Source of the DNA: Devosia sp. RR2S18
GTDB lineage: Bacteria; Pseudomonadota; Alphaproteobacteria; Rhizobiales; Devosiaceae
Reading direction: 5' to 3'
Assembly: GCF_030177755.1 (NCBI RefSeq)
Contig: NZ_CP126539.1
Location: forward strand, 1 to 64,000
Length of the DNA: 64,000 nt
Shown here: piece by piece, positions 1 to 64,000 of the stretch
Numbering within the stretch: position 1 is the first letter of the stretch
Layout: the number at the start of each line of letters is the position of its first letter
The notes under the pieces: generated by a model
Seen by the model: only the letters and a program-made list of their open reading frames with translations
What the model was told of the DNA's origin: nothing
The model's database searches: none
Translations under genes and position numbers: made by a program

Positions 1-452
1 AGAAACGAGCGCCCAGACAGGCTGGCAGGGTTAAGTATCGGGGCGTTTTTCTGTCCAATTCTGGCACACCGCCAAGTTGGATAAACCGTGTAAGAGTGGT
101 GTTGGCACTTGGGTTCATCGCTGATCCGAACGGATCGGCATGTCCAGTGAGGTAGCTGGTCGGCTCTGACCGGGATCACGTGACAGTACGAGTTCGACGC
201 TGGTGGCATTGAGTCACCGGACAGGAAAGGTGTGTCCGCTGTTTGGCGGGTGCAGGGGCATGGCCGTGGCGACAGGACAGAATGTCCGGGCTGCGGATGG
301 ATCAATCGAGGGCTGACGGGGTTTTGCGGACCAGTCGGCGACAACAGAACGGGGCAGACTAGATGATGCGACAGGCAACCGCCGGAAGACAGGATTGGGA
401 CAAAGCCAGTTCCTCCTCCACTCCTCCGACAACCATAGGCGAGCTGTCCGTC
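1..452. other. Non-coding region upstream of dnaA
   Basis: I see no convincing gene in this stretch. It begins with a run that may be the tail of a terminator for an unseen upstream gene (gggcgttttt at 41-50). One sequence on the minus strand at 76-84 (TTATCCAAC) matches 7 of 9 positions of a DnaA box. I find no cluster of boxes and no clear AT-rich unwinding region, so this is more likely the dnaA promoter region than a demonstrated origin. Confidence 0.4.
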
Positions 453-1901
453 ATGACCACTTCCGAAGGCGAAGCCCAGCGTGAACTCTGGACCCGCGTG
501 CGGGCCCGGCTCAAAGCGTCCGTTGGCGAGGATGTGTTTGCATCCTGGTTTGCCCGGCTTGAGCTGGAAGAGCTAGTTGGCGATGTCGTGCATCTATCCG
601 CCCCCACACGCTTTCTCTGTTCCTGGGTGCAATCCAATTACGCCGAACGTATCCTTGAGGCGTTCCGGCAAGACGACGAGACGGTCGCCCGTATCCACAT
701 CACCCTGCGCGTCAATGGCGGACAGGTGCGGTCGCTCCGCCCCGCAACGCCAGCCGAAGCTGCACCTGTCGAGACCAAGGACGGCGCCGATCCCAGCATC
801 GAAATTCCCGCAGCCCCGCGGCTGGTCAGAGAAAATGCGGCGCCACGCGGCGACGCGCTTTCAGGTAGCGCGATCGACCCGCGCATGACTTTTGACAGCT
901 TCGTGGCAGGCGAGGCCAACGAGATGGCGCTGGGCGTGGCCAGGCAGATCGCCAAGGCTGCCGCCAACAACACCGTCACGTTCAACCCGGTTTATATTCA
1001 TTCGACGGTTGGCCTGGGTAAATCCCACCTGCTCAATGCCATCGCCCATGCAACGGCCGAGGCGGATCCGACCAAGAATATCGTCTATCTGACGGCCGAC
1101 CATTTCATGTACCACTTCATTGCAGCCGTGCAGCGCCAGTCGGCGCTCGGCTTCAAGGACTGGCTGCGCAAGGTCGACCTGCTGCTGATCGACGACATGC
1201 AGTTCCTCCAAGGCAAGTCGGCCACCGAGTTCGGCCACACGCTGGGCACGCTGCTAACCGGCGCCAAGCAGGTGGTGGTGGCGGCCGATGCGCCACCCCG
1301 CGATCTCGAAATGCTCGATGAGCGCATTCGCTCGCGCCTCTCTGGTGGCTTGGTGGTCCCGATCAGCGGTTTCGATCTCGAACTGCGACGCTCGATCGTC
1401 CAGCGCCGGGCCGACCAGGTGGCAGCCCGCTATGGCATGCACTTCCCCGCCGCGGTCATCGACTACATCGCCCGCGCGGTGGTCAGCCATGGCCGCGATC
1501 TCGATGGCGCCGTCAACCGGCTCGTTGCCGCCAACCAGCTCACGGGCGAACTGATCACCGTGCCCCTGGCGGAAAAGACCCTTGCCGATCTCATTCGCAG
1601 CCGCGACGCCAAGCGCGTCCGGATCGAAGACATTCTCAAGATGGTGTCGCGTCACTACAAGGTGCCTCGCAACGAATTGCTGTCGGCGCGCCGCTCGCGC
1701 GACGTCGTCCGCCCGCGCCAGATCGCGATGTTTCTCGCCAAGGCGCTGACCAGCCGGTCCCTACCCGAGATCGGGCGCCGCTTTGGCGGCCGCGACCACA
1801 CCACGGTCCTCCATTCGGTTCGCAAGGTCGAGCAGATGATGAAGGACGATCACGACCTTTGCCAGGAAATCGAACTCCTTAAGCGCATGCTTGAGGAATA
1901 G
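453..1901 (+). CDS. dnaA: Chromosomal replication initiator protein DnaA
   Basis: ATP-dependent initiator that binds DnaA boxes at oriC and opens the duplex. An N-terminal helicase-interaction domain is followed by a variable linker, an AAA+ core and a C-terminal DNA-binding domain. The core shows a P-loop GLGKSH and a Walker B LLIDDMQF. The C-terminus ends with the DnaA signature around GRDHTTVLHSVRK. An ATG at 363 would add 30 low-complexity residues. I prefer the ATG at 453, where the family's usual N-terminus (ELWTRVRARL) begins, giving 482 aa. The P-loop is preceded by HSTVGLGK rather than the usual GGxGLGK, a mild variation. It heads the dnaA-dnaN-recF-gyrB block. Confidence 0.96.
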   Translation: MTTSEGEAQRELWTRVRARLKASVGEDVFASWFARLELEELVGDVVHLSAPTRFLCSWVQSNYAERILEAFRQDDETVARIHITLRVNGGQVRSLRPATPAEAAPVETKDGADPSIEIPAAPRLVRENAAPRGDALSGSAIDPRMTFDSFVAGEANEMALGVARQIAKAAANNTVTFNPVYIHSTVGLGKSHLLNAIAHATAEADPTKNIVYLTADHFMYHFIAAVQRQSALGFKDWLRKVDLLLIDDMQFLQGKSATEFGHTLGTLLTGAKQVVVAADAPPRDLEMLDERIRSRLSGGLVVPISGFDLELRRSIVQRRADQVAARYGMHFPAAVIDYIARAVVSHGRDLDGAVNRLVAANQLTGELITVPLAEKTLADLIRSRDAKRVRIEDILKMVSRHYKVPRNELLSARRSRDVVRPRQIAMFLAKALTSRSLPEIGRRFGGRDHTTVLHSVRKVEQMMKDDHDLCQEIELLKRMLEE

Positions 1902-2021
1902 GGCGCGTAGGCGCAGCAGCATGCCTGGTGCTGCGCCACAGCGGCGTACCGCGGCTGTGTAATAGCTGCGGCAAAAGGCCTGCCACTCTTGCTAATCCGT
2001 TATGAAACTGTAAACGTCCAG

Positions 2022-2044
2022 ACCCCGGCCTGCCGGGGTTTTTT
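2022..2044 (+). terminator. Rho-independent terminator after dnaA
   Basis: A perfect 8-bp GC stem (ACCCCGGC / GCCGGGGT) with a 2-nt loop is followed by five T. It lies between dnaA and dnaN, about 120 bases after the dnaA stop, so dnaN probably has its own promoter or relies on read-through. Confidence 0.8.
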
Positions 2045-2086
2045 GTCGCCTAGTGCAGCCGTGTAGTGCCGAGGAATTTGCCAGCC

Positions 2087-3208
2087 ATGAAAGTCACGCT
2101 CGAACGCAATCATCTGCTCAAATCGCTGAGCCATGTGCATCGGGTGGTGGAGCGGCGCAATACCTATCCCATTCTGGCCAACGTGCTGTTCAAGGCCGCT
2201 GACGACAAGGTGGAGTTGCGGGCGACCGACCTTGATATCGAGGTGACCGAAGGCGTACCCGCCATGGTATCGACCCCCGGCACCACCACCGTTCCGGCGC
2301 ACACGCTTTACGAAATCGTGCGCAAGCTCAGCGATGGGGCCGAGGTGCGGCTCGAAACCGATGGCGGCGAGAACATGGTGCTGACCTCGGGCCGGTCGCG
2401 GTTCAACCTGCAGTGCCTCTCGCCCGACAGCTTTCCTGATCTTAAATCAGGCAATTTCGGCCACCAGTTCACTATGCCGACCACGGCGCTGCGCGAGTTG
2501 ATCGAGCGGACGCAATTCGCCATCAGCAATGAAGAAACGCGCTACTATCTCAACGGCATCTACTTCCACACCGTGGAGGTTTCCAATGCCGGCACCGTGC
2601 TGCGCGCCATCGCCACCGATGGTCATCGTTTGGCCCGTGCCGAGATGGAGGCGCCCCAGGGCGCCAAGGGCATGCCGGGCATCATCGTTCCCAAGAAGAC
2701 CGTGGGCGAAGTCCAGAGGCTGCTCGATGGCGCCGAGGAAGAGGTCGCAGTCGAAGTCTCCGATACCAAGATCCGCTTCACCGTGGGTTCGGTGGTGCTC
2801 CTCTCCAAGCTCATCGAGGGGACCTTTCCCGATTACGAGCGGGTGACCCCCAAGAACAACGACAAGCAGATGAATGTCGACCGGGCGAGCTTTGCCATTG
2901 CCGTGGATCGCGTCTCGACCATCGCCTCGGACCGCGGCGGCAAGGCCGTGAAGCTTTCGGCGAAAGATGGCCTGCTTGAGCTTTCCGTCACCAACCCGGA
3001 TCATGGCACAGCCAGCGAAGAACTTCCCGTCGACTTTGAAACCGACGGCTTCGAGATTGGCTTCAATGCGCGTTACCTGCTCGACATCGTCGGCCAGATC
3101 CGATCGGAATCGGCGATCTTCATGTTCAACGATGCCGGCTCGCCCACGCTGGTCAAGGAAGAGGGCGAGACCAGCTCGCTCTACGTGCTGATGCCGATGC
3201 GAGTCTAG
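2087..3208 (+). CDS. dnaN: DNA polymerase III sliding clamp (beta subunit)
   Basis: Forms the ring-shaped homodimer that tethers DNA polymerase III to DNA. The 373-aa length and three-domain clamp fold sequence are normal, and the C-terminus ends in the typical YVLMPMRV motif. The ATG at 2087 (MKVTLERNHLLKSL) is the standard start; an in-frame GTG at 2066 would add seven residues not seen in the family. The TAG stop at 3206-3208 is in the same reading frame as the following recF region, which is unusual. Confidence 0.97.
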   Translation: MKVTLERNHLLKSLSHVHRVVERRNTYPILANVLFKAADDKVELRATDLDIEVTEGVPAMVSTPGTTTVPAHTLYEIVRKLSDGAEVRLETDGGENMVLTSGRSRFNLQCLSPDSFPDLKSGNFGHQFTMPTTALRELIERTQFAISNEETRYYLNGIYFHTVEVSNAGTVLRAIATDGHRLARAEMEAPQGAKGMPGIIVPKKTVGEVQRLLDGAEEEVAVEVSDTKIRFTVGSVVLLSKLIEGTFPDYERVTPKNNDKQMNVDRASFAIAVDRVSTIASDRGGKAVKLSAKDGLLELSVTNPDHGTASEELPVDFETDGFEIGFNARYLLDIVGQIRSESAIFMFNDAGSPTLVKEEGETSSLYVLMPMRV

Positions 3209-3217
3209 GGGCAGGTC

Positions 3218-4330
3218 ACGATCCGCCACCTTTCCCGCCTGCGCCTCACCGCGTTCCGCAACTATCAGTCGGCAGCGCTCGACCTCGATGGCCGGCACCT
3301 TGTGCTGACCGGGCCGAACGGCGCGGGCAAGACCAACCTGCTCGAGGCAGTCTCGCTGCTCTCGCCGGGGCGCGGACTCCGGCGCGCCAGCTTCGACACC
3401 GTGCAGGCAAGCGGCAGCGACAGCGGCTGGGCGGTCGCGGCGACCGTGGAAGCAGATGAAGGTCCTACCGACATCGGCACCGGCGCAACGCCCGAAGGCG
3501 GGCGGCGCGTCCGCATCAACGGCGCCAATGCCCGCTCCATCGAGTCCATGAGCGAATATCTGCGCGTGCTGTGGCTGACGCCGAGCATGGACGGGCTGTT
3601 CTCGGGGCCTGCCAGCGAGCGTCGGCGGTTCCTCGACCGGCTGGTGACCACGCTCATCCCGTCTCATTCTGCTGCCGTTTCGGACTATGAACGGACCATG
3701 CGGCAGCGCAACAAGCTTTTGGACGAGAACGGGAACTCGGCCTGGCTCAGCGCCATCGAGGCGCAAATGGCCGAACTGGGCGCAGCTGTCCACCTCGCCC
3801 GCACCGATAGCCTCCTCCATCTCGAAACCCTGATCGGGCAAAGCCTGGTCGATGAGAGCTTTCCGTCCGCCCATCTGGCGCTGACGCCGCTCTTTGAAGA
3901 GGGGCATGAGGGCACCTCCGCCGCCGAACTGGAAACCGCGCTCCGCACCGCCTGGCAGGGCAGCCGCGGGGTTGATCGCGCGGCGGGACGCACCATATTA
4001 GGGCCACACCGAGTGGATCTCGAAGTCACCTATCGGCAAAAGGGCGTGCCGGCGGCGCTGGGCTCGACCGGCGAGCAGAAGGCCCTCCTGATCGGCCTCA
4101 TCCTGGCGCATGCGCTCCTCGTCAAGCTCAGAACGCAGATCACGCCCTTCCTGTTGCTCGACGAGATCGCAGCCCATCTCGATCCGGACCGGCGACGGGC
4201 GCTGTTCGAAGCGCTGGATGGGCTGGCCACGCAGTGCTTTTTGACCGGCACGGACCGCCTCCTCTTTGAGGCGCTGGGCAGCCGGGCACAGATGGTGACC
4301 GTGCGCGACGGACGCCTCTACCAAGACTAG
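3218..4330 (+). CDS. recF: DNA replication and repair protein RecF
   Basis: SMC-like ATPase that helps load RecA on single-stranded gaps. The protein has a Walker A GPNGAGKTN, and its C-terminus holds the signature and Walker B region (LLLDEIAAHLD). Protein similarity runs upstream of the first canonical start (GTG 3302): residues from IRHLSRLRLTAFRNY onward encode the first beta strands that RecF needs. No ATG, GTG or TTG exists in frame between the dnaN stop and 3302. I therefore place the start at ACG 3218 (ATC 3221 is an alternative), seven bases after AGGGG at 3207-3211. A start at 3302 would lose about 28 essential residues. The family assignment is firm; the start is uncertain. Confidence 0.85.
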   Translation, partial: TIRHLSRLRLTAFRNYQSAALDLDGRHLVLTGPNGAGKTNLLEAVSLLSPGRGLRRASFDTVQASGSDSGWAVAATVEADEGPTDIGTGATPEGGRRVRINGANARSIESMSEYLRVLWLTPSMDGLFSGPASERRRFLDRLVTTLIPSHSAAVSDYERTMRQRNKLLDENGNSAWLSAIEAQMAELGAAVHLARTDSLLHLETLIGQSLVDESFPSAHLALTPLFEEGHEGTSAAELETALRTAWQGSRGVDRAAGRTILGPHRVDLEVTYRQKGVPAALGSTGEQKALLIGLILAHALLVKLRTQITPFLLLDEIAAHLDPDRRRALFEALDGLATQCFLTGTDRLLFEALGSRAQMVTVRDGRLYQD

Positions 4331-6886
<2,556 letters not shown>

Positions 6887-6889
6887 GCG

Positions 6890-6894
6890 AAGGT
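6890..6894. repeat. Left target-site duplication of the Tn7-like element (AAGGT)
   Basis: AAGGT immediately precedes the TGTGCAG terminus. The other flank reads AAGGT at 23387-23391 if the terminal A is shared, or AGGT if the element ends in ACA at 23387. Tn7-type transposition makes 5-bp duplications, so this fits with one ambiguous base. Confidence 0.6.
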
Positions 6895-6959
6895 TGTGCA
6901 GGGACGCATAAGCTGCACTTTTACCCCGTAAGCTGCTGCGGAATCCCCCGATAAAGTGA
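6895..6959 (+). repeat. Left transposon end: terminal inverted repeat and three TnsB-like sites
   Basis: The terminal repeat starts with TGTGCAG at 6895. Three spaced, degenerate copies of a GACCCCATAANNTG-like repeat follow: 6903-6917, 6922-6936 and 6944-6959. All are in the same orientation relative to the terminus, with about 20-bp spacing. This matches the general organisation of Tn7 ends, where TnsB binds repeated 22-bp sites; the protein's actual binding here is inferred. Confidence 0.7.
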
Positions 6960-6962
6960 AGT

Positions 6963-6986
6963 AGGGCCAGCATTTATGCTGGCCCT
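6963..6986. terminator. Strong hairpin inside the left transposon end
   Basis: A perfect 10-bp inverted repeat (AGGGCCAGCA / TGCTGGCCCT) with loop TTTA. No T-run follows on the plus strand. It lies inside the transposon, between the TnsB-like sites and the helicase gene. It could block read-through from gyrB into the cargo, or serve as a structural element of the end. Confidence 0.45.
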
Positions 6987-7064
6987 GGTGACGTTAGGTC
7001 AAAGCCGCAGCTACAACCGGTCAGTCGAAAGAGCCGCGGACTGTACCCCTGAAGAGGCTGTTCA

Positions 7065-9872
7065 GTGAGCGTAGCAACGACGAGTTTAAACGAGCTCGCT
7101 CTTTGGGAGCACCAGAACAAAGCTGTCACTGCAGCGGAGGCCTATTTTAAGTCTGGTAGCAAGAAAGGCTGCCTAATCCATATGCCGACCGGGACAGGCA
7201 AGACGGGGGTAATGGCAGTGTTGGCCACAAGGCGAGCATGCATTGCACCAGTTTTGGTCGTGTGCCCCTCAGCAGCCCTCGTTGAGCAACTCCATAAACA
7301 GTTCGACGGTGGCTTCTGGAACAAAATCGGTGCCGATCACGCATGGAAGCCAGAACTTGTCACACCCATTTTGCCCAGCACAGTGGCGAAGGTGGTGAAA
7401 GCAATTGGCGAGAACGCTGGCAAACGCACCATAGTCGTTGGCACCATCCAAGCTCTTCAACAGATACATGCAGAAGGGCTAGGCGAGCAAATCCACGACT
7501 TAATTGGGACAATCATCTTCGACGAAGGGCACCGGGAACCAGCGCCCTCGTGGGCGGAGGCGATTCGAGCTTTCAATGTGCCAACCGTGCTGTTCAGCGC
7601 CACTCCGTTCCGGGGAGACCTGAAGCTATTTGATGTCGACGATGACCACATCCACTTCGTCTCCTTCGCCGAGGCGGTGGAGCAGAACCTGATTAGAGGA
7701 ATTGAAGTAGCTGAGCACTCTCTTTCCATCAATTCGGACACGTTCGCTGGACAAATCCTTGGGATCGTGGACGGCCTGGTCGCCAGTGGTCGATTCACAA
7801 AGAACAATAAGGTCATCATCCGAGCCGGGAGCGAGAGCTCCGTTCTTGAGCTACATCAGGCCTTCAACAATGCCTTGGCAGGACGTGACGATGGCGTAAT
7901 TGCGGTCCACCACAACTTCAAGTCCAGAAGTGAGCCCGGATTGCACTCCGAAGTGCCAAGCGAAATCTCACAGCGCGGCGAACGATTCCTCATCCACCAG
8001 TACATGCTTATCGAGGGGATTGACGATCCTTCCTGTGCAGTTGTTGCGCTATTCGAACCATTCAACAACACGCGCATGTTGGTTCAACAGGCTGGACGCG
8101 TCATTCGTCATCCATCCAAGGTAGGAGAACCAGCAGAGAAAGCTTATCTGATCGGTCGGCAAGGTGACGGGGTGGTGGAGGATTGGAAGAGCTTCCTCCA
8201 TTATGATGCCGAATGCGTCAAGAATGGTGGCAAGCCGTTCATCCGTAACGATGCCAAAGTGCTGAACGATCTCATCGCAGCTTTGCCGATGATGGACTAC
8301 GTCGCAGGGAAGTTCCGCCAGCGATTGGATCTAGGAAGCGATGAGATACATGAAGATCTGCGGTTCCCCCTTTCAGCGCTTGTCTATAGCGTCGAGGCTG
8401 ACATGGATTTGGCTGAGCTGCAGGAGCGCATATCAGCGGCGCTGAGCGAAGATGATCGCCATGAAGCGCTCACCGGTTCTGCACTTGGCGGGAGCTGCCG
8501 GTATCATGTCACCCTCCGGCTAAACCCCTCTCCATTTCTCGCCGGCTACCTCTTTCATGGAGCGTCGCTCGAGATCACAATCTATGCGAAGTGCGGAGGA
8601 CGGCTGTTTTTCTACGACAGTGCCGGATTGTGGATCAACGAGATCGATGGCATCGGTCCGCGGATCGACCCCAAGACACTACAGTCTCTCCTGCCGGACA
8701 GCTCTGAGAACACGATTTCCTACATAAGCGTGAAGAATACGGATCTGGGTCCGCTCGCTCTTCGGTCTCGAAGTTTAGCGGCGCGTTCTCTCCAGCGCTC
8801 CGGAGTTTTTCTGGGAGAGCACCTAAATGTGGTGACACGAGCTACCGGGTACGTTTCGAGGAAGCGCCGTGCAGTAGGTTTCGACACAGCCAGGGTTCGA
8901 GAAGGAGACGGAGCCAGGAGCACAGCGGAAGACTTCGGTAAGTGGTGTATCTCGGTAAATGACGAGTTGGACGCCGCGGCAAAAACTGCCTCTCTGTTCT
9001 CGAGGTTCGCACTGCCCACCGCGGTTCCGGCGGATACCACGCCTGTGAACATTCTCGTCGACATGCTTGAGGTACTGGGACAATTTCAAACCGCCAACGA
9101 AGGTGCCTCCGAGATCGAGACAGAAAATCTCTGTGTCGATGTGTTCCCGGATGCAAATCCAGGCGCACATGGACCTTTCCGCTTCAGCCTTGTGGTTGAT
9201 GGCAAGGCACATGACGTATGGATCGAGTGGAACAAGAAGAAGCGGAAGTACTGGCTCACGTCACCCGGATTGAGTAGGTACAAATCCAGGGACAATGAAA
9301 AAATCTCACTGACGCGGCGGCTGAATCAGCAACAGCCCTTCAGGATCATTACTTCGGACATGTCGCACGCCTATGTTTCGGGCGCTTTCTACGCTCTTGA
9401 TCTGAACTTGGCAGATCCAAAGGGAGCTGGTGGCATGGTGTTGGATCTGATCAAGCCCATAACTGGGTTGAGCGCTATCACATCAGAAAAGGGGCCAGTG
9501 AGGGGGGGCAACTTTTATGATTGGGAGGATAACTCCCTCTTCAGCTTCATCGATAAAGCTTTAAATCCTTCACGCGGCCCAGCAGTACTGGGAGCTCCCT
9601 TCCCTGCGCTGGTCTGCGATGATCTCAACGAGGAAGTCGGCGACTTCTTGGCCGTCGATGACGACCCTGCGAACCCGCGGGTAGTCTTTGTAGTAGCTAA
9701 GTGGAAGGACGGAAACCCAGGAGTTTCGGCATCCGCATTTTATGACGTCTGTGCGCAGGGTGTGAAGAACCTGGCCTACTTAAAGAGTGACGGAACTCCT
9801 GGTCGTGTCCCGGGACGTGGTGTAACTGAGCTGGTCAAGCCGCTCGCGAGCGCGCCATTACGAGCGCCGTAG
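7065..9872 (+). CDS. SF2 DEAD/DEAH-type helicase, 3' end replaced by an IS256-family insertion
   Basis: Superfamily 2 helicase/translocase with a restriction-enzyme-like motor. It has Walker A MPTGTGKTG (K46), motif II DEGH (D153), motif III SAT in LFSATPF, and motif VI QQAGRVIRH near residue 345. A long region of unknown function follows. Near the end, CDDLNEE-x2-DFLAVD then VVFVVAKWK resembles the D-x(n)-ExK layout of PD-(D/E)XK nucleases, but this is only a pattern match. The GTG start at 7065 has GAAGAGG upstream. The last 23 codons after 9800 come from the left end of the IS256 element; the true 3' end lies at 11233-11565 in the same frame. Codon choice looks less GC-biased than the host genes, suggesting foreign origin. 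A phage-defence role is inferred from type and location. Confidence 0.85.
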   Translation: MSVATTSLNELALWEHQNKAVTAAEAYFKSGSKKGCLIHMPTGTGKTGVMAVLATRRACIAPVLVVCPSAALVEQLHKQFDGGFWNKIGADHAWKPELVTPILPSTVAKVVKAIGENAGKRTIVVGTIQALQQIHAEGLGEQIHDLIGTIIFDEGHREPAPSWAEAIRAFNVPTVLFSATPFRGDLKLFDVDDDHIHFVSFAEAVEQNLIRGIEVAEHSLSINSDTFAGQILGIVDGLVASGRFTKNNKVIIRAGSESSVLELHQAFNNALAGRDDGVIAVHHNFKSRSEPGLHSEVPSEISQRGERFLIHQYMLIEGIDDPSCAVVALFEPFNNTRMLVQQAGRVIRHPSKVGEPAEKAYLIGRQGDGVVEDWKSFLHYDAECVKNGGKPFIRNDAKVLNDLIAALPMMDYVAGKFRQRLDLGSDEIHEDLRFPLSALVYSVEADMDLAELQERISAALSEDDRHEALTGSALGGSCRYHVTLRLNPSPFLAGYLFHGASLEITIYAKCGGRLFFYDSAGLWINEIDGIGPRIDPKTLQSLLPDSSENTISYISVKNTDLGPLALRSRSLAARSLQRSGVFLGEHLNVVTRATGYVSRKRRAVGFDTARVREGDGARSTAEDFGKWCISVNDELDAAAKTASLFSRFALPTAVPADTTPVNILVDMLEVLGQFQTANEGASEIETENLCVDVFPDANPGAHGPFRFSLVVDGKAHDVWIEWNKKKRKYWLTSPGLSRYKSRDNEKISLTRRLNQQQPFRIITSDMSHAYVSGAFYALDLNLADPKGAGGMVLDLIKPITGLSAITSEKGPVRGGNFYDWEDNSLFSFIDKALNPSRGPAVLGAPFPALVCDDLNEEVGDFLAVDDDPANPRVVFVVAKWKDGNPGVSASAFYDVCAQGVKNLAYLKSDGTPGRVPGRGVTELVKPLASAPLRAP
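9793..9800. repeat. Left target duplication of the IS256 element (GAACTCCT)
   Basis: Exact 8-bp direct repeat with 11225-11232, immediately flanking the inverted repeats. It lies within the helicase coding sequence and ends on a codon boundary. Confidence 0.92.
9801..9830 (+). repeat. IS256 left inverted repeat
   Basis: Thirty-base terminal repeat. Its mate is 11195-11224 on the other strand; 24 of 30 positions match by my reading, including a 15-base identical inner block. It is read through in frame by the truncated helicase gene. Confidence 0.88.
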
Positions 9873-9954
9873 CGAGCGAGCGGCTGGGTGGTCATCGACG
9901 GATTTCCGGTAAGGTCTGGTTGCTTACCCCAACCCTGCACCTGAAGGACCACCG

Positions 9955-11157
9955 ATGACCGACTCGATGATGAACCTGCGCACGCTGGTAGAGAAGACCC
10001 CCGACGCCGATATTCTGCGCGAGATGATTGGCTTTGCTGCTGAACGGTTGATGGAGCTGGAGGTTAGCGCTGCCACCGGCGCCGCTTATGGCGAGAAGAG
10101 CACTGAGCGGCGGGTCCAGCGCAATGGCTACCGCGAACGGGACTGGGAGACACGAGCCGGCACAGTCGAGCTGCGCATCCCCAAGCTGCGCAAGGGCAGC
10201 TACTTCCCTGGCTTTCTTGAGCCGCGCCGGATGGCGGAGAAGGCGCTGACGGCAGTGATCCAAGAAGCCTACATCCAAGGCATTTCCACCCGCTCGGTAG
10301 ATGACCTGGTCAAGGCCATGGGCATGAGCGGCATCTCCAAAAGCCAGGTGAGCCGGCTATGCGAGGAGATCGACGGTAAGGTTAAAGCGTTCCTGGACCG
10401 ACCGATCGAGGGCGATTGGCCCTATCTGTGGATCGACGCCACCTACCTCAAGGTGCGCCGGGGTGGCCGCATTGTCTCGGTGGCTGCCATCATGGCTATC
10501 GGCGTCAACGCCGATGGTAGACGCGAGGTGCTGGGCATGGAGATCGGCACCTCGGAAGCCGAGGCGATCTGGACCGAGTTCCTGCGCAAGCTGACCCGCC
10601 GCGGCCTACGAGGCGTGAAGCTGGTCATCTCCGATGCTCATGAAGGCATCAAGGCGGCTGTCACCAAGGTCCTTTGTGCAACCTGGCAACGCTGCCGGGT
10701 TCACTTCATGCGCAACGTCCTTGCTCATGCTGGCAAGAGCGGTCGCCGGGTGGCCAGCGCCTTTATCGCTACAGCCTTCGCCCAGGAGACCCCTGAGGCC
10801 GCAAGTATCCAATGGCGCGCCGTTGCCGACCAGATCCGCACTCGCGTGCCCAAGCTCGCCACCATCATGGATGAGGCCGAGCACGACGTCCTCGCCTATA
10901 TGAGCTTCCCCAAGGAGCATCGGGCCAAGCTTCACTCGAACAACCCGATAGAACGGGTCAATGGCGAGGTGAAGCGCCGGACCGAGGTGGTGGGCATCTT
11001 CCCCAACGAGGATGCCATCGTCCGGCTCGTGGGCGCCATCCTGCTCGAGCAAAACGATGAGTGGGCTGTGCAGCGCGCCAGATACATGTCGCTGGAATCC
11101 GTTGCCCATTTGAGCGATGATCCCCTCGTCAGCCTGCCGGCAGTCCCCGCACGCTGA
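9955..11157 (+). CDS. IS256-family (mutator-type) transposase
   Basis: DDE transposase that catalyses movement of the surrounding element. At 400 aa it is full length for the family. The first catalytic Asp is in the [11 protein letters not shown] motif, the second in [10 protein letters not shown], and the Glu lies in the C-terminal [15 protein letters not shown] region. The [11 protein letters not shown] signature typical of IS256 transposases follows the second Asp ([13 protein letters not shown]). No frameshift or stop is seen, so the element may be active. The ATG at 9955 is preceded by GAAGGACCACC. Confidence 0.95.
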
Positions 11158-11194
11158 CCAACCCGGCCAAGCCGGATATGCGTGGAGGCCCTGC

Positions 11195-11224
11195 CTCAGT
11201 TACACCACGCCGAAGGACACGATC
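11195..11224 (-). repeat. IS256 right inverted repeat
   Basis: Right terminus of the IS256 element; the inner 15 bases are the exact complement of the left repeat. The 8-bp target duplication GAACTCCT follows at 11225-11232. Confidence 0.88.
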
Positions 11225-11565
11225 GAACTCCTCTACCTGGTTCGCCCACTCGCTTCGATCGGCCGTGGACCATGAGCCGGGGAAAGGGAGCAACCAAGGT
11301 CACAGACACCATCGCCCGAAGACGCGCCGGCCCTACATCAATCGCTTTTCGGCGGCTTCTGGAGCGTGTTCGCACCATTCCCTCAGCTGAACGATCTATC
11401 TGGCTCGTGTGTTCAGGGGGAATGCTGTCAAGAAAAAGCTTAGAAGCAGAGTTCAAGGCCAAGCCACCAAAGGCGCATGTGCTTCAGTTTTATCACTTGG
11501 TGCTATCCGCCTATTCAGCTTGCCAATCGGTTGGTGTGCAGCTGAAAATTTTCTGCGCCGAGTGA
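11225..11565 (+). pseudogene. Severed 3' end of the helicase gene
   Basis: The right duplication copy (11225-11232) is followed by 110 codons in exact frame with the helicase up to 9800, ending in TGA at 11563-11565. Without the IS the protein would be about 1,022 aa. This tail contains a basic stretch and ends with a hydrophobic segment (SAYSACQSVGVQLKIFCAE). A Met inside the IS end (11182) could start translation of a chimera, but there is no reason to expect a functional product. The reconstruction rests on the duplicated 8 bp and frame continuity and is independent of any homology search. Confidence 0.85.
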
Positions 11566-11935
11566 TCGAACTTGCCGAGCACCTGGAGACCTCAAGTTCG
11601 ACATCTGCTCTGATTCTGTGGCTGTTGACTCGACTTTCCAGGTTCGCTATTTGTTCACCATGACCACGCTGATGACTATACGCAAACGCGAACTCCTACA
11701 GGCGGCGCCCACCTGCAGCCGCTCGGATCGCGTTGTCCTTCAGCGTTCCGGAACCCAGCTCTAGCTGCGGTTTTGCATCGAAGGACACCATCACGGTTCC
11801 TTCCATGCTCCTCCCCGACCAAGACATTGCCGGCGAAGCTGACCCCGACAAGCAAAAGCGTCGGTCGCGGGTTCGACTCTTCACGCCTGCTCGCCTCCTC
11901 TTCGGCCGAATAGACCATCGACTATGGGTCAAACG
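11566..11935. other. Residual non-coding stretch between helicase and IS66 element
   Basis: About 370 bases inside the transposon with no gene I can support. The short frames on both strands have composition typical of chance translation. It may be leftover cargo or regulatory DNA of the neighbouring protease, separated by the IS66 insertion. Confidence 0.4.
11928..11935. repeat. Left target duplication of the IS66 element (GTCAAACG)
   Basis: Exact 8-bp direct repeat with 14570-14577. Eight bases is the normal duplication length for IS66 elements. Confidence 0.9.
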
Positions 11936-12019
11936 GTAAGCGGTGTTCCCGCCCCACCTTCCGTTCTTTTGTCAGCCATGAGATTCCGCACGGATTGAAG
12001 TTGGTGCGGGAGGTTCTCC

Positions 12020-12412
12020 ATGGACGCTCCATTGGAGTTTCTCACAAGTGGCGGTAGGCGCCGCCGCAACCGGCAATGGCCCGATGATGAGAAGGCTCGG
12101 ATTGTCGCCGAGACACTTCGACCTGGGACCACGGTGGGCGAGGTCGCGCTGCGGCATGGTCTGAAGGCCAACCATGTCTCCTCGTGGCGGACGATGGCTA
12201 GAAACGGGAAGCTGGTGCTACCGGCGCCAAAGGACCAGATGGAGTTCGCGACGTTGATGGTCGCTCCAGTCGTTGAGGATGTAACGGCGGCGGAACCAGT
12301 GGCGGCGGTCGGGCCGGAGATCGTGCTGGGATCGGTGGTCATCCGGCTGGAGCCAGGTGCCTCCGCGCGCCGGATTGCTTCGGTCGTTCGTGCACTGACG
12401 GCGATCACATGA
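12020..12412 (+). CDS. tnpA: IS66 accessory protein TnpA
   Basis: First gene of the IS66 operon, 130 aa. It has a helix-turn-helix of the transposase_8 type (WPDDEKARIVAETL, then a VALRHGLKANHVSSWR recognition helix). In the IS66 family this protein is needed with TnpB and TnpC for transposition. The ATG at 12020 follows GGGAGGTTCTCC. Its stop overlaps the tnpB start by 4 bases, consistent with translational coupling. Confidence 0.92.
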   Translation: MDAPLEFLTSGGRRRRNRQWPDDEKARIVAETLRPGTTVGEVALRHGLKANHVSSWRTMARNGKLVLPAPKDQMEFATLMVAPVVEDVTAAEPVAAVGPEIVLGSVVIRLEPGASARRIASVVRALTAIT

Positions 12413-12762
12413 TCTTCCCCTCGAACCGGGTGCGGATCATGGTAGCCACCAAGCCGATCGACTTCCGCAAAGGTCACGACAGCCTGGCTGCGCTGGTCAA
12501 GAACGTGTTGCACGAGGACCCGTTCACCGGCACGGTCTTCGTGTTCCGTGCTCGCAAAAGCGATCGGCTGAAGTTGCTCTACTGGGATGGCACGGGTCTC
12601 GTCATGGCCTACAAGCGCCTCGAAGAGCACAACTTCAGCTGGCCTGCGGTGAAGGACGGCCTGATGACGTTGAGCCACGCGCAGTTCGAGGCGCTGTTCT
12701 CTGGGCTCGACTGGCGGCGGGTTCGGGCGGTAGAAGCGCGGGCACCAGAAGCGGTCGAATAA
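12409..12762 (+). CDS. tnpB: IS66 accessory protein TnpB
   Basis: Second IS66 gene, 117 aa. It shows the IS66 Orf2 pattern: the KPIDFRKGHDSLAALV region, then the FVFRARKSDRLKLLYWDGTGLVMAYKRLE core split by a short link. The length is normal. It begins inside the tnpA stop (ATGA overlap). Its exact biochemical role is unknown in the family, but it is required for efficient transposition. Confidence 0.93.
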   Translation: MIFPSNRVRIMVATKPIDFRKGHDSLAALVKNVLHEDPFTGTVFVFRARKSDRLKLLYWDGTGLVMAYKRLEEHNFSWPAVKDGLMTLSHAQFEALFSGLDWRRVRAVEARAPEAVE

Positions 12763-12831
12763 CTGCGGCAGGATGACTCAGGGCTGGTCTTTTTGCGGGA
12801 TCGGCGGCGCCTGATCTGGTAGATTCTGGCC

Positions 12832-14373
12832 ATGCTCGATGCCGCCGAACTTCCCGATGACATTGCTGCCCTCAAGGCGATGCTGATCGCAGCGGAGGTG
12901 CGTGATCAGCGCAAGGACGAGCGGATCGCTCAACTGGAAAAGCTGGTTGCCGCGTTCAAGCAGGCGGCCTTCGGGCGTCGATCGGAAAAGAGCGACCCGG
13001 ACCAGTTCGAGCTGGCGCTGGAGGATCTGGAAATGGCAATCGCGGTTGTCCAGGCCGCGGAGGACGCCGAGGACCGGCTGGCCCGACGTCCGGCCAAGCC
13101 GCGCAGTACCAATCGTGGTTCACTCCCCAAACACCTGCCGCGGATCGAAGAGATCATCGAACCCGAAAGCCTGGTCTGTGGCTGTGGCGGCGGGCTGCAC
13201 TGCATCGGCGAGGACGTCTCCGAGCGGCTCGACGTGATCCCGGCCCAGTTCCGCGTGATCGTGACCCGTCGCCCCAAATATGCCTGCCGGTCCTGCACCG
13301 ACGGCGTGGTGCAGGCGCCGGCGCCCGCTCGGCTGATCCCTGGCGGGCTGCCGACCGAGGCCACGGTCGCCCATGTCCTGGTCAGCAAGTATGCGGACCA
13401 CCTCCCGCTCTATCGCCAGGCGCAGATCTTCAGTCGTCAGGGTGTTGATCTGGACCGCTCAACGCTGGCCGACTGGGTTGGTCGGGCCGCCTTCGAGTTG
13501 CGTCCGGTCTATGCTGCCCTAATGGCGGATCTGAAGCGCTCATCCAAGCTGTTCATGGATGAAACTCGCGCGCCAGTGCTCGATCCCGGTGCCCCAAAAC
13601 CAAGACCGGATACTTCTGGGCCCTGGCCCGCGATGATCGTCCCTGGAATGGCACCGCACCACCCGGTGTTGCCTTCACCTATGCCCCGGGCCGAGGTGGT
13701 CTTCATGCCGAACAGATATTGCAGGGCTTTGGCGGCATCCTGCAGGTGGATGGCTATGCCGGCTACAACCGACTGATCGCGCCCGCCGCGTCGGCGCGGG
13801 TATCCAACTCGCCTATTGCTGGGCCCATGCCCGTCGCAAGCTGATCGAGATCACGCGCGCCGGCACCGCCCCGATTGCGGAAGGGGTGTGCGGCTCATCG
13901 GCGAGCTCTATACCATCGAAGCCGAGATCCGAGGCCTGGGCCCCGAACAGCGTCTCGCTGCTCGCCAGGAACGATCCGGACCAGCCGTCGCCCGGACAAA
14001 GGCTTGGCTCGACCTTCATCGCGCCCGCGTCTCCGCGAAAGCGCCGCTTGGGGAGGCCTTGAGCTACATCGCCAAATACTGGTCGGGGTTAGTGCTGTTC
14101 CTCACCGATGGCCGCATCGAGCTCGACAACAATACCGTTGAGCGGACCATCCGCCCGATCGCGCTGAACCGGAAGAACGCGCTCTTCGCCGGCCATGATG
14201 CCGGTGCTGAAAACTGGGCTGTCATCGCCTCGTTGATCGAAACCTGCAAGCTCAACGCTGTCGATCCCTATGCCTGGCTGGCCGCAACACTCCACGCCAT
14301 CATCGCCGACTACAAGCAGAGCCGCATCAACGATCTGCTGCCGTGGAACTATGCTGCAAAGCTGGGCGATTGA
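12832..14373 (+). pseudogene. tnpC: IS66 transposase TnpC, broken by frameshifts
   Basis: The DDE transposase of IS66. An intact start encodes a leucine-rich coiled region and a zinc-finger-like CGCGGG segment. The frame then moves. Codons run in frame 1 to about 13590, in frame 0 for the KTKTGYFWALARDDR region to about 13785, in frame 2 for the AYCWAHARRKLIE region to about 13888, and back in frame 1 through TDGRIELDNNTVERTIRP to the end. Each step equals loss of one base. The full family protein is recovered only by combining three frames. Three similar one-base losses in 300 bases could be decay or sequencing error in GC-rich runs. Confidence 0.88.
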
Positions 14374-14569
14374 CGCTCTTGGCTCTGGCGGCATAATCGG
14401 AAACCACCAGCAACGAGGCGCCCTCCCAATCAGTTCGAGACCGACAGCGAGGCGCGCGATGCTGCCTTAGCCGCTCTAAACAGCGAAGGAGCCATCGCCT
14501 TCATGCGCGGCAACAACGTCGTTCAGTTCCCTCGACCCTGAGCCCAAGTGGCCGCAGAACACCGCTTAC

Positions 14570-14703
14570 GTCAAACGGCCCGTCCTTTAAGGACCTCATG
14601 AACTCCCCATCATTCCGGCGACCCAAGCGGCGCCATTTCACCCAGCCGGGTTCGGCGGGCGCGTAGTCGCTCGTCTGCGCCTCGGCCGGAGAACGAGGCA
14701 GCA
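14570..14703 (+). promoter_or_regulatory. Leader region of the AAA-M41 protease gene, with short palindrome
   Basis: The region begins with the right IS66 duplication copy (14570-14577). A near-perfect palindrome GTCCTT-T-AAGGAC occurs at 14582-14594, and GAGAACGAGGCAGC precedes the protease ATG. The palindrome could be an operator, but no regulator gene is seen in the element. Confidence 0.3.
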
Positions 14704-16677
14704 ATGGCTGACAACGACAACGACGAATACAACGACCACGTCCTCGAGCAACTCGAGGCAATGGAGACATCCCTGATCCGGTCCAGGCCAAACCGCATGG
14801 CGACACGCATCCTGCCGGAGCTGATGCTCAACCGGGCGATGACGCTGAAGCAGCAGCTGCAGGCAAGCCGTGACACCACCATCAGCGTGGTGATCGAGGC
14901 CCCCAGCCGTGCATGGGTGGAGCCGCTCGCCACCGCCGCCAAGCGCCTGGGCAACTGGAAGTTCGTGCTGACCTGCACCGAACCCGAGAAGGCCCGCTAT
15001 CGTAACGAGCTGCCATCCGACCAGGCCATCCAGACCCTCGCCGCCGGTGGGCGCACGCTCGGAATCTCACAGGCGCCGCATGCCTATCTGCCGCCGGCAT
15101 TGGTCGCATCCGCGGATCTCTATTTGGTTATCAAGAACCCCGACGACGAGCTTATCCGTGCGGCCATCAAGCTGGTAACCGGACGCCAACCCCGGAGCAT
15201 GCCCGAAGGAATCGCCGATGGTCTGGACTATGCCGACATCTGTGCCGCTTTGCGTCTGGGCAGTTCGGCGAAGGCTTGCGTCGAACGTCTGGTGGCCGCT
15301 GCCCAAGCCAAGACCGCTGCAGACCCGAATCTTGCGGAAATTCCGGAACTGGAAAAGTTGTTCGGGTATGGGCCTGCTATGGCCTGGGCGCAGGGTGTTG
15401 TAGCCGACCTTGCCGCCTGGCGTCGGGGAGAGCTGGACTTCTCCGCCATTGAGCGCACCGTGGTTCTGGCGTCGCCTCCGGGCATGGGCAAGAGCACGCT
15501 GATCCGCAGCCTGGCCAAGACCGCCCGCATCCCGCTGATCGCCACTTCCATGAGCGAATGGTTCGCCAACGGCCCCGGCTATCTGGACAGCGTCATCAAG
15601 CAGATCGACCAGACCTTCGCGCAGGCCGCAGCTGTGGCACCGAGCATCGTGTTCATCGATGAATGCGAGGGAATCCCGAACCGCGGCAACCTCGATGGGG
15701 ATCGAAGCGCTGCCTGGTGGATGCCAGTAGTCGGACACCTGCTGCTCAAGCTCGACAGTGCTGCCTCGGGATTGAGCTCGAAGGTGATCGTCGTAGGCGC
15801 CACCAACCACCCCGAGAAGCTCGACCCGGCATTGGTGCGGCCGGGGCGCCTGTCCAAGATCATCCACATCGAACCGCCTGACGCGGACGCCTTGAACGGC
15901 ATTCTCCACCAGCACCTCGGTCCCGATCTGGCCGGGGAAGATCTTCGCCACGTCGCCATGCTGGGTGTCGGCTCCACCGGTGCGGATGTCACCGGATGGG
16001 TGAAGGGTGCCCGCAGCGCGGCGCGCCAGGAGAACCGCCCTCTCACCATCGACGATTTGATCGCCCAGGTTGCGCCGCCCGACAACCGCTCCCCGGCTTT
16101 GCTTCGCCGTATTGCCATCCATGAGGCGGCCCATGCGGTGGTCGGCCATGTCCTTCAGGAGGGCTCCGTCACCAGCGTGTCCATCATCCCCCGTCAGGGG
16201 CAGAATGGCGGCCACACCATGGTCGAGCTCACCGAAGACGCAGTGCTGTCCCGGGAGGACATCGAGAAGCTGGCCACCATCAATCTTGCGGGCCGCTGTG
16301 GCGAGCAGGTTGTTCTGGGTTCGATCAGCACCGGTGCCGGGGGTGGCGAAGAGAGTGACCTGGCCAAGGCGACCTACTTTCTGGCGCTGATCCATACCTC
16401 GTTCGGCATGGGCGGACACCTGCTCCACCGGGCTGCGCCGCAGAACGTCACCCAGCTTCTGTCTTTCGATCCGGTGCTCACAAAGACGGTGGAGGCGGAC
16501 CTGCAGCGGGTCTATGCCAGCAGCCTGCAGATCGTCGAAGCCAACCGTATGGTTGTGGAGGCAGTGGCAGAAGCCCTGCTGCAGTTCCGTCACCTCAGCG
16601 GACCGCAGTTTGCCGCGATTTTCCGCGGTGTCTCCAAGACTAACCGCCAGGTCAAGGGAGACCGCCGCCATGGATGA
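14704..16677 (+). CDS. Soluble AAA+ ATPase with FtsH-type M41 zinc protease domain
   Basis: Energy-dependent protease. Residues 1 to about 240 form an N-terminal domain I do not recognise. The AAA+ module has Walker A PPGMGKST (K263), Walker B SIVFIDECEG (D319, E320) and the second-region segment NHPEKLDPALVRPGRL, where the arginine finger is expected. The M41 domain has HEAAH (H473, E474, H477) and an Asp in EESDLAKAT (D552) at the spacing of the third zinc ligand in FtsH. No membrane segment is visible, unlike FtsH itself, so it should act in the cytosol. It overlaps the next small gene by 8 bases, suggesting a functional pair. As transposon cargo it may be a defence or stress system; its substrates cannot be deduced. 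Confidence 0.88.
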   Translation: MADNDNDEYNDHVLEQLEAMETSLIRSRPNRMATRILPELMLNRAMTLKQQLQASRDTTISVVIEAPSRAWVEPLATAAKRLGNWKFVLTCTEPEKARYRNELPSDQAIQTLAAGGRTLGISQAPHAYLPPALVASADLYLVIKNPDDELIRAAIKLVTGRQPRSMPEGIADGLDYADICAALRLGSSAKACVERLVAAAQAKTAADPNLAEIPELEKLFGYGPAMAWAQGVVADLAAWRRGELDFSAIERTVVLASPPGMGKSTLIRSLAKTARIPLIATSMSEWFANGPGYLDSVIKQIDQTFAQAAAVAPSIVFIDECEGIPNRGNLDGDRSAAWWMPVVGHLLLKLDSAASGLSSKVIVVGATNHPEKLDPALVRPGRLSKIIHIEPPDADALNGILHQHLGPDLAGEDLRHVAMLGVGSTGADVTGWVKGARSAARQENRPLTIDDLIAQVAPPDNRSPALLRRIAIHEAAHAVVGHVLQEGSVTSVSIIPRQGQNGGHTMVELTEDAVLSREDIEKLATINLAGRCGEQVVLGSISTGAGGGEESDLAKATYFLALIHTSFGMGGHLLHRAAPQNVTQLLSFDPVLTKTVEADLQRVYASSLQIVEANRMVVEAVAEALLQFRHLSGPQFAAIFRGVSKTNRQVKGDRRHG

Positions 16678-16912
16678 GTTGCTGATCCGCGTCCTCACCC
16701 GGCTGCTTCGCGTCCATGACGAATTCGGAGAAGCCGGCTTCGAGGATGCCGCCCACCGTGCGCTGGTCGCCATCGCGCTGACAGCCAAGTGCGAGGCCGA
16801 GCGGAAGGCGGGTACTACCGAGCCTTACGATCCGGGTCAGCGGGTGGTGCGCTTTCCGTTGAACAAGCGGCGGCGCAGCCCCTGGCAGCAAAGCGATGAC
16901 GATGTATCGTGA
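16670..16912 (+). CDS. Small protein coupled to the AAA-M41 protease
   Basis: An 80-aa protein starting at ATG 16670, eight bases before the protease gene ends, so translation is probably coupled. The N-terminal half looks helical and acidic (MDELLIRVLTRLLRVHDEFG). The C-terminal tail is basic then acidic (NKRRRSPWQQSDDDVS). I do not recognise a family. It may be an adaptor, inhibitor or substrate of the protease, an idea based only on gene overlap. Nothing indicates a membrane or secreted location. Confidence 0.7.
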   Translation: MDELLIRVLTRLLRVHDEFGEAGFEDAAHRALVAIALTAKCEAERKAGTTEPYDPGQRVVRFPLNKRRRSPWQQSDDDVS

Positions 16913-17441
16913 ACAAGCCGGTACTCGGCTCGCAGCAATTGTTAAGCTCCCGGTAAGGGAGCTTAACCCATGGCGAGCGATCGTTTCATGGCAAGGATTG
17001 CATCCCCCAGCGCAGTGTGCTGTTTGCGCCGACCATGTTCAGCAACCTTGCCCACCTATGTCTATGCCCCTCGGTGGGGCGCCGCTCCGAGCTTTAGAGC
17101 CGGGCCGGTCGTTGCTGACCGTCGACCAAAACCCAGGTCGACACCCCAACCCACCTTTCCCCGTGTGTCCAACGCTCCCCTTCTTCGTCGGGAGTGTGTT
17201 CGTTTCCCCGTCTTTGCCTACTTGGAAGCTCGTCCAGACCTGGAGTCTCAAGCCGTGATCCATCTCTGCCCTCTCCTGCTAGCCACCGAGAAAATAGCCA
17301 AACGCGGTCCGCTAGGACACTGGCTATCGCGCTCGCCCGTCCGGCCGATACCGGCCCGCTTCGAGCTGCCCCCCTTCTTCGAGGATTACGGTTCCTGCAG
17401 CACGTCTGCCACGGGACCACCGGCTTCAAGGATACTTCAAG
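16913..17441. other. 529-base non-coding gap before the tns operon
   Basis: No credible gene on either strand. It holds a perfect 11-bp hairpin at 16941-16967. A second inverted repeat (ATAGCCA at 17294 / TGGCTAT at 17323) encloses a short GCGG/CCGC stem. The plus strand from about 17130 to 17260 is rich in pyrimidines. I looked for CRISPR repeats and found none. The gap probably carries the tns promoter and regulatory sites and could hold a small RNA, which cannot be shown from sequence alone. Confidence 0.45.
16941..16967. terminator. Perfect 11-bp hairpin after the protease operon
   Basis: Inverted repeat GTTAAGCTCCC / GGGAGCTTAAC around the loop GGTAA, 28 bases after the small gene's stop. 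No T-run follows on either strand, so it may be a Rho-dependent end, an RNA-stability element or an operator. Confidence 0.45.
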
Positions 17442-18116
17442 ATGCCTCCCGTGACTCGTGCCCCCGCGGTCGTCCGCGCCAACCGTCGAAACGGCACACC
17501 TGACCAGCTTCGCGCCCACCATGGCTACTTCTACTCATGGAAGCTTGACGCCCTGATCCCTTACCGAGGTCTGCTGGCCTTCGACTACCTGACCCTGACC
17601 GAAGCAGATCCCCGCGTTATTCAAATCGATACTTCCCTGGAGTCCGTCCAATGGACTGACGGCACCCAGTGGAAGGATTACCGCGCAAGATATGGTGTTG
17701 TCCGCCGGACACGCCGCGGAGCTGTCCCCCACACCGTGGAAGTCGAGGTACTCAACAGCAAGACCTTGACGGAACAGTATCGGACTTATTCCCGCATCAA
17801 GCGGGCGTTCAAGGAAGAAGGGCGGCAACTGCTGATCTTCACCGAGAAGCAGATCCGCATCGAGCCCCGCCTCACCAACTCAAAGCTGATCCTGACCCAT
17901 GCGGGTAACGGCATCTGCAAGGAAGAGGATCTCGCCCTGGTGCGCCAGGTCGCCGCCGGAACTGCCCCTTTCTCACTTAACCAGCTGGTGGAGAATTGCG
18001 TGCTTACCTACCCCCGTGCCTACGGGGCGGTCTTGAACCTGGTTGCTTCTGGCGAGCTCGTTTTCCCGATGGGGAAGGTCTTTGACGGGGATAGCCCGGT
18101 CATGAGGAGGATCTAG
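17442..18116 (+). CDS. tnsA: TnsA-like endonuclease-fold subunit with altered catalytic positions
   Basis: First gene of the transposition operon, 224 aa. In Tn7, TnsA cuts the 5' strands at the transposon ends so that movement is cut-and-paste. Here the fold-level pattern is present: an FDYLTLTEADPRV segment (47-59), a DYRARYGVV strand (79-87) and a TVEVEVLNSK strand (98-107). In canonical TnsA the catalytic residues lie in E...L-LLE-DP, PDFLV and EVK. The Asp and Lys positions appear replaced here. The enzyme may use different residues or be inactive, which would favour replicative transposition. The assignment rests on operon position and pattern. tnsB starts 2 bases after its stop. Confidence 0.72.
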   Translation: MPPVTRAPAVVRANRRNGTPDQLRAHHGYFYSWKLDALIPYRGLLAFDYLTLTEADPRVIQIDTSLESVQWTDGTQWKDYRARYGVVRRTRRGAVPHTVEVEVLNSKTLTEQYRTYSRIKRAFKEEGRQLLIFTEKQIRIEPRLTNSKLILTHAGNGICKEEDLALVRQVAAGTAPFSLNQLVENCVLTYPRAYGAVLNLVASGELVFPMGKVFDGDSPVMRRI

Positions 18117-18118
18117 CG

Positions 18119-20464
18119 ATGGACGGGTTCAACTCGGATCGTGACCTCGACGACAGGGACGATGATGTTTACCTCCGCCCCGGGGACGGTATTGAACTGG
18201 CAGGCAAGCAGTACGTGATGGAGAGCCGGGTCGCCAAGCCCCGAGGCTTTGTCTTCTCCGATCCAGCCGCGCCTGGCGTCCAGCACGTTATGAGCAATCG
18301 CGACATCAAGAGCTGGCACCGCTCCGGCCGGCTCAGCTTCATCGCGGCGTCAGAGGTGGGATTGCCGATCGGCGTACAGGAATCCCTCCGCCGCACAATG
18401 CGCGCCTTCAAGCCCGAAGAGCGGGACGAGATTTTCCGCCGGCTGCGCTACTGCCTCGCCATTTCGGAACTGCCAGCTGACTTCGGAAGGTCGAAGGCGA
18501 CCCTGCAGCCGGTCTGTGACGCAGTGGCAGCCAAGCGGAACGATACCTGTCCGCATCATTGGTCCACGGTGCTGCGCTGGTGGCGCACCTGGGTGCGGGC
18601 GGGGAAGGATCCCCGGGCCCTTTGTCCATCCACGCGGAGAAAGGGCAACCGCAACCGGAGGCTTGATGATTACAAGCTCCAGGCCATGAAGAGGGCAATT
18701 CGGGAGCACTGGAACGTTCGGCACAGACCCTCGATGACGACGGCCTACAAGGCTGCGGTCCAGCTGTGTGTTGACTACCTCGGGGGCCGGGAGGCTGCAG
18801 AGGCCCATGAGAATCCGTTCCCTTCGTTGAAGGCCTTCCGCCGCGAGTGCGCAAGACAAGACCGTACGACCACGCTCGCCACCCGCTTCGGTCCGGAAGC
18901 CGCTCGGCAGGCCATGCATCCGGTGGGAATGGGACCGGACGTGCGCCTGCCGTACGAGCGGGTTGAGGCCGACTTCAAGTATCTGCGTATCATGGTGGTG
19001 GACGAGAAGACCCGGCTGCCACTGGGGACGCCTTACCTCATGGCCGGCTTCGACTGCTATTCAGGTTGCATCGCTGGATTTGATATCGGTTTCGACCCGC
19101 CCTCCTATGTGTCTGCTGCGCGGTGTCTCAAGCACATCGTAGAAGCCAAGGACGTGGATCAATTTGGCAAGGACGAGGACGGTGATTCATTGATCCGTCG
19201 GTCTTATCCGCTCAACGGTGTGCCGCAGCAGTTCTTTCTCGACCAGGACGCCGTTTTCCACTCCCGCTCTTTCGAGATGTCCGCCAAGGCCATTCGTTGC
19301 CACGTGAACTATGTGCCCGCTGGCGAGGCCTGGAAGAAGGGGCGCATCGAACGGTTCTGGCGCACCGTGCAGCAGTGCTTCCTCGATATGTTCCCGGGTA
19401 ATGTTCTTCGGGTGGGGGACGGACCGGGCCGGGATTACAATCCTGTAGATGATGCCGTGCTGACACTCAGCCAGCTGCGTCTGCTGATCACCAAGGCAAT
19501 CGTGGACGTCTACCACGAGAGCATCGATGAATGGACTGGCAAGCGTCACATCGACCTGTGGCGGGAAGCCGTCGAAAAGCATCCGCCTCGCCCCGTGCGT
19601 GACCACCAGAGCCTCATCGAACTTGTTGGCGCCTATGAGGAGCGGGTGGCCGAGCGCCGGGGCATCCGCCTGTTCGGCTTGAGGTACAATTCGCCGTTGC
19701 TTGCGGAGTATAGATCCAACTTCTCGAAGGATCCCACTGTGGTCGTCCGTTACGATCCACAGGACATCTCCAGGGTCTGGCTGATCGACGAGGACCGCGG
19801 CCTGTCACTGGAGGTGCCATGCACCCGTGCCGACTATGCGGAGGGGCTGTCGCTCCACCAGCACAGGGTGATCCGCCGCCGGGCCGCCGACAGGAGCCCC
19901 GAGGGCCGGCTGCGCATGAAGCAGCTTTGGATCGCCAAGGCAGAGCTCTTTCGGCTGGGTGAAAAGATGCTGCAGCGGGACGCCTCCAGGCGGACCAGAA
20001 AGCGTATCGCTCAGTTCCTGGGTGTCGGTCGAGAGCTGATCGACGAAATGTCCAGGCGGGTCACCGATGAGAAGGCCAGTGCCGAGCCCCTCGATTACGA
20101 GGACGGTTACGAAGACCCTGGTATGGCCGAACAGAGCGCTGTTGAGGACAGCTATGGCGACCTCGACGATGTGGCGGTTGAGGACCCCGAAGATGAGGCC
20201 GCAGCGCTTCAGGACGAGGCGTACGTGGATTCTCTCCGGGAGGCGAGCAAGGACAAGGGCAACGAGGCTGCCCCCTCCCGCCGCAAGGCAACAGTAATTG
20301 CCTCTGATCCAGTTGCTGCCGAACCTCACTCCGATGAAGTGGGTAGCGCTGAGCAGCGAGATGATCCTGCATCGGAAGAGGAGCCGTCATCTGCCGTCCC
20401 TGACGAGACTGGTGATGGGGATGACGACGGCGATGATGACGACATGGTGACCTATGACGACTGA
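18119..20464 (+). CDS. tnsB: TnsB/TniA-like DDE transposase
   Basis: The 3'-strand-cleaving and joining transposase of Tn7-like elements, 781 aa. The retroviral-integrase fold core has D285 (VEADFKYL), D375 (FFLDQDAVFHS) and E411 (KGRIERFWRT), giving the D-35-E spacing of active members. An N-terminal region with helix-turn-helix character should bind the end repeats. A Mu-type beta-barrel follows the catalytic core (the region around YNSPLLAEYR and VRYDPQDISRVWLID). The last 120 residues are strongly acidic (runs of D and E, ending GDDDGDDDDMVTYDD), unusual in length. This tail is the likely contact for TnsC. It overlaps tnsC by 11 bases. Confidence 0.92.
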   Translation: MDGFNSDRDLDDRDDDVYLRPGDGIELAGKQYVMESRVAKPRGFVFSDPAAPGVQHVMSNRDIKSWHRSGRLSFIAASEVGLPIGVQESLRRTMRAFKPEERDEIFRRLRYCLAISELPADFGRSKATLQPVCDAVAAKRNDTCPHHWSTVLRWWRTWVRAGKDPRALCPSTRRKGNRNRRLDDYKLQAMKRAIREHWNVRHRPSMTTAYKAAVQLCVDYLGGREAAEAHENPFPSLKAFRRECARQDRTTTLATRFGPEAARQAMHPVGMGPDVRLPYERVEADFKYLRIMVVDEKTRLPLGTPYLMAGFDCYSGCIAGFDIGFDPPSYVSAARCLKHIVEAKDVDQFGKDEDGDSLIRRSYPLNGVPQQFFLDQDAVFHSRSFEMSAKAIRCHVNYVPAGEAWKKGRIERFWRTVQQCFLDMFPGNVLRVGDGPGRDYNPVDDAVLTLSQLRLLITKAIVDVYHESIDEWTGKRHIDLWREAVEKHPPRPVRDHQSLIELVGAYEERVAERRGIRLFGLRYNSPLLAEYRSNFSKDPTVVVRYDPQDISRVWLIDEDRGLSLEVPCTRADYAEGLSLHQHRVIRRRAADRSPEGRLRMKQLWIAKAELFRLGEKMLQRDASRRTRKRIAQFLGVGRELIDEMSRRVTDEKASAEPLDYEDGYEDPGMAEQSAVEDSYGDLDDVAVEDPEDEAAALQDEAYVDSLREASKDKGNEAAPSRRKATVIASDPVAAEPHSDEVGSAEQRDDPASEEEPSSAVPDETGDGDDDGDDDDMVTYDD

Positions 20465-21503
20465 CTTCGATTTCCTGCGCGACGAGGACGGTTACTTCCC
20501 AGAGGACATTGCCGATCTCATCATCAACCCGGATCCGGTGAGGCGGGCTCACCTGGTGAAGGTCGGCCGTATGGTGATTAAGCACAAGCAGTACAAGCGG
20601 TCGTGGAAGTGGTTGGAGAAGACCTTGCAGGAGAGCGGGACTGGCCGCGAGGCTGTGGCCGGACTCTTCTGCGGAGTGTCCGGCGTCGGGAAGAGCACCA
20701 TTTTGCGTCAGTTCACCACCAAGTACGGCGGGCCATTTCCTACGCGTACCACGAACGTTCGTCCGGTAATCCGCATTTCCACCCCTGCCAATCCCAAGCT
20801 CGAGAACATTTGGATGACCATGCTCGTCGCGCTGTCGTCTCCGGATTTGATCTGCTCGGATGCCGAAGCCATGCGGCTCAGCATCCAGACTCAGCTCCAG
20901 AAGCAGTCTGTGAAAATGATCATCTTTGATGAATTCACGCACGTCGTGGAAGACCGCAGCGAGAAGTTTACCAAGCGCGCGGTACGGGGCCTCAAGGATT
21001 TGCTCAGTGAAAATCACTGTCAGCTGATCTTCGCAGGAACGCTTGAGTTGGCGGGGCTGGACGGGCTCTATGACCAAGTGCGCCGGCGTAATTCCGGAAC
21101 CGTCGAGCTCAGGCCGATCGACTGGGTGGAAGATAACGAAGACTGGATGACCACGTTGGAGTGGATCCAAACTGAGTTGCCGCTGAAGTGTGAACCCGGG
21201 CTCCCCAGCGTAGAAATTGCCCGGAAGATGCATCGTGCCTCCAATGGAATTTTGGATCACGTGATGAAGCTGCTCTTCCGTGCCACTGCCTACGCATATG
21301 ACGGCGACAAAGAGGTAATTACTGAGACGACCCTCGCAGACGCATTCGAGCACCTGCGGAGGGGGAGCAAGCAAGCTAATCCTTTCGGTAGGCCTTCCCT
21401 CCCACCCTTGAAGCCACCCAAGCCAAAGGCGAAGAACGAGGATAGCGAAGTTACCGGCCTGTCCAGGAGGGCTAGGCAGGACACGGATACCTTTTCCAAG
21501 TGA
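20454..21503 (+). CDS. tnsC: TnsC/TniB-like AAA+ transposition regulator
   Basis: ATP-dependent matchmaker between the target-selecting TniQ and the TnsB transposase, 349 aa. Walker A is GVSGVGKST (K80), Walker B is KMIIFDEFTHV (D159, E160), and the sensor region LIFAGTLELAGL follows; all are typical of the TniB/TnsC family. The C-terminal segment is rich in Pro, Lys and Arg. It starts within tnsB and ends at a 4-base overlap with tniQ, so all three should be made from one message. The ring-forming and target-immunity roles are known for the family, not shown here. Confidence 0.92.
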   Translation: MTTDFDFLRDEDGYFPEDIADLIINPDPVRRAHLVKVGRMVIKHKQYKRSWKWLEKTLQESGTGREAVAGLFCGVSGVGKSTILRQFTTKYGGPFPTRTTNVRPVIRISTPANPKLENIWMTMLVALSSPDLICSDAEAMRLSIQTQLQKQSVKMIIFDEFTHVVEDRSEKFTKRAVRGLKDLLSENHCQLIFAGTLELAGLDGLYDQVRRRNSGTVELRPIDWVEDNEDWMTTLEWIQTELPLKCEPGLPSVEIARKMHRASNGILDHVMKLLFRATAYAYDGDKEVITETTLADAFEHLRRGSKQANPFGRPSLPPLKPPKPKAKNEDSEVTGLSRRARQDTDTFSK

Positions 21504-23188
21504 CCGAGACGACGATCGGGCGGCCCAGGCGCGACCCGCTGGCTCAGTTTCAGGTCCGGCTGCCGCACATCTTCGATGAGCCGGCTCATGGATTGCTTCT
21601 TAGGACAGCAGGAGAGAACGGGTGTATCCTCTATCCGGCAATGTTCAAGCGGTTCGGAGTAACGCAGGCCCGGCTCGCCGGTAACCTTGATGTCTCCGAA
21701 GTGGCATACGCATGCCGCGCCGATGTCGAGGCGGTAACGTTTGCTTCGGCAATTGCAGACTCAAAGACCGTAGGGCTTATGGGGCAAGTGCTCCATCAGG
21801 ATCACTACAGCGTTCAGTTCAGACGGTGGTGCCCTGATTGCCTGAAGGAGCATGCCTATCACCGGGCGTGGTGGGACGTTGTGTCGGTATCCTCATGCCC
21901 CGAGCACGGGACGCTTCTCGTCTGGGACTGCGGATGCCGGCGAAAGCTGTTTTGGCAAGCTCAATCTCTCACGCGATGCAAGCGTGGGCACGACCTCTGT
22001 TCTGTCGAGGCTCCCGCCAGGAAGCACCGGGGAAATGCCGACCGCTACATTGTGGAGCGCTTGCTTCATGGCCAGTCCGGCGCCGCGCCTTTGCTGGATG
22101 GTCTCCCCCTCGGTGATGCCATTGTTGCGATGCAAAGAGTCGGGCGAGCATCACTGAACGAGAATGCAAGGATTAGTCGCGATCGCGACAAGGTAGGTAG
22201 CCCCGAATTCCTTGATGAAGGTCACCGCATCCTGTCCACCTTTCCGGACGGCTTCGTAGAGCTCCTGGATTCGTTGCTCGCACGACAGGATCGACGCAAG
22301 GGCAAGTGGGGGATGGGCCGCGCTTACGGAACGTTCCCGGATTGGATCTCCAAACTCCCGCAGGAACCTTTCGGAAATGCACTGAGATCAGTGCTGCGCG
22401 AGCACGCCTCGGGCAAGCTGCTGGTCAAGTCCGGCTCTCGCATCGGTGGCGAGCCGATCGTGGTGAACGGATACTCGTTCGAAGAGGCAGAGGAACTTTG
22501 CGGCGTCTCTTATGCCAGGTTGCGCAGGATTCTGGCTGACCGGGATCTGCTGCCGCCCGCTATCAAAAAGGGCAAGCCGGTCCGCCTCGACAAGCAGGTG
22601 ATCGACGCCCTTGCCGATGAGCTCCGGGACGGCATGACCCTGGAAGCAGCAGCTGCAGAGCTGGGGGTCGAGCGTGATGCCATTCTCGGGCTGATGAAAG
22701 CGGGATTGCTTCGGCCCCTAGTGTCAGCCGACCGCACCAAGCGGCTGAACACCTACACCTTTGCCCGGAACACAGGGGCGGAGTTCCTTCATCCCCTGCT
22801 GGAGATCGGCGTGGAACCCGGTAACCCAGGGGACCCGATGACGCCCTTGCCGGTAGCTGCACAGAGGGCCCGCACGACGGTCGGCAACGCGGTGGCCATG
22901 GTGCTGGATCGCAGGCTTGCCATCCGTTCGATCGATAGCGGTGCGGTTGGACTGCAACAATTATTGGTCTCGCCGCGGGAACTGGCCAAAGTCTTGGTGG
23001 CTGCGCGCACCCCCGGTTTGACCCAGATGGAAGCCGCGGCTCGGCTGGGCTTGCCCTATAATTGCTTGTCTGACCTGGAGCGAAGGGGCGTGCTCAACGT
23101 AGACCGCAGTGGCTCTGTGCCGTTCAGAGGCGCTAAGGGCCATGTAGTTCTCCGAGGGCAAGCGATCCAAGCGCCTCCCATTTTGTAG
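21500..23188 (+). CDS. tniQ: TniQ/TnsD-type target-selection protein
   Basis: Target selector of the transposon, 562 aa. The N-terminal TniQ domain starts RLPHIFDEPAHGLLLR. It is followed by Cys/His clusters (CPDC at 111-114, SCPEHGTLLVWDCGC, then CKRGHDL), which fit zinc fingers. The C-terminal half holds several predicted helix-turn-helix-like segments (around FEEAEELCGVSYARLRRIL, LEAAAAELGVERDAI and TQMEAAARLGLPYNCLSDL). This is the long, TnsD-like layout with a sequence-specific DNA-binding half, not the short TniQ of CRISPR-associated elements. It starts with GTG overlapping the tnsC stop. Its position next to an insertion just after gyrB suggests that it recognises the gyrB 3' end. Confidence 0.9.
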   Translation: MTETTIGRPRRDPLAQFQVRLPHIFDEPAHGLLLRTAGENGCILYPAMFKRFGVTQARLAGNLDVSEVAYACRADVEAVTFASAIADSKTVGLMGQVLHQDHYSVQFRRWCPDCLKEHAYHRAWWDVVSVSSCPEHGTLLVWDCGCRRKLFWQAQSLTRCKRGHDLCSVEAPARKHRGNADRYIVERLLHGQSGAAPLLDGLPLGDAIVAMQRVGRASLNENARISRDRDKVGSPEFLDEGHRILSTFPDGFVELLDSLLARQDRRKGKWGMGRAYGTFPDWISKLPQEPFGNALRSVLREHASGKLLVKSGSRIGGEPIVVNGYSFEEAEELCGVSYARLRRILADRDLLPPAIKKGKPVRLDKQVIDALADELRDGMTLEAAAAELGVERDAILGLMKAGLLRPLVSADRTKRLNTYTFARNTGAEFLHPLLEIGVEPGNPGDPMTPLPVAAQRARTTVGNAVAMVLDRRLAIRSIDSGAVGLQQLLVSPRELAKVLVAARTPGLTQMEAAARLGLPYNCLSDLERRGVLNVDRSGSVPFRGAKGHVVLRGQAIQAPPIL

Positions 23189-23260
23189 CGTTGACTCTCT
23201 CGTTGGCTCCGGCGACAGATCAAGAAGTGCAATTTTCGGCGATTCCATCCACCTCGCCAA

Positions 23261-23387
23261 CTTATGGGGTAATTCTGGGTCGCAGATTCATCTTATGAGG
23301 GTGCAACGTGAAATTTATGGGGTCAACGAAACTCGCGGAACGCCGCTAAACTGCAGTGGGGCGACTCAGGTTATGGGTCGCTGCACA
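23261..23387 (-). repeat. Right transposon end: terminal inverted repeat and four TnsB-like sites
   Basis: The terminus ends CTGCACA at 23387 and mirrors the left end. Four degenerate repeats occur: CTTATGGGGTAATT (23261-23274), TCTTATGAGGGTGCAAC (23291-23307), TTTATGGGGTCAAC (23314-23327) and GGTTATGGGTCGC (23369-23381). On the minus strand they read as ACCCCATAA-type sites in the same orientation as those of the left end. Confidence 0.72.
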
Positions 23388-23396
23388 AGGTCGTGT

Positions 23397-23414
23397 GCAG
23401 CGCTCCGGCGCTGC
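23397..23414 (+). terminator. Hairpin just outside the right end, probably the original gyrB terminator
   Basis: Stem GCAGCGC / GCGCTGC with loop TCCG. If the transposon is removed, it lies about 20 bases after the gyrB stop. It has no T-run. Assignment to gyrB is an inference from the reconstructed empty site. Confidence 0.4.
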
Positions 23415-23449
23415 GCCAGGCCCTGCGGTCACAGCCAGAAGACCACGCC

Positions 23450-24256
23450 ATGATCCTCCTCATTTTGGGCTTGATTGTGCTACTTGCGGTGCAAGCGGAC
23501 TTCGTTATCACGGTTCTGAGTGGCGGGCGGCAGGGGCCGCTGACCGAGCATCTGACGAGTGCCTTCTGGCGCCTCGAGCAGAAGCTGCACCGCTGGCGCG
23601 GCGGCGGTTTCTTTCATGCTCATAGTGGCATTCTGGTTATGGTGGCAGTCGCTTTGGCGTGGCTCCTGCTCACCTCGCTGGGCTGGCTGCTCATCTATCG
23701 CAGTGATCCCACATCTCTCGTCGTCAGCGAGACCGGCAAGCCCGCTGACTGGGTGCAAAGCTTTGCCTATGTCGGTAGCGCGCTTTCTACCATGGGCGCC
23801 GCCAATACCAGTGCCAGCAATGGTTGGTGGGATCTGATCGCTACCGTCGCCGCCGCAAATGGCTTCGTGCTGCTGACCCTGGCCATGACTTATGTTCTCA
23901 ATGTCACCCAGACGGTAGCCTCCGGCCGCAGCTTTGCGCTTTTGGTCAGCTCGCTCGATCCAACCGATCCGCGTCACACCGACACCTTCGCCACGGGCCT
24001 TAGCCGCCTCGTTGCCCAATTGAGCTCGACGCCCCTGGCGCTCTATTTCTCGTCGCGAGACCCAAATCTCCGCCTCGCGCGGGCTATCGGCAGGTTCTCC
24101 CAGCGCGTGTCCGCGTCACCTGAGTTGTGGCCCTGTTTCGCCGCTAGCCTCAGAGCCCTTCCAGGCATCAAGCTCGACGGAATGGCGCAAAGCGATGAAG
24201 CGGAAGTGGAACGCTGGGTGGAGCATTTTTCGCTGAACCGCAATGAGCTCGACTAA
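23450..24256 (+). CDS. Predicted inner-membrane protein with channel-like pore segment
   Basis: A 268-aa protein starting at ATG 23450. Hydrophobic segments are an N-terminal helix (ILLILGLIVLLAVQADFVI), one near residues 60-82, and a pair around residues 100-150. The stretch FAYVGSALSTMGAANTS followed by a long hydrophobic helix recalls the pore-loop-plus-helix layout of ion channels, but no TVGYG-type filter is present. The C-terminal ~110 residues look cytosolic. I cannot assign a substrate. It was the gene downstream of gyrB before the transposon arrived, and its stop overlaps the convergent gene by 3 bases. Confidence 0.7.
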   Translation: MILLILGLIVLLAVQADFVITVLSGGRQGPLTEHLTSAFWRLEQKLHRWRGGGFFHAHSGILVMVAVALAWLLLTSLGWLLIYRSDPTSLVVSETGKPADWVQSFAYVGSALSTMGAANTSASNGWWDLIATVAAANGFVLLTLAMTYVLNVTQTVASGRSFALLVSSLDPTDPRHTDTFATGLSRLVAQLSSTPLALYFSSRDPNLRLARAIGRFSQRVSASPELWPCFAASLRALPGIKLDGMAQSDEAEVERWVEHFSLNRNELD

Positions 24257-24783
24257 GGCAGGCTGAACTGCGAGCTCGCACAACCGTTGGTGGCCCAATA
24301 GGCTTCCACGGGTGTGTAGGCGCCTGCGGAAAACTGCTCGACATGGGCGGCGAAAGCCATTGCCCGGCACTCGTCCGGTCCCGCCACCACGTGCACGAGT
24401 TCGTGCAGGATTGTGAGCTCCCGGAGCCGGTCCGCCCCTTCGGTAAAGAATTGCGGGCAGAGCACGAGAAAGATGGTGCCGTTCTCCGGAGGCGTTCGCA
24501 CATAGGCAGCGAAACGGCCGCAGGAGCCGCTGGCCTGCTGCTCGATCAACATGGCCAGGGTCACTTCACCCCATTGCGGCGAGGTGAAACGCCGACCCAG
24601 CAAGACCTGCCGGTAGGTAGCAAGGTCCACGCCAAAGGGCGTTGCCCCAAGCTGAGGCGCAGCCTTGTCGAGGCTCTGGGCGGCCCGGGCGACCGCATTG
24701 TTGAGCAGGGAGGGATCCTGTGCCCTGGCCGGCAGGCAGCCGATAAGGACAGTCAGAAGCAGGCAGAAAAGGCGAGAGAGCAT
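24253..24783 (-). CDS. Secreted HExxH-motif protein
   Basis: A 176-aa protein with a clear signal peptide at the start (MLSRLFCLLLTVLIGCLPARA) if the ATG at 24783 is used. An upstream in-frame start at 24834 would place 17 extra residues before the signal. The motif TILHELVHVV matches the zinc-binding HExxH of metallopeptidases. Several Cys residues suggest an oxidised periplasmic protein. I cannot name the family or a third ligand with confidence. It is convergent with the membrane protein gene, whose end it overlaps. Confidence 0.7.
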   Translation of the reverse strand: MLSRLFCLLLTVLIGCLPARAQDPSLLNNAVARAAQSLDKAAPQLGATPFGVDLATYRQVLLGRRFTSPQWGEVTLAMLIEQQASGSCGRFAAYVRTPPENGTIFLVLCPQFFTEGADRLRELTILHELVHVVAGPDECRAMAFAAHVEQFSAGAYTPVEAYWATNGCASSQFSLP

Positions 24784-25052
24784 GCTTGGAGCCCGGAAAC
24801 AAACGCTTGGGGTGATAGATGGCTTTGCTGTCACCCGAGCGCAACAGCACCGAGCCTAAGCAGAATTGTCCCATAAACCAGCCACAATTGAACTGGAGAA
24901 GCGGAGTGTGGCCAAGTGGCAGCTCCCCCTCTGCGGTGGAGCGCCGCGGATCGGCCGAATAGTCTCAACGCGCCGCGAACCTTTTGTTTCTCTGCTGAAG
25001 CGAACAGGGGTAGAAGCGGGGCGAAGGCCCAGATCTTCATGAAGGTTTACTC

Positions 25053-27713
25053 ATGGATTTTCGCATTTCCGCCGATGACCGGGTGGGCGCGCAGACGCGC
25101 AAGACAGCGCGCTCGCGTAGCACTGCCAAGTCCGGCAAAGGACGGGAACGCGTAGAGCCGTCGCTGGGCTCCTCGGTCGGCTTTTCTGTTGCCGACGAGC
25201 GCACCGGCGGCACACCGGGCAAGCCGCCGCGCGGCAAAGGTCCCAAAACGCCCCGGCGCGGCAAGGCGCAACCGCCCAAGAAGCGCCGTTCGCGCTCTGG
25301 TGGCCTGCTTATGGGGCTGCTTTGGTGGGGCTTCGTTGCCTGCCTCTGGGGCGGCATCGCCGTTATCGGCGTCGTCGTGTATTACGGGGCGCAGCTCCCG
25401 TCCTCGGAAAGCTGGGCGATACCCGATCGGCCGCCCAATATTCGTATTCTGGCAGCCGACGGTTCGCTGATCTCCAATCGCGGCCAAACCGGCGGCGAGG
25501 CGGTGACCTATCGCGAACTCCCCTACTACGTACCCGCCGCCATCATCGCCAGCGAAGACCGGCGCTTCATGAGCCATTTCGGCGTCGACCCGATCGGTCT
25601 TGCCGCCGTGGCGGTGGAATCATTGCAGGCGCGCGACATCACGCGTGGTGCATCGACCATCACCCAACAGGTGGCCAAGAACCTCTTCCTCACCCCCGAC
25701 CAGACCCTGGGCCGCAAGGTGCAGGAAGCCATTCTCGCGGTTTGGCTGGAGCAGAACTACAGCAAGGAACAGATCCTCGAGCTCTACTTCAACCGCGTTT
25801 ATTTTGGCTCCGGCGCCACCGGCATCGAAGCGGCCGCACAAACCTATTTCGGTGTGTCGGCGCGCAATCTGTCGCTCGGTCAGGCCGCCATGCTCGCCGG
25901 GATCCTGCCAGCGCCGTCCGCCTACAATCCCAAAGCCAATCCCGAACGCGCCAAGGACCGGCAGCGGCTGACGCTCAATGCCATGGCCGAAGAGGGGTAC
26001 ATCACTCGCGAAGAAGCCGACGCGGCCCGCATCGACCCTGATCAGACCATCCGCACGCGCGTTGCCGGTTCGGAATCCTATGTGGCCGACTGGGTGGAAT
26101 CGCTGATGACCGCCTATATCGGCGAGCTGACCGATGACGTGGTGGTGCAGACCACCATTGATTGGAAGATGCAGAAGGATGCCGAGTTCATCGTGCGTGA
26201 GCTCGTGGCCTCGGAAGGTCCGAACCGCGGCTTCAGCCAGGGTGCGCTGGTTGCCATGGACGTGGACGGCACCGTGCGCGCAATGGTGGGTGGCGTCGAC
26301 TATCAAGCCAGCCAGTATAATCGTGCCGTGACGGCCAAGCGCCAGCCCGGCTCGACCTTCAAGCCGTTCGTCTATCTTGCCGCTCTCGAAAAGGGCTACA
26401 CGCCCGACACTCTGGCCGAGGATGCCCAGTTCGACTATAATGGCTGGAGCCCCCGCAATGCCTCTGGCAAATATTCGGGCACGGTGACGCTGCGGCAGGG
26501 GTTGGCCTATTCGCTCAACACCATTGCAGCGCGGCTCGCCATCGACGTGACGCCCGAAAAGGTGATCGAGGTCGCCACCCGCATGGGCATTTCCTCCTCG
26601 CTCACCCCTGTACCCTCCATCGCGCTGGGCACGCAGGAAGTGAACTTGCTGGAACTGACCAGCGCCTACGCACCCTTTGCCAATGGCGGTATGGGCGTGA
26701 TCCCCGATGTGATCACCAAGATCTCCTCCAAGGATGGCGATGTGCTCTACGAGGCCAGCGATGCCGGTCCTGGCCGCGTGCTCGATCCGAGCGTCCTAGC
26801 ACAGATGAACGACATGCTGGAAACCGCCGTCGAGGTGGGTACCGGCAAGGGCGCCAATCTCGGTGGCTGGGAATTTGCCGGCAAGACCGGCACCAGCCAG
26901 GAAGGCAAGGATGCCCTCTTTGTCGGCTATACATCGGCTATGGTGACGGGCGTGTGGCTCGGCAATGACGATGCGACCGGCACCAAGCTGTCGGGCGGCA
27001 ATGTGCCGGCGACGATCTGGTCGCAGTTCATGACCAAGGCGCATGAAGGCCGCGAAGTGGCCCCCATCCCCGGGGGCTCATATGACGGCCAGCTCGTGGC
27101 GCAGCCGGTCGTCGACCCGGCCACGGGCCAGCAGGTGATCGATCCGACAACCGGCCAGCTGCAGGTGCAATATGTCGATGCGGGCACCGGCCAGGCGGTC
27201 CAAACCATGACCGATCCGGCTACCGGGCAGATGCTGCGCATGGATCCGGCAACGGGCCAGTTCGTTCCCGCCCAGACCATTTCGGCCACCCAATCCATGC
27301 CGGCTGAGCAGATGATCGACCCAGCCACCGGACTCCCGGTGGGCAACCCGACCGATGCGTGGGGTCAACCCATGCAGGCCGGTGGGATGATGGTGGGTGC
27401 CGATGGCACCCAGATCGACCCGGCAACGGGCCTGCCGATGGGCCAGGTGGTGCAGGACCAGGCCATTGATCCGGTGACAGGCTATCCGCTACAGGCGCAG
27501 AGCAATGGCGTCGGCCAGGCGCCGATCGATCCGGCCACGGGGCAGCCAATGGTGCTGGTGGTCGACCCGGCAACGGGGCAGCAGGTCTGGGTACCCAGCG
27601 CACCCGCGCAGCAGCAGTTCGCGCCGCCCCAGCCGGTCGAGCAGCAGCCGCAGGTGATCTACCAAGATCCTAATTCGCAGCGAACGCTGATGGATCTCAT
27701 CTTTGGTGAATAA
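25053..27713 (+). CDS. mrcA: Penicillin-binding protein 1A with DPATG-repeat tail
   Basis: Bifunctional class A PBP that polymerises and cross-links peptidoglycan in the periplasm, 886 aa. A basic, low-complexity cytoplasmic N-terminus is followed by one membrane helix (about residues 86-112). The glycosyltransferase domain has EDRRF (E168), then QQVAKNLF and the LELYFNRVYFG motif. The transpeptidase domain has the catalytic GSTFKP (S434), the YSLNT (SxN) motif and KTGTS (K611). After about residue 680, an unusual Gln-rich tail carries about ten copies of a D-P-x-T-G-Q/L motif. The tail is absent from typical PBP1a and could bind the wall or a partner. The gene is isolated, with a terminator after it. 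Confidence 0.92.
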   Translation: MDFRISADDRVGAQTRKTARSRSTAKSGKGRERVEPSLGSSVGFSVADERTGGTPGKPPRGKGPKTPRRGKAQPPKKRRSRSGGLLMGLLWWGFVACLWGGIAVIGVVVYYGAQLPSSESWAIPDRPPNIRILAADGSLISNRGQTGGEAVTYRELPYYVPAAIIASEDRRFMSHFGVDPIGLAAVAVESLQARDITRGASTITQQVAKNLFLTPDQTLGRKVQEAILAVWLEQNYSKEQILELYFNRVYFGSGATGIEAAAQTYFGVSARNLSLGQAAMLAGILPAPSAYNPKANPERAKDRQRLTLNAMAEEGYITREEADAARIDPDQTIRTRVAGSESYVADWVESLMTAYIGELTDDVVVQTTIDWKMQKDAEFIVRELVASEGPNRGFSQGALVAMDVDGTVRAMVGGVDYQASQYNRAVTAKRQPGSTFKPFVYLAALEKGYTPDTLAEDAQFDYNGWSPRNASGKYSGTVTLRQGLAYSLNTIAARLAIDVTPEKVIEVATRMGISSSLTPVPSIALGTQEVNLLELTSAYAPFANGGMGVIPDVITKISSKDGDVLYEASDAGPGRVLDPSVLAQMNDMLETAVEVGTGKGANLGGWEFAGKTGTSQEGKDALFVGYTSAMVTGVWLGNDDATGTKLSGGNVPATIWSQFMTKAHEGREVAPIPGGSYDGQLVAQPVVDPATGQQVIDPTTGQLQVQYVDAGTGQAVQTMTDPATGQMLRMDPATGQFVPAQTISATQSMPAEQMIDPATGLPVGNPTDAWGQPMQAGGMMVGADGTQIDPATGLPMGQVVQDQAIDPVTGYPLQAQSNGVGQAPIDPATGQPMVLVVDPATGQQVWVPSAPAQQQFAPPQPVEQQPQVIYQDPNSQRTLMDLIFGE

Positions 27714-27718
27714 GCTCT

Positions 27719-27740
27719 CATCCCCGCTCCGGCGGGGATG
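27719..27740 (+). terminator. Terminator after the PBP1A gene
   Basis: A 9-bp stem (CATCCCCGC / GCGGGGATG) with loop TCCG is followed by TTCGTTTT. It lies between convergent genes and may serve both. Confidence 0.7.
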
Positions 27741-27754
27741 TTCGTTTTCGGGGT

Positions 27755-28492
27755 TCAGGTGCCGTAGGCCATGACCTGCCGGCCATGGGCCTTGAGCCAG
27801 GCGCGGCCTCTATCCATATCCGGCAGCGTCCGCTTCACCGTCGCCCAGAATGCCGCAGAGTGGTTCATTTCAACGAGATGGGCGACCTCGTGGGCCGCGA
27901 CATAGTCGAGCACGAAGGGTGGGGCGAGGATCAGCCGCCAGTTGTAGTTGATATTGCCGGTCGAGGAGCATGAGCCCCACCGGCTTTTCTGCTCGCGCAG
28001 CTTGACGACCTTGACGGTAACCCCCAGCCGCTCGGCATGAACGGTGGTGCGCGCCACCAGATCCTCCTGCGCTTGGCTCTTGAGCCAATCGGTGAGCCGC
28101 CGCGCTTGATGCGCTGACTCACCGGGCACCAGCAACACCGGCGCGCCATCCATTTCAGCCACTTCCACCCGCCCCCGCAGCTTGCCGGTGGCAATGATGC
28201 GGTGGTCCACCCCGCGCACGGGCACGGTCCCGCCGTCGCCGAAATGACCGGTCACGGGCGCGCGCTTAAGCCGGGCCGCCAGCCAGTTGCGCTGCCGCAC
28301 GAGGAAGGCCTCGGCTTCGGTCCAGCGGCCGTGCGGCGGCAGGGTCAGCACCGGCCCGCCGGCATGGGGGATAGACAGGCGATAGCTGCGCGCACGGGCA
28401 TGAACGCGCACGGCCACCGTCACCAGCTGACCGTCGATCTCGATCTCGGTGCTGGCGGGCAGCTTCGGCTTGGCGCGAAAAAAGAGGTTCAT
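27755..28492 (-). CDS. YgjP-like zinc metallopeptidase (DUF45 family)
   Basis: A 245-aa protein of the YgjP/DUF45 group, related to M48 and SprT-type metallopeptidases. The motif AAHEVAHLVEMNHS supplies the HExxH and following ligand pattern. A typical REQKSRWGSCS stretch precedes it. No signal peptide or membrane segment is seen, so it is cytosolic. I choose ATG 28492; the longer frame to 28555 adds 21 residues unlike the family. The cellular function of this family is not well established. Confidence 0.85.
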   Translation of the reverse strand: MNLFFRAKPKLPASTEIEIDGQLVTVAVRVHARARSYRLSIPHAGGPVLTLPPHGRWTEAEAFLVRQRNWLAARLKRAPVTGHFGDGGTVPVRGVDHRIIATGKLRGRVEVAEMDGAPVLLVPGESAHQARRLTDWLKSQAQEDLVARTTVHAERLGVTVKVVKLREQKSRWGSCSSTGNINYNWRLILAPPFVLDYVAAHEVAHLVEMNHSAAFWATVKRTLPDMDRGRAWLKAHGRQVMAYGT

Positions 28493-28553
28493 GAGACCCT
28501 TGGGAGAATCACTAGCGCGAGGATAGCGGGAACGCCCCCGTCTGGCTGCCGGC

Positions 28554-28580
28554 AAAAAGAAAGGCGCCCTTGCGGGCGCC
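28554..28580 (-). terminator. Terminator of the DUF2852 gene
   Basis: On the minus strand, a 7-bp stem GGCGCCC / GGGCGCC with loop GCAA is followed by TTTCTTTTT. Confidence 0.85.
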
Positions 28581-28609
28581 AGGCTTTCGTCGGGAAAGGT
28601 CGGCTGGTG

Positions 28610-29077
28610 CTAGCCGTTATTGCTCCAACCATTGTTCTGGTCGTTGTTGTTCTGGTCGCCATAGCCTTGGCGATTGCCGCGACGCTCATTCATGAAGCGG
28701 TCGAACTCTTCACGATCCTTGGCCTTGTTGAGGTTGGCCATGTATTCGTGGAAAGCGTCGATCTCGGCGTCGAGACGAGCGCGTTCCTCTTCGAGGCGAC
28801 GCAGCTGTTCGCTACGGTACTCGTCGAAGGCGGCATTGCCGCTCGAGGTGAAGCCATAGCTCTGGCCAAAGCCGTTGCGACGGTGCTTGCCGGAGGTGCA
28901 CCAGGACATGCCCTTGTTCCAGTAGCCCTGGGCCTTTTCGGCGGAACCGCCGAACTTTTCACCCCAAAGGATGTAGCCAAGAACTGCCAGCCCGACGGGC
29001 CAGAAGACGATAAAGCCCACGACCATGAGGGCGATGGTCAAAGGCGACCATTGTGGTTTGACGATTGCTGTGGTCAT
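28610..29077 (-). CDS. DUF2852 membrane protein
   Basis: A 155-aa protein with one or two N-terminal hydrophobic helices (MVVGFIVFWPVGLAVLGYILW). A charged coiled-coil-like segment follows (EYRSEQLRRLEEERARLDAEI). The C-terminus is rich in Asn, Gln and Gly. The layout matches the alphaproteobacterial DUF2852 family, whose function is unknown. It is a single gene divergent from regB, with its own terminator. Confidence 0.85.
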   Translation of the reverse strand: MTTAIVKPQWSPLTIALMVVGFIVFWPVGLAVLGYILWGEKFGGSAEKAQGYWNKGMSWCTSGKHRRNGFGQSYGFTSSGNAAFDEYRSEQLRRLEEERARLDAEIDAFHEYMANLNKAKDREEFDRFMNERRGNRQGYGDQNNNDQNNGWSNNG

Positions 29078-29221
29078 TTCTGTTCAATCTCCCAGTCACG
29101 AACGAGTGTAACGTGGTCCGTCTCAGGGCAGGATCAAGCATGTGCCCGTCAATTTCTGCATCTTGAAATTAAAAAATCCTGTCCCCATAGAGCGGACGCC
29201 CGTTGCACTTGGAGGGCCGAA

Positions 29222-30535
29222 ATGACGACTAGCCAGGCCACTGGCCTTTCCCTGCCCTCCACTTGGCGGCCATTGCGGCTCGAAACCTTGGTGCTGATCC
29301 GCTGGCTCGCTGTCGCGGGGCAGGCCATCGGCGTGCTCTTTGTCGCCTTCGGCCTTGGCTTTCCGCTGCCCCTGGTGGAGTGCTATGTGCTCATCGGGGC
29401 CTCCGCGGCATTCAATCTCTGGCTGGTGTGGCGCTATGGCGCCGCCCATCGGCCATCGTCGGCCTTTGCCGCCAGCCAGGTCACGTTCGACCTGATCCAA
29501 CTGGCAGGGCTCCTGGCCCTGACGGGGGGCCTGCAAAACCCCTTTGCCATCCTCCTATTGGCCCCCGTCTCCGTATCGGCCAGCACGCTGCCGCAGCGCT
29601 CGGCCTTCCTGATTGCCTTCCTTGCGGCCGTCTTAGCCTCCGCCCTGGCCGTGTGGCACCTGCCCTTGCCCTGGCTGCCCGGCGAGGTGCTGGTCTTTAA
29701 CCGCATCTATGTAATCGGCATCTGGGTCTCGATTATTTGCGGCGTAGTGTTCATCGCCGCCTATACCAGCCGGGTGGCCCATGATGCCCGCCAGATCGCC
29801 GACGCCCTGGCAGCCACTGAACTGGCCCTGTCGCGCAAAGAACAATTGTCAGCTCTTGATGGCCTCGCAGCCGCGGCAGCCCATGAACTGGGCACGCCTC
29901 TCTCCACCATTGCACTAGCCGCCAAGGAAATGCGCGCCGACGCCCCGGCGGGGAGCGATCTGGCCGATGATGTGGAACTCATCATCGCGCAGGCGGCGCG
30001 GTGCCGGGCTATCCTCTCCAAATTGCGCAATTTGGGCAGCGATGGCAGCGACCCCTTCGCCGAAGTGCCGCTGACCGATCTACTAGCCGAGGTGGCGCGG
30101 CCGCATGAAAGCAGGGGCAAGGCCATTCTGTTCTACAACGAACAGGCGACCGGCGCCGCACCGGTGTTCCACCGCAGTGTCGGTCTGCTCTACGGGCTAG
30201 GAAATCTCATCGAGAATGCCACCGATTTCGCGCGCGAGACCGTGCAGATCGAGGCAAGCTGGGATCGCGAGCGGATCTCCGTCGCCATCACCGATGACGG
30301 GCCGGGCTTTGCTCCCGAGCTGATGGCGCGGCTGGGCGAACCCTATCTCACCAGTCGACCACGCGACGCACAAGGATCGGACGCCCACAATTCGGGCGGT
30401 CTGGGCCTGGGAATCTTCATCGCCAAGACCCTTCTCGAACGCACTGGGGCGCGCCTCTCCTTCCAGAATATCGACGCTGCAGGGCACGCACAGGTCCAGA
30501 TCGTCTGGCCCCGCGTAGCTATCGAGATGACGTGA
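29222..30535 (+). CDS. regB: Redox-sensing histidine kinase RegB/PrrB/ActS
   Basis: Membrane sensor kinase of the global redox system that controls respiratory and energy genes, 437 aa. Six or so N-terminal membrane helices include the GGLQNPF heptapeptide (residues 102-108), the conserved quinone-sensing site of RegB. The H-box is AAHELGTPLS with the phosphorylated H221. C261 lies where the redox-active Cys of RegB is found. The ATPase domain shows NLIENATDFA and DDGPGFAPE, then GGLGLGIFI. The ATG at 29222 is chosen because the reading frame upstream has no family similarity. The regulator gene regA follows 58 bases later. Confidence 0.94.
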   Translation: MTTSQATGLSLPSTWRPLRLETLVLIRWLAVAGQAIGVLFVAFGLGFPLPLVECYVLIGASAAFNLWLVWRYGAAHRPSSAFAASQVTFDLIQLAGLLALTGGLQNPFAILLLAPVSVSASTLPQRSAFLIAFLAAVLASALAVWHLPLPWLPGEVLVFNRIYVIGIWVSIICGVVFIAAYTSRVAHDARQIADALAATELALSRKEQLSALDGLAAAAAHELGTPLSTIALAAKEMRADAPAGSDLADDVELIIAQAARCRAILSKLRNLGSDGSDPFAEVPLTDLLAEVARPHESRGKAILFYNEQATGAAPVFHRSVGLLYGLGNLIENATDFARETVQIEASWDRERISVAITDDGPGFAPELMARLGEPYLTSRPRDAQGSDAHNSGGLGLGIFIAKTLLERTGARLSFQNIDAAGHAQVQIVWPRVAIEMT

Positions 30536-30593
30536 TAAACACGAGTTCGGCAGTAATTTTGACCTTTCCCCCGGGACACCCTATCTAAGCATC

Positions 30594-31145
30594 ATGAGCA
30601 CGATCGAAGATCTTCTGGCCACCGACCCGAGCCTGCTACTCGTCGACGACGACGCAGCCTTTTTGCAGCGCCTCGAGCGCGCCATGGCGCGGCGCGGCTT
30701 CGATGTGCGGATTGCCGGTTCCGTGGCGGATGGCCTGGCCGCGGTGGGCGAAAAGCCGCCGGCTTACGCCGTGGTCGACCTGCGGCTCGAGGATGGCAAT
30801 GGCCTTGAGGTGGTCTCGGCCCTGCACCAGAAGCGGCCAGATGCCCGCGCCGTGGTGTTGACCGGCTATGGCAATATCGCGACGGCGGTGACTGCGGTGA
30901 AGCTGGGCGCCATCGACTATCTCTCCAAGCCCGCCGACGCCGACGACGTCATCAACGCCCTGCTCGCCACCGGGGAGGACAAGCCGGAGCCGCCCGAGAA
31001 CCCGATGTCGGCCGACCGGGTACGGTGGGAGCATATCCAGCGCGTCTATGAGCTTTGCGACCGCAATGTCTCGGAAACGGCGCGGCGCCTCAACATGCAC
31101 CGGCGCACTCTGCAGCGTATTCTCGCCAAGCGCGCGCCGCGCTAG
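30594..31145 (+). CDS. regA: Response regulator RegA/PrrA/ActR
   Basis: DNA-binding partner of RegB, 183 aa. The receiver domain has LLVDDD at its start, the phospho-acceptor D62 (VVDLRLEDGNGLE) and the SKPAD lysine. A Pro-rich linker precedes a Fis-type helix-turn-helix (VSETARRLNMHRRTLQRIL), the highly conserved C-terminus of this family. The length is normal. It ends by overlapping the convergent MFS gene by 4 bases. Confidence 0.95.
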   Translation: MSTIEDLLATDPSLLLVDDDAAFLQRLERAMARRGFDVRIAGSVADGLAAVGEKPPAYAVVDLRLEDGNGLEVVSALHQKRPDARAVVLTGYGNIATAVTAVKLGAIDYLSKPADADDVINALLATGEDKPEPPENPMSADRVRWEHIQRVYELCDRNVSETARRLNMHRRTLQRILAKRAPR

Positions 31146-32293
31146 CCTTCTTCGCGGCTGCGCAAGCGCCCGCTCATTGCCCAGGTCAGCACCAGCAGCG
31201 GCAGCAATGTCGCAAGGCCTATGCGCACGCCATAGCCCTCGGCCACCGCCCCGATCAGCGCTGGCGCGGCCAGCCCCGCCAGTTGCACGATCAGCGTCGT
31301 GGCCGCGACGTTCTCCGAAGCCGGTCGGTCGCCCAGCCGGGCTGCGGCCGACAGCATGAGCGGGTAAAGCACGCAGATCCCCAGCCCAACCAAGGCAAAT
31401 CCCGCAAGCGCCAGCAGATAGTGGGGCGCCAGCACCACCAGCAGCATGCCGCCCACCGCCAGGGCGGAGAGAACGCGCGCGACGCGTACCGGGCCGAACC
31501 GGTCGATCCAGCGGTCGGCAACCAGCCGGCCCGCCGCCATGGTGACCAACAGCGCCGGCAAAGCCATGGACTCCATCCAGGTGGGCGCGTCGAAGCTGTC
31601 GCGCAAGAAAATGATCGACCAGGCACGGGTGGCGCCCTCGGTCAGTCCTGCGCCCAAGCCAAAGGCCACCAGCCCCAACGTTGCCCAGGTGGGCCAGGCA
31701 AGCTTGCGCTTGTTCTCCCCGCTATGGGCGCGCTCAGCAGAAGGGGGCATGGGCGCGACCACGGCAACCACCAGGACAATGATCAATGGCGCCAGCGCCC
31801 AAAGATGCACGGCAGGCGGCACATGCGCGCCGCGCAAGGCTGCACCCAGGAGCGAGGTCAGTAGAAAGCCCACGCTCCAGGCCCCATGACAGGTGTTCAT
31901 CACCCGGGTGCCGGTACTCGCCTCGATCCGATCGGCTTCCACGTTCATGGCAATATTGGTGACCGAAAACCCGATGCCATTGACCGCGAGCAGCACAAAC
32001 ATGGCCACCGGGTGCAGCAGCACGGTCACCAGCGCCGCGCTGATTGCCATCATGGGCAGGAGCCCCAGGATGATGGCGCGCGGGCCGAAGCGCTCGATAA
32101 TGAAGCTTGAAAAGAAGAACATGGTCAGCGCGCCGAGGGATTGCCCCATCAGAACCAGGCCGAGCTCGGCTTCGCTCAACCCCACCTGCAGCTGGATATC
32201 GGGAATACGCGTGTGGATGGCGCCGGCGGCCAGCGCGTGCACGAAAAACAGCGCGATGATGCGCCAGCGGATCGGGGCGACAGGAGCGGTCAC
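31142..32293 (-). CDS. MFS transporter, YbjJ-like (copy 1)
   Basis: A 383-aa 12-helix major facilitator protein. It resembles the two MFS proteins upstream: an N-terminal IPDIQLQVGLSEAELGLVLMG motif and a central HGAWSVGFLLTS motif (the others have HGFWSVGF and HAFWSFGF). The family includes poorly characterised sugar or drug exporters, and the substrate is unknown. It starts 4 bases inside the mmcB gene and is the last gene of a tightly overlapping operon (35101 to 31142). Confidence 0.88.
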   Translation of the reverse strand: MTAPVAPIRWRIIALFFVHALAAGAIHTRIPDIQLQVGLSEAELGLVLMGQSLGALTMFFFSSFIIERFGPRAIILGLLPMMAISAALVTVLLHPVAMFVLLAVNGIGFSVTNIAMNVEADRIEASTGTRVMNTCHGAWSVGFLLTSLLGAALRGAHVPPAVHLWALAPLIIVLVVAVVAPMPPSAERAHSGENKRKLAWPTWATLGLVAFGLGAGLTEGATRAWSIIFLRDSFDAPTWMESMALPALLVTMAAGRLVADRWIDRFGPVRVARVLSALAVGGMLLVVLAPHYLLALAGFALVGLGICVLYPLMLSAAARLGDRPASENVAATTLIVQLAGLAAPALIGAVAEGYGVRIGLATLLPLLVLTWAMSGRLRSREEG

Positions 32294-32751
32294 TGCGGCC
32301 CGGGGTCCATCAACGCATGGATACGGTCCGCGCCGAGCCGGGCGAGCTTGAGCATTAAGGCTTTGCGGCGCGCACCCGTCAACGGCGTATCGGGGCTATC
32401 GCGGAGCACCGCTCCATCATGCCCATCGGCGACGATCAGCCCCTCGCTCTGGGGGAAGATCGCGCCGTCCAGTTCGGGTGGCTTGGCGAAAAAGAAGCGG
32501 TCGGAATAGTCGCGGTAAAGGTGCCACTTCTTGTCGGTCTGGAAATCGATGAGGCTCGACTTGATCTCGACGATCCAGATCTCGCCCTTGGGCCCGACCC
32601 CCAGCACATCGGCGCGGCGGCCATGGGGCAGCGGCACTTCGGCAAAGCAGGCGAAATCATAGGTTTCCCGCAGGAGGCGCATAACTCCCCGCTGCACCCG
32701 AAGCGCAGTGGCCGATTGCCGGCCGTCGCTGATGGGGGGCAGATCGGCCAT
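32290..32751 (-). CDS. mmcB: MmcB-family DNA repair protein
   Basis: A 153-aa protein of the alphaproteobacterial MmcB family, in which Caulobacter MmcB takes part in the mitomycin C damage response. The nuclease-like core has the pattern R-ADVLGVGPKGEIWIVEIKSS, which fits the D-x(n)-ExK of PD-(D/E)XK folds. The ATG at 32751 matches the family start; longer frames are chance extensions. Its start overlaps the stop of the preceding MFS gene by 1 base and its end overlaps the next MFS gene by 4 bases, an odd placement for a repair gene. Confidence 0.85.
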   Translation of the reverse strand: MADLPPISDGRQSATALRVQRGVMRLLRETYDFACFAEVPLPHGRRADVLGVGPKGEIWIVEIKSSLIDFQTDKKWHLYRDYSDRFFFAKPPELDGAIFPQSEGLIVADGHDGAVLRDSPDTPLTGARRKALMLKLARLGADRIHALMDPGPQ

Positions 32752-33932
32752 TATTCGGCAGGTACAACGTTGACTGGTGCCGCCGGCGGAGCCTTGCGGC
32801 TGCCCAGGGCAAAGGCGCTGGCAACCAGACCGGCCAAGAGAATGGGCAGACAGATCAGGTAGGAGTTGCGGATGCCCAGATACTCGGCAACGAAGCCCAG
32901 AAGGGGTGGCGCCAGGAAAAAGACGGCAAAGCTCACCTGGCCCATCGCCGCAACATTCACCGAGGCCGGTCGATCGGTGCGCTGCGCGGCCGCCGATACT
33001 GCGATGGGGTAAACCGCCGAGCATCCCGCGCCCATCAGCGCAAAGCCTAGAAGGGCCAGCCAGGGCAGAGGCGCAAGGCCAACAAGAAGAGCACCGAAAC
33101 TGGCGATCGACAGCAGCACCACTGCGACCGCGCGCGGCCCATAGCGGGTGACGATGGGATCAGCCGACAGGCGCATCACGGCCATAAAGAAGGCAAAGAG
33201 CGTCAGCCCCAATCCGCCGACAAAAGGTTCTACCGCGAAAACGTCGCGCATATAGATGGCTGACCAGTCGATCCCCGCGCCTTCGACGAGAAAGGCAGCA
33301 AAGCCGATCACGCAAAGCGGCAGGAGGCCTAGCGTGGGAAAGGCGATGCGGTGTTGCGCAACATCGGGGCTGCGAGCAGGTGCCGGGGCATCCTTTATGC
33401 CAGAGATCAACCAGCCGCCGACCACGAACACCACAAGGGCAACCAGCGCCATGTGCATGGTTGCCGTCAGACCGGATTGGCGGACCATGGCGCCTGCCAG
33501 CGCCGTTACGAAAAAGCCCACGCTCCAGAAGCCATGGGCGCGGTTCATGAAACGCTTACCCTGCTGCATCTCGAGCCGGTCGATCTGGACGTTGAGGTTG
33601 ATCTCGAGCGCGCCCGACATGAGGCCCGCCACAAAGAGCAGCCCGAACATGGCCGGCGCGGTGCCAAAGACCGGCACCAGGGCAAGCATGAGGGCGGGGC
33701 CTAGAACACCGAGGAAGGCAGTAGTGCGCGCACCGAACCGCTCGATCAGGGGCGAGGCGAAGGTGAGTGAAATCAGCGAGCCGATGGACATACCCAGCAT
33801 GGTGAGGCCCAACTGGCCTTCGCTGACACCCAGGACTTCCTGGGTGTCGGGCAGGCGCGACATGAAGGCGCCGGTGATCAGCGCAAAGAAAAAGAAGCAC
33901 GCATAGAGACGATGTTGCGGCGCGACTTTCAT
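32751..33932 (-). CDS. MFS transporter, YbjJ-like (copy 2)
   Basis: A 393-aa member of the same MFS subfamily as its neighbours, with MSRLPDTQEVLGVSEGQLGLTMLG at the first loop and AHGFWSVGFF in the middle. Twelve hydrophobic segments are expected. The ATG at 33932 overlaps the stop of copy 3 by 4 bases (ATGA), supporting this start over the much longer frame. The substrate is unknown. Relatedness to copies 1 and 3 suggests tandem duplication. Confidence 0.88.
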   Translation of the reverse strand: MKVAPQHRLYACFFFFALITGAFMSRLPDTQEVLGVSEGQLGLTMLGMSIGSLISLTFASPLIERFGARTTAFLGVLGPALMLALVPVFGTAPAMFGLLFVAGLMSGALEINLNVQIDRLEMQQGKRFMNRAHGFWSVGFFVTALAGAMVRQSGLTATMHMALVALVVFVVGGWLISGIKDAPAPARSPDVAQHRIAFPTLGLLPLCVIGFAAFLVEGAGIDWSAIYMRDVFAVEPFVGGLGLTLFAFFMAVMRLSADPIVTRYGPRAVAVVLLSIASFGALLVGLAPLPWLALLGFALMGAGCSAVYPIAVSAAAQRTDRPASVNVAAMGQVSFAVFFLAPPLLGFVAEYLGIRNSYLICLPILLAGLVASAFALGSRKAPPAAPVNVVPAE

Positions 33933-35101
33933 GCCGGCACCGCATCCTTGATCGGGCGCGAGCCCAGGGCGCCGGCAGTCACCAGGCTCAGCGCCACCAG
34001 CGGAATACCCACGCCGAAGGCCCAGCGGATGCCGAAATGCTCGGCGATGAAGCCCAGGAGCGGCGGCCCGACGAGGAAGGCGACAAAGGAGATCTGCGCC
34101 AGCGCCGCCACGTTGACGGCTGCGGGGCGGTCGGTGCGTTGGGCAGCGGCCGACATGGCCAGCGGGAAGATGGCACTGGTGCCCACGCCCATTAGCGCAA
34201 AGCCGAGCAGCGACAGCCATGGCATCTGCGAGAAGAAGACGACCAGGGCGCCCAGCCCCAGCACCGAAAGGAGGGTCCGGGCGACGAGGACCGGGCTGAA
34301 GCGTTCGACGAAGCTATCGGCGAAGAAACGGGTGACGGCCTGCGCACCGGCGCCCAGCGCCACGGCCAGACCGGCGAGGAACGGCTCCACCGCGAACACG
34401 TCGCGCATATAGATTGCCGACCAGTCGCCGCCGGCCCCTTCAAGGATCATGGCCGAGAGCGTCACGGCGACCAGCACCATGATCGGACCGCTGGGCCGGG
34501 CAAAGCGCGGACCGGGATCGACACTGCCGCCCGTGCGATGCTCGGCTGGCTGGAACTTGCCCAGAATCACGAAACTACCGATTGTGACCAGCGGCACCAC
34601 CGAAAAAAGATGCAGTTGGGGCGAGACGCCCAGTTGCGCCACCACGGCGCCGAACAGGCCCGCCGAGAAAAAGCCGAAGCTCCAGAACGCATGCGCACGG
34701 TTCATGATGCGCCGCCCCAGCGCGTGCTCGGTGCGATCCGCCTCGAGATTGATGATGATCTCAAGCGCCCCGATAATCAGCCCGACCGGCACAAGCAGCA
34801 GGAAGAAGGCCACCGGCCCCTGTGCCGTGACGGCTATGGCATAGGTCACCGACAGGAGCGGGATGGCCGTGAGCAGGGTGCGGCGATGCCCGATCCGATC
34901 CACCAGCGGACCGGCAAAGGTCAATGAGATCAGCGTTCCCACTGCCGAGCCGATCAGCGCCAGGCCTAGCGCCCCTTCGGCAACACCCATGGCCTCCTGA
35001 ATCGCGGGCAGACGCGGGAACAGATTGCCCATGCAGAAGGAATAGAGAAAGAACGCCGCATAGACCCTGAACTGGGGCGGCAGATCCAAGCCGAATCTCA
35101 T
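33929..35101 (-). CDS. MFS transporter, YbjJ-like (copy 3)
   Basis: First gene of the overlapping operon, 390 aa from ATG 35101. The first-loop motif is FPRLPAIQEAMGVAEGALGLALIG and the middle motif AHAFWSFGFFSAG. It shares DWSAIYMRDVFAVEPF with copy 2 almost exactly, indicating a recent duplication of this part. Twelve transmembrane helices are expected. The substrate is unknown. Confidence 0.88.
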   Translation of the reverse strand: MRFGLDLPPQFRVYAAFFLYSFCMGNLFPRLPAIQEAMGVAEGALGLALIGSAVGTLISLTFAGPLVDRIGHRRTLLTAIPLLSVTYAIAVTAQGPVAFFLLLVPVGLIIGALEIIINLEADRTEHALGRRIMNRAHAFWSFGFFSAGLFGAVVAQLGVSPQLHLFSVVPLVTIGSFVILGKFQPAEHRTGGSVDPGPRFARPSGPIMVLVAVTLSAMILEGAGGDWSAIYMRDVFAVEPFLAGLAVALGAGAQAVTRFFADSFVERFSPVLVARTLLSVLGLGALVVFFSQMPWLSLLGFALMGVGTSAIFPLAMSAAAQRTDRPAAVNVAALAQISFVAFLVGPPLLGFIAEHFGIRWAFGVGIPLVALSLVTAGALGSRPIKDAVPA

Positions 35102-35191
35102 GGCTGAAACACTCGTCGGGAAGAACGGCCGGCACGCTATGCCAATTCGTGGAACGGGGAAATAGCGCACCGCTCACGATTTGCAACGTTC

Positions 35192-35757
35192 TCACTGGAC
35201 GCCGGCGGCATCCTGCAAATAGTTGCCGTCCTGCAGCACGGTGACGCCACTGAGCAGATTACGAACGATTTCGAGCCGGCGGAACTGACCGCCGAGCCGC
35301 GCCTCACCGGGACGGCGGGGCGCCGTGATGCGGTGGCGCCGGTCAGGACCGAAGTAGCCGGCGGTCTCATAGAAAGTGGTGGGCTCGCCCACTTGGCGAT
35401 AGAGGCGCTGCAACAGGCGTGGGCGCGTGCTGGGGAGGCTCACCACGTCATCAAAGCCCATATTGATGCAGCAGGTGATTGCCTCGATGGAAGGAGCTTC
35501 GGCCAGATAGATCATGGGCGAGAAGCGGACCCGCCGGCTGGGGCAGAAGCGGATCGCTTCGGCAGTGCCCTGCAGGGCGGTCACCTGAGGCAGGCGGCAA
35601 AGAGAAAAAAGCAGATCGGTGTTTCGAGCGCCTGCCGCTCCGCCGCGGCCACACCGGCATAGGGCAGCACGACCTCGAAGCCCAGGCTGTGTGCCAATGT
35701 CATCAGCGCGGCGCCCGACCCGTCCCTGGGTCCCACCACATAGGCAGCCGCTTTCAT
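35192..35757 (-). pseudogene. Receiver-like protein split into two overlapping frames
   Basis: Two frames together look like one protein of about 185 aa. The first (from ATG 35757) gives MKAAAYVVGPRDGSG through ICFFLFAACLR and stops at 35581. The second begins with GTG at 35584, overlapping by 4 bases, and runs VTALQGTAEAIRF through MGFDDVVSLP to YFGPDRRHR. The join falls in the middle of what should be continuous sequence, and restoring one base would fuse them. It resembles small alphaproteobacterial receiver-like proteins ending in a YFGPDRR motif. It may be a frameshift mutation, a sequencing error, or two translationally coupled halves. A phospho-acceptor is not evident. Confidence 0.55.
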
Positions 35758-35830
35758 GTTAGCGCCCTCCTGCATTCCCGGTCTAAAGAGTAGGCAGGGA
35801 GTGCTAAGGGAGAGCTAACACCCACCCAGG

Positions 35831-36718
35831 TCAGAATTTTTTCTGGCAGGCAGGGCAGAAGAAGGTCGAGCGGCCCGACTGCACAATACGTTCAATCGCG
35901 CCGGTGCAGAGGGGGGTGGGGCATGGCTCCCCTTCCCGATCATAAACGGCGAAGCGGTGCTGGAAGTAGCCCGAACCGCCCTCGGCATTGCGGAAATCCC
36001 GAAGGGTCGAGCCGCCCACCTCGATCGCCTCGATCAGCACCTGCCGCACGGCCTGCGCGAGATCCTCGAGCACCGGCTTGGGCTTGCCCTTGGGCGTCAC
36101 CAAGCGCCCGGCCAGAACGGTGGGCAGAATATGGGCCCGATGCAGCGCCTCGGCGACATAGATATTGCCCAGCCCCGCAACGACACGCTGGTCCAGGAGG
36201 GCCGCCTTAATGGGGGCCTTCTTGCCGGCAAAGGAGGCTGCCATGGCCGCAGCGTTGAAGTCATTGCCCAAGGGTTCGGGCCCCAGCCCCTTGAGATAGG
36301 GGCTCTCGGAAACATCGTAATAAAGGTCGATAAAGCCGAAGCGGCGCGGATCGGCATAGATCAGGTGCGAGCGCCCATGCTGGGGGTGGGAAATCGTCCA
36401 GAACAGATGGTCGTGCTTGGGCACGGGTTCGACTTCGTAGTAGCGCGGCGGCTTGTCTATGCCATGCTCGGCGAACCGCCAGGAGCCGGTCATGCCCAGA
36501 TGGCTGAGCACCGTCTTGCCGTTGGAGAGCGCAATCAGCAGATATTTGGCGCGCCGGCCCACCGAGAGGATGGTCTGCCCTTCCAATGCCTCCTTAAGCC
36601 CGGCGGGAAAGGGGAAGCGCAGATCGGGCCGGTTGACCGTCACTGCCTCGATGCGGGCCCCTTCGAGCCAAGGCGCGAGCCCGCGACGGACAGTTTCGAC
36701 CTCGGGCAATTCTGGCAT
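35831..36718 (-). CDS. mutM: Formamidopyrimidine-DNA glycosylase (Fpg/MutM)
   Basis: Base-excision repair enzyme that removes 8-oxoguanine and nicks the abasic site. The N-terminus [14 protein letters not shown] provides the catalytic Pro2 and Glu3. A conserved Lys lies in GRRAKYLL. The C-terminal zinc finger is C-x4-C ... C-x2-C (CPTPLC, then [10 protein letters not shown]). At 295 aa it is normal for the family. It is divergent from ubiE, a common alphaproteobacterial arrangement. Confidence 0.95.
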
Positions 36719-36814
36719 CGGGTAACCTCTTCGCGCTGCGCTGCTTTGCGTTGTGGCAATGGCGGGATGGCTTGGCTATGGTGCGCCCGACATGAACAAC
36801 AGCCGAGCATTGCC

Positions 36815-37579
36815 ATGACCGACACGCACGAGACCACACATTTCGGCGAGCAGACCGTGGCTCTGGACGACAAGCAGGGCATGGTCAACGCCGTGTTCCA
36901 CAACGTCGCCGACCGCTACGACCTGATGAACGACCTGATGAGCGGTGGCGTTCACCGCCTCTGGAAGGACGCCATGGTCACCGAACTGTCGCCGCCCAAA
37001 ACCGGCTCGCGACCCTATCGCGTGCTCGACATGGCGGGCGGCACCGGCGACATCGCCGAGCGCATTATCAACGCTTCGGTGGGCTATGCCGAGGTGATCG
37101 TCTCCGACATCAATTCGGACATGCTGCGGGTGGGCGCCGAGCGCGCCAAGAAGTGGCGTTTCCCAGCGCAGGCGAGCTTTGTCGAAGCCAATGCAGAGGA
37201 ACTGCCCTTCGAAGACAAGAGCTTTGATGCCTATACGATTGCCTTTGGCATTCGCAACGTGCCGCGTATCCAGAAGGCCCTGGACGAAGCCCATCGCGTC
37301 CTGAAGCGCGGCGGGCGCATCCTCGTGCTCGAGTTCAGCCAAGTGGATGTGCCGGGCCTCGATACGGCCTACAAGGCATTTTCGGACCGGCTGATCCCGC
37401 CCATGGGTCGCGTCGTCACCGGGGACAGCCAGCCTTACCAATATCTGGTGGAATCGATCCGCAAGTTTCCCAGCCCACCGCTCTTCTCTTCGATGCTGAG
37501 CCAGGCCGGGTTCAAGCGGGTGAAGCACACTCCCTATTCGGGCAACATCGCGGCGCTGTTCTCCGGCTGGAAGCTCTAA
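36815..37579 (+). CDS. ubiE: Ubiquinone/menaquinone methyltransferase UbiE
   Basis: SAM-dependent C-methyltransferase of ubiquinone synthesis, 254 aa. Motif I is [15 protein letters not shown]. The UbiE signatures [18 protein letters not shown] and [15 protein letters not shown] are present. ATG 36815 matches the family start; the upstream open frame is antisense to mutM. ubiB follows 3 bases after the stop, forming a ubiquinone operon. Confidence 0.96.
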
Positions 37580-37582
37580 TAC

Positions 37583-39121
37583 ATGCTGATATCGGCCTAT
37601 TACCGGCTTGCCCGCGCGGGCTGGGTGCTGGCGCGCGAAGGAGCGCTGTCGATCGTCTCCGCGCGGGACCTGCCGATGCCGCTACGCTGGGCGGTCCGGC
37701 TGGGCCGGCTGATCGAACATCCCAGCGTCCGGCGCACCGGGCACGTCGAGCGGCTCAACAAGGCGCTCAACCGCCTGGGGCCAACCTATGTGAAGTTCGG
37801 CCAGACCCTCGCCACCCGTCCGGACGTGGTCGGGCCGGATGTCGCGGCCGACCTCCAGGGGCTGCAGGACCGGATGGATCCGTTCGATCCCGCCCTTGTG
37901 CCCACCATGCTGGTCGATGCGCTCGGCCCCAAGGCGGCCGAATTGACCGAGATGTCGCCGCCCATCGCCGCCGCTTCCGTCGCCCAAGTGCATCGGGCGC
38001 GATTGGTGTCGGCCAATGGCTTGCCGCGCCAGGTGGCGGTCAAGATCCTCCGGCCGGGCGTCACCCACCGGTTCATGGCCGATATCGAGAGCTTCTATGC
38101 GGGTGCGCGCCTCGCTGACCGCTTTGTGCACTCAACCAAGCGTCTACGCCCGATCGAAGTGGTCGAAACTCTGGACCGGTCCGCCCGGCTCGAACTCGAC
38201 CTGCGGCTTGAAGCCGCCGCCATCTCGGAAATGGCGGAGAACATCAAGCACGACCAGGGCTTCGTCATCCCCACCGTGTCCTGGGATCATGTGGCGCAGA
38301 ATGTGCTCACTACCACCTGGGTCGCCGGCATCCCCATCCGCGACCGCGCGGCGCTCGATGCGGCGGGGGTCGACCGGCGCAAGCTCGCCGCCATTGTGCT
38401 GCAGAGCTTTCTCAAGCACGCCATCCGCGACGGCTTCTTTCACGCCGACATGCATCCGGGCAATCTCTTTGCCGACCCTAATACGGGCGATGTGATCGCC
38501 GTCGACTTCGGCATCATGGGGCGCATCAATCGCCGGGAACGCCGCTTCCTCGCCGATATCCTTTACGGCTTCATCACCCGAAACTACCTCTTGGTCGCGC
38601 AGCGCCATTTCGACATCGGCTATGTTCCCAAGAACCAGTCGGTCGAGGATTTCGCGCTCGCCATCCGCTCGATCGGCGAACCCCTCCATGGCCGCACCGC
38701 TGCCGATATCTCCATGGCGCGCGTGCTTGGGCAGCTTTTTGCCATCACCGAGATCTTCTCCATGCAGACCCGACCCGAACTGGTCCTGCTGCAGAAATCT
38801 ATGGTGCTGGTGGAGGGCGTCGCCCGCTCGCTTGATCCGGACCTCGACATCTGGACCGTGGCCGAGCCCGTAGTCGGCGATTGGCTGCGCAAGGAGGCTG
38901 GCCCACTGGGACGGATCGAGGATATCAAGGAGAGCCTGAGCCTCTTCACCGAAAGTGCCCAGCGCGTCCCCGTCATTCTCGACAAGGCCGAACGCGCGAT
39001 CGACGAATGGCGCGAAGACCGCCATCTGCGCGACGACCTCATGCAATGGGGGCTCCTGGCGCTGGTGGGTGTATCAATCCTCACAGTCATCACCATTTTC
39101 TGGCGGGTGCTCACTTGGTAG
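37583..39121 (+). CDS. ubiB: UbiB/Coq8-family protein for ubiquinone synthesis
   Basis: Atypical kinase-like ATPase needed for ubiquinone synthesis, 512 aa. It carries the family KxGQ motif ([13 protein letters not shown]), the ADP-binding-type Ala-rich loop [11 protein letters not shown], and [10 protein letters not shown] with DFGIMGR. Two C-terminal hydrophobic segments ([17 protein letters not shown] at the end) anchor it in the inner membrane. It lies 3 bases after ubiE. Confidence 0.94.
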
Positions 39122-39158
39122 TAGTGATCGACGTACTCTACTCCCTGGTGCGAGCCCC

Positions 39159-39629
39159 ATGAGCGCATCAGTTTCGATCGCTCTGCAATGGCTGCCGCAT
39201 GGAAGGGGTCTCGAGCCGCCCCGCCAGCAGAGCGCCGGAGCCGCGGGGCTCGACCTCGTGGCTGCCCTTCCCGCTGGGGGCGAAACTGTCATGCAGCCGG
39301 GCTCGCGGCAGCTCATCCCCTGTGGCTTTGCCATGGCGCTGCCGGAAGGCTACGAGGCGCAGGTACGCCCCCGCTCGGGTCTTGCAGCCCGGCACGGGGT
39401 CACGGTGCTCAATTCCCCCGGCACCATCGACGCCGATTACCGCGGCGAGGTCAAAGTCCTGTTGATCAATCTGGGTCAGGAGGCGTTTACTGTCCGTCGC
39501 GGCGACCGGATCGCCCAGATGGTGGTGGCGCCGGTCACTTCTGCAGTTTTCAGGGTGGAGGCCAGGCTCGATGAAACAGAACGTGGGACGGGCGGGTTCG
39601 GGTCGACGGGCGGCCGCAGCCTGGCTTAG
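39159..39629 (+). CDS. dut: Deoxyuridine 5'-triphosphate nucleotidohydrolase
   Basis: Trimeric dUTPase that converts dUTP to dUMP and keeps uracil out of DNA, 156 aa. The five conserved motifs are visible: [38 protein letters not shown] and [10 protein letters not shown]. The start at ATG 39159 fits the family; upstream residues belong to the ubiB region. The last 59 bases overlap the next gene in another frame. Confidence 0.95.
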
Positions 39630-40320
39630 CGCCATTGCGCTCTTGCTCGCGGCGCCCGCGCTTGCCGGTGACCGGGCGCTGATCGACTTTATCGGCTTTT
39701 CCCCCGATAGCCGCTACTTCGCTTTCGAGGAGTTCGGCGTTCAGGACGGCTCGGGTTTTCCCTATTCCAACGTCTACATCATCGACCTCCAACAAGACGC
39801 CTGGGCGCTTGGAACGCCCTATAGTGCCCGCACGGACAATGAGACCGCGGGCGTCGCCACGGCCCGATCCGAGGCGCAAGAAGCGGCAGAGCAGGACCTC
39901 GCCGAGCTTGGCATCGATGTTCCGGTGGAACTGGTCGCCATCATCGGAGACGGCGAGATCGTCGAGGACGCCCAGAGCCTTCGCTTCGGTGCTCCGGGCT
40001 ATTTCCCCGGAGAGACTCGCGGAGACTATGAGCTGCAGCTCGAGAATTTTCCGGCACAAGGCGTTTCGGCGTGCACCGACTATATGGATGAAGCGCCCCT
40101 TGCCTATCAGCTCACTATCTCCCGGGACGGTGGCGAGGCGGAGCTGCTCCATCGCGACGACACCATTCCGGCGTCCCGCGGCTGTCCCACGGAATACCGC
40201 ATCTTCGGAGCGGTCATGCCGTTCATGGATCAGGAGCAGGGCGTAGCCCTGATCTCGGTCTATCCGCTCGGCTTTGAAGGACCGGACCGGCGCTTCCTGG
40301 CGGTGCCGTTTGAGTTCTGA
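39571..40320 (+). CDS. DUF2259 secreted protein
   Basis: A 249-aa exported protein with a signal peptide (basic start, then [16 protein letters not shown]). The mature part begins [23 protein letters not shown], characteristic of the DUF2259 family. Function is unknown. Its ATG lies 59 bases inside dut, unusually deep but supported by the intact signal sequence. The 3' end overlaps the start region of the next gene. Confidence 0.82.
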
Positions 40321-41032
40321 GGCGCTTTCTCCCGACGAGACCCGCCGCTATGCCCGCCACCTCGTGCTCAAGGGCATGGGCGGCGCCGGGCAACAGGCCC
40401 TCAAGCGCGCGCGCGTGCTGGTGGTGGGGGCCGGGGGCCTTGGCAGTCCCGTCATCGCCTATCTCGCTGGCGCCGGCGTGGGGACGCTCGGCGTTGTCGA
40501 CCACGACAGTGTTTCCCTCTCCAACCTGCAGCGGCAGGTGATTCACCGCACCGAGGATGATGGCGAAACCAAAGCAGCCAGCGCCGCCCGCTTCGTCGGG
40601 GAGCTCAATCCGCATGTGCGGGTAAACCAGCATGCCGAGCGGCTAGCCCCCGCCAATGCTCAAGCCATTCTTTCGGCCTATGATCTGGTGCTGGACGGCA
40701 CCGACAATCTTGAGACGCGCCGCGTGGTCGCCACGTCCGCCGAAGTCCTCGGCCTGCCGCTGGTCTCGGGCGCCGTTTCGATGTTTGATGGACAGGTGAC
40801 GGTTTTCGCAACCGGCGGACCGCGCTTTGCCGATCTCTACCCCGCCGCCGCTAGCGATGCCGAGCTTCCCAGTTGCGAGGCGACAGGGATACTGGGCCCA
40901 CTCACCGGGGTCATTGGCACACTCATGGCCATGGAAGCGATCAAGCTCATCACCGGCATCGGCGAGCCGCTGATCGGGCGCGTCCTTGTCTATGATGGCA
41001 AGGACGCCCGCTTCAGTGAGTTCACGCTCTAG
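40310..41032 (+). CDS. HesA/MoeB/ThiF-family adenylyltransferase
   Basis: E1-like enzyme that adenylates the C-terminus of a ubiquitin-like sulfur carrier (MoaD or ThiS), 240 aa. The nucleotide site is VVGAGGLGSPV. The sequence also has DHDSVSLSNLQRQVIH, DGTDN and the catalytic-region Cys in ELPSCEATGILGP. There is no C-terminal rhodanese domain and the CxxC zinc pairs are not evident, which differs from E. coli MoeB. No ATG lies near the start; TTG 40310 inside the previous gene's end is my choice and is uncertain. Whether it serves molybdopterin or thiamine synthesis cannot be told. Confidence 0.85.
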   Translation: MSSEALSPDETRRYARHLVLKGMGGAGQQALKRARVLVVGAGGLGSPVIAYLAGAGVGTLGVVDHDSVSLSNLQRQVIHRTEDDGETKAASAARFVGELNPHVRVNQHAERLAPANAQAILSAYDLVLDGTDNLETRRVVATSAEVLGLPLVSGAVSMFDGQVTVFATGGPRFADLYPAAASDAELPSCEATGILGPLTGVIGTLMAMEAIKLITGIGEPLIGRVLVYDGKDARFSEFTL

Positions 41033-41035
41033 GCT

Positions 41036-42262
41036 TTAGGCGTCGGGATGCTTGAAGACCAGGGCCGCATTGGTGCCGCCAAAGCCGAAGCTGTTGGAGA
41101 GCACAACCCCCAGGTCCACATTGTCGCGCCGCTCGCGCAGAATCGGCATGTCCTCGAAAGCAGGGTCGATCGTGTCGATATTGGCGCTTTCGGCGATGAA
41201 GCGGTGCTTCATCATCAGGATCGAGTAGATCGATTCATGCACGCCCGTCGCGCCCTGCGAATGGCCCGTCAGTGATTTGGTCGCCGAGATGGGTGGGCAT
41301 TTGTCCTCATTGCCGAAGACGGCGCGCAGCGCCTCGATTTCCTTTAGGTCGCCCACTGGGGTCGAGGTGGCATGCGGGTTGATGTAATCCACCGGCGCCT
41401 TGACGTTCTGCAACGCCATGCGCATGCAGCGCTCCGCACCCTCCCCGGAGGGAGCGACCATGTCGACGCCGTCTGAGGTCGCGCCATAGCCCACCAGTTC
41501 GGCCCAGATCTTCGCGCCGCGGGCCTTGGCGTGCTCCAGCTCCTCCAGCACCAGCACGCCGGCACCGCCGGAAATGATGAACCCGTCCCGCGCCGCGTCG
41601 TAGCAGCGTGAGGCCTTTTCGGGCGTGTCGTTGAAGTTCGAGCTCATGGCGCCCATGGCATCGAACAGGTTCGACAGCGTCCAATCGAGATCTTCGTGTC
41701 CGCCGGCAAACACGATGTCCTGCTTGCCCAGCATGATCTGCTCCATGGCATTACCGATGCAATGCTTGGAAGTCGCGCAGGCGGCGGTGATCGTATAGTT
41801 GATGCCCTTGATGCCGTAGGAGGTGGCGAGCGTTGCCGATGCGGTCGACCCCATGGCCTTGGGCACGGCCAGCGGCCCGATGCGCTTGGGGCTGGTATTC
41901 TTGCGCGTCACGTCGGCGGCCTCGACGATGGTGCGGGTGGAAGCGCCGCCCGAACCCATGACGATGCCCGTCATCGGGTTGGAAATGTCGCTCTCCTCGA
42001 GCCCCGCATCGGCGATAGCCTGCTGCATGGCGAGGTAGTTCCAGGCGGCACCCTTGCCCATGAAACGGGTAATACGGCGATCAAGCACTTCAAACGGATC
42101 GAGGCGCGGATCGCCTTTGACCTGGCTGCGGAAGCCAAGATCGGCGTAATCCTCCGCAAAGACGATGCCGGGCTTGGCCGTCCTGAGGCTCCCGGTTACC
42201 TCGTCCAGCGTATTGCCGATCGAGGAAATGATCCCCATGCCCGTAACGACGACTCGCCTCAT
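41036..42262 (-). CDS. fabB: Beta-ketoacyl-ACP synthase I (FabB)
   Basis: Condensing enzyme that extends fatty acids, including unsaturated ones, 408 aa. The thiolase-fold sites are visible: the active Cys in [10 protein letters not shown], one His in [11 protein letters not shown], the second in [13 protein letters not shown], and the C-terminal [12 protein letters not shown]. It pairs with fabA directly upstream on the same strand, the usual unsaturated fatty acid operon. Confidence 0.95.
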
Positions 42263-42335
42263 CTAACCTCGCTCCGTCTGGTGAGCGCCCCTTTCGCGGG
42301 CGCTTTCTGGTTGTAACTACGGGGGAGATAACCCG

Positions 42336-42866
42336 TTAGACGTTTTTCTGATCCCGCAGCTGGCTATCGGTGAAGAGGCCAACGCGCAGGTCGGATGCCT
42401 CATAGATCACCTTGCCGTCGGCTTTCACCCAGCCGTCAGCGATACCGAGTGCGAGGCGCGAGCGCATCACGCGCTTGATATCAATGCCATATTCGACCAT
42501 CACAACATCGTTAGTGACCTGGCCGGTAAACTTGATTTCCCCGCCCAGCGCGCGCCCTTTGCCGGGCGAGCCGCCCCAGCCGAGAAAGAAACCGGTCATC
42601 TGCCAGAGCGCATCGAGGCCCAGGCAGCCCGGCATCACCGGGTCATCGACAAAGTGGCACTGGAAGAACCAGAGGTCGGGATTGACGTCGAGCTCGGCAC
42701 GCACCTGGCCCTTGCCGAAGCTGCCGCCATTGTCATCGATATGGGTGATGCGATCGAACATCAGCATGGGCGGTGCCGGCAGGCGGGCATCCATCTGCCC
42801 GGGCAGTTCGCCGCGGCTATGGGCCAGAAGCTCTTTGTAATTAAACGCCTGTTGCCGTTCGGCCAT
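42336..42866 (-). CDS. fabA: 3-hydroxydecanoyl-ACP dehydratase/isomerase FabA
   Basis: Introduces the cis double bond in anaerobic-type unsaturated fatty acid synthesis, 176 aa. The catalytic His is in [20 protein letters not shown], with the acidic partner in the following helix (LDALWQ). ATG 42866 (MAERQQAF) is the family start; the longer frame to 42986 runs into the irr promoter. It is divergent from irr. Confidence 0.95.
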
Positions 42867-43037
42867 ACCCACACCCTCTATTAACCCTGAAATCCGTCTC
42901 GTATAGGGGCGCATCGGGGGGGTCAAGCAGAGCGCAGGTGGCGCCAAGCCCTGCGACGGCACTGCGCTTGTGCCCAAAACCGGCAATAGTTATAAGGATG
43001 CCAGCATCTTCCGGCCCTTCGTCTGCTCAAGGACCCA

Positions 43038-43481
43038 ATGACCGACCAGATCAATATCGCCCGGCACCCCTCCCATACGCCTTGCCTTACCGCAGTGTTG
43101 CGCATGGCCGGCCTCCGGCCAACACGGCAGCGCGTTGCCCTCGCCGAACTGTTGTTCGGTGGTCCGCACCGCCATGTCAGCGCCGAGCAATTGCACGCCG
43201 AAGCCAGCGCCGCGCAGGTCGATGTCTCGCTCGCGACAATCTACAACACGCTGCATCAGTTCCACGAGGCGGGGCTTTTGCGCGAGGTTGCGGTCGATGC
43301 CTCACGCTCCTATTTCGACACCGACACCTCGGACCACCACCATTTCTATGTCGAGGACGAGCAGCGGATGATCGACATCCCCGCCTCCTCGGTGGAATTC
43401 GCAAGCCTGCCCGAGGCGCCCTCCGGCATGAAGGTCAGCCATGTCGATGTGGTGATCCGCGTACGCAAGACGGCCGGATAA
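43038..43481 (+). CDS. irr: Iron response regulator Irr (Fur family)
   Basis: Haem-responsive Fur-family transcription regulator that controls iron and haem genes in Rhizobiales, 147 aa. The winged helix includes RPTRQRVALAELLF and VSLATIYNTLHQFHEAGLL. The DHHHFYVEDEQ segment is the His cluster implicated in haem and metal binding in Irr. The Fur zinc CxxC pairs are missing, as expected for Irr. Its position next to fabA-fabB is a common Rhizobiales order. Confidence 0.94.
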   Translation: MTDQINIARHPSHTPCLTAVLRMAGLRPTRQRVALAELLFGGPHRHVSAEQLHAEASAAQVDVSLATIYNTLHQFHEAGLLREVAVDASRSYFDTDTSDHHHFYVEDEQRMIDIPASSVEFASLPEAPSGMKVSHVDVVIRVRKTAG

Positions 43482-43608
43482 GCCGCGGCGACCCGCGCAT
43501 CCTCATGGCAAACAGCGGCCTGCGAGAAAAGCCGTGCGGCGAAGGTGACAACAGCTTTCACAATCGCCCATATTGGGCGTCTGCGCGCAACAGCCTGAAG
43601 GGTGGCCG

Positions 43609-44445
43609 ATGAGCCAAAAGGTCAATCTCAAAGCCTATTTCGAGCGAATCGGATTCTCCGGATCCATTGCTCCGACTGCCGCCACCTTGGAGGCGCTGCA
43701 CGCCCTTCACCCCGCGGCCATCCCCTTTGAGAACCTTGATTCGCTGCTGGGTCGTCCCATCAGTCTCGACTATCTGGCCATTGAAAGAAAACTGCTCAGC
43801 GAGCGCCGCGGGGGCTATTGCTACGAGCACAATTTGCTCTTGATGGCGATGCTCCGGGAACTCGACTACACCGTCAAAGGCCTGGCGGCCAAGGTGCTCT
43901 GGTCCAATCCCGAGGCCACCGACGTGGCGCCGCATCACATGCTGCTGGCCGTCGAGATTGGTGGCACCACCTATATCGCCGATGTCGGCTTTGGCGGCTT
44001 GTCGCTGACGGCGCCGCTCAAGCTGCGCGCCGAGGTCGAGCAGGAGACCCCGCACGAGACCTTCCGCCTCCTGGGGGGTGACCCGATCTGGCGCCTCGAA
44101 GCCAAGGTGGCCGAGGATTGGCGGGTTCTTTACACCTTCGACATGGCCGAAAAGACGCTCGAACACTACGGGCCGTCCAATACCTGGCTCTCCAGCGATC
44201 CAACATCGCCGTTCACGAGCGAATTGCGGGTGGCGCTGTCACCGCCCGGCAAGCGACTGGCGCTGAAAGACAACCGCTTCACCATCTACACCGTTGGCGA
44301 GCCTCCCGAAACGCGCGAACTCACAACGCTCAAAGAGATGCGCGAGGTGTTGAGTACGACCTTCGGCATCACCCTGCCCGGGGCTGAGCTGCTCGACCCG
44401 GCGCTGGAGCGCGTGTTGACCAAGCTGCAGCCTGCCGCAGGCTGA
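43609..44445 (+). CDS. nat: Arylamine N-acetyltransferase
   Basis: Transfers acetyl groups from acetyl-CoA to arylamines and hydrazines, 278 aa. The Cys-His-Asp triad is visible: RRGGYCYEHN (Cys), DVAPHHMLL (His) and YIADVGFGG (Asp). The N-terminal IPFENLDSLLG motif is also typical. ATG 43609 follows a short leader. A YdeI gene starts 1 base after its stop. Confidence 0.92.
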   Translation: MSQKVNLKAYFERIGFSGSIAPTAATLEALHALHPAAIPFENLDSLLGRPISLDYLAIERKLLSERRGGYCYEHNLLLMAMLRELDYTVKGLAAKVLWSNPEATDVAPHHMLLAVEIGGTTYIADVGFGGLSLTAPLKLRAEVEQETPHETFRLLGGDPIWRLEAKVAEDWRVLYTFDMAEKTLEHYGPSNTWLSSDPTSPFTSELRVALSPPGKRLALKDNRFTIYTVGEPPETRELTTLKEMREVLSTTFGITLPGAELLDPALERVLTKLQPAAG

Positions 44446-44446
44446 C

Positions 44447-45049
44447 ATGGCGCCGGTCACGGTCAACCCCGAACACCTTTGCGAATTTGCCACTTCCGCC
44501 GCCTTCGAAACCTGGCTTCGCGACAATCATGACCGGGCCAGCGAGGTCTGGATCCGCATCTTCAAGAAAGCCAGCGGCCAGCCGACCATCACGCCGGTTG
44601 AGGCCATTGATGTTGCTCTGTGCTGGGGCTGGATCGACGCCATCCGCAAGAGCTGGGACGAGGTCTCGTTTGTCCAGCGCTACACACCGCGCCAGCCCAA
44701 GAGCATCTGGAGCCAGGTCAACCGCGACAATGTCGAGCGCCTGATTGCCGCCGGCCGCATGACCGAGCATGGCCTGCGGCAGGTCGAGGCGGCCAAAGCC
44801 GACGGGCGTTGGGCGGCGGCCTATGCTGCCGGCAGCAAGATGGAGGTGCCCCAGGATCTGCTTGCGGCCATTGCGGCCAATCCGGCGGCTCAGGCTACGT
44901 TCGACACCCTCAACAAGACCAACAAGTTCGCCCTGGCGTTTCGGCTGGGCAACCTCAAGACCGCTGCGGGTCGCAGCAAAAAGATCGCGACCTTTGTCGA
45001 CATGCTCGCCCGCGGCGAAACCATCTACCCACAAAAGGCCAGATCATGA
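44447..45049 (+). CDS. YdeI/OmpD-associated family protein
   Basis: A 200-aa cytosolic protein of the YdeI family: ALCWGWIDAIRKSWDEVSFVQRYTPR is the central signature, with NKTNKFALAFRLGNLKT near the end. In the family it has been linked to stress and antibiotic response, with no clear biochemical role. Its stop overlaps the next gene's ATG (ATGA), implying coupling to the ribokinase. Confidence 0.85.
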   Translation: MAPVTVNPEHLCEFATSAAFETWLRDNHDRASEVWIRIFKKASGQPTITPVEAIDVALCWGWIDAIRKSWDEVSFVQRYTPRQPKSIWSQVNRDNVERLIAAGRMTEHGLRQVEAAKADGRWAAAYAAGSKMEVPQDLLAAIAANPAAQATFDTLNKTNKFALAFRLGNLKTAAGRSKKIATFVDMLARGETIYPQKARS

Positions 45050-45939
45050 TCACCGTCTTCGGCTCCACCAATCTCGATCAGGTCGGCACCGTCTCGCGCT
45101 TGCCCAAGCCCGGCGAAACCGTCGCGGGCGGCACCTTCTCCATGGCTGCCGGTGGCAAGGGCGCTAATCAGGCGCTCGCCGCTCGCCGGGCCGGCGCCGA
45201 GGTGCGGCACGTGTCCGCCGTCGGAGCCGACGCCTTTGCCGATGCGGCGCTCGCGCTGCTCACAAAGGAAGGTGTCGATCTTTCCGCCCTCAAAGTCGCT
45301 GAAGGCGCCACCGGCATCGCCATGATCTTCGTCGACACCCATGGCGAGAATGTCATCGCCGTGCTGCCTGGCGCCAACGGCACCATAACCCCCGAAGACG
45401 CCGAAAGAGCCCTCGGCGAGCTGGGCCAGGGCTCGGTGCTCCTCCTCCAGCAGGAGATCCCCCAGGCGGCGACGGAGCGGGCGTTGGACATTGCCAACGC
45501 CAGAGGCGCCACTGCCATCCTCAACACCGCACCCTTCCTGGATACGACACCGGCCATAGCGCCCAAGGCCGCCATTCTCATCGCCAATGAAACCGAGTTC
45601 GCGCTCCTGAGCGGCCGACCCGAGGCCGAGCTCGACGCGGCCATGAGCGATTGGGCCAAGACGCACAATCAGACCGTGATCGTGACCCTGGGTCCGGACG
45701 GCGCGCGGGCCGCCACGCCGGAACGCAGCTTCGCCGTGCCAGCCCTCCATGTTACCCCCGTCGATACGGTGGGGGCCGGTGACACCTTTTGCGGCTATCT
45801 CGCCGCCGGTCTCGATGCCGGCCTCGATCTTGAAGCCGCCATGCGCCGCGCCGCCATTGCCGGAAGCCTCGCCTGCCTCAATCCCGGCGCCCAACCCGCC
45901 ATCCCCCACGCCGCAGAGGTGGATACAGCGCTGAGCTAG
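45046..45939 (+). CDS. rbsK: Ribokinase (PfkB family)
   Basis: Phosphorylates ribose or a related sugar, 297 aa. Family motifs are FGSTNLD at the start, the GGKGANQA glycine motif near residue 40, NETE in the middle, and the C-terminal anion hole DTVGAGDTFCGYL with the catalytic Asp. No rbs transporter genes adjoin, so the sugar is not certain. It starts within the YdeI gene's stop. Confidence 0.9.
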   Translation: MITVFGSTNLDQVGTVSRLPKPGETVAGGTFSMAAGGKGANQALAARRAGAEVRHVSAVGADAFADAALALLTKEGVDLSALKVAEGATGIAMIFVDTHGENVIAVLPGANGTITPEDAERALGELGQGSVLLLQQEIPQAATERALDIANARGATAILNTAPFLDTTPAIAPKAAILIANETEFALLSGRPEAELDAAMSDWAKTHNQTVIVTLGPDGARAATPERSFAVPALHVTPVDTVGAGDTFCGYLAAGLDAGLDLEAAMRRAAIAGSLACLNPGAQPAIPHAAEVDTALS

Positions 45940-45951
45940 GCCTCCTCGGGC

Positions 45952-46056
45952 GTCATCCCCGCGAAAGCGGGGGCCTCTCTTTCAAGGCGCTTGAAGGATC
46001 ACGCATGTTTGGTCAGACGACAGCAAACAGGCGGTCCCGCCTCCGTGGGAATGACC
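45952..46056. repeat. REP-like palindromic intergenic repeat
   Basis: The unit begins GTCATCCCCGCGAAAGCGGGG (hairpin with GAAA loop) and ends with the inverted GTGGGAATGAC. The same GTCATCCCCGCG...GCGGGGG head occurs at 47673, and a related hairpin follows the PBP1A gene. The hairpin also sits where an rbsK terminator would be expected. Confidence 0.6.
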
Positions 46057-46105
46057 GGAGGTTGTTTCGAGTTCGATTCCAGTGCACCTCCACCCCCAAC
46101 CACCC

Positions 46106-46130
46106 AAAAAAAAGCGGGCACATGGCCCGC
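46106..46130 (-). terminator. Terminator of infC
   Basis: Minus-strand stem GCGGGC / GCCCGC with loop CATGT, followed by eight T. Confidence 0.88.
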
Positions 46131-46156
46131 TTCTTCAGACTCAAAGTCACCGGCCC

Positions 46157-46681
46157 TTATTTGGGTGCCAGCACCATCACCATCTGGCGGCCTTCCGAGC
46201 GCGGCTGGCTTTCGACCTTGGCCACGGTTTCGGTCTGCTCGCGTACCTTGAGCAGCAATTGCATGCCCAGTTCCTGGTGGGCCATTTCGCGGCCGCGGAA
46301 GCGCAGGGTCACCTTGACCCGGTCGCCGTCTTCGAGGAAGCGGTGCACCGCCTTCATCTTGGTCTCGTAGTCATGCGTATCGATATTGGGACGCATCTGG
46401 ACTTCCTTGACCTCGATGACCTTCTGCTTCTTGCGAGCCTCGGCAGCTTTCTTCTGCGCGGCATACTTGAAGCGTCCCAGATCGAGCATCTTGGCGACAG
46501 GCGGACTGGCGTTGGGCGAGATCAGGACAAGGTCAAGCCCCTGCTCCTGCGCCTCGGTCAGCGCCTCGCGTGTGCGCACTATGCCGCGGTTCTCGCCTTC
46601 GGCATCGATCAGCTGAACGTCGGGGCTTTGAATATCCTCGTTTGAGAGCGGCCCATCTTTCTGGGGCGCAACGGGTCTCAT
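46157..46681 (-). CDS. infC: Translation initiation factor IF-3
   Basis: Binds the 30S subunit and proofreads initiator tRNA and start codon, 174 aa. Both domains are present: the N-terminal [21 protein letters not shown] and the C-terminal [17 protein letters not shown] with the [12 protein letters not shown] region. It starts with an ordinary ATG, while infC in many bacteria uses a rare start for self-regulation. rpmI and rplT do not follow, so this infC is separated from its usual operon. Confidence 0.96.
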
Positions 46682-46883
46682 GGGACGGCGAATGGCAAGC
46701 GTTCCTTATGCTATTGAAGCCAGTGGGGTGAAATCGTCGCTAAAATCGTGTTAGCCGGGTCATAAGTCAACTGGCAAACCCCGAGAATCTGGGGCCGTTG
46801 CGCTCTGGCAAGGCCCCGTTCACCGCGATCTGCTCGCATGCTCAACGAATTCCTTCCGCTGCCGTTCCCGAAAGCTTCCATCC

Positions 46884-47663
46884 ATGTCCGCCATCCGCCA
46901 GTTTCGCCTCCCCGTCGGTACCGCCCAGGCCGTCCGCGAGATCGCCGTCGAGCAGCGGGACGGCGGCGCTCCCGGCATTTTCTGGCTGGGCGGCTTTCGA
47001 TCCGACATAATGGGCAGCAAGGCCATGGCTCTTGATGCCCTGGGCGCCGAGCACGCTCTTGCGGTGACGCGCTTTGATTATTCCGGCCACGGTGTTTCCG
47101 GTGGGGATTTCACCGACGGCACCATCAGCCGCTGGCTGGAGGAAGCCGAGGCGGTCTTTGCCACCACCACGGGACCACAGATCATCGTGGGCTCTTCGAT
47201 GGGCGGCTGGATTGCCCTCCTCCTGGTGCGGGCTATGCTACGCCGTGGCGACACAAGGGTGCAGGGCATGGTGCTTATCGCCCCGGCCGTCGACATGACC
47301 CACGAGCTCATCGAGCAAAAACTCAGCGCCGAGGAGACGAACGCGCTCGAGACCCAGGGCTATGTCGACCGGCCCAGCCAGTATTCGGATGACCCCTATC
47401 GCTACACCCAGGCTTTGCTCGAAGACGGCAAGCAGCACCTGCTGTTGGGCACTGTCATCGAAACGGGCTGTCCCGTGGTCGTCCTCCAGGGCGGGCAGGA
47501 CCCCGACGTGCCACAAGCTCATGCGATCAAGCTCGTCACCCACCTTCTCCATGATCCGGTGACGCTGACCCTCATCCCCGACGGCGACCACCGCCTCAGC
47601 CGCCCCGAAGACCTCGAACGGCTCCGCGATGCGGTACTGGGGCTGGTGGAGAACCCGCGGTAG
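46884..47663 (+). CDS. Alpha/beta hydrolase
   Basis: A 259-aa serine hydrolase. The nucleophile elbow is VGSSMGGW, the acid lies in LQGGQDPDVPQ and the His in IPDGDHRLSR. The GFRSDIMGSKA and DYSGHGVSGGDF motifs resemble the ABHD10-type depalmitoylase/esterase group. There is no signal peptide. The natural substrate is unknown. It is a single gene followed by a REP-like hairpin. Confidence 0.87.
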   Translation: MSAIRQFRLPVGTAQAVREIAVEQRDGGAPGIFWLGGFRSDIMGSKAMALDALGAEHALAVTRFDYSGHGVSGGDFTDGTISRWLEEAEAVFATTTGPQIIVGSSMGGWIALLLVRAMLRRGDTRVQGMVLIAPAVDMTHELIEQKLSAEETNALETQGYVDRPSQYSDDPYRYTQALLEDGKQHLLLGTVIETGCPVVVLQGGQDPDVPQAHAIKLVTHLLHDPVTLTLIPDGDHRLSRPEDLERLRDAVLGLVENPR

Positions 47664-47672
47664 GGGCTCCGG

Positions 47673-47696
47673 GTCATCCCCGCGCAGGCGGGGGTT
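47673..47696. repeat. Partial REP-like repeat / hairpin
   Basis: GTCATCCCCGCGCAGGCGGGG-type hairpin between convergent genes; second copy of the head of the repeat at 45952. Confidence 0.55.
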
Positions 47697-47703
47697 CTCC
47701 GTA

Positions 47704-48354
47704 TCACCGGGTCCGCAGCTTGGTCTTTTGCACCCCATCAGCATCGAAGTTGGCGGGATCCAGCCAGCGCTCGAATTCGGCGCGGATTGCGGGCCATTCG
47801 CTGTCGATGACGGAATACCATGCGGTGTCGCGGCTCTCGCCCTTGACGATGCGGTCCTGCCGGAACACGCCTTCGAACTGAAAGCCGAAGCGCAGGGCAG
47901 CTGCCTTGGACGGTTCGTTTCGGTTGTTGCACTTCCACTCAAAGCGCCGATAGCCCAGATCATCGAAGGCATGCCGGGCGAAGAGAAACAGCGCTTCGGT
48001 GGCGAGCGGCGTCCGCGCAAGTTGTGGCCCCCAGTAAACGCCGCCTATCTCGATCGAGCCATGCTCGGGGAAGATGCGCATCCAGCCTTGCCGCCCCAAG
48101 GCGCGGCTGCTCTGCTGGTCGACAACCGCCACGAAACGATCCGCGCCAGCATTCATGCGCTCGATGAAGCTCTCTGCTTCCGCCAGCGTGGTCGGCGCCG
48201 GTTCAAAGAGCCAGCGATAGCGCTCCGGCACACCCTCGCCTACCGATGCAGCGAGGAGATCGGCGGCATGGCGCTGTTGCAGCGGCTCGAGGCGGACATA
48301 GCGGCCTTGGAGGACGATAGGTTCGGGCGCCGACTTGGCAGGTTGGACGCTCAT
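47704..48354 (-). CDS. GNAT-family acetyltransferase (RimJ/RimL-like)
   Basis: A 216-aa N-acetyltransferase. It has the RYVRLEPLQQRHAADL start typical of the RimJ/RimL group, a beta bulge region IEIGGVYWGPQLA, and the coenzyme-A region (R-TPLATEALFLFARHAF) followed by NEPSKAAALRFGFQFEGVFRQ. The substrate may be a protein N-terminus or a small amine and is unknown. It starts 4 bases inside the end of the epimerase gene, so the two are probably co-transcribed. Confidence 0.88.
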   Translation of the reverse strand: MSVQPAKSAPEPIVLQGRYVRLEPLQQRHAADLLAASVGEGVPERYRWLFEPAPTTLAEAESFIERMNAGADRFVAVVDQQSSRALGRQGWMRIFPEHGSIEIGGVYWGPQLARTPLATEALFLFARHAFDDLGYRRFEWKCNNRNEPSKAAALRFGFQFEGVFRQDRIVKGESRDTAWYSVIDSEWPAIRAEFERWLDPANFDADGVQKTKLRTR

Positions 48355-49223
48355 TTGGCTTCTGCCTCGTGGATGGCCCCGAGCCCCAGGCGGTAATTCG
48401 GGTAGAGCAGTTCGATCCCGAGGGCCTGCTTGATGGCAGCGTTGGAAACGCGCTTGTTGTCGGCGTAGAAGCTCTTTTGCATGGGCGAGAACGCTGCTTC
48501 CTCGTAGGGGATCTCCGGCGGCGCCGCGACCCCCATGAGCCCAGCTGCATAGGTCACCAGATCCTGCGGCGGCGCTGGTTCGTCATCGGCGAGGTTGAAC
48601 GTGCCAGCCAGCCGCTGCGCTGCCGCCAGCCCTGTGATACGGCCGATATCCTCGGCATGGATGCGGTTGAACACCTGGCCAGGCTTGACCACCCGCCGCG
48701 CCGTGCCGTCGCGCAGTTTGTCGAAGGTGGACCGCCCCGGCCCGTAGATACCCGCCAGCCGCAGGATCGTCAGCGGCACGCCACGTTTCCCCGCATAATC
48801 CCGCCACGCCTGCTCCGCCGCCACGCGACGATCGGACCGCTGGTTGCGCGGCACGAGCGGCGCGGTTTCATCGATCCAGGCGCCGCCGAAATCCCCATAG
48901 ACGCCGACTGTGCTATAATAACAGAGCCACTCCAGCCGCTCGGCGGCGTCGAGATCGGCGCGGTGATAGAGGAGCGCCGGGTCACCCTCCGCTCCGGGTG
49001 GGATCGACAAGACCACATGAGTTGCTCGCCGAAGCGGCCCGCCCAGCGTCTCCCCAGGGCCCGTCCCGTCAAACACATGCCCTTCAACACCGCTTGCGGT
49101 TAACGTTTGTGCCTTTGCTGCGGTACGAACGCTGCCCGAAATGCTAACAGTCCGTGATTCCTTAGCGAGGAAGTGTGCTGCCCAGGCCGACGAAAAACCA
49201 TAGCCAAAGATGAAGACGTTCAT
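48351..49223 (-). CDS. NAD(P)-dependent epimerase/dehydratase-like SDR protein
   Basis: A 290-aa Rossmann-fold protein similar to YeeZ-type extended SDRs. The first dinucleotide loop is FGYGFSSAWAA, degenerate from GxxGxxG. STVGVYGDFGG and a later RLAGIYGPGRS, with the NRIHAEDIG motif, are typical of the group. The catalytic Tyr-x3-Lys is not evident, as in YeeZ homologues. ATG 49223 overlaps the queG stop by 4 bases. The physiological reaction is unknown. Confidence 0.85.
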   Translation of the reverse strand: MNVFIFGYGFSSAWAAHFLAKESRTVSISGSVRTAAKAQTLTASGVEGHVFDGTGPGETLGGPLRRATHVVLSIPPGAEGDPALLYHRADLDAAERLEWLCYYSTVGVYGDFGGAWIDETAPLVPRNQRSDRRVAAEQAWRDYAGKRGVPLTILRLAGIYGPGRSTFDKLRDGTARRVVKPGQVFNRIHAEDIGRITGLAAAQRLAGTFNLADDEPAPPQDLVTYAAGLMGVAAPPEIPYEEAAFSPMQKSFYADNKRVSNAAIKQALGIELLYPNYRLGLGAIHEAEAK

Positions 49224-50344
49224 GCCAGTTCCTCGGTCCACTCCGCCTGCACCGCCTCATCGCTTTCCACCGCCGAAAACGCAAGTCGCAGCTGGGCAGC
49301 ACGCTCGGGCGCCAGCCGCCGCAGGGCCCAGACGGCAGCACCCCGAACCAACGCACTCTCATCACGGAGCCGCTGTTCGACCAGCGGCACAAGCGCGTGA
49401 TTTTGGGAATTCCCTATAGCAATCAATACGTTCCGCAAAAAACGCCCGAGCCCGATGCGCTTGACCGGTGAGCCCGCAAAAAGCTCGCGGAATCCTACGT
49501 CATCCAGCTGCACCAGCTCGGCCAAAGTCAGCCGTTCAAGTTCGGGACGCCCCCGCAGCTTAAGCTCACGGCTGGCCGAAGCGAACTTGTTCCAGGGGCA
49601 GACCGCCAGACAATCATCGCAACCATAGATGCGATTACCCATCGGCCCCCGGAACTCCTTGGGGATCGGCCCCTTGTGCTCGACCGTCAGGTAAGCCAGG
49701 CACCGCCGGCTATCCAGTTGATAAGGCGCGGGAAAAGCCGCCGTCGGGCAGATGTCGAGGCATTTGGTGCATGACCCGCAACTGACCTTGTGCGGCTTGT
49801 CCACGGGCAGCTCGGCCGATGTGAGAATGGCCCCCAGGAACAGCCAGGAGCCGAACTCGCGTGATACCAGCACCGTATGCTTGCCTTGCCATCCCAGCCC
49901 CGCCGCTTCGGCCAAGGGCTTTTCCATCAGGGGCGCGGTATCGACGAACACCTTGACCTCGGCACTGGAACGGCGCGCCAGCAAGCCCGCCAGTTCCTTG
50001 AGCTTGCCCTTGATGATCTCATGGTAGTCACGGTTGCGGGCATAAACCGAAATCGCCCCATGGGACTTTTCGCCTAAGAGCGCCAGCGGGTCCGTTTCGG
50101 GTCCGTAGTTGACGCCAAGCAGGATTACCGAGCGGGCATCGGGCCACATCGCCCGGGGGCTGCCCCGCCGCTGGGCTGTTTCGGCCATCCAGTCCATATC
50201 GCCGTGCCAGCCGGCATCCAGCGCTTGGCGCAACTTGTCGGGCAGGTCCGGCCGGGCATCGGCAGCGGCAATGCCGAAGCTGTCAAAGCCCAGCGCCGCC
50301 GCGCGCCCGCGCAGCTCGGCAGTTAACTTTTCAGTGCTGGTCAA
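49220..50344 (-). CDS. queG: Epoxyqueuosine reductase QueG
   Basis: Cobalamin- and iron-sulfur-dependent enzyme making the last step to queuosine in tRNA, 374 aa. Two 4Fe-4S clusters are visible: CGSCTKCLDICP and CDDCLAVCPWN. The catalytic Asp lies in the VFVDTAPLMEK segment. A C-terminal HEAT-like repeat (ALVRGAAVWALRRL) is typical of the long form. Its start overlaps the GST gene's stop by 4 bases. Confidence 0.95.
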   Translation of the reverse strand: MTSTEKLTAELRGRAAALGFDSFGIAAADARPDLPDKLRQALDAGWHGDMDWMAETAQRRGSPRAMWPDARSVILLGVNYGPETDPLALLGEKSHGAISVYARNRDYHEIIKGKLKELAGLLARRSSAEVKVFVDTAPLMEKPLAEAAGLGWQGKHTVLVSREFGSWLFLGAILTSAELPVDKPHKVSCGSCTKCLDICPTAAFPAPYQLDSRRCLAYLTVEHKGPIPKEFRGPMGNRIYGCDDCLAVCPWNKFASASRELKLRGRPELERLTLAELVQLDDVGFRELFAGSPVKRIGLGRFLRNVLIAIGNSQNHALVPLVEQRLRDESALVRGAAVWALRRLAPERAAQLRLAFSAVESDEAVQAEWTEELA

Positions 50345-51018
50345 AAATCCAGGTCCGCATAGCCGCGATGCGGAGGCATGGCGACGACGCGGTCATTGAG
50401 CAGGGTGCGGAAAGCCGGCCGGGACTTGAGGCGGGCATACCAATCCCGGGTTTCGTTGGCCTTGCCCCAATCCATGTCGCCCATATAGTCGAGCACCGAC
50501 AGGTGGGCGGCGAGCGTAAAGTCGGCCAGGGTCATCATGTCGCCCGCCAACCATGTGCGGTGCGCCAAGAGCCAGTTGAAATAGAGCATGTGCTCGTTGA
50601 GGTTGGCCTTGGCGGCCCGCATCACCGACGGGTCCGGCGTGGCACCCTTCTGGTCGCGCTTGATGATCTTTTCTTCGAGGAGATAGCGGGTCACCTCGTC
50701 ATTGAGCTTGGTGATCACCCATTCGATCAATCGCCACATCTCGGCCCGACCACCGGGCTCGGGCGGAAAGAGACCCGCGACCACGGCCGGCGTGTAAAGG
50801 TCTTCCACCGTGTGGATGGCGGCCAGCAGCCCGACAACAGGGGTATCGCTGTCGTCCAGCATGATTGGCAGCGTGCCGGCAGGATTGATCTCCAAAAGCT
50901 CGGGCGTGCGCAGCCACGGCTTGATCTCCTCCACATCGAGCGGCACGCCATATTCGGCGCACATCAACCTGATGATGCGCGAGGACGGATCGAGAGGATG
51001 GTGGAGAAGGCTCGGCAT
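50341..51018 (-). CDS. Glutathione S-transferase family protein
   Basis: A 225-aa GST with a thioredoxin-like N-terminal domain (HHPLDPSSRIIRLMCAEYGV, then INPAGTLPIMLDD for the glutathione gamma-Glu site) and a helical C-terminal domain (LADFTLAAHLSVLDYMGDM). It carries Ser rather than Cys at the usual active position. It heads a run of four overlapping minus-strand genes (GST-queG-SDR-GNAT). The role is unknown. Confidence 0.88.
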   Translation of the reverse strand: MPSLLHHPLDPSSRIIRLMCAEYGVPLDVEEIKPWLRTPELLEINPAGTLPIMLDDSDTPVVGLLAAIHTVEDLYTPAVVAGLFPPEPGGRAEMWRLIEWVITKLNDEVTRYLLEEKIIKRDQKGATPDPSVMRAAKANLNEHMLYFNWLLAHRTWLAGDMMTLADFTLAAHLSVLDYMGDMDWGKANETRDWYARLKSRPAFRTLLNDRVVAMPPHRGYADLDF

Positions 51019-51133
51019 CAGGACGCTCGTCTCTTTTTTGGAGCACCAGTCACATAGGACGGCTTTGCGCGTTCAGCAAACAACGCTAGAGCTTGCCGGC
51101 GACCCGCACCCATCAACTGAATTAGGGGATCAG

Positions 51134-51946
51134 ATGAACGCCGATCAAGGTCTTTTTGTGCCGCTGATCCTGGGAATTCTCGAAGGGCTTACCGAATTCC
51201 TGCCGGTCAGCTCAACGGGGCACCTGCTCCTGGCTGGTCATTTCTTCGGCCTCAGGCAGCCCGACACCTTCATCGTCCTTATCCAGCTCGGCGCGATCCT
51301 GGCCGTGGTCACCGTTTATTTCGCCAAGCTCGGCATGCTCATCCGGGATGCCTTGGCGGGCAAGCCCTATGCGTGGCGCTTTGCCGTTTCGGTTATCCTG
51401 GCCGGCCTGCCGGCGGTGATAACCGGTGTTCTCCTGCGCGATTTCATCCAGGGTGCGCTTTGGGAATCGCCGATGACCATCTGTGTCACCCTTCTCCTCG
51501 GTGGCATCATCCTGCTCTTTATCGACCGCATGCCCAAGCGTGTGGTCCATGATGACGCCTTTGCGTTTCCCTGGCATCTAGCGCTGATCATCGGGCTTTT
51601 CCAGATGCTCAGTCTGGTGCCAGGCGTATCCCGGTCGGGCTCGACTGTCGTGGGCGCGATGCTCTTCGGCGCCAGCAAGCGCGCCGCCGCCGAGTTCACC
51701 TTCTTTATCGCCCTGCCCATCATGGTGGGGGCCTTCGGCTATGATCTCTACAAGAGCCGCGACCTTATCGACACCAGCATCGCCCTGCAGGTCGCGGTCG
51801 GCTTTGCCGCTGCGTTCGTAGTCGGCGCGCTGGTGGTGCGGTACCTTCTCGACTTCGTGTCGCGCCACGGCTTTGCGCCCTTTGCCTGGTGGCGCATCCT
51901 CGTGGGTGGCGGAGGGCTGATTGCCCTCCTCGTATTCGGCGTCTGA
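51134..51946 (+). CDS. uppP: Undecaprenyl-diphosphatase UppP (BacA)
   Basis: Recycles the lipid carrier of cell-wall synthesis and gives bacitracin resistance, 270 aa with about eight membrane helices. The active-site motifs GILEGLTEFLPVSSTGHLLL near residue 20 and PGVSRSGSTV near 165 are intact. ATG 51134 is the family start (frame extends farther upstream without similarity). Confidence 0.95.
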   Translation: MNADQGLFVPLILGILEGLTEFLPVSSTGHLLLAGHFFGLRQPDTFIVLIQLGAILAVVTVYFAKLGMLIRDALAGKPYAWRFAVSVILAGLPAVITGVLLRDFIQGALWESPMTICVTLLLGGIILLFIDRMPKRVVHDDAFAFPWHLALIIGLFQMLSLVPGVSRSGSTVVGAMLFGASKRAAAEFTFFIALPIMVGAFGYDLYKSRDLIDTSIALQVAVGFAAAFVVGALVVRYLLDFVSRHGFAPFAWWRILVGGGGLIALLVFGV

Positions 51947-51949
51947 GGT

Positions 51950-52573
51950 CTATTGCTGGACGGCAGTATATGTCGCCGGGATGGAGAAAAATGCTGGCGG
52001 GATCTGCACGTTCTTCTCGACGTCGTAGAGTGAGAAGGTGAGCTCGGCGCCGCTGGGCTCAACCAGGCTCCACTGCACAAGGTCAAGCGTAGCAGTGTCA
52101 AAGATCAGCGATACCTGCACCGTACCGGCGACCGTTTCATCGATGACGGTCACGGTCAGATAGCCGTCCGAGGTGGTGACATCGACCACATTGGCGGACA
52201 TGAGGTTGATCTGATCGCCGAGGAACTGCCGGAGCGGGATGCTGTCCTGTGGATAGGCGTAATAGGTTTCTTCGCGGCGGTTCAGCACATAGAAGCCACG
52301 GCCCACCGAAACGATCTCCTCGCGGCTGGGCGGCGCATATTTGAACGCGATCTTATTGGGCCGCTCAACAAAGAAGGTCCCTTCGGTCCGGCCACCATTG
52401 GTGTCGATCTGGAGGAACCGTCCCACCATGGTCCGGATGGAAGAATTGTGCGCCTCGACATTGGCGATCAGCTGCTGCTCTTCGGGCGTCAGCGCTCGGT
52501 CGAGGGCCAGGGCGGGAATGCTGGCCACGAGGGCAGCGGAAAGGCCGAGCAGCAGGACATCGCGGCGAATCAT
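51950..52573 (-). CDS. lolA: Outer-membrane lipoprotein carrier LolA-like protein
   Basis: Periplasmic chaperone that ferries lipoproteins to the outer membrane, 207 aa. A twin-Arg-less signal peptide (MIRRDVLLLGLSAALVASIPALA) is followed by the LolA fold with GRFLQIDTNGGRTEGTFFVERPNKIAFKY. It lies downstream of ftsK on the same strand, as in many bacteria, but a terminator hairpin separates the two. Confidence 0.88.
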   Translation of the reverse strand: MIRRDVLLLGLSAALVASIPALALDRALTPEEQQLIANVEAHNSSIRTMVGRFLQIDTNGGRTEGTFFVERPNKIAFKYAPPSREEIVSVGRGFYVLNRREETYYAYPQDSIPLRQFLGDQINLMSANVVDVTTSDGYLTVTVIDETVAGTVQVSLIFDTATLDLVQWSLVEPSGAELTFSLYDVEKNVQIPPAFFSIPATYTAVQQ

Positions 52574-52679
52574 GAAGGTGGTTTCCCTCGATAGGTGTTC
52601 TTGAACGCTAACCTATTCAGCAATTGCGGCAACAGCGGGAAAGTTCCGTTCAGGATCCGTTCAGCTGGGCGACAAACGC

Positions 52680-52708
52680 AAAGGCCCCTCCAGGCTGGAG
52701 GGGCCTTT
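52680..52708. terminator. Terminator between ftsK and lolA
   Basis: A 13-bp perfect stem (AAAGGCCCCTCCA / TGGAGGGGCCTTT) with loop GGC. The terminal AAA/TTT makes it usable on either strand; ftsK (minus) is the natural client. Confidence 0.8.
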
Positions 52709-52728
52709 CACCGAGTCGAGATAGCCAA

Positions 52729-55440
52729 TCAGTACTGGTCGGCACCCACCAAAATCTCACGCTTGCCCGCGTGATTTGCCGGAGAAATCACGCCCTCCCG
52801 CTCCATTCTTTCGATCAGCGTCGCGGCCTTGTTGTAGCCAATCGCCAGCCGGCGCTGCACATAGGAGGTCGAGGCTTTCTTGTCGCTCAGCACGATGTGA
52901 ACAGCCTTGTCGTAGAGCTCGTCGCCCGAGCCGGCGTAGTCGTCGCCGCCGCCGGCAGCTTCGCCGCCAAACTCGCCGTCTTCGCTCTCCTCGGTGATGG
53001 AGTCGAGATAATCCGGCGTGCCCTGGCTCTTGAGATGCGCCACAACCGATTCCACCTCGGCATCCGACACAAAGGCGCCGTGGAGACGCTTGGCCCGTCC
53101 GCCTGAGGCCATGTAAAGCATGTCGCCATTGCCCAACAGCTGCTCGGCGCCCTGCTCGCCCAGGATGGTGCGGGAATCGATCTTGCTCGTCACCATGAAT
53201 GAGATACGGGTGGGGAAGTTGGCCTTGATGGTACCGGTGATGACGTCTACCGACGGGCGCTGCGTGGCGGTGACCATGTGGATGCCGGCGGCTCGGGCCA
53301 TCTGCGCGAGGCGCTGGATGGCGCCTTCAATGTCCTTGCCGGCGACCATCATCAGATCGGCCATTTCGTCAACGATAACGACAATATAGGGCAACGGCTC
53401 GAGGTTGAACTCCTCGCTCTCGAAGATCGCCTCACCGGTTTCACGGTCAAAGCCGGTCTGCACGGTGCGAGTGATGGTCTTGCCCTGGTCCTTGGCCTCG
53501 GTGACCCGCTGATTAAAGCCATCGATGTTACGCACACCGATCTTGCTCATCTTGCGGTAGCGATCTTCCATCTCGCGCACGGCCCATTTGAGCGCCACCA
53601 CGGCCTTGTGGGGGTCGGTGACGACCGGGGTCAGCAGGTGCGGGATGCCGTCATAGATCGACAACTCCAGCATCTTGGGATCGATCATGATCATTCGGCA
53701 CTGCTCAGGCGTCATCTGGTAGAGCAGCGAGAGGATGAACGTATTGATGCCCACCGATTTGCCCGAGCCGGTGGTGCCGGCGATCAACAGGTGGGGCATG
53801 CGGGCGAGGTCAGCAATGATCGGCTCACCGCCAATGGTCTTGCCCAGGCAGATGGGGAGCTTGCCCTTCATCTTCTCGAAGTCGGAGCTTGCCAGCATCT
53901 CCCGGAAGAACACGGTCTCGCGGGTCTGGTTGGGCAGCTCGATACCAATGGCATTGCGCCCCGGCACCACGGCCACGCGGGCAGAGATGGCGCTCATGGA
54001 GCGCGCGATATCATCGGCCAGCGATATCACGCGGCTGGATTTGATACCCGGAGCTGGTTCGAGCTCGAAAAGCGTGACGACTGGGCCGGGGCGTACATTG
54101 ATGATGTCGCCCTTGACGCCGAAGTCCTCGAGTACGCCTTCCAGCTGGCGCGCCATTTCCTCGAGCTTTTCGGGGCTGTGCTCGGCAGAGGGGCCCTTGT
54201 GCCGCGGCTCTGCCAGAAGGCTGAGGGACGGCAGCTCGAACCCGCCGGGCTCATCAAGAAACGAGGGCTGGGCTTCGCGTGCTATGCGCTGACCGGGGGC
54301 CGGACGTGGGGCAGGTGCCGCTACGCGCGGCTTGGTGGGGTCGGCGGGATGGAAGCGCGAATCCCCCTGCTGGCGGTGAGATACAGGCGCGGGGGCCGCT
54401 TCCGGGACAAACGGAACGTCCTCCTCCACCTCCTCGGGATAGTCGAGTTCGGTCTCATCATAGCTTGGCCGGGCGTTCACGCGCGGGCTGATGATTTCGG
54501 GCTCCAGCACCGGTTCGACCGGTGCGTGGATGCGACGAGGACTGGCCTCTAGCGCCGCTTCGCGCCGCTCGACCACTGGGGCGCGTGGATCTAGGCTGGG
54601 CTCCATCTCTTCATCCCGCCAAGGAGCCGTTTCCGCGGCACGCTTTTCGGCATGGCTGGCACGAGCACGGCGGAAGGCGGTACGCAGCGAATACCCCATA
54701 TGCACCATGGCGCCCAATGCGACATCGAGGATGGGGTTGGTCTCGGGCTCGTCGTCCTCTTCTTCGGGGACGCTCTTGCGGCTGTTTGCTGCGCCCCCTT
54801 TCTGTGGCTGCGTGGAAACTGCGGTCCCCAGACCCATGCCCATCCAGAAAAGGGCAAAGGCGGGCGCCGCCAGGATGATCGCAAAGAGAATGGTGGTGAT
54901 GGCCTGCGGCTCGCTTCCGGCGATCATCGCTGCAAGGCTCGAAAAGCCAACGCCCACGAGACCACCGAGGCCCGTGGGTAGCGGCCAGGTCTCCGGCATG
55001 GCGATAAAGGCGAGGGCACCGGCGGAGAGCACTGTGCCACCCAGCCAGCCAAGCACACGCAGCCCCATCCGGCTGGGCATGCAGCGCCGGACAAAGGCCC
55101 AGGCCCAGAGCGCCGGTGGCACCAGCAGCACCAGCGCTGCGAGGCCAAAGACCTGGAATAGCGTGTCGGCGATGACGGCGCCGGGGAAGCCCAGCCAGTT
55201 GGCTGGTGTCTTGCTGGTCGCATAGGTGAAGCTGGGGTCATCCACCGACCAGGAGGCCAGCGCTGCAAGGCAAACACCAACCACGCCCAGCAACACAAAA
55301 CCTGCGAGCCGCACCGGAATGCGAATCGACAGCGCGGGAGGGGGCGCAGGCATGGCCTTGCTCGTGCTGCGGCCGGTGCGCGAGCCGCGTTGCGGCACGG
55401 AGCGGATTTCGTCGAGGACGGGCGCGGGTGAACTGGGCAT
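52729..55440 (-). CDS. ftsK: DNA translocase FtsK
   Basis: Membrane-anchored double-stranded DNA pump that clears and resolves chromosomes at the septum, 903 aa. Four N-terminal transmembrane helices fall within residues 35-210. A Pro/Glu/Ala-rich linker of about 200 residues follows. The motor has Walker A GTTGSGKSVG and Walker B YIVVIVDEMADLM. A C-terminal gamma winged-helix (RRLAIGYNKAATLIERMEREGV) should read the KOPS sequences. ATG 55440 is chosen over the upstream in-frame start because the gene's linker with the signal-free N-terminus begins there. Confidence 0.94.
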   Translation of the reverse strand: MPSSPAPVLDEIRSVPQRGSRTGRSTSKAMPAPPPALSIRIPVRLAGFVLLGVVGVCLAALASWSVDDPSFTYATSKTPANWLGFPGAVIADTLFQVFGLAALVLLVPPALWAWAFVRRCMPSRMGLRVLGWLGGTVLSAGALAFIAMPETWPLPTGLGGLVGVGFSSLAAMIAGSEPQAITTILFAIILAAPAFALFWMGMGLGTAVSTQPQKGGAANSRKSVPEEEDDEPETNPILDVALGAMVHMGYSLRTAFRRARASHAEKRAAETAPWRDEEMEPSLDPRAPVVERREAALEASPRRIHAPVEPVLEPEIISPRVNARPSYDETELDYPEEVEEDVPFVPEAAPAPVSHRQQGDSRFHPADPTKPRVAAPAPRPAPGQRIAREAQPSFLDEPGGFELPSLSLLAEPRHKGPSAEHSPEKLEEMARQLEGVLEDFGVKGDIINVRPGPVVTLFELEPAPGIKSSRVISLADDIARSMSAISARVAVVPGRNAIGIELPNQTRETVFFREMLASSDFEKMKGKLPICLGKTIGGEPIIADLARMPHLLIAGTTGSGKSVGINTFILSLLYQMTPEQCRMIMIDPKMLELSIYDGIPHLLTPVVTDPHKAVVALKWAVREMEDRYRKMSKIGVRNIDGFNQRVTEAKDQGKTITRTVQTGFDRETGEAIFESEEFNLEPLPYIVVIVDEMADLMMVAGKDIEGAIQRLAQMARAAGIHMVTATQRPSVDVITGTIKANFPTRISFMVTSKIDSRTILGEQGAEQLLGNGDMLYMASGGRAKRLHGAFVSDAEVESVVAHLKSQGTPDYLDSITEESEDGEFGGEAAGGGDDYAGSGDELYDKAVHIVLSDKKASTSYVQRRLAIGYNKAATLIERMEREGVISPANHAGKREILVGADQY

Positions 55441-55578
55441 GGGTACTCTCGCTTCGACCCGGCAAAAACGCTCCGGGCCCACTTTGCCGCCACTCTAGTG
55501 CGCGGGGGTTAATCGCAGGCTAACCATGGCCGTTAGCCATGCCGAAGCCGCGCTAGCGTATTGCCCTGGCAAAGAAAA

Positions 55579-55598
55579 GGGCCCGCACGAGCGGACCC
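55579..55598 (-). terminator. Terminator of amtB2
   Basis: On the minus strand, an 8-bp stem GGGTCCGC / GCGGGCCC with loop TCGT is followed by TTTTCTTT. Confidence 0.75.
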
Positions 55599-55675
55599 AG
55601 GTGCATCGCGGACGCCCGGGAGGAGCGGCGCCGCGGAACTCAACCGACAGCGGCGAACCGCTGCCGGGCTTCACT

Positions 55676-57067
55676 TCAGTTATAAGCGCGTTCACCGTGG
55701 CTGGAGAGATCGAGACCATCAATCTCGCCGGATTGGGACACACGCGCGCCGCCGAAAATGGCCTTGACCACCAGCATGGCAACCAACGCCACAACACCCG
55801 ACCAGACCACCGCAATGGCTACGCCGATCAGTTGCACAACAAACTGGCCGCCGACCGAATAGGCCGCAGCATCGCCCAGCGGGTAACCGCCAAGTGCCGG
55901 GCTGGCCACTATTGCCGTACCCAGAGCGCCGACAATGCCGCCCACGCCGTGAATACCGAACACATCGAGGCTGTCGTCATATCTGAGCATCGGCTTGAAA
56001 TTGACCACAGCCACCAAACATACAATGCCGGCGACCGCTCCCAGCACAATCGCACCGCCAATGCCCGAGAAACCAGCAGCTGGGGTGATAGCAACCAGAC
56101 CCGCCACGGCACCGGATACGGCGCCAAGGGCGGACCCATGTCCGCGGGTAATCTTCTCGCCCAATGCCCAGGCGAGCGCACCGGCGGCCGGCGCCAGTAT
56201 GGTGTTGATGAGGGCCACGGCGGTCAAGGCGTTGGCTTCCAGGTTGGAGCCGGCATTGAAACCGAACCATCCAAACCACAACAGACCCGTGCCGATATAG
56301 GTGAGGACGAGGTTATGGGGCGGGATTGGCTCCTTCATGTAGCCGAGACGCGGACCAAGCACGATAGCAGCGACCAAGGCGGCGACGCCTGAGTTGATGT
56401 GCACCACAGTGCCGCCGGCAAAGTCATAGGCGCCCAGGCCATAAAGCAGGCCAGGACCCGCCCAGACCATATGGGCGATCGGAATGTAGGAGAAGGTGAA
56501 CCAGATGGCGAGGAACGCCAGCAGCGCACCGAGCTTCATGCGCTCGGCGATACCGCCGACGATGAGCGTAGAGGTGATGCAGGCGAAGGTCAGCTGGAAG
56601 GCGACGAACACCATTTCGGGCAGTTCGAAGCCGGCTGAAAAGGTCGCAGCAGTGGATTCGAGCGTTACACCGGCAAGGAAGAACTTGGAGAAGTCACCTA
56701 CGAAGGCGGACAATCCCCCTTCGATAGGACCGGCAAAGGTGAGCGAGTAGCCATAAGCCACCCAGAGGATCGAGATCAGCGAGAAGCCAAGGAAAACCTG
56801 GGTCAGCACCGAAAGAATGTTCTTGGCGCGAACGAGCCCACCATAGAACAGCGCCAGACCCGGAATGGTCATTACGATGACGAGAATGGTGCATACAAGC
56901 ATCCAAGCCACGTCGCCCTTGTCCACCACGGCGGCGGCTGTCTCGGCGACCTCGGCCACCGACTCACCCGCCGCGGCGAGCGGCGCGGTCGCATCCTGGG
57001 CCAAGGCCGGCAGGACCAGCAAAAGGGAAGCCGCTGCAGCGCCTCCCAACAGCTTCAACGTCTTCAT
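55676..57067 (-). CDS. amtB: Ammonium transporter AmtB (second copy)
   Basis: Trimeric ammonia channel in the inner membrane, 463 aa with a signal-like N-terminus (LLLVLPALAQ) and eleven helices. The family motif DFAGGTVVHINSGVAALVAA and the second conserved His in the FGIHGVGGIVGALG segment line the pore. It has its own promoter with a sigma-54-like element shared with the glnK operon, suggesting nitrogen control and expression apart from copy 1. Confidence 0.94.
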   Translation of the reverse strand: MKTLKLLGGAAAASLLLVLPALAQDATAPLAAAGESVAEVAETAAAVVDKGDVAWMLVCTILVIVMTIPGLALFYGGLVRAKNILSVLTQVFLGFSLISILWVAYGYSLTFAGPIEGGLSAFVGDFSKFFLAGVTLESTAATFSAGFELPEMVFVAFQLTFACITSTLIVGGIAERMKLGALLAFLAIWFTFSYIPIAHMVWAGPGLLYGLGAYDFAGGTVVHINSGVAALVAAIVLGPRLGYMKEPIPPHNLVLTYIGTGLLWFGWFGFNAGSNLEANALTAVALINTILAPAAGALAWALGEKITRGHGSALGAVSGAVAGLVAITPAAGFSGIGGAIVLGAVAGIVCLVAVVNFKPMLRYDDSLDVFGIHGVGGIVGALGTAIVASPALGGYPLGDAAAYSVGGQFVVQLIGVAIAVVWSGVVALVAMLVVKAIFGGARVSQSGEIDGLDLSSHGERAYN

Positions 57068-57437
57068 TCTTGTTGTTCTCCGTTGGCGCCGTGAGAGCGC
57101 CGCTGCGCCGGCTTTGCCGGTGCCCCTTGCGCCGTGGCGCCCTGTGTTGACGCATAAGGAGACTCAAGAGCCGTGCCAACTGCGGCGCCTGCCGAAATGC
57201 TGGGCAAATCAAGGCCTTGGCACGTCAACTCTGGCACTCATGCCACGAGCGGCACCTTCGCGCCTAAACAACGGGCAAATGGGCTTGGATCTGCATCATT
57301 AAAAGGCAAGCTTGCGGGGGGTGTGCAGCCCACGCGGTTTGCGAGTGGGAAGCCTCTGTGGCGGGCCAAGAGGAACGCGAGCTGCACGCCGCCGGCAAGC
57401 GGAAGCGACCGGGACGTGTCCCGGCCGCCGTATTGGA
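57068..57437. other. Intergenic region between amtB1 and amtB2
   Basis: No gene is visible. It contains the sigma-54-like element at 57163-57178. An imperfect hairpin GACCGGGAC / GTCCCGGCC at 57407-57426, just after the amtB1 stop, lacks a T-run. Repeated TGGCAC/GTGCCA words lie at 57215-57255. Confidence 0.45.
57163..57178 (-). promoter_or_regulatory. Sigma-54-like promoter of amtB2
   Basis: Minus-strand TGGCACGGCTCTTGAG, about 96 bases before the start codon. The -24 part TGGCAC matches the sigma-54 consensus; the -12 part reads TTGAG rather than TTGCA. An identical 16-mer precedes glnK. Confidence 0.6.
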
Positions 57438-58832
57438 TTACTTGAACTCGGGATAGGCTTCGACGCCAACTTCGGCGACGTCGAGACCCATATCCTCATC
57501 CTCGGCCGTGGGACGCAGCCCCATGACTGCCTTGAGGATGAACCAGACGATGAAGCTCACCACGAAGACAAAGGCGCCCACGATGACGATGGAAATCAGC
57601 TGACCCATGAGGTTCGCTTCCGGATTGGTGAAGACCACCGCGATGGTGCCCCAGATGCCCGCGAGCAGGTGAACCGGAATGGCGCCAACAACGTCGTCGA
57701 TCTTCATGCGGTCCAGCATCGGCACGGCAAAGACCACGATCACGCCACCTACAGCACCAATCAAGGCTGAGGTACCAAGTCCCGGGGTCAGTGGTTCAGC
57801 GGTGATTGAGACGAGACCGGCGAGAGCGCCGTTGATCACGAAGGTGAGGTCGACCTTCTTGTAGAGGATCTGGCTGAGGATCATCGCGGCCAGGGCACCG
57901 CCCAAGGCGCCCGAATTCGTATTGGCCATGATGCGGCCGACATCGGACACATCGCCAACCGAGCCCATGGCAAGCTGCGAGGCACCGTTGAATCCAAACC
58001 AGCCGAGCCACAGAATGAACATGCCGAGTGTTGCGAGCGGCATGGACGAGCCGGGCATAGCGTTGACCGAACCATCGGCATTGTACTTGCCGCGGCGGGC
58101 GCCCAGCAGAATGGCACCGGCCAGAGCCGCCCAACCGCCGACCGAGTGAACCACGGTCGAGCCAGCGAAGTCGAGGAAGCCAAACTGGGTATCGAGGAAG
58201 CCACCGCCCCACTTCCAGGAGGCCTGGATGGGGTAGATGAGACCGGTTAAAACGACGGTGAAGATCAGGAAGGGCCAGAGCTTGATGCGCTCGGCCAGCG
58301 TGCCCGAGACAATTGAAGCGGCCGTCGCACAGAACATGACCTGGAAGAAGAAGTCCGCACTGGTGGCAGCGTAGGAGATGTCACTAGCCTCACCGGCGCT
58401 GATGCCGACGCCTTCCAGAATGGCGATGCCGATGGCGCCGATATAGCCACCGCCATCGTCGGTGCCAATGACCCAGTTGCCCAGCGGGTACATGAGATTG
58501 TAGCCGATCAGGTAGTACATGAGACAGGCAACGCTGAAGAGCGAAATGTTCTTCAAAAGTTGCATCGATACGTTCTTGGTGCGGACGAGACCCGCCTCCA
58601 CCATGGCAAAGCCTGCGGCCATCCAGAACACCAGGAAGCCGCCGATCAGCATCAGCAGTGAGTTCAGGATGAAGACCATCTGGGCATCAAAGGCGGGTTC
58701 GGCGGCAGCAGTGGCCGCAGCTTCCGCTTCCGGCACGACGACGACGGCGTCTTGACCCAGGGCCGGCAGGGTCAGCAGCAGTGCGGCAAGCCCCGCTCCA
58801 GCCAGCATCTTGATAGGAGTAATCTGACGCAT
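57438..58832 (-). CDS. amtB: Ammonium transporter AmtB (copy adjoining glnK)
   Basis: Ammonia channel, 464 aa from ATG 58832. A signal-like N-terminus (MLAGAGLAALLLTLPALGQ) precedes eleven helices. The pore motif is DFAGSTVVHSVGGWAALAG, with the second His in PVHLLAGIWGTIA. It follows glnK by 23 bases, the standard pair in which GlnK blocks the channel under ammonium excess. Confidence 0.95.
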   Translation of the reverse strand: MRQITPIKMLAGAGLAALLLTLPALGQDAVVVVPEAEAAATAAAEPAFDAQMVFILNSLLMLIGGFLVFWMAAGFAMVEAGLVRTKNVSMQLLKNISLFSVACLMYYLIGYNLMYPLGNWVIGTDDGGGYIGAIGIAILEGVGISAGEASDISYAATSADFFFQVMFCATAASIVSGTLAERIKLWPFLIFTVVLTGLIYPIQASWKWGGGFLDTQFGFLDFAGSTVVHSVGGWAALAGAILLGARRGKYNADGSVNAMPGSSMPLATLGMFILWLGWFGFNGASQLAMGSVGDVSDVGRIMANTNSGALGGALAAMILSQILYKKVDLTFVINGALAGLVSITAEPLTPGLGTSALIGAVGGVIVVFAVPMLDRMKIDDVVGAIPVHLLAGIWGTIAVVFTNPEANLMGQLISIVIVGAFVFVVSFIVWFILKAVMGLRPTAEDEDMGLDVAEVGVEAYPEFK

Positions 58833-58855
58833 GTTTGTTGTTCTCCCGGTAAGCG

Positions 58856-59194
58856 TCAAAGGGCGGCCGCGCCGGTTTCGCCGGTGCGGATACGGGTGAC
58901 TGCCAAAAGATCGATGATGAAGATCTTGCCATCGCCGATGCGCCCGGTCTGGGCGCTGTCGCGAATGGCTGTAGAGACCGCATCGGCGAGCGCGTCATCG
59001 ACGGCAATCTCGACCTTGAGCTTAGGCAGGAAGTGCACCGCGTATTCGGTGCCGCGATAGATTTCCGAATGACCTTTCTGCCGACCGTAGCCTTTGACCT
59101 CGGTGACGGTCATGCCGTGCACGTCGAGTGAGTTCAGCGCCTGCCGAACCTCCTCAAGCCGCGACGGCTTGATAATTGCAATTACCAGTTTCAT
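58856..59194 (-). CDS. glnK: Nitrogen regulatory protein PII (GlnK)
   Basis: Trimeric signal protein that senses 2-oxoglutarate, ATP and glutamine status and controls AmtB, 112 aa. It starts MKLVIAIIKPSRLEEVRQAL. The T-loop has GYGRQKGHSEIYRG with the uridylylated Tyr. The C-terminal signature TGRIGDGKIFI is intact. ATG 59194 fits the family; longer frames enter the promoter. The first gene of the operon, with a sigma-54-like site 44 bases upstream. Confidence 0.96.
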   Translation of the reverse strand: MKLVIAIIKPSRLEEVRQALNSLDVHGMTVTEVKGYGRQKGHSEIYRGTEYAVHFLPKLKVEIAVDDALADAVSTAIRDSAQTGRIGDGKIFIIDLLAVTRIRTGETGAAAL

Positions 59195-59237
59195 GGGCGC
59201 CCCTTTCCCTTTGTCTCGTTGCGATGCCTTTTGTGGA

Positions 59238-59253
59238 CTCAAGAGCCGTGCCA
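59238..59253 (-). promoter_or_regulatory. Sigma-54-like promoter of glnK-amtB1
   Basis: Minus-strand TGGCACGGCTCTTGAG, identical to the element upstream of amtB2. Upstream of it, TGTGCAGCCTGCACA near 59373 and TGCACTTGTGCA near 59416 are inverted repeats that could take part in activator binding, though their spacing differs from classical NtrC sites. Confidence 0.6.
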
Positions 59254-59467
59254 CTCTGACCGCTGCCAAGCTAAGCCATTGATTTTGATGCAGCTGACAT
59301 CCAGGACGAGGCAGAATGGCTACTGTGGCAGCAGCTTATTCAGGCGCAGATGGCGCAATTTTGTGCAGCCTGCACATCTTGATGCAGCCACAGCCAAAGT
59401 CGACTGAGGCAAGACGTGCACTTGTGCAGCCGAGGTGAAAATCGGAAAGTGCGCACAGGAGAAAACG

Positions 59468-60694
59468 ATGCGGCAAGACCAAAGCGACCGATACGATGTG
59501 CTGATCGTAGGTGGAGGACCCGTTGGCCTCGCCCTCGCCGCAGCACTTGTTCAATCCGCACGCGGGATCAGGATCGGCCTAGTGGACCGGCGGCCGCTCA
59601 GCGTGCCAACTGACAACCGCGCCTCGGCAATTGCTGCTGGCGTTCGGCGGGTCTTTGAAGCGTTGGGCGTCTGGTCCGAAATGGTCGACGAGGCGCAGCC
59701 CATCCTGGCGATGCGCCTGACCGATTCTGGTGCGCAGGACATTGCGCGTCCGGAGTTCCTTCGGTTCGAAGGTGATCTCGCACCAGGTGAGCCGTTCGCT
59801 CACATGGTGCCCAACCGCGTGAGCACCCGGGCATTGCTGGATGCCGTTGCAGAGCAGGTGTCGGTCATCGCACCGGCAACTATAATCGGCTTTTCGGCGA
59901 CCGAGGAAATTGCCCGGCTCGTGCTGGAAGATGGGCGCGTTCTGAAGGCCGCATTGGTGGTGGGTGCCGATGGCGCTCATTCGACGCTTCGCCACATGGC
60001 CGGCATCGAAACCATCGGCCACGACTACGGGCAAACCGGTCTTGTCGCGACGATCGCGCACGAACTGCCCCACGGTGGCGCCGCTTATCAGCACTTTCGG
60101 CCGGCCGGAACCTTTGCGAGCCTACCGCTGACGGGGAACCGCTCCTCACTGGTTTGGGTCGAGCGCCGCGAAGATGCCCCCCGCTTTCTCGCCATGGATG
60201 CAGCCGAGCAAGCGGATGCCATCGAAACGGCTATGGGCTCCACTTTGGGAGCAGTGACGCTGGAAGACAAACTCGCCGGCTATCCCCTGCGTCTCCAGAT
60301 CGCGCGAGACTTCGTGGCGCAGCGCCTGGCTCTGGTCGGCGATGCCGCCCATGTGGTGCATCCCATCGCCGGTCAAGGACTTAATCTAGGCCTTAAGGAT
60401 GTCGCAGCGCTAGCTGAAGTGGTGGTCGAGGCAATCCGCCTGGGTCTCGACCATGGGTCGCCGGACGTGTTGCGCCGCTATCAGGCTTGGCGACGCATCG
60501 ACACGACGAGCATGGCTATCGCCACCGACGGCATAAACCGCCTCTTTTCCAATGATCTGGCACCGCTACGGGCTTTGCGCGATTTCGGCCTCGGGCTGGT
60601 CGATCGGTCAGGTCCGGTTAAGTCTGCACTGATCCGGACGGCAGCCGGCGTATCATCGGGTGGACCGCGCCTCCTCAGTGGCTTGCCGATCTAG
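59468..60694 (+). CDS. ubiH: UbiH/UbiF/VisC/Coq6-family FAD monooxygenase
   Basis: Flavin hydroxylase of the ubiquinone ring-modification family, 408 aa. It has the FAD-binding VLIVGGGPVGLALAAAL, the middle ADGAHSTLR (DG motif) and the GDAAHVVHPIAGQGLNLGLKD motif. ATG 59468 matches the family start. Which ring position it hydroxylates (C1, C5 or C6) cannot be told from sequence. It is convergent with the Trm112-like gene, overlapping by 4 bases. Confidence 0.9.
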   Translation: MRQDQSDRYDVLIVGGGPVGLALAAALVQSARGIRIGLVDRRPLSVPTDNRASAIAAGVRRVFEALGVWSEMVDEAQPILAMRLTDSGAQDIARPEFLRFEGDLAPGEPFAHMVPNRVSTRALLDAVAEQVSVIAPATIIGFSATEEIARLVLEDGRVLKAALVVGADGAHSTLRHMAGIETIGHDYGQTGLVATIAHELPHGGAAYQHFRPAGTFASLPLTGNRSSLVWVERREDAPRFLAMDAAEQADAIETAMGSTLGAVTLEDKLAGYPLRLQIARDFVAQRLALVGDAAHVVHPIAGQGLNLGLKDVAALAEVVVEAIRLGLDHGSPDVLRRYQAWRRIDTTSMAIATDGINRLFSNDLAPLRALRDFGLGLVDRSGPVKSALIRTAAGVSSGGPRLLSGLPI

Positions 60695-60933
60695 AGGTCG
60701 CTCAGCGGGACGTGGCGGTGCGCCTGCAACTCCTCGGGATCGAGCGGGCGTGCTTCATCGAGGCTGAGCAAGGGCACGCCTTCGGTGACGGGAAAAGCCA
60801 GGCGGGCTGCTACCGATATCAGTTCGGATCGATCCACCGACAGGCTCAGCAACGTCTTGGTCAGCGGACACACCAACATTTCGAGCGTCCTGACATCAAG
60901 CATGTGACGCGGATTGGCAGGCTCATCGACCAT
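60691..60933 (-). CDS. Trm112/YcaR-family small protein
   Basis: An 80-aa protein with LEMLVCPLTKTLLSLS and ARLAFPVTEGVPLL, the Trm112-like pattern. The usual zinc Cys set is reduced to one Cys (CPLTK). Bacterial members are often found near cell-envelope or methyltransferase genes and their function is unclear. It directly follows the Lon-N domain gene; stop and start share one base. Confidence 0.85.
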   Translation of the reverse strand: MVDEPANPRHMLDVRTLEMLVCPLTKTLLSLSVDRSELISVAARLAFPVTEGVPLLSLDEARPLDPEELQAHRHVPLSDL

Positions 60934-61601
60934 CAGTTGATTGGGGTGCCACCGCCACTGGCGGCTCGGGCAATCTCGTATTCGGTGAGAGCAATCAGCG
61001 TTTCGGCGCGCGCTTCCAGAGATGGCGCCTCCAGCAATTGCTGCTTTTCGGCAGCGCCATAGGGGCTCACCATGCAGCAGAAATTCACCAGATCGGCCGT
61101 ACCGGTGCGCTCGATTTCCTCCCAGTTGAGCTCGATATCGGCGAACTCAGCATAATCGCGCATCATCTTGACGAAGCGCTCGCGGTCGACCGCCTGCTCG
61201 CCGTGACTTCGCCGGAAATCGTCCGCGTAATCGGCTGCATCGACGACGCCCTGCCGGTACGGGGTCATCACGGTGAGCTCATGGGCCAAACGAAACCGAC
61301 TCACCCCTTCGAGGATGATGAAGTACCGGGAGTCCCCACTCTCCTCGAAATGGGTGATCCGTCCGATGCAGCCGATGGACTGCAGCGGCGTCCGGTCGAG
61401 CGGACTTTCAACCGAAGTGTCCTCAGGCTGGATCAACCCGATCAGCCGCTCACCCCGAAGCGCTGCATCGACCATTTCGAGGTAGCGCGGTTCGAAGATA
61501 TTAAGGGGCCGATGCGAGAACGGCAGCAGCAAGGCGCCAGTCAGGGGAAAGAGCGGCACCGATTTGGACAGATCGCTCGGTGATGTCGGTCGCTTCAGCA
61601 T
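60933..61601 (-). CDS. Lon N-terminal substrate-binding domain protein
   Basis: A 222-aa stand-alone LON-N (PUA-like) domain without ATPase or protease parts. It begins VPLFPLTGALLLPFSHRPLNIFEPRYLEM and has the IGCIGRITHFEESGDSRYFIILEGVSRFR core. Such proteins are widespread in alphaproteobacteria; substrate recognition is presumed but unproven. It is the middle gene of a three-gene minus operon with the thioredoxin-TPR protein upstream. Confidence 0.9.
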   Translation of the reverse strand: MLKRPTSPSDLSKSVPLFPLTGALLLPFSHRPLNIFEPRYLEMVDAALRGERLIGLIQPEDTSVESPLDRTPLQSIGCIGRITHFEESGDSRYFIILEGVSRFRLAHELTVMTPYRQGVVDAADYADDFRRSHGEQAVDRERFVKMMRDYAEFADIELNWEEIERTGTADLVNFCCMVSPYGAAEKQQLLEAPSLEARAETLIALTEYEIARAASGGGTPIN

Positions 61602-61611
61602 CTAGCCTCCT

Positions 61612-62565
61612 TCAGGAGAAGAGCGCTGCCGAGAGCAGGCGGCGCCCTTTAATGGTCGCAGGGTCCTTGGAACCCCAGGCTTCGAAGAACTCCAGCAGCT
61701 TCTTGCGCGCGGCGTCATCGTTCCAAGTACGATCGCGCTTGAAGCTAGCCACCAATGCCTCGGCAGCCTCGATACGCTTGCCCTCGGCATTGAGGGCCAG
61801 CGCAAGATCATAACGTGCTTGATGATCGTCTGGATTACTCTCCACCGCTGCGGCCAAGGCTGCGGTGCCGCCAAGATTAGCCGCCTCGCTCAACAGGCGA
61901 ATGGAGTTAGCGACGCTCGTATAGGCATCTCCCTTGCGCTCGCCTTCCGGAACCATGCTGAGCGTGGCCTCGGCCTGCGCGCCTTCGCCCGCAGCAAGAT
62001 AGACCCGGGAAAGTCCGATCAGTGATGCGGCATGCTCAGGCTGATGCTGCAGCACCATGCCGAAGATCTGCGCCGCGCGGCTGAGATCGCCCGCTCCCAA
62101 GGCCTCTTCGGCTGCAGCAACCGCTTCGGCAATCTGCGCATCCATCGAGTCGCTTGGGGCAGCCGAAGCGGGAGCGGCGGCGATCACGCGGTCCGCGAAG
62201 CGGCGCACTTCACTCTCGGGCATGGCCCCCATGAAGCCGTCCACCGGACGGCCGCCGGCAAACGCAAAAACGGCGGGGATGGACTGCACGCCCAACTGCC
62301 CGGCAATCTGGGGATGCTCATCGATGTTAATCTTTACGAGCCGGATCTTGCCCGCTTTTTCATTAACGACCTTCTCCAACGCGGGGGTAAGTTGACGGCA
62401 GGGGCCGCACCAGGGTGCCCAGAAGTCAACCAGGACCGGTGCCTCTACCGAAGCATCGATCACATCCGCCTTAAAGGCGCGGTCACTCGATTCCTTGATA
62501 AGAGCGCTAGCAGGCGGCGCGGCAGGGCTTGCGCCGGTGGCAGTGCCATTAAACGGGGTAGACAT
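61612..62565 (-). CDS. Thioredoxin-TPR co-chaperone (CnoX/YbbN-like)
   Basis: A 317-aa protein with an N-terminal thioredoxin domain and a C-terminal helical TPR-like half (residues about 160-317). The active site FWAPWCGPC has C53 and C56 both present. E. coli YbbN has a SxxC-type site instead, so this one may be redox-active. The homologue protects and hands over oxidised clients to chaperones. It is the first gene of the operon with the LON-N and Trm112-like genes. Confidence 0.88.
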   Translation of the reverse strand: MSTPFNGTATGASPAAPPASALIKESSDRAFKADVIDASVEAPVLVDFWAPWCGPCRQLTPALEKVVNEKAGKIRLVKINIDEHPQIAGQLGVQSIPAVFAFAGGRPVDGFMGAMPESEVRRFADRVIAAAPASAAPSDSMDAQIAEAVAAAEEALGAGDLSRAAQIFGMVLQHQPEHAASLIGLSRVYLAAGEGAQAEATLSMVPEGERKGDAYTSVANSIRLLSEAANLGGTAALAAAVESNPDDHQARYDLALALNAEGKRIEAAEALVASFKRDRTWNDDAARKKLLEFFEAWGSKDPATIKGRRLLSAALFS

Positions 62566-62767
62566 GAAGCGAGGCCCTTCAGACGTGGCGTTTCGTATGA
62601 TTTCGCGGCTCTACTTGCGCCCGCGAACGGTCGGGTGACAACCCCTTTGTCCACAGCCCCACGGATAGATGACACTAGCGTCAAATTGTGGGTTGCATTC
62701 GGGGTCTCGATTGGGCATATAGGCCGGCGTCGCGGCACTGCCAAGGTGGTGGCGAGACAAACGGAGC

Positions 62768-62842
62768 GCGGGTGTAGCTCAGGGGTAGAGCATAACCTTG
62801 CCAAGGTTAGGGTCGTGGGTTCGAATCCCATCGCCCGCTCCA
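62768..62842 (+). tRNA. tRNA-Gly (anticodon GCC)
   Basis: Complete cloverleaf. The 7-bp acceptor stem is GCGGGTG / CGCCCGC (one G-T pair), with D arm GCTC...GAGC. The anticodon stem AACC/GGTT carries loop TTGCCAA, and the T arm is GTGGG-TTCGAAT-CCCAT. Encoded CCA is at 62840-62842. Confidence 0.96.
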
Positions 62843-62872
62843 AATTCCCAAGGCCGGCAAGCCTTGAGAAAC

Positions 62873-62900
62873 AAAGGGTCCTTCGGGACCCTTTTTGTTT
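62873..62900 (+). terminator. Terminator after tRNA-Gly
   Basis: A 9-bp stem AAAGGGTCC / GGACCCTTT with the stable TTCG tetraloop, followed by TTGTTTTT. Confidence 0.92.
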
Positions 62901-62933
62901 TTCGGCATATCGGCTGCTTCCCACAATCACCCA

Positions 62934-63743
62934 TCAGCGCGTCGCAAGAACGGCCCGCTCCAGCGCCTCATGGTTGCGCTGGATCCAGGCCGCACCGCGA
63001 GCCCGCCAGGTGATCGCCCAAAGTGCGGTCGCGTCGGCGGTTTCCGGCGTGATCTTGGCCTGGATTGCCTCATTGGCGGCGTTGAGCGTGACGAAGTCGC
63101 GGAGCAGGCTTATGAAGCCTTCGCGTTCAGCGCGCGGGAGCTCATAACCGTCGAGCAGGAGTTTTACCTGCCGTCCCCGTGCCTCTACCGAACCCAGATT
63201 GTACATTTCGGCAAGGTCGTCGTCGTGAAGTTGCGCATTGAGCCAGCAGGCCTGCGCCAGTTCCACCAAGGGATCGACGGGCCCGGCCTCCTCCCAATCG
63301 ATCAGCGCGACGGGTCGGTTGCCGCGATGGATGATGTTCCATGGGCCAGCGTCACAGTGCCCAATCACGCTCGGCGTGCCGAGGCTTCGACCGAACCAGG
63401 GGCTCCACCTGGCGCCGTGAGGCGCCACAAAGGACGCTGTTGCGATGTGCAGCTTCCTCAGCATCTCGCCGATTATGGGCAAGGCGCTGTCGGGCCAAGG
63501 ATAGGGATGGATGCAATCGCCTTCCACAAAGGTCAGCGCCTCGCGCCCCTGCTCGTCGAAGCCGTTGCCAAAGGCACGTGGCGCATGTTCGAAGCCTTCG
63601 CGCTCCAGATGCTTAAGCAAGGCGAGGATCGTGGCCGACCAGGGCAGCGCCTCCCGAAAGACCGTGTTGCCCTGCCGAGTAACAACGGAGCGACCGCCGA
63701 CTAGGGTAACTTCCTGGATTGACGCCGAGTCTTGCGTCATCAT
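62934..63743 (-). CDS. Aminoglycoside phosphotransferase (APH)-family kinase
   Basis: A 269-aa small-molecule kinase of the APH/choline-kinase fold. The catalytic loop is VIGHCDAGPWNIIHR (Brenner motif, Asp then Asn) and the metal site ALIDWEEAGPVDP. The N-terminal lobe is short. Family members phosphorylate aminoglycosides, homoserine, choline and others. Nothing here indicates a resistance cassette, so an unknown metabolite is as likely. It starts at ATG 63743 (63740 is an equal option). Confidence 0.82.
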   Translation of the reverse strand: MMTQDSASIQEVTLVGGRSVVTRQGNTVFREALPWSATILALLKHLEREGFEHAPRAFGNGFDEQGREALTFVEGDCIHPYPWPDSALPIIGEMLRKLHIATASFVAPHGARWSPWFGRSLGTPSVIGHCDAGPWNIIHRGNRPVALIDWEEAGPVDPLVELAQACWLNAQLHDDDLAEMYNLGSVEARGRQVKLLLDGYELPRAEREGFISLLRDFVTLNAANEAIQAKITPETADATALWAITWRARGAAWIQRNHEALERAVLATR

Positions 63744-63796
63744 TCATGCCCTCCCCCAAACAAGTGCGCGGCAGCATAGGCCCGCTGGCTAGGAAC

Positions 63797-63819
63797 CGAT
63801 AGAATGAACTATCGTTCAT
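63797..63819. promoter_or_regulatory. Overlapping palindromes upstream of the response regulator
   Basis: ATGAAC-TATC-GTTCAT (63804-63819) overlaps CGATAG-6-CTATCG (63797-63814). They lie between the divergent APH-kinase and response-regulator genes. They could be an operator; no binder is known. Confidence 0.4.
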
Positions 63820-63961
63820 CATCCGGCGGCCAGGGCGCCGGCGGAAATCCTCGCAATTTGAATAAACTGTTTACCATGCGCACCGATCATGGCAGCGCGG
63901 CGGCAACGGAGTGCGCGCCAGGGCTTTGTCTTCTCCAGTGGTACTGATTCGGAGTGCGGTT

Positions 63962-64000
63962 ATGACACATACCCCTCGCTATCTGGTGGTCGAAGACGAC
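63962..64000 (+). CDS. Response regulator, 5' end only
   Basis: Thirteen codons before the window ends: MTHTPRYLVVEDD. The hydrophobic strand followed by the acidic E-D-D is the standard beginning of a receiver domain. The effector domain is outside the window. Confidence 0.6.
   Translation, partial: MTHTPRYLVVEDD

Follow-up and report, generated by a model that had tools for sequence, protein, structure and literature searches.

A Tn7-like transposon of 16,493 bp lies just downstream of gyrB in Devosia sp. RR2S18, at positions 6895-23387 of the window (the whole 64,000-nucleotide stretch of contig NZ_CP126539.1 that was analyzed). This gene is a recurrent site for such insertions, which occur 6-8 bp past its stop codon in three Devosia genomes, and it is not the sole site of the element family. 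The best explanation for these observations, and one that we hold with good confidence, is TniQ-directed homing to the 3′ ends of genes, with retargeting.

A bounded element adjoins the gyrB stop codon

The left terminus of the element, TGTGCAGGGACGCATAA, begins at position 6895, 8 bp past the gyrB stop codon TAA, and the right terminus, which reads TGTGCAGCGACCCATAA as its reverse complement, has its last base at 23387. The two termini are alike at 17 of 20 bases. As expected for a Tn7-like transposon, TGT..ACA termini and arrays of repeats are present at both ends (Table 1), and the CATAA-type repeats in these arrays are presumed to be TnsB sites. A preliminary description of this DNA, made from its letters alone, had placed an element of about 16.5 kb with matching termini at these two positions, eight bases after gyrB, and our analysis agrees with it on each of these points.

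The flanking repeat was given in that description as AAGGT. This reading counts one A twice, and the duplication is thus the 4-bp sequence AGGT. Specifically, a scan for TGT..ACA pairs (left ends within 4000-17400, right ends within 23100-27000) required a minimum of 11 matching bases among the terminal 20 and of 6 among the first 8; a sole pair passed, and it is flanked by AGGT. A 5-bp duplication was rejected for the window element because no pair with a 5-bp flanking repeat passed the same filtered scan.

Table 1. Positions of the transposon, its genes and its flanks in the window.
Feature	Position	Strand	Basis
gyrB, gene adjoined by the element	4433..6886	+	NF011501 and TIGR01059, above cut-off
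Target repeat AGGT (4 bp), left copy	6891..6894	.	Sequence, terminus scan
Left end: terminus TGTGCAGGGACGCATAA and three CATAA-type repeats (6901-6913, 6921-6933, 6944-6956)	6895..6960	+	Repeat comparison
Helicase-like part of PDC-S71 candidate defence gene, broken by IS256	7065..9872	+	Pfam, PADLOC
IS256-family transposase inserted in cargo	9955..11157	+	Pfam
Tail of the PDC-S71 gene broken by IS256	11182..11565	+	PADLOC
IS66-family genes; transposase split into two ORFs (12832-13776, 13816-14373)	12020..14373	+	Pfam
AAA+/M41 peptidase gene, HEAAH at residue 473	14704..16677	+	Pfam, sequence
tnsA-like gene, Tn7 TnsA fold	17442..18116	+	Fold only
tnsB, DDE transposase; motif D285, D375, E411 (assigned by eye)	18119..20464	+	Pfam, PDB profile
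tnsC, AAA+ ATPase, Walker A GVSGVGKS	20454..21503	+	Pfam, PDB profile
tniQ/tnsD: TniQ domain with zinc-finger-type motif, then helix-turn-helix units	21500..23188	+	Pfam, profile
Right end: terminus and four repeats (23369-23381, 23313-23325, 23291-23303, 23260-23272)	23260..23387	-	Repeat comparison
Right copy of AGGT	23388..23391	.	Sequence, terminus scan
PBP1a gene of the host flank, usually found downstream of gyrB in Devosia	25053..27713	+	Genome comparison

A search of relatives for the empty site was partly informative. Eight other Devosia genomes have the PBP1a gene downstream of gyrB, and D. riboflavina has it on the far side of the element; the comparison covered about 2 kb of flank for most of the other genomes and included short matches in two further genomes. 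This arrangement supports an empty site for the window element only indirectly, and no near-identical strain with an empty site was seen among the genomes compared. Across the 75 Devosia genomes, the inner part of the window element's left end matches only itself.

Transposition proteins of the window element

The right side of the element holds four genes in a row, encoding a 224-amino-acid TnsA-like protein, TnsB, TnsC and TniQ, which is the operon named in the preliminary description. TnsB is a DDE transposase with a Mu-type C-terminal domain (PF09299 above cut-off) and matches TnsB proteins in the PDB at E-values down to 4.5e-55. Similarly, TnsC is an AAA+ protein of the TnsC/TniB type, with PF05621 above cut-off, a Walker A motif and a match to VchTnsC at 7e-24. 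The TniQ domain (PF06527) scores 41.8 bits relative to a cut-off of 27, and profile matches extend to TniQ structures from I-F3 systems. For TnsB, TnsC and TniQ alike, the nearest solved structures are I-F3 proteins.

The 224-amino-acid protein has no Pfam match and adopts the TnsA fold that characterizes Tn7-like transposons. The usual catalytic residues of TnsA are E, D and K (Tn7 numbering). Among ten family rows, the E column holds A in eight, S in one and E in one, and the D and K columns hold neither residue in any row; these columns were read against a canonical-looking Enterovirga TnsA that is 23% identical, such that the placement of gaps is uncertain. Thus, the protein apparently has the TnsA fold without its usual catalytic residues.

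The window TniQ is 562 amino acids long, compared with 601-616 for its four nearest relatives, and about 50 C-terminal residues are missing. The protein may therefore be inactive. Its predicted structure is weak (pLDDT 66). The transposon had been called complete, and in the sense that both of its ends are defined this is accurate. Its functional completeness is doubtful, given the shortened TniQ and the IS256 and IS66 copies that interrupt the cargo.

Insertion past gyrB recurs in three Devosia genomes

A relative of the element in D. riboflavina (G078) starts with TGTGCATTGAACCATAA exactly 8 bp past the gyrB stop codon. Its proteins are 44% (TnsA), 55% (TnsB), 46% (TnsC) and 40% (TniQ) identical to those of the window element. 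An 8-bp direct repeat, ACTGCGGC, flanks the D. riboflavina element, and no TGT-type terminus was seen at its right end. In a third genome (G030), a remnant with a terminus of the D. riboflavina type begins 6 bp past gyrB, and the tail of tniQ alone remains.

We searched for this arrangement with a pattern in which 4-14 free bases separate the end of gyrB from the terminus. The pattern occurs in 3 of 75 Devosia genomes, each time at gyrB, and these are the three genomes described above; its reversed version, used as a control, matched none of the 75. Direct reading of gyrB ends revealed no full terminus at 41 of 43. One of these 41, in genome G029, has TGTGCAT 5 bp past the stop codon and no CATAA part.

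Might the element have entered at gyrB by chance, with its relatives having inherited a single ancient insertion at this site? All three gyrB cases fall within one genus, and the pattern matched a single genome in a class sample of 385, that of the window, which is what such a history would produce. Common descent must be set against the strong divergence of the window and D. riboflavina elements in TnsB and TniQ, and against the failure of all three window cargo queries (helicase, IS256, AAA/M41) to match the D. riboflavina locus. The distances past the stop codon are 8, 8 and 6 bp, and the 41 gyrB ends that lack a full terminus mean that descent from one insertion would need many losses. We therefore regard this history as very unlikely. 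In favoring TniQ-directed homing instead, we note that targeting of gyrB rests on two element lineages, one represented by the window element and the other by D. riboflavina and G030.

The family is rare. TnsC relatives occur in 3 of 75 Devosia genomes, close TnsB relatives in 2 of 397 sampled genomes of the order (a sample that does not include D. riboflavina), and a TnsA relative in 1 of 385 genomes of the class. No TniQ or TnsA relatives were found in viral contigs. Plasmid matches to TniQ (seven records) and to TnsB are all below 60% identity. At four more distant TniQ loci (L012, L014, L015 and L017), no convincing pair of ends was found.

Related elements occupy other sites

An element of 40,256 bp in genome G033, running from C54:340592 to C54:300337, splits the stop codon of smc and is flanked by the 4-bp repeat TCTA. 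When its flanks are joined, the smc stop codon TAG is restored, and the joined sequence aligns with the region of the window genome that contains smc and the atp operon. The gyrB gene of G033 is on a different contig from the element. A 5-bp duplication was rejected here also, the repeat being TCTA. Thus, the duplication is 4 bp in both elements for which both ends are resolved.

By BLAST, the G033 element shares 53% identity with the window element in TnsB and 31% in TniQ. An insertion keyed to gyrB, as first proposed, is therefore supported by its recurrence in three Devosia genomes but does not describe the whole family. Related tns genes do occur at an unrelated site, as the smc insertion demonstrates, and a comparison of TniQ relatives divides in the same manner: the D. 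riboflavina protein (40% identical) is encoded beside gyrB, whereas that of G033 is encoded at smc. Because the G033 TniQ is the more distant of the two, as protein-directed retargeting predicts, the original claim is narrowed rather than refuted.

A further terminus, TGTGCAGCAACCCATAA, is located in Bosea sp. 47.2.35, 9 bp past a GapR-family gene (PF10073, 2e-34). The eroded Bosea element retains only a piece of tnsC and a tniQ gene whose product is 34% identical to that of the window, and an end search at the locus did not find a right end. We infer the link between this remnant and the terminus, and the eroded element probably belongs to it. In total, five placed left ends adjoin the 3′ ends of topology or segregation genes: three are at gyrB, one is at smc, and one is probably at gapR. 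Another left end, on contig C89 of genome G034, does not fit this pattern, because neither gyrB nor a correctly oriented 3′ end of a recognized gene adjoins it.

A proposed mechanism for homing to gene ends

We propose that the Devosia transposon inserts, in one orientation, a few bases past the gyrB stop codon as follows. The long TniQ/TnsD protein would recognize the conserved 3′ coding end of gyrB and recruit the TnsC ATPase. TnsB would then make staggered joins, 4 bp apart, between the element ends and the DNA immediately downstream, such that gyrB stays intact. Relatives with diverged TniQ proteins would home to other conserved gene ends, including smc and probably the gapR-type gene. The role of TniQ as the reader of the target site is suggested by its architecture, and by the fact that TniQ is more diverged than TnsB in an element at another site.

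The TnsA-like protein might not carry out normal second-strand cutting of the donor, and cointegrate-like transposition would then be possible. A fold that is kept while the usual catalytic residues apparently are not suggests a replicative route, and these elements may transpose in this manner.

These observations add the ends of gyrB and smc to the insertion sites of Tn7-like elements. Related TniQ proteins with different targets form a natural set for studying how TniQ/TnsD reads DNA. Moreover, a rule formulated for Tn7-like elements as a group is put to the test by the 4-bp duplications and by the degenerate TnsA.

Inverted fragments of target genes in left ends

The left ends of the D. 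riboflavina, G030 and G033 elements, three of the five placed left ends, each hold an inverted fragment of the adjoining gene. These fragments comprise 138 bp of gyrB in D. riboflavina, 140 bp of gyrB in G030 and 84 bp of smc in G033, at offsets of 85, 82 and 96 bp from the terminus, respectively. Their alignment scores are 119, 183 and 133, relative to maxima of 36, 27 and 36 among 200 shuffles each. The G034 end also carries a gyrB fragment, 106 bp inside the terminus. No fragment was detected in the Bosea left end (score 25, shuffled maximum 32) or in the window left end (score 18 for gyrB, shuffled maximum 29). A gyrB fragment in either end of the window element was thus rejected, with nothing scoring above the shuffles.

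The fragments apparently derive from the genes of other species. In a comparison of 51 gyrB rows (two partial), drawn from 60 genomes with a gyrB match, the D. riboflavina fragment is 88.7% identical to the gyrB of genome G032 and 76.1% identical to its own. Similarly, the G030 fragment is 90.0% identical to the gyrB of genomes G005 and G001 versus 85.7% to its own, and the G034 fragment is 94.5% identical to the G001 gene versus 89.7% to its own. The smc fragment, which was compared with the smc genes of G033 and the window genome, differs from the former at 7 of its 84 bases; one amino acid is altered, and one serine codon differs at all three bases. Differences of this kind would be expected if the fragment came from a functional smc gene of a different species.

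A tree uniting the three gyrB fragments was rejected (AU p = 0.014, 146 columns), and the fragments therefore seem to have been captured, or overwritten by a resident gene, more than once. Most nodes of the tree are weak, and its sole use was this test; the D. riboflavina fragment forms a long, indel-bearing branch, which weakens the case for multiple captures. The fragments resemble remains of previous insertions that took place beside the same gene in different hosts, and therefore support homing. Their sequences would then document which hosts the elements formerly occupied, and the fragments may also take part in homing.

Could the inverted copy in the left end, through DNA homology or RNA, help TniQ to choose the target? 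The fragments match the adjoining gene in D. riboflavina, G030 and G033 far above shuffled sequences, as this would require. Nonetheless, the window element reached gyrB, and the Bosea element its own site, with no detectable fragment, and G034 carries a gyrB fragment yet is not located at gyrB. The distance from fragment to insertion point also varies, being 72 bp in D. riboflavina and 68 bp in G030 (both gyrB) and 123 bp in G033 (smc), and the window element has no CRISPR-like repeats. We judge such assistance to be highly improbable.

For the fragments themselves, we moderately favor an origin as by-products of gap repair at the left end, during which the growing strand undergoes a template switch and copies part of the adjoining gene. 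The copied piece may later be homogenized with the resident gene. Such an origin fits with fragments that are inverted, that lie just inside the TnsB-type repeats at 82-106 bp from the terminus, and whose sequences point to other hosts. Against it, capture or overwriting would have to have taken place repeatedly, with gyrB boundaries that are similar each time, and the window element has no fragment. This origin is compatible with TniQ-directed homing. A more ambitious proposal is that a Tn7-like branch renews an inverted target copy in its left end from successive hosts, uses it in choosing or marking the target, has a non-cutting TnsA-fold protein, and takes topology genes (gyrB, smc and gapR) as its targets. 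We consider this combination unlikely.

Relation to known Tn7-like systems

In Tn7, the tnsA-side end faces the target gene, whereas the cargo-side end of the window element does so. The two also differ in the TnsA-like protein, which in the window apparently lacks the usual catalytic residues. No TnsE was found among the window-element ORFs scanned with Pfam. Tn7, which uses TnsABC with TnsD to insert at glmS (PMC11406308), resembles the window element in its TnsA fold, DDE TnsB, AAA+ TnsC and TniQ/TnsD, in the several repeats at each end and in its position immediately downstream of an essential gene. They differ in site (gyrB rather than glmS) and in duplication (4 bp instead of the 5 bp of Tn7). 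The window element is Tn7-like in the broad sense, since a 5-bp duplication and a catalytic TnsA, the usual features of the family, are respectively absent and apparently absent.

The same source describes a TniQ that targets parE in I-F3 CASTs of the Tn7017 type (PMC11406308), which resemble the window element in having a TniQ-directed site at the gene for a type II topoisomerase B subunit. They differ in that the window site is gyrB rather than parE, and in that the window element has one TniQ only and no recognized cas gene or CRISPR-like repeat. Tn6022, which uses TniQ with TnsF, shares a fixed chromosomal site and a dedicated selector, but is inserted within comM via TnsF, whereas the window element lies outside the gene (accessible text of PMC10293859). 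A Pfam scan, which did not cover TnsF, recognized no further selector gene in the window element. Members of the Tn5053 family also have TniQ and a related transposase and ATPase; unlike the window element, they target res sites, resolve cointegrates with a resolvase and lack TnsA (accessible text of PMC11406308).

The preliminary description judged that gyrB would be an uncommon site, and the open literature searched contains no report of gyrB as a Tn7-like site; supplementary tables or subscription papers may list one. The gene is absent from the available main text of PMC10293859 and PMC8649781. Tn7-like elements, gyrB and TniQ are named together in the accessible parts of PMC12452197 and PMC11915867, the former using gyrB as a marker gene. 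The literature searched held no report of Tn7-like elements in Devosia. Among the matches listed in the search, there was no sign of smc as a Tn7-like site, no mention of GapR with Tn7-like elements or TniQ, and no phrase describing a 4-bp duplication for Tn7-like elements.

Cargo

A CAST carries cas genes and a CRISPR array inside the element. No Cas effector was recognized among the window-element ORFs (15 examined by Pfam and 10 of those by PADLOC), and no CRISPR-like repeats, defined as direct repeats of at least 21 nt within 200 bp, were present. An RNA-guided CAST was rejected on these grounds. The sole Cas-like signal consists of weak DinG/Cas3-type helicase matches in the cargo helicase. 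The gene for an AAA+/M41 peptidase lies upstream of tnsA in both the window and G033 elements, and its two products, 657 amino acids each, are 43% identical.

Sequences at and beyond the element ends

The right flank of the window element begins, 2 bp past the right target repeat, with TGTGCAGCG, whose nine bases are identical to the right terminus of the element reading inward. This match may be a coincidence, or it may be the remnant of another end. The left end has, at its inner edge, an inverted repeat (AGGGCCAGCAT / ATGCTGGCCCT) with perfect 11-bp arms and a 2-nt loop; judged by eye, a similarly positioned terminator-like hairpin occurs in D. riboflavina (G078) and in G030, another relative whose end lies at gyrB.

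Just inside the left ends of L086 (G078), L087 (G030), L143 (G033, with its element at smc) and L088 (contig C89 of G034) lie inverted pieces of gyrB or smc, apparently derived from the genes of other species. At L088, where no tns gene matches were found, a gene pair named AbiE-like by eye from its ORFs precedes the gyrB fragment and repeat array, past which lies a hisI-like gene. In the Devosia genome G029 (L129), TGTGCATGTGCAT occurs 5 bp 3′ of the gyrB stop with the CATAA part absent, and is possibly a worn end.

Coordinates of features (L-numbers denote loci in relatives' genomes)
Feature	Window	Other locus	Position
TGTGCAGCG	23394-23402		right flank
Inverted repeat	6963-6986		left end
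AAA+/M41 FtsH-like peptidase gene, 657 aa	14704-16677	L024:7858-9831	two elements carry it upstream of tnsA
AbiE-like pair, gyrB fragment, left-end-like repeat array		L088:2299-4294	

The peptidase gene may be either cargo or a transposition helper; Rhizobium sp. 18055 (L014) has a 36% relative close to TnsB.
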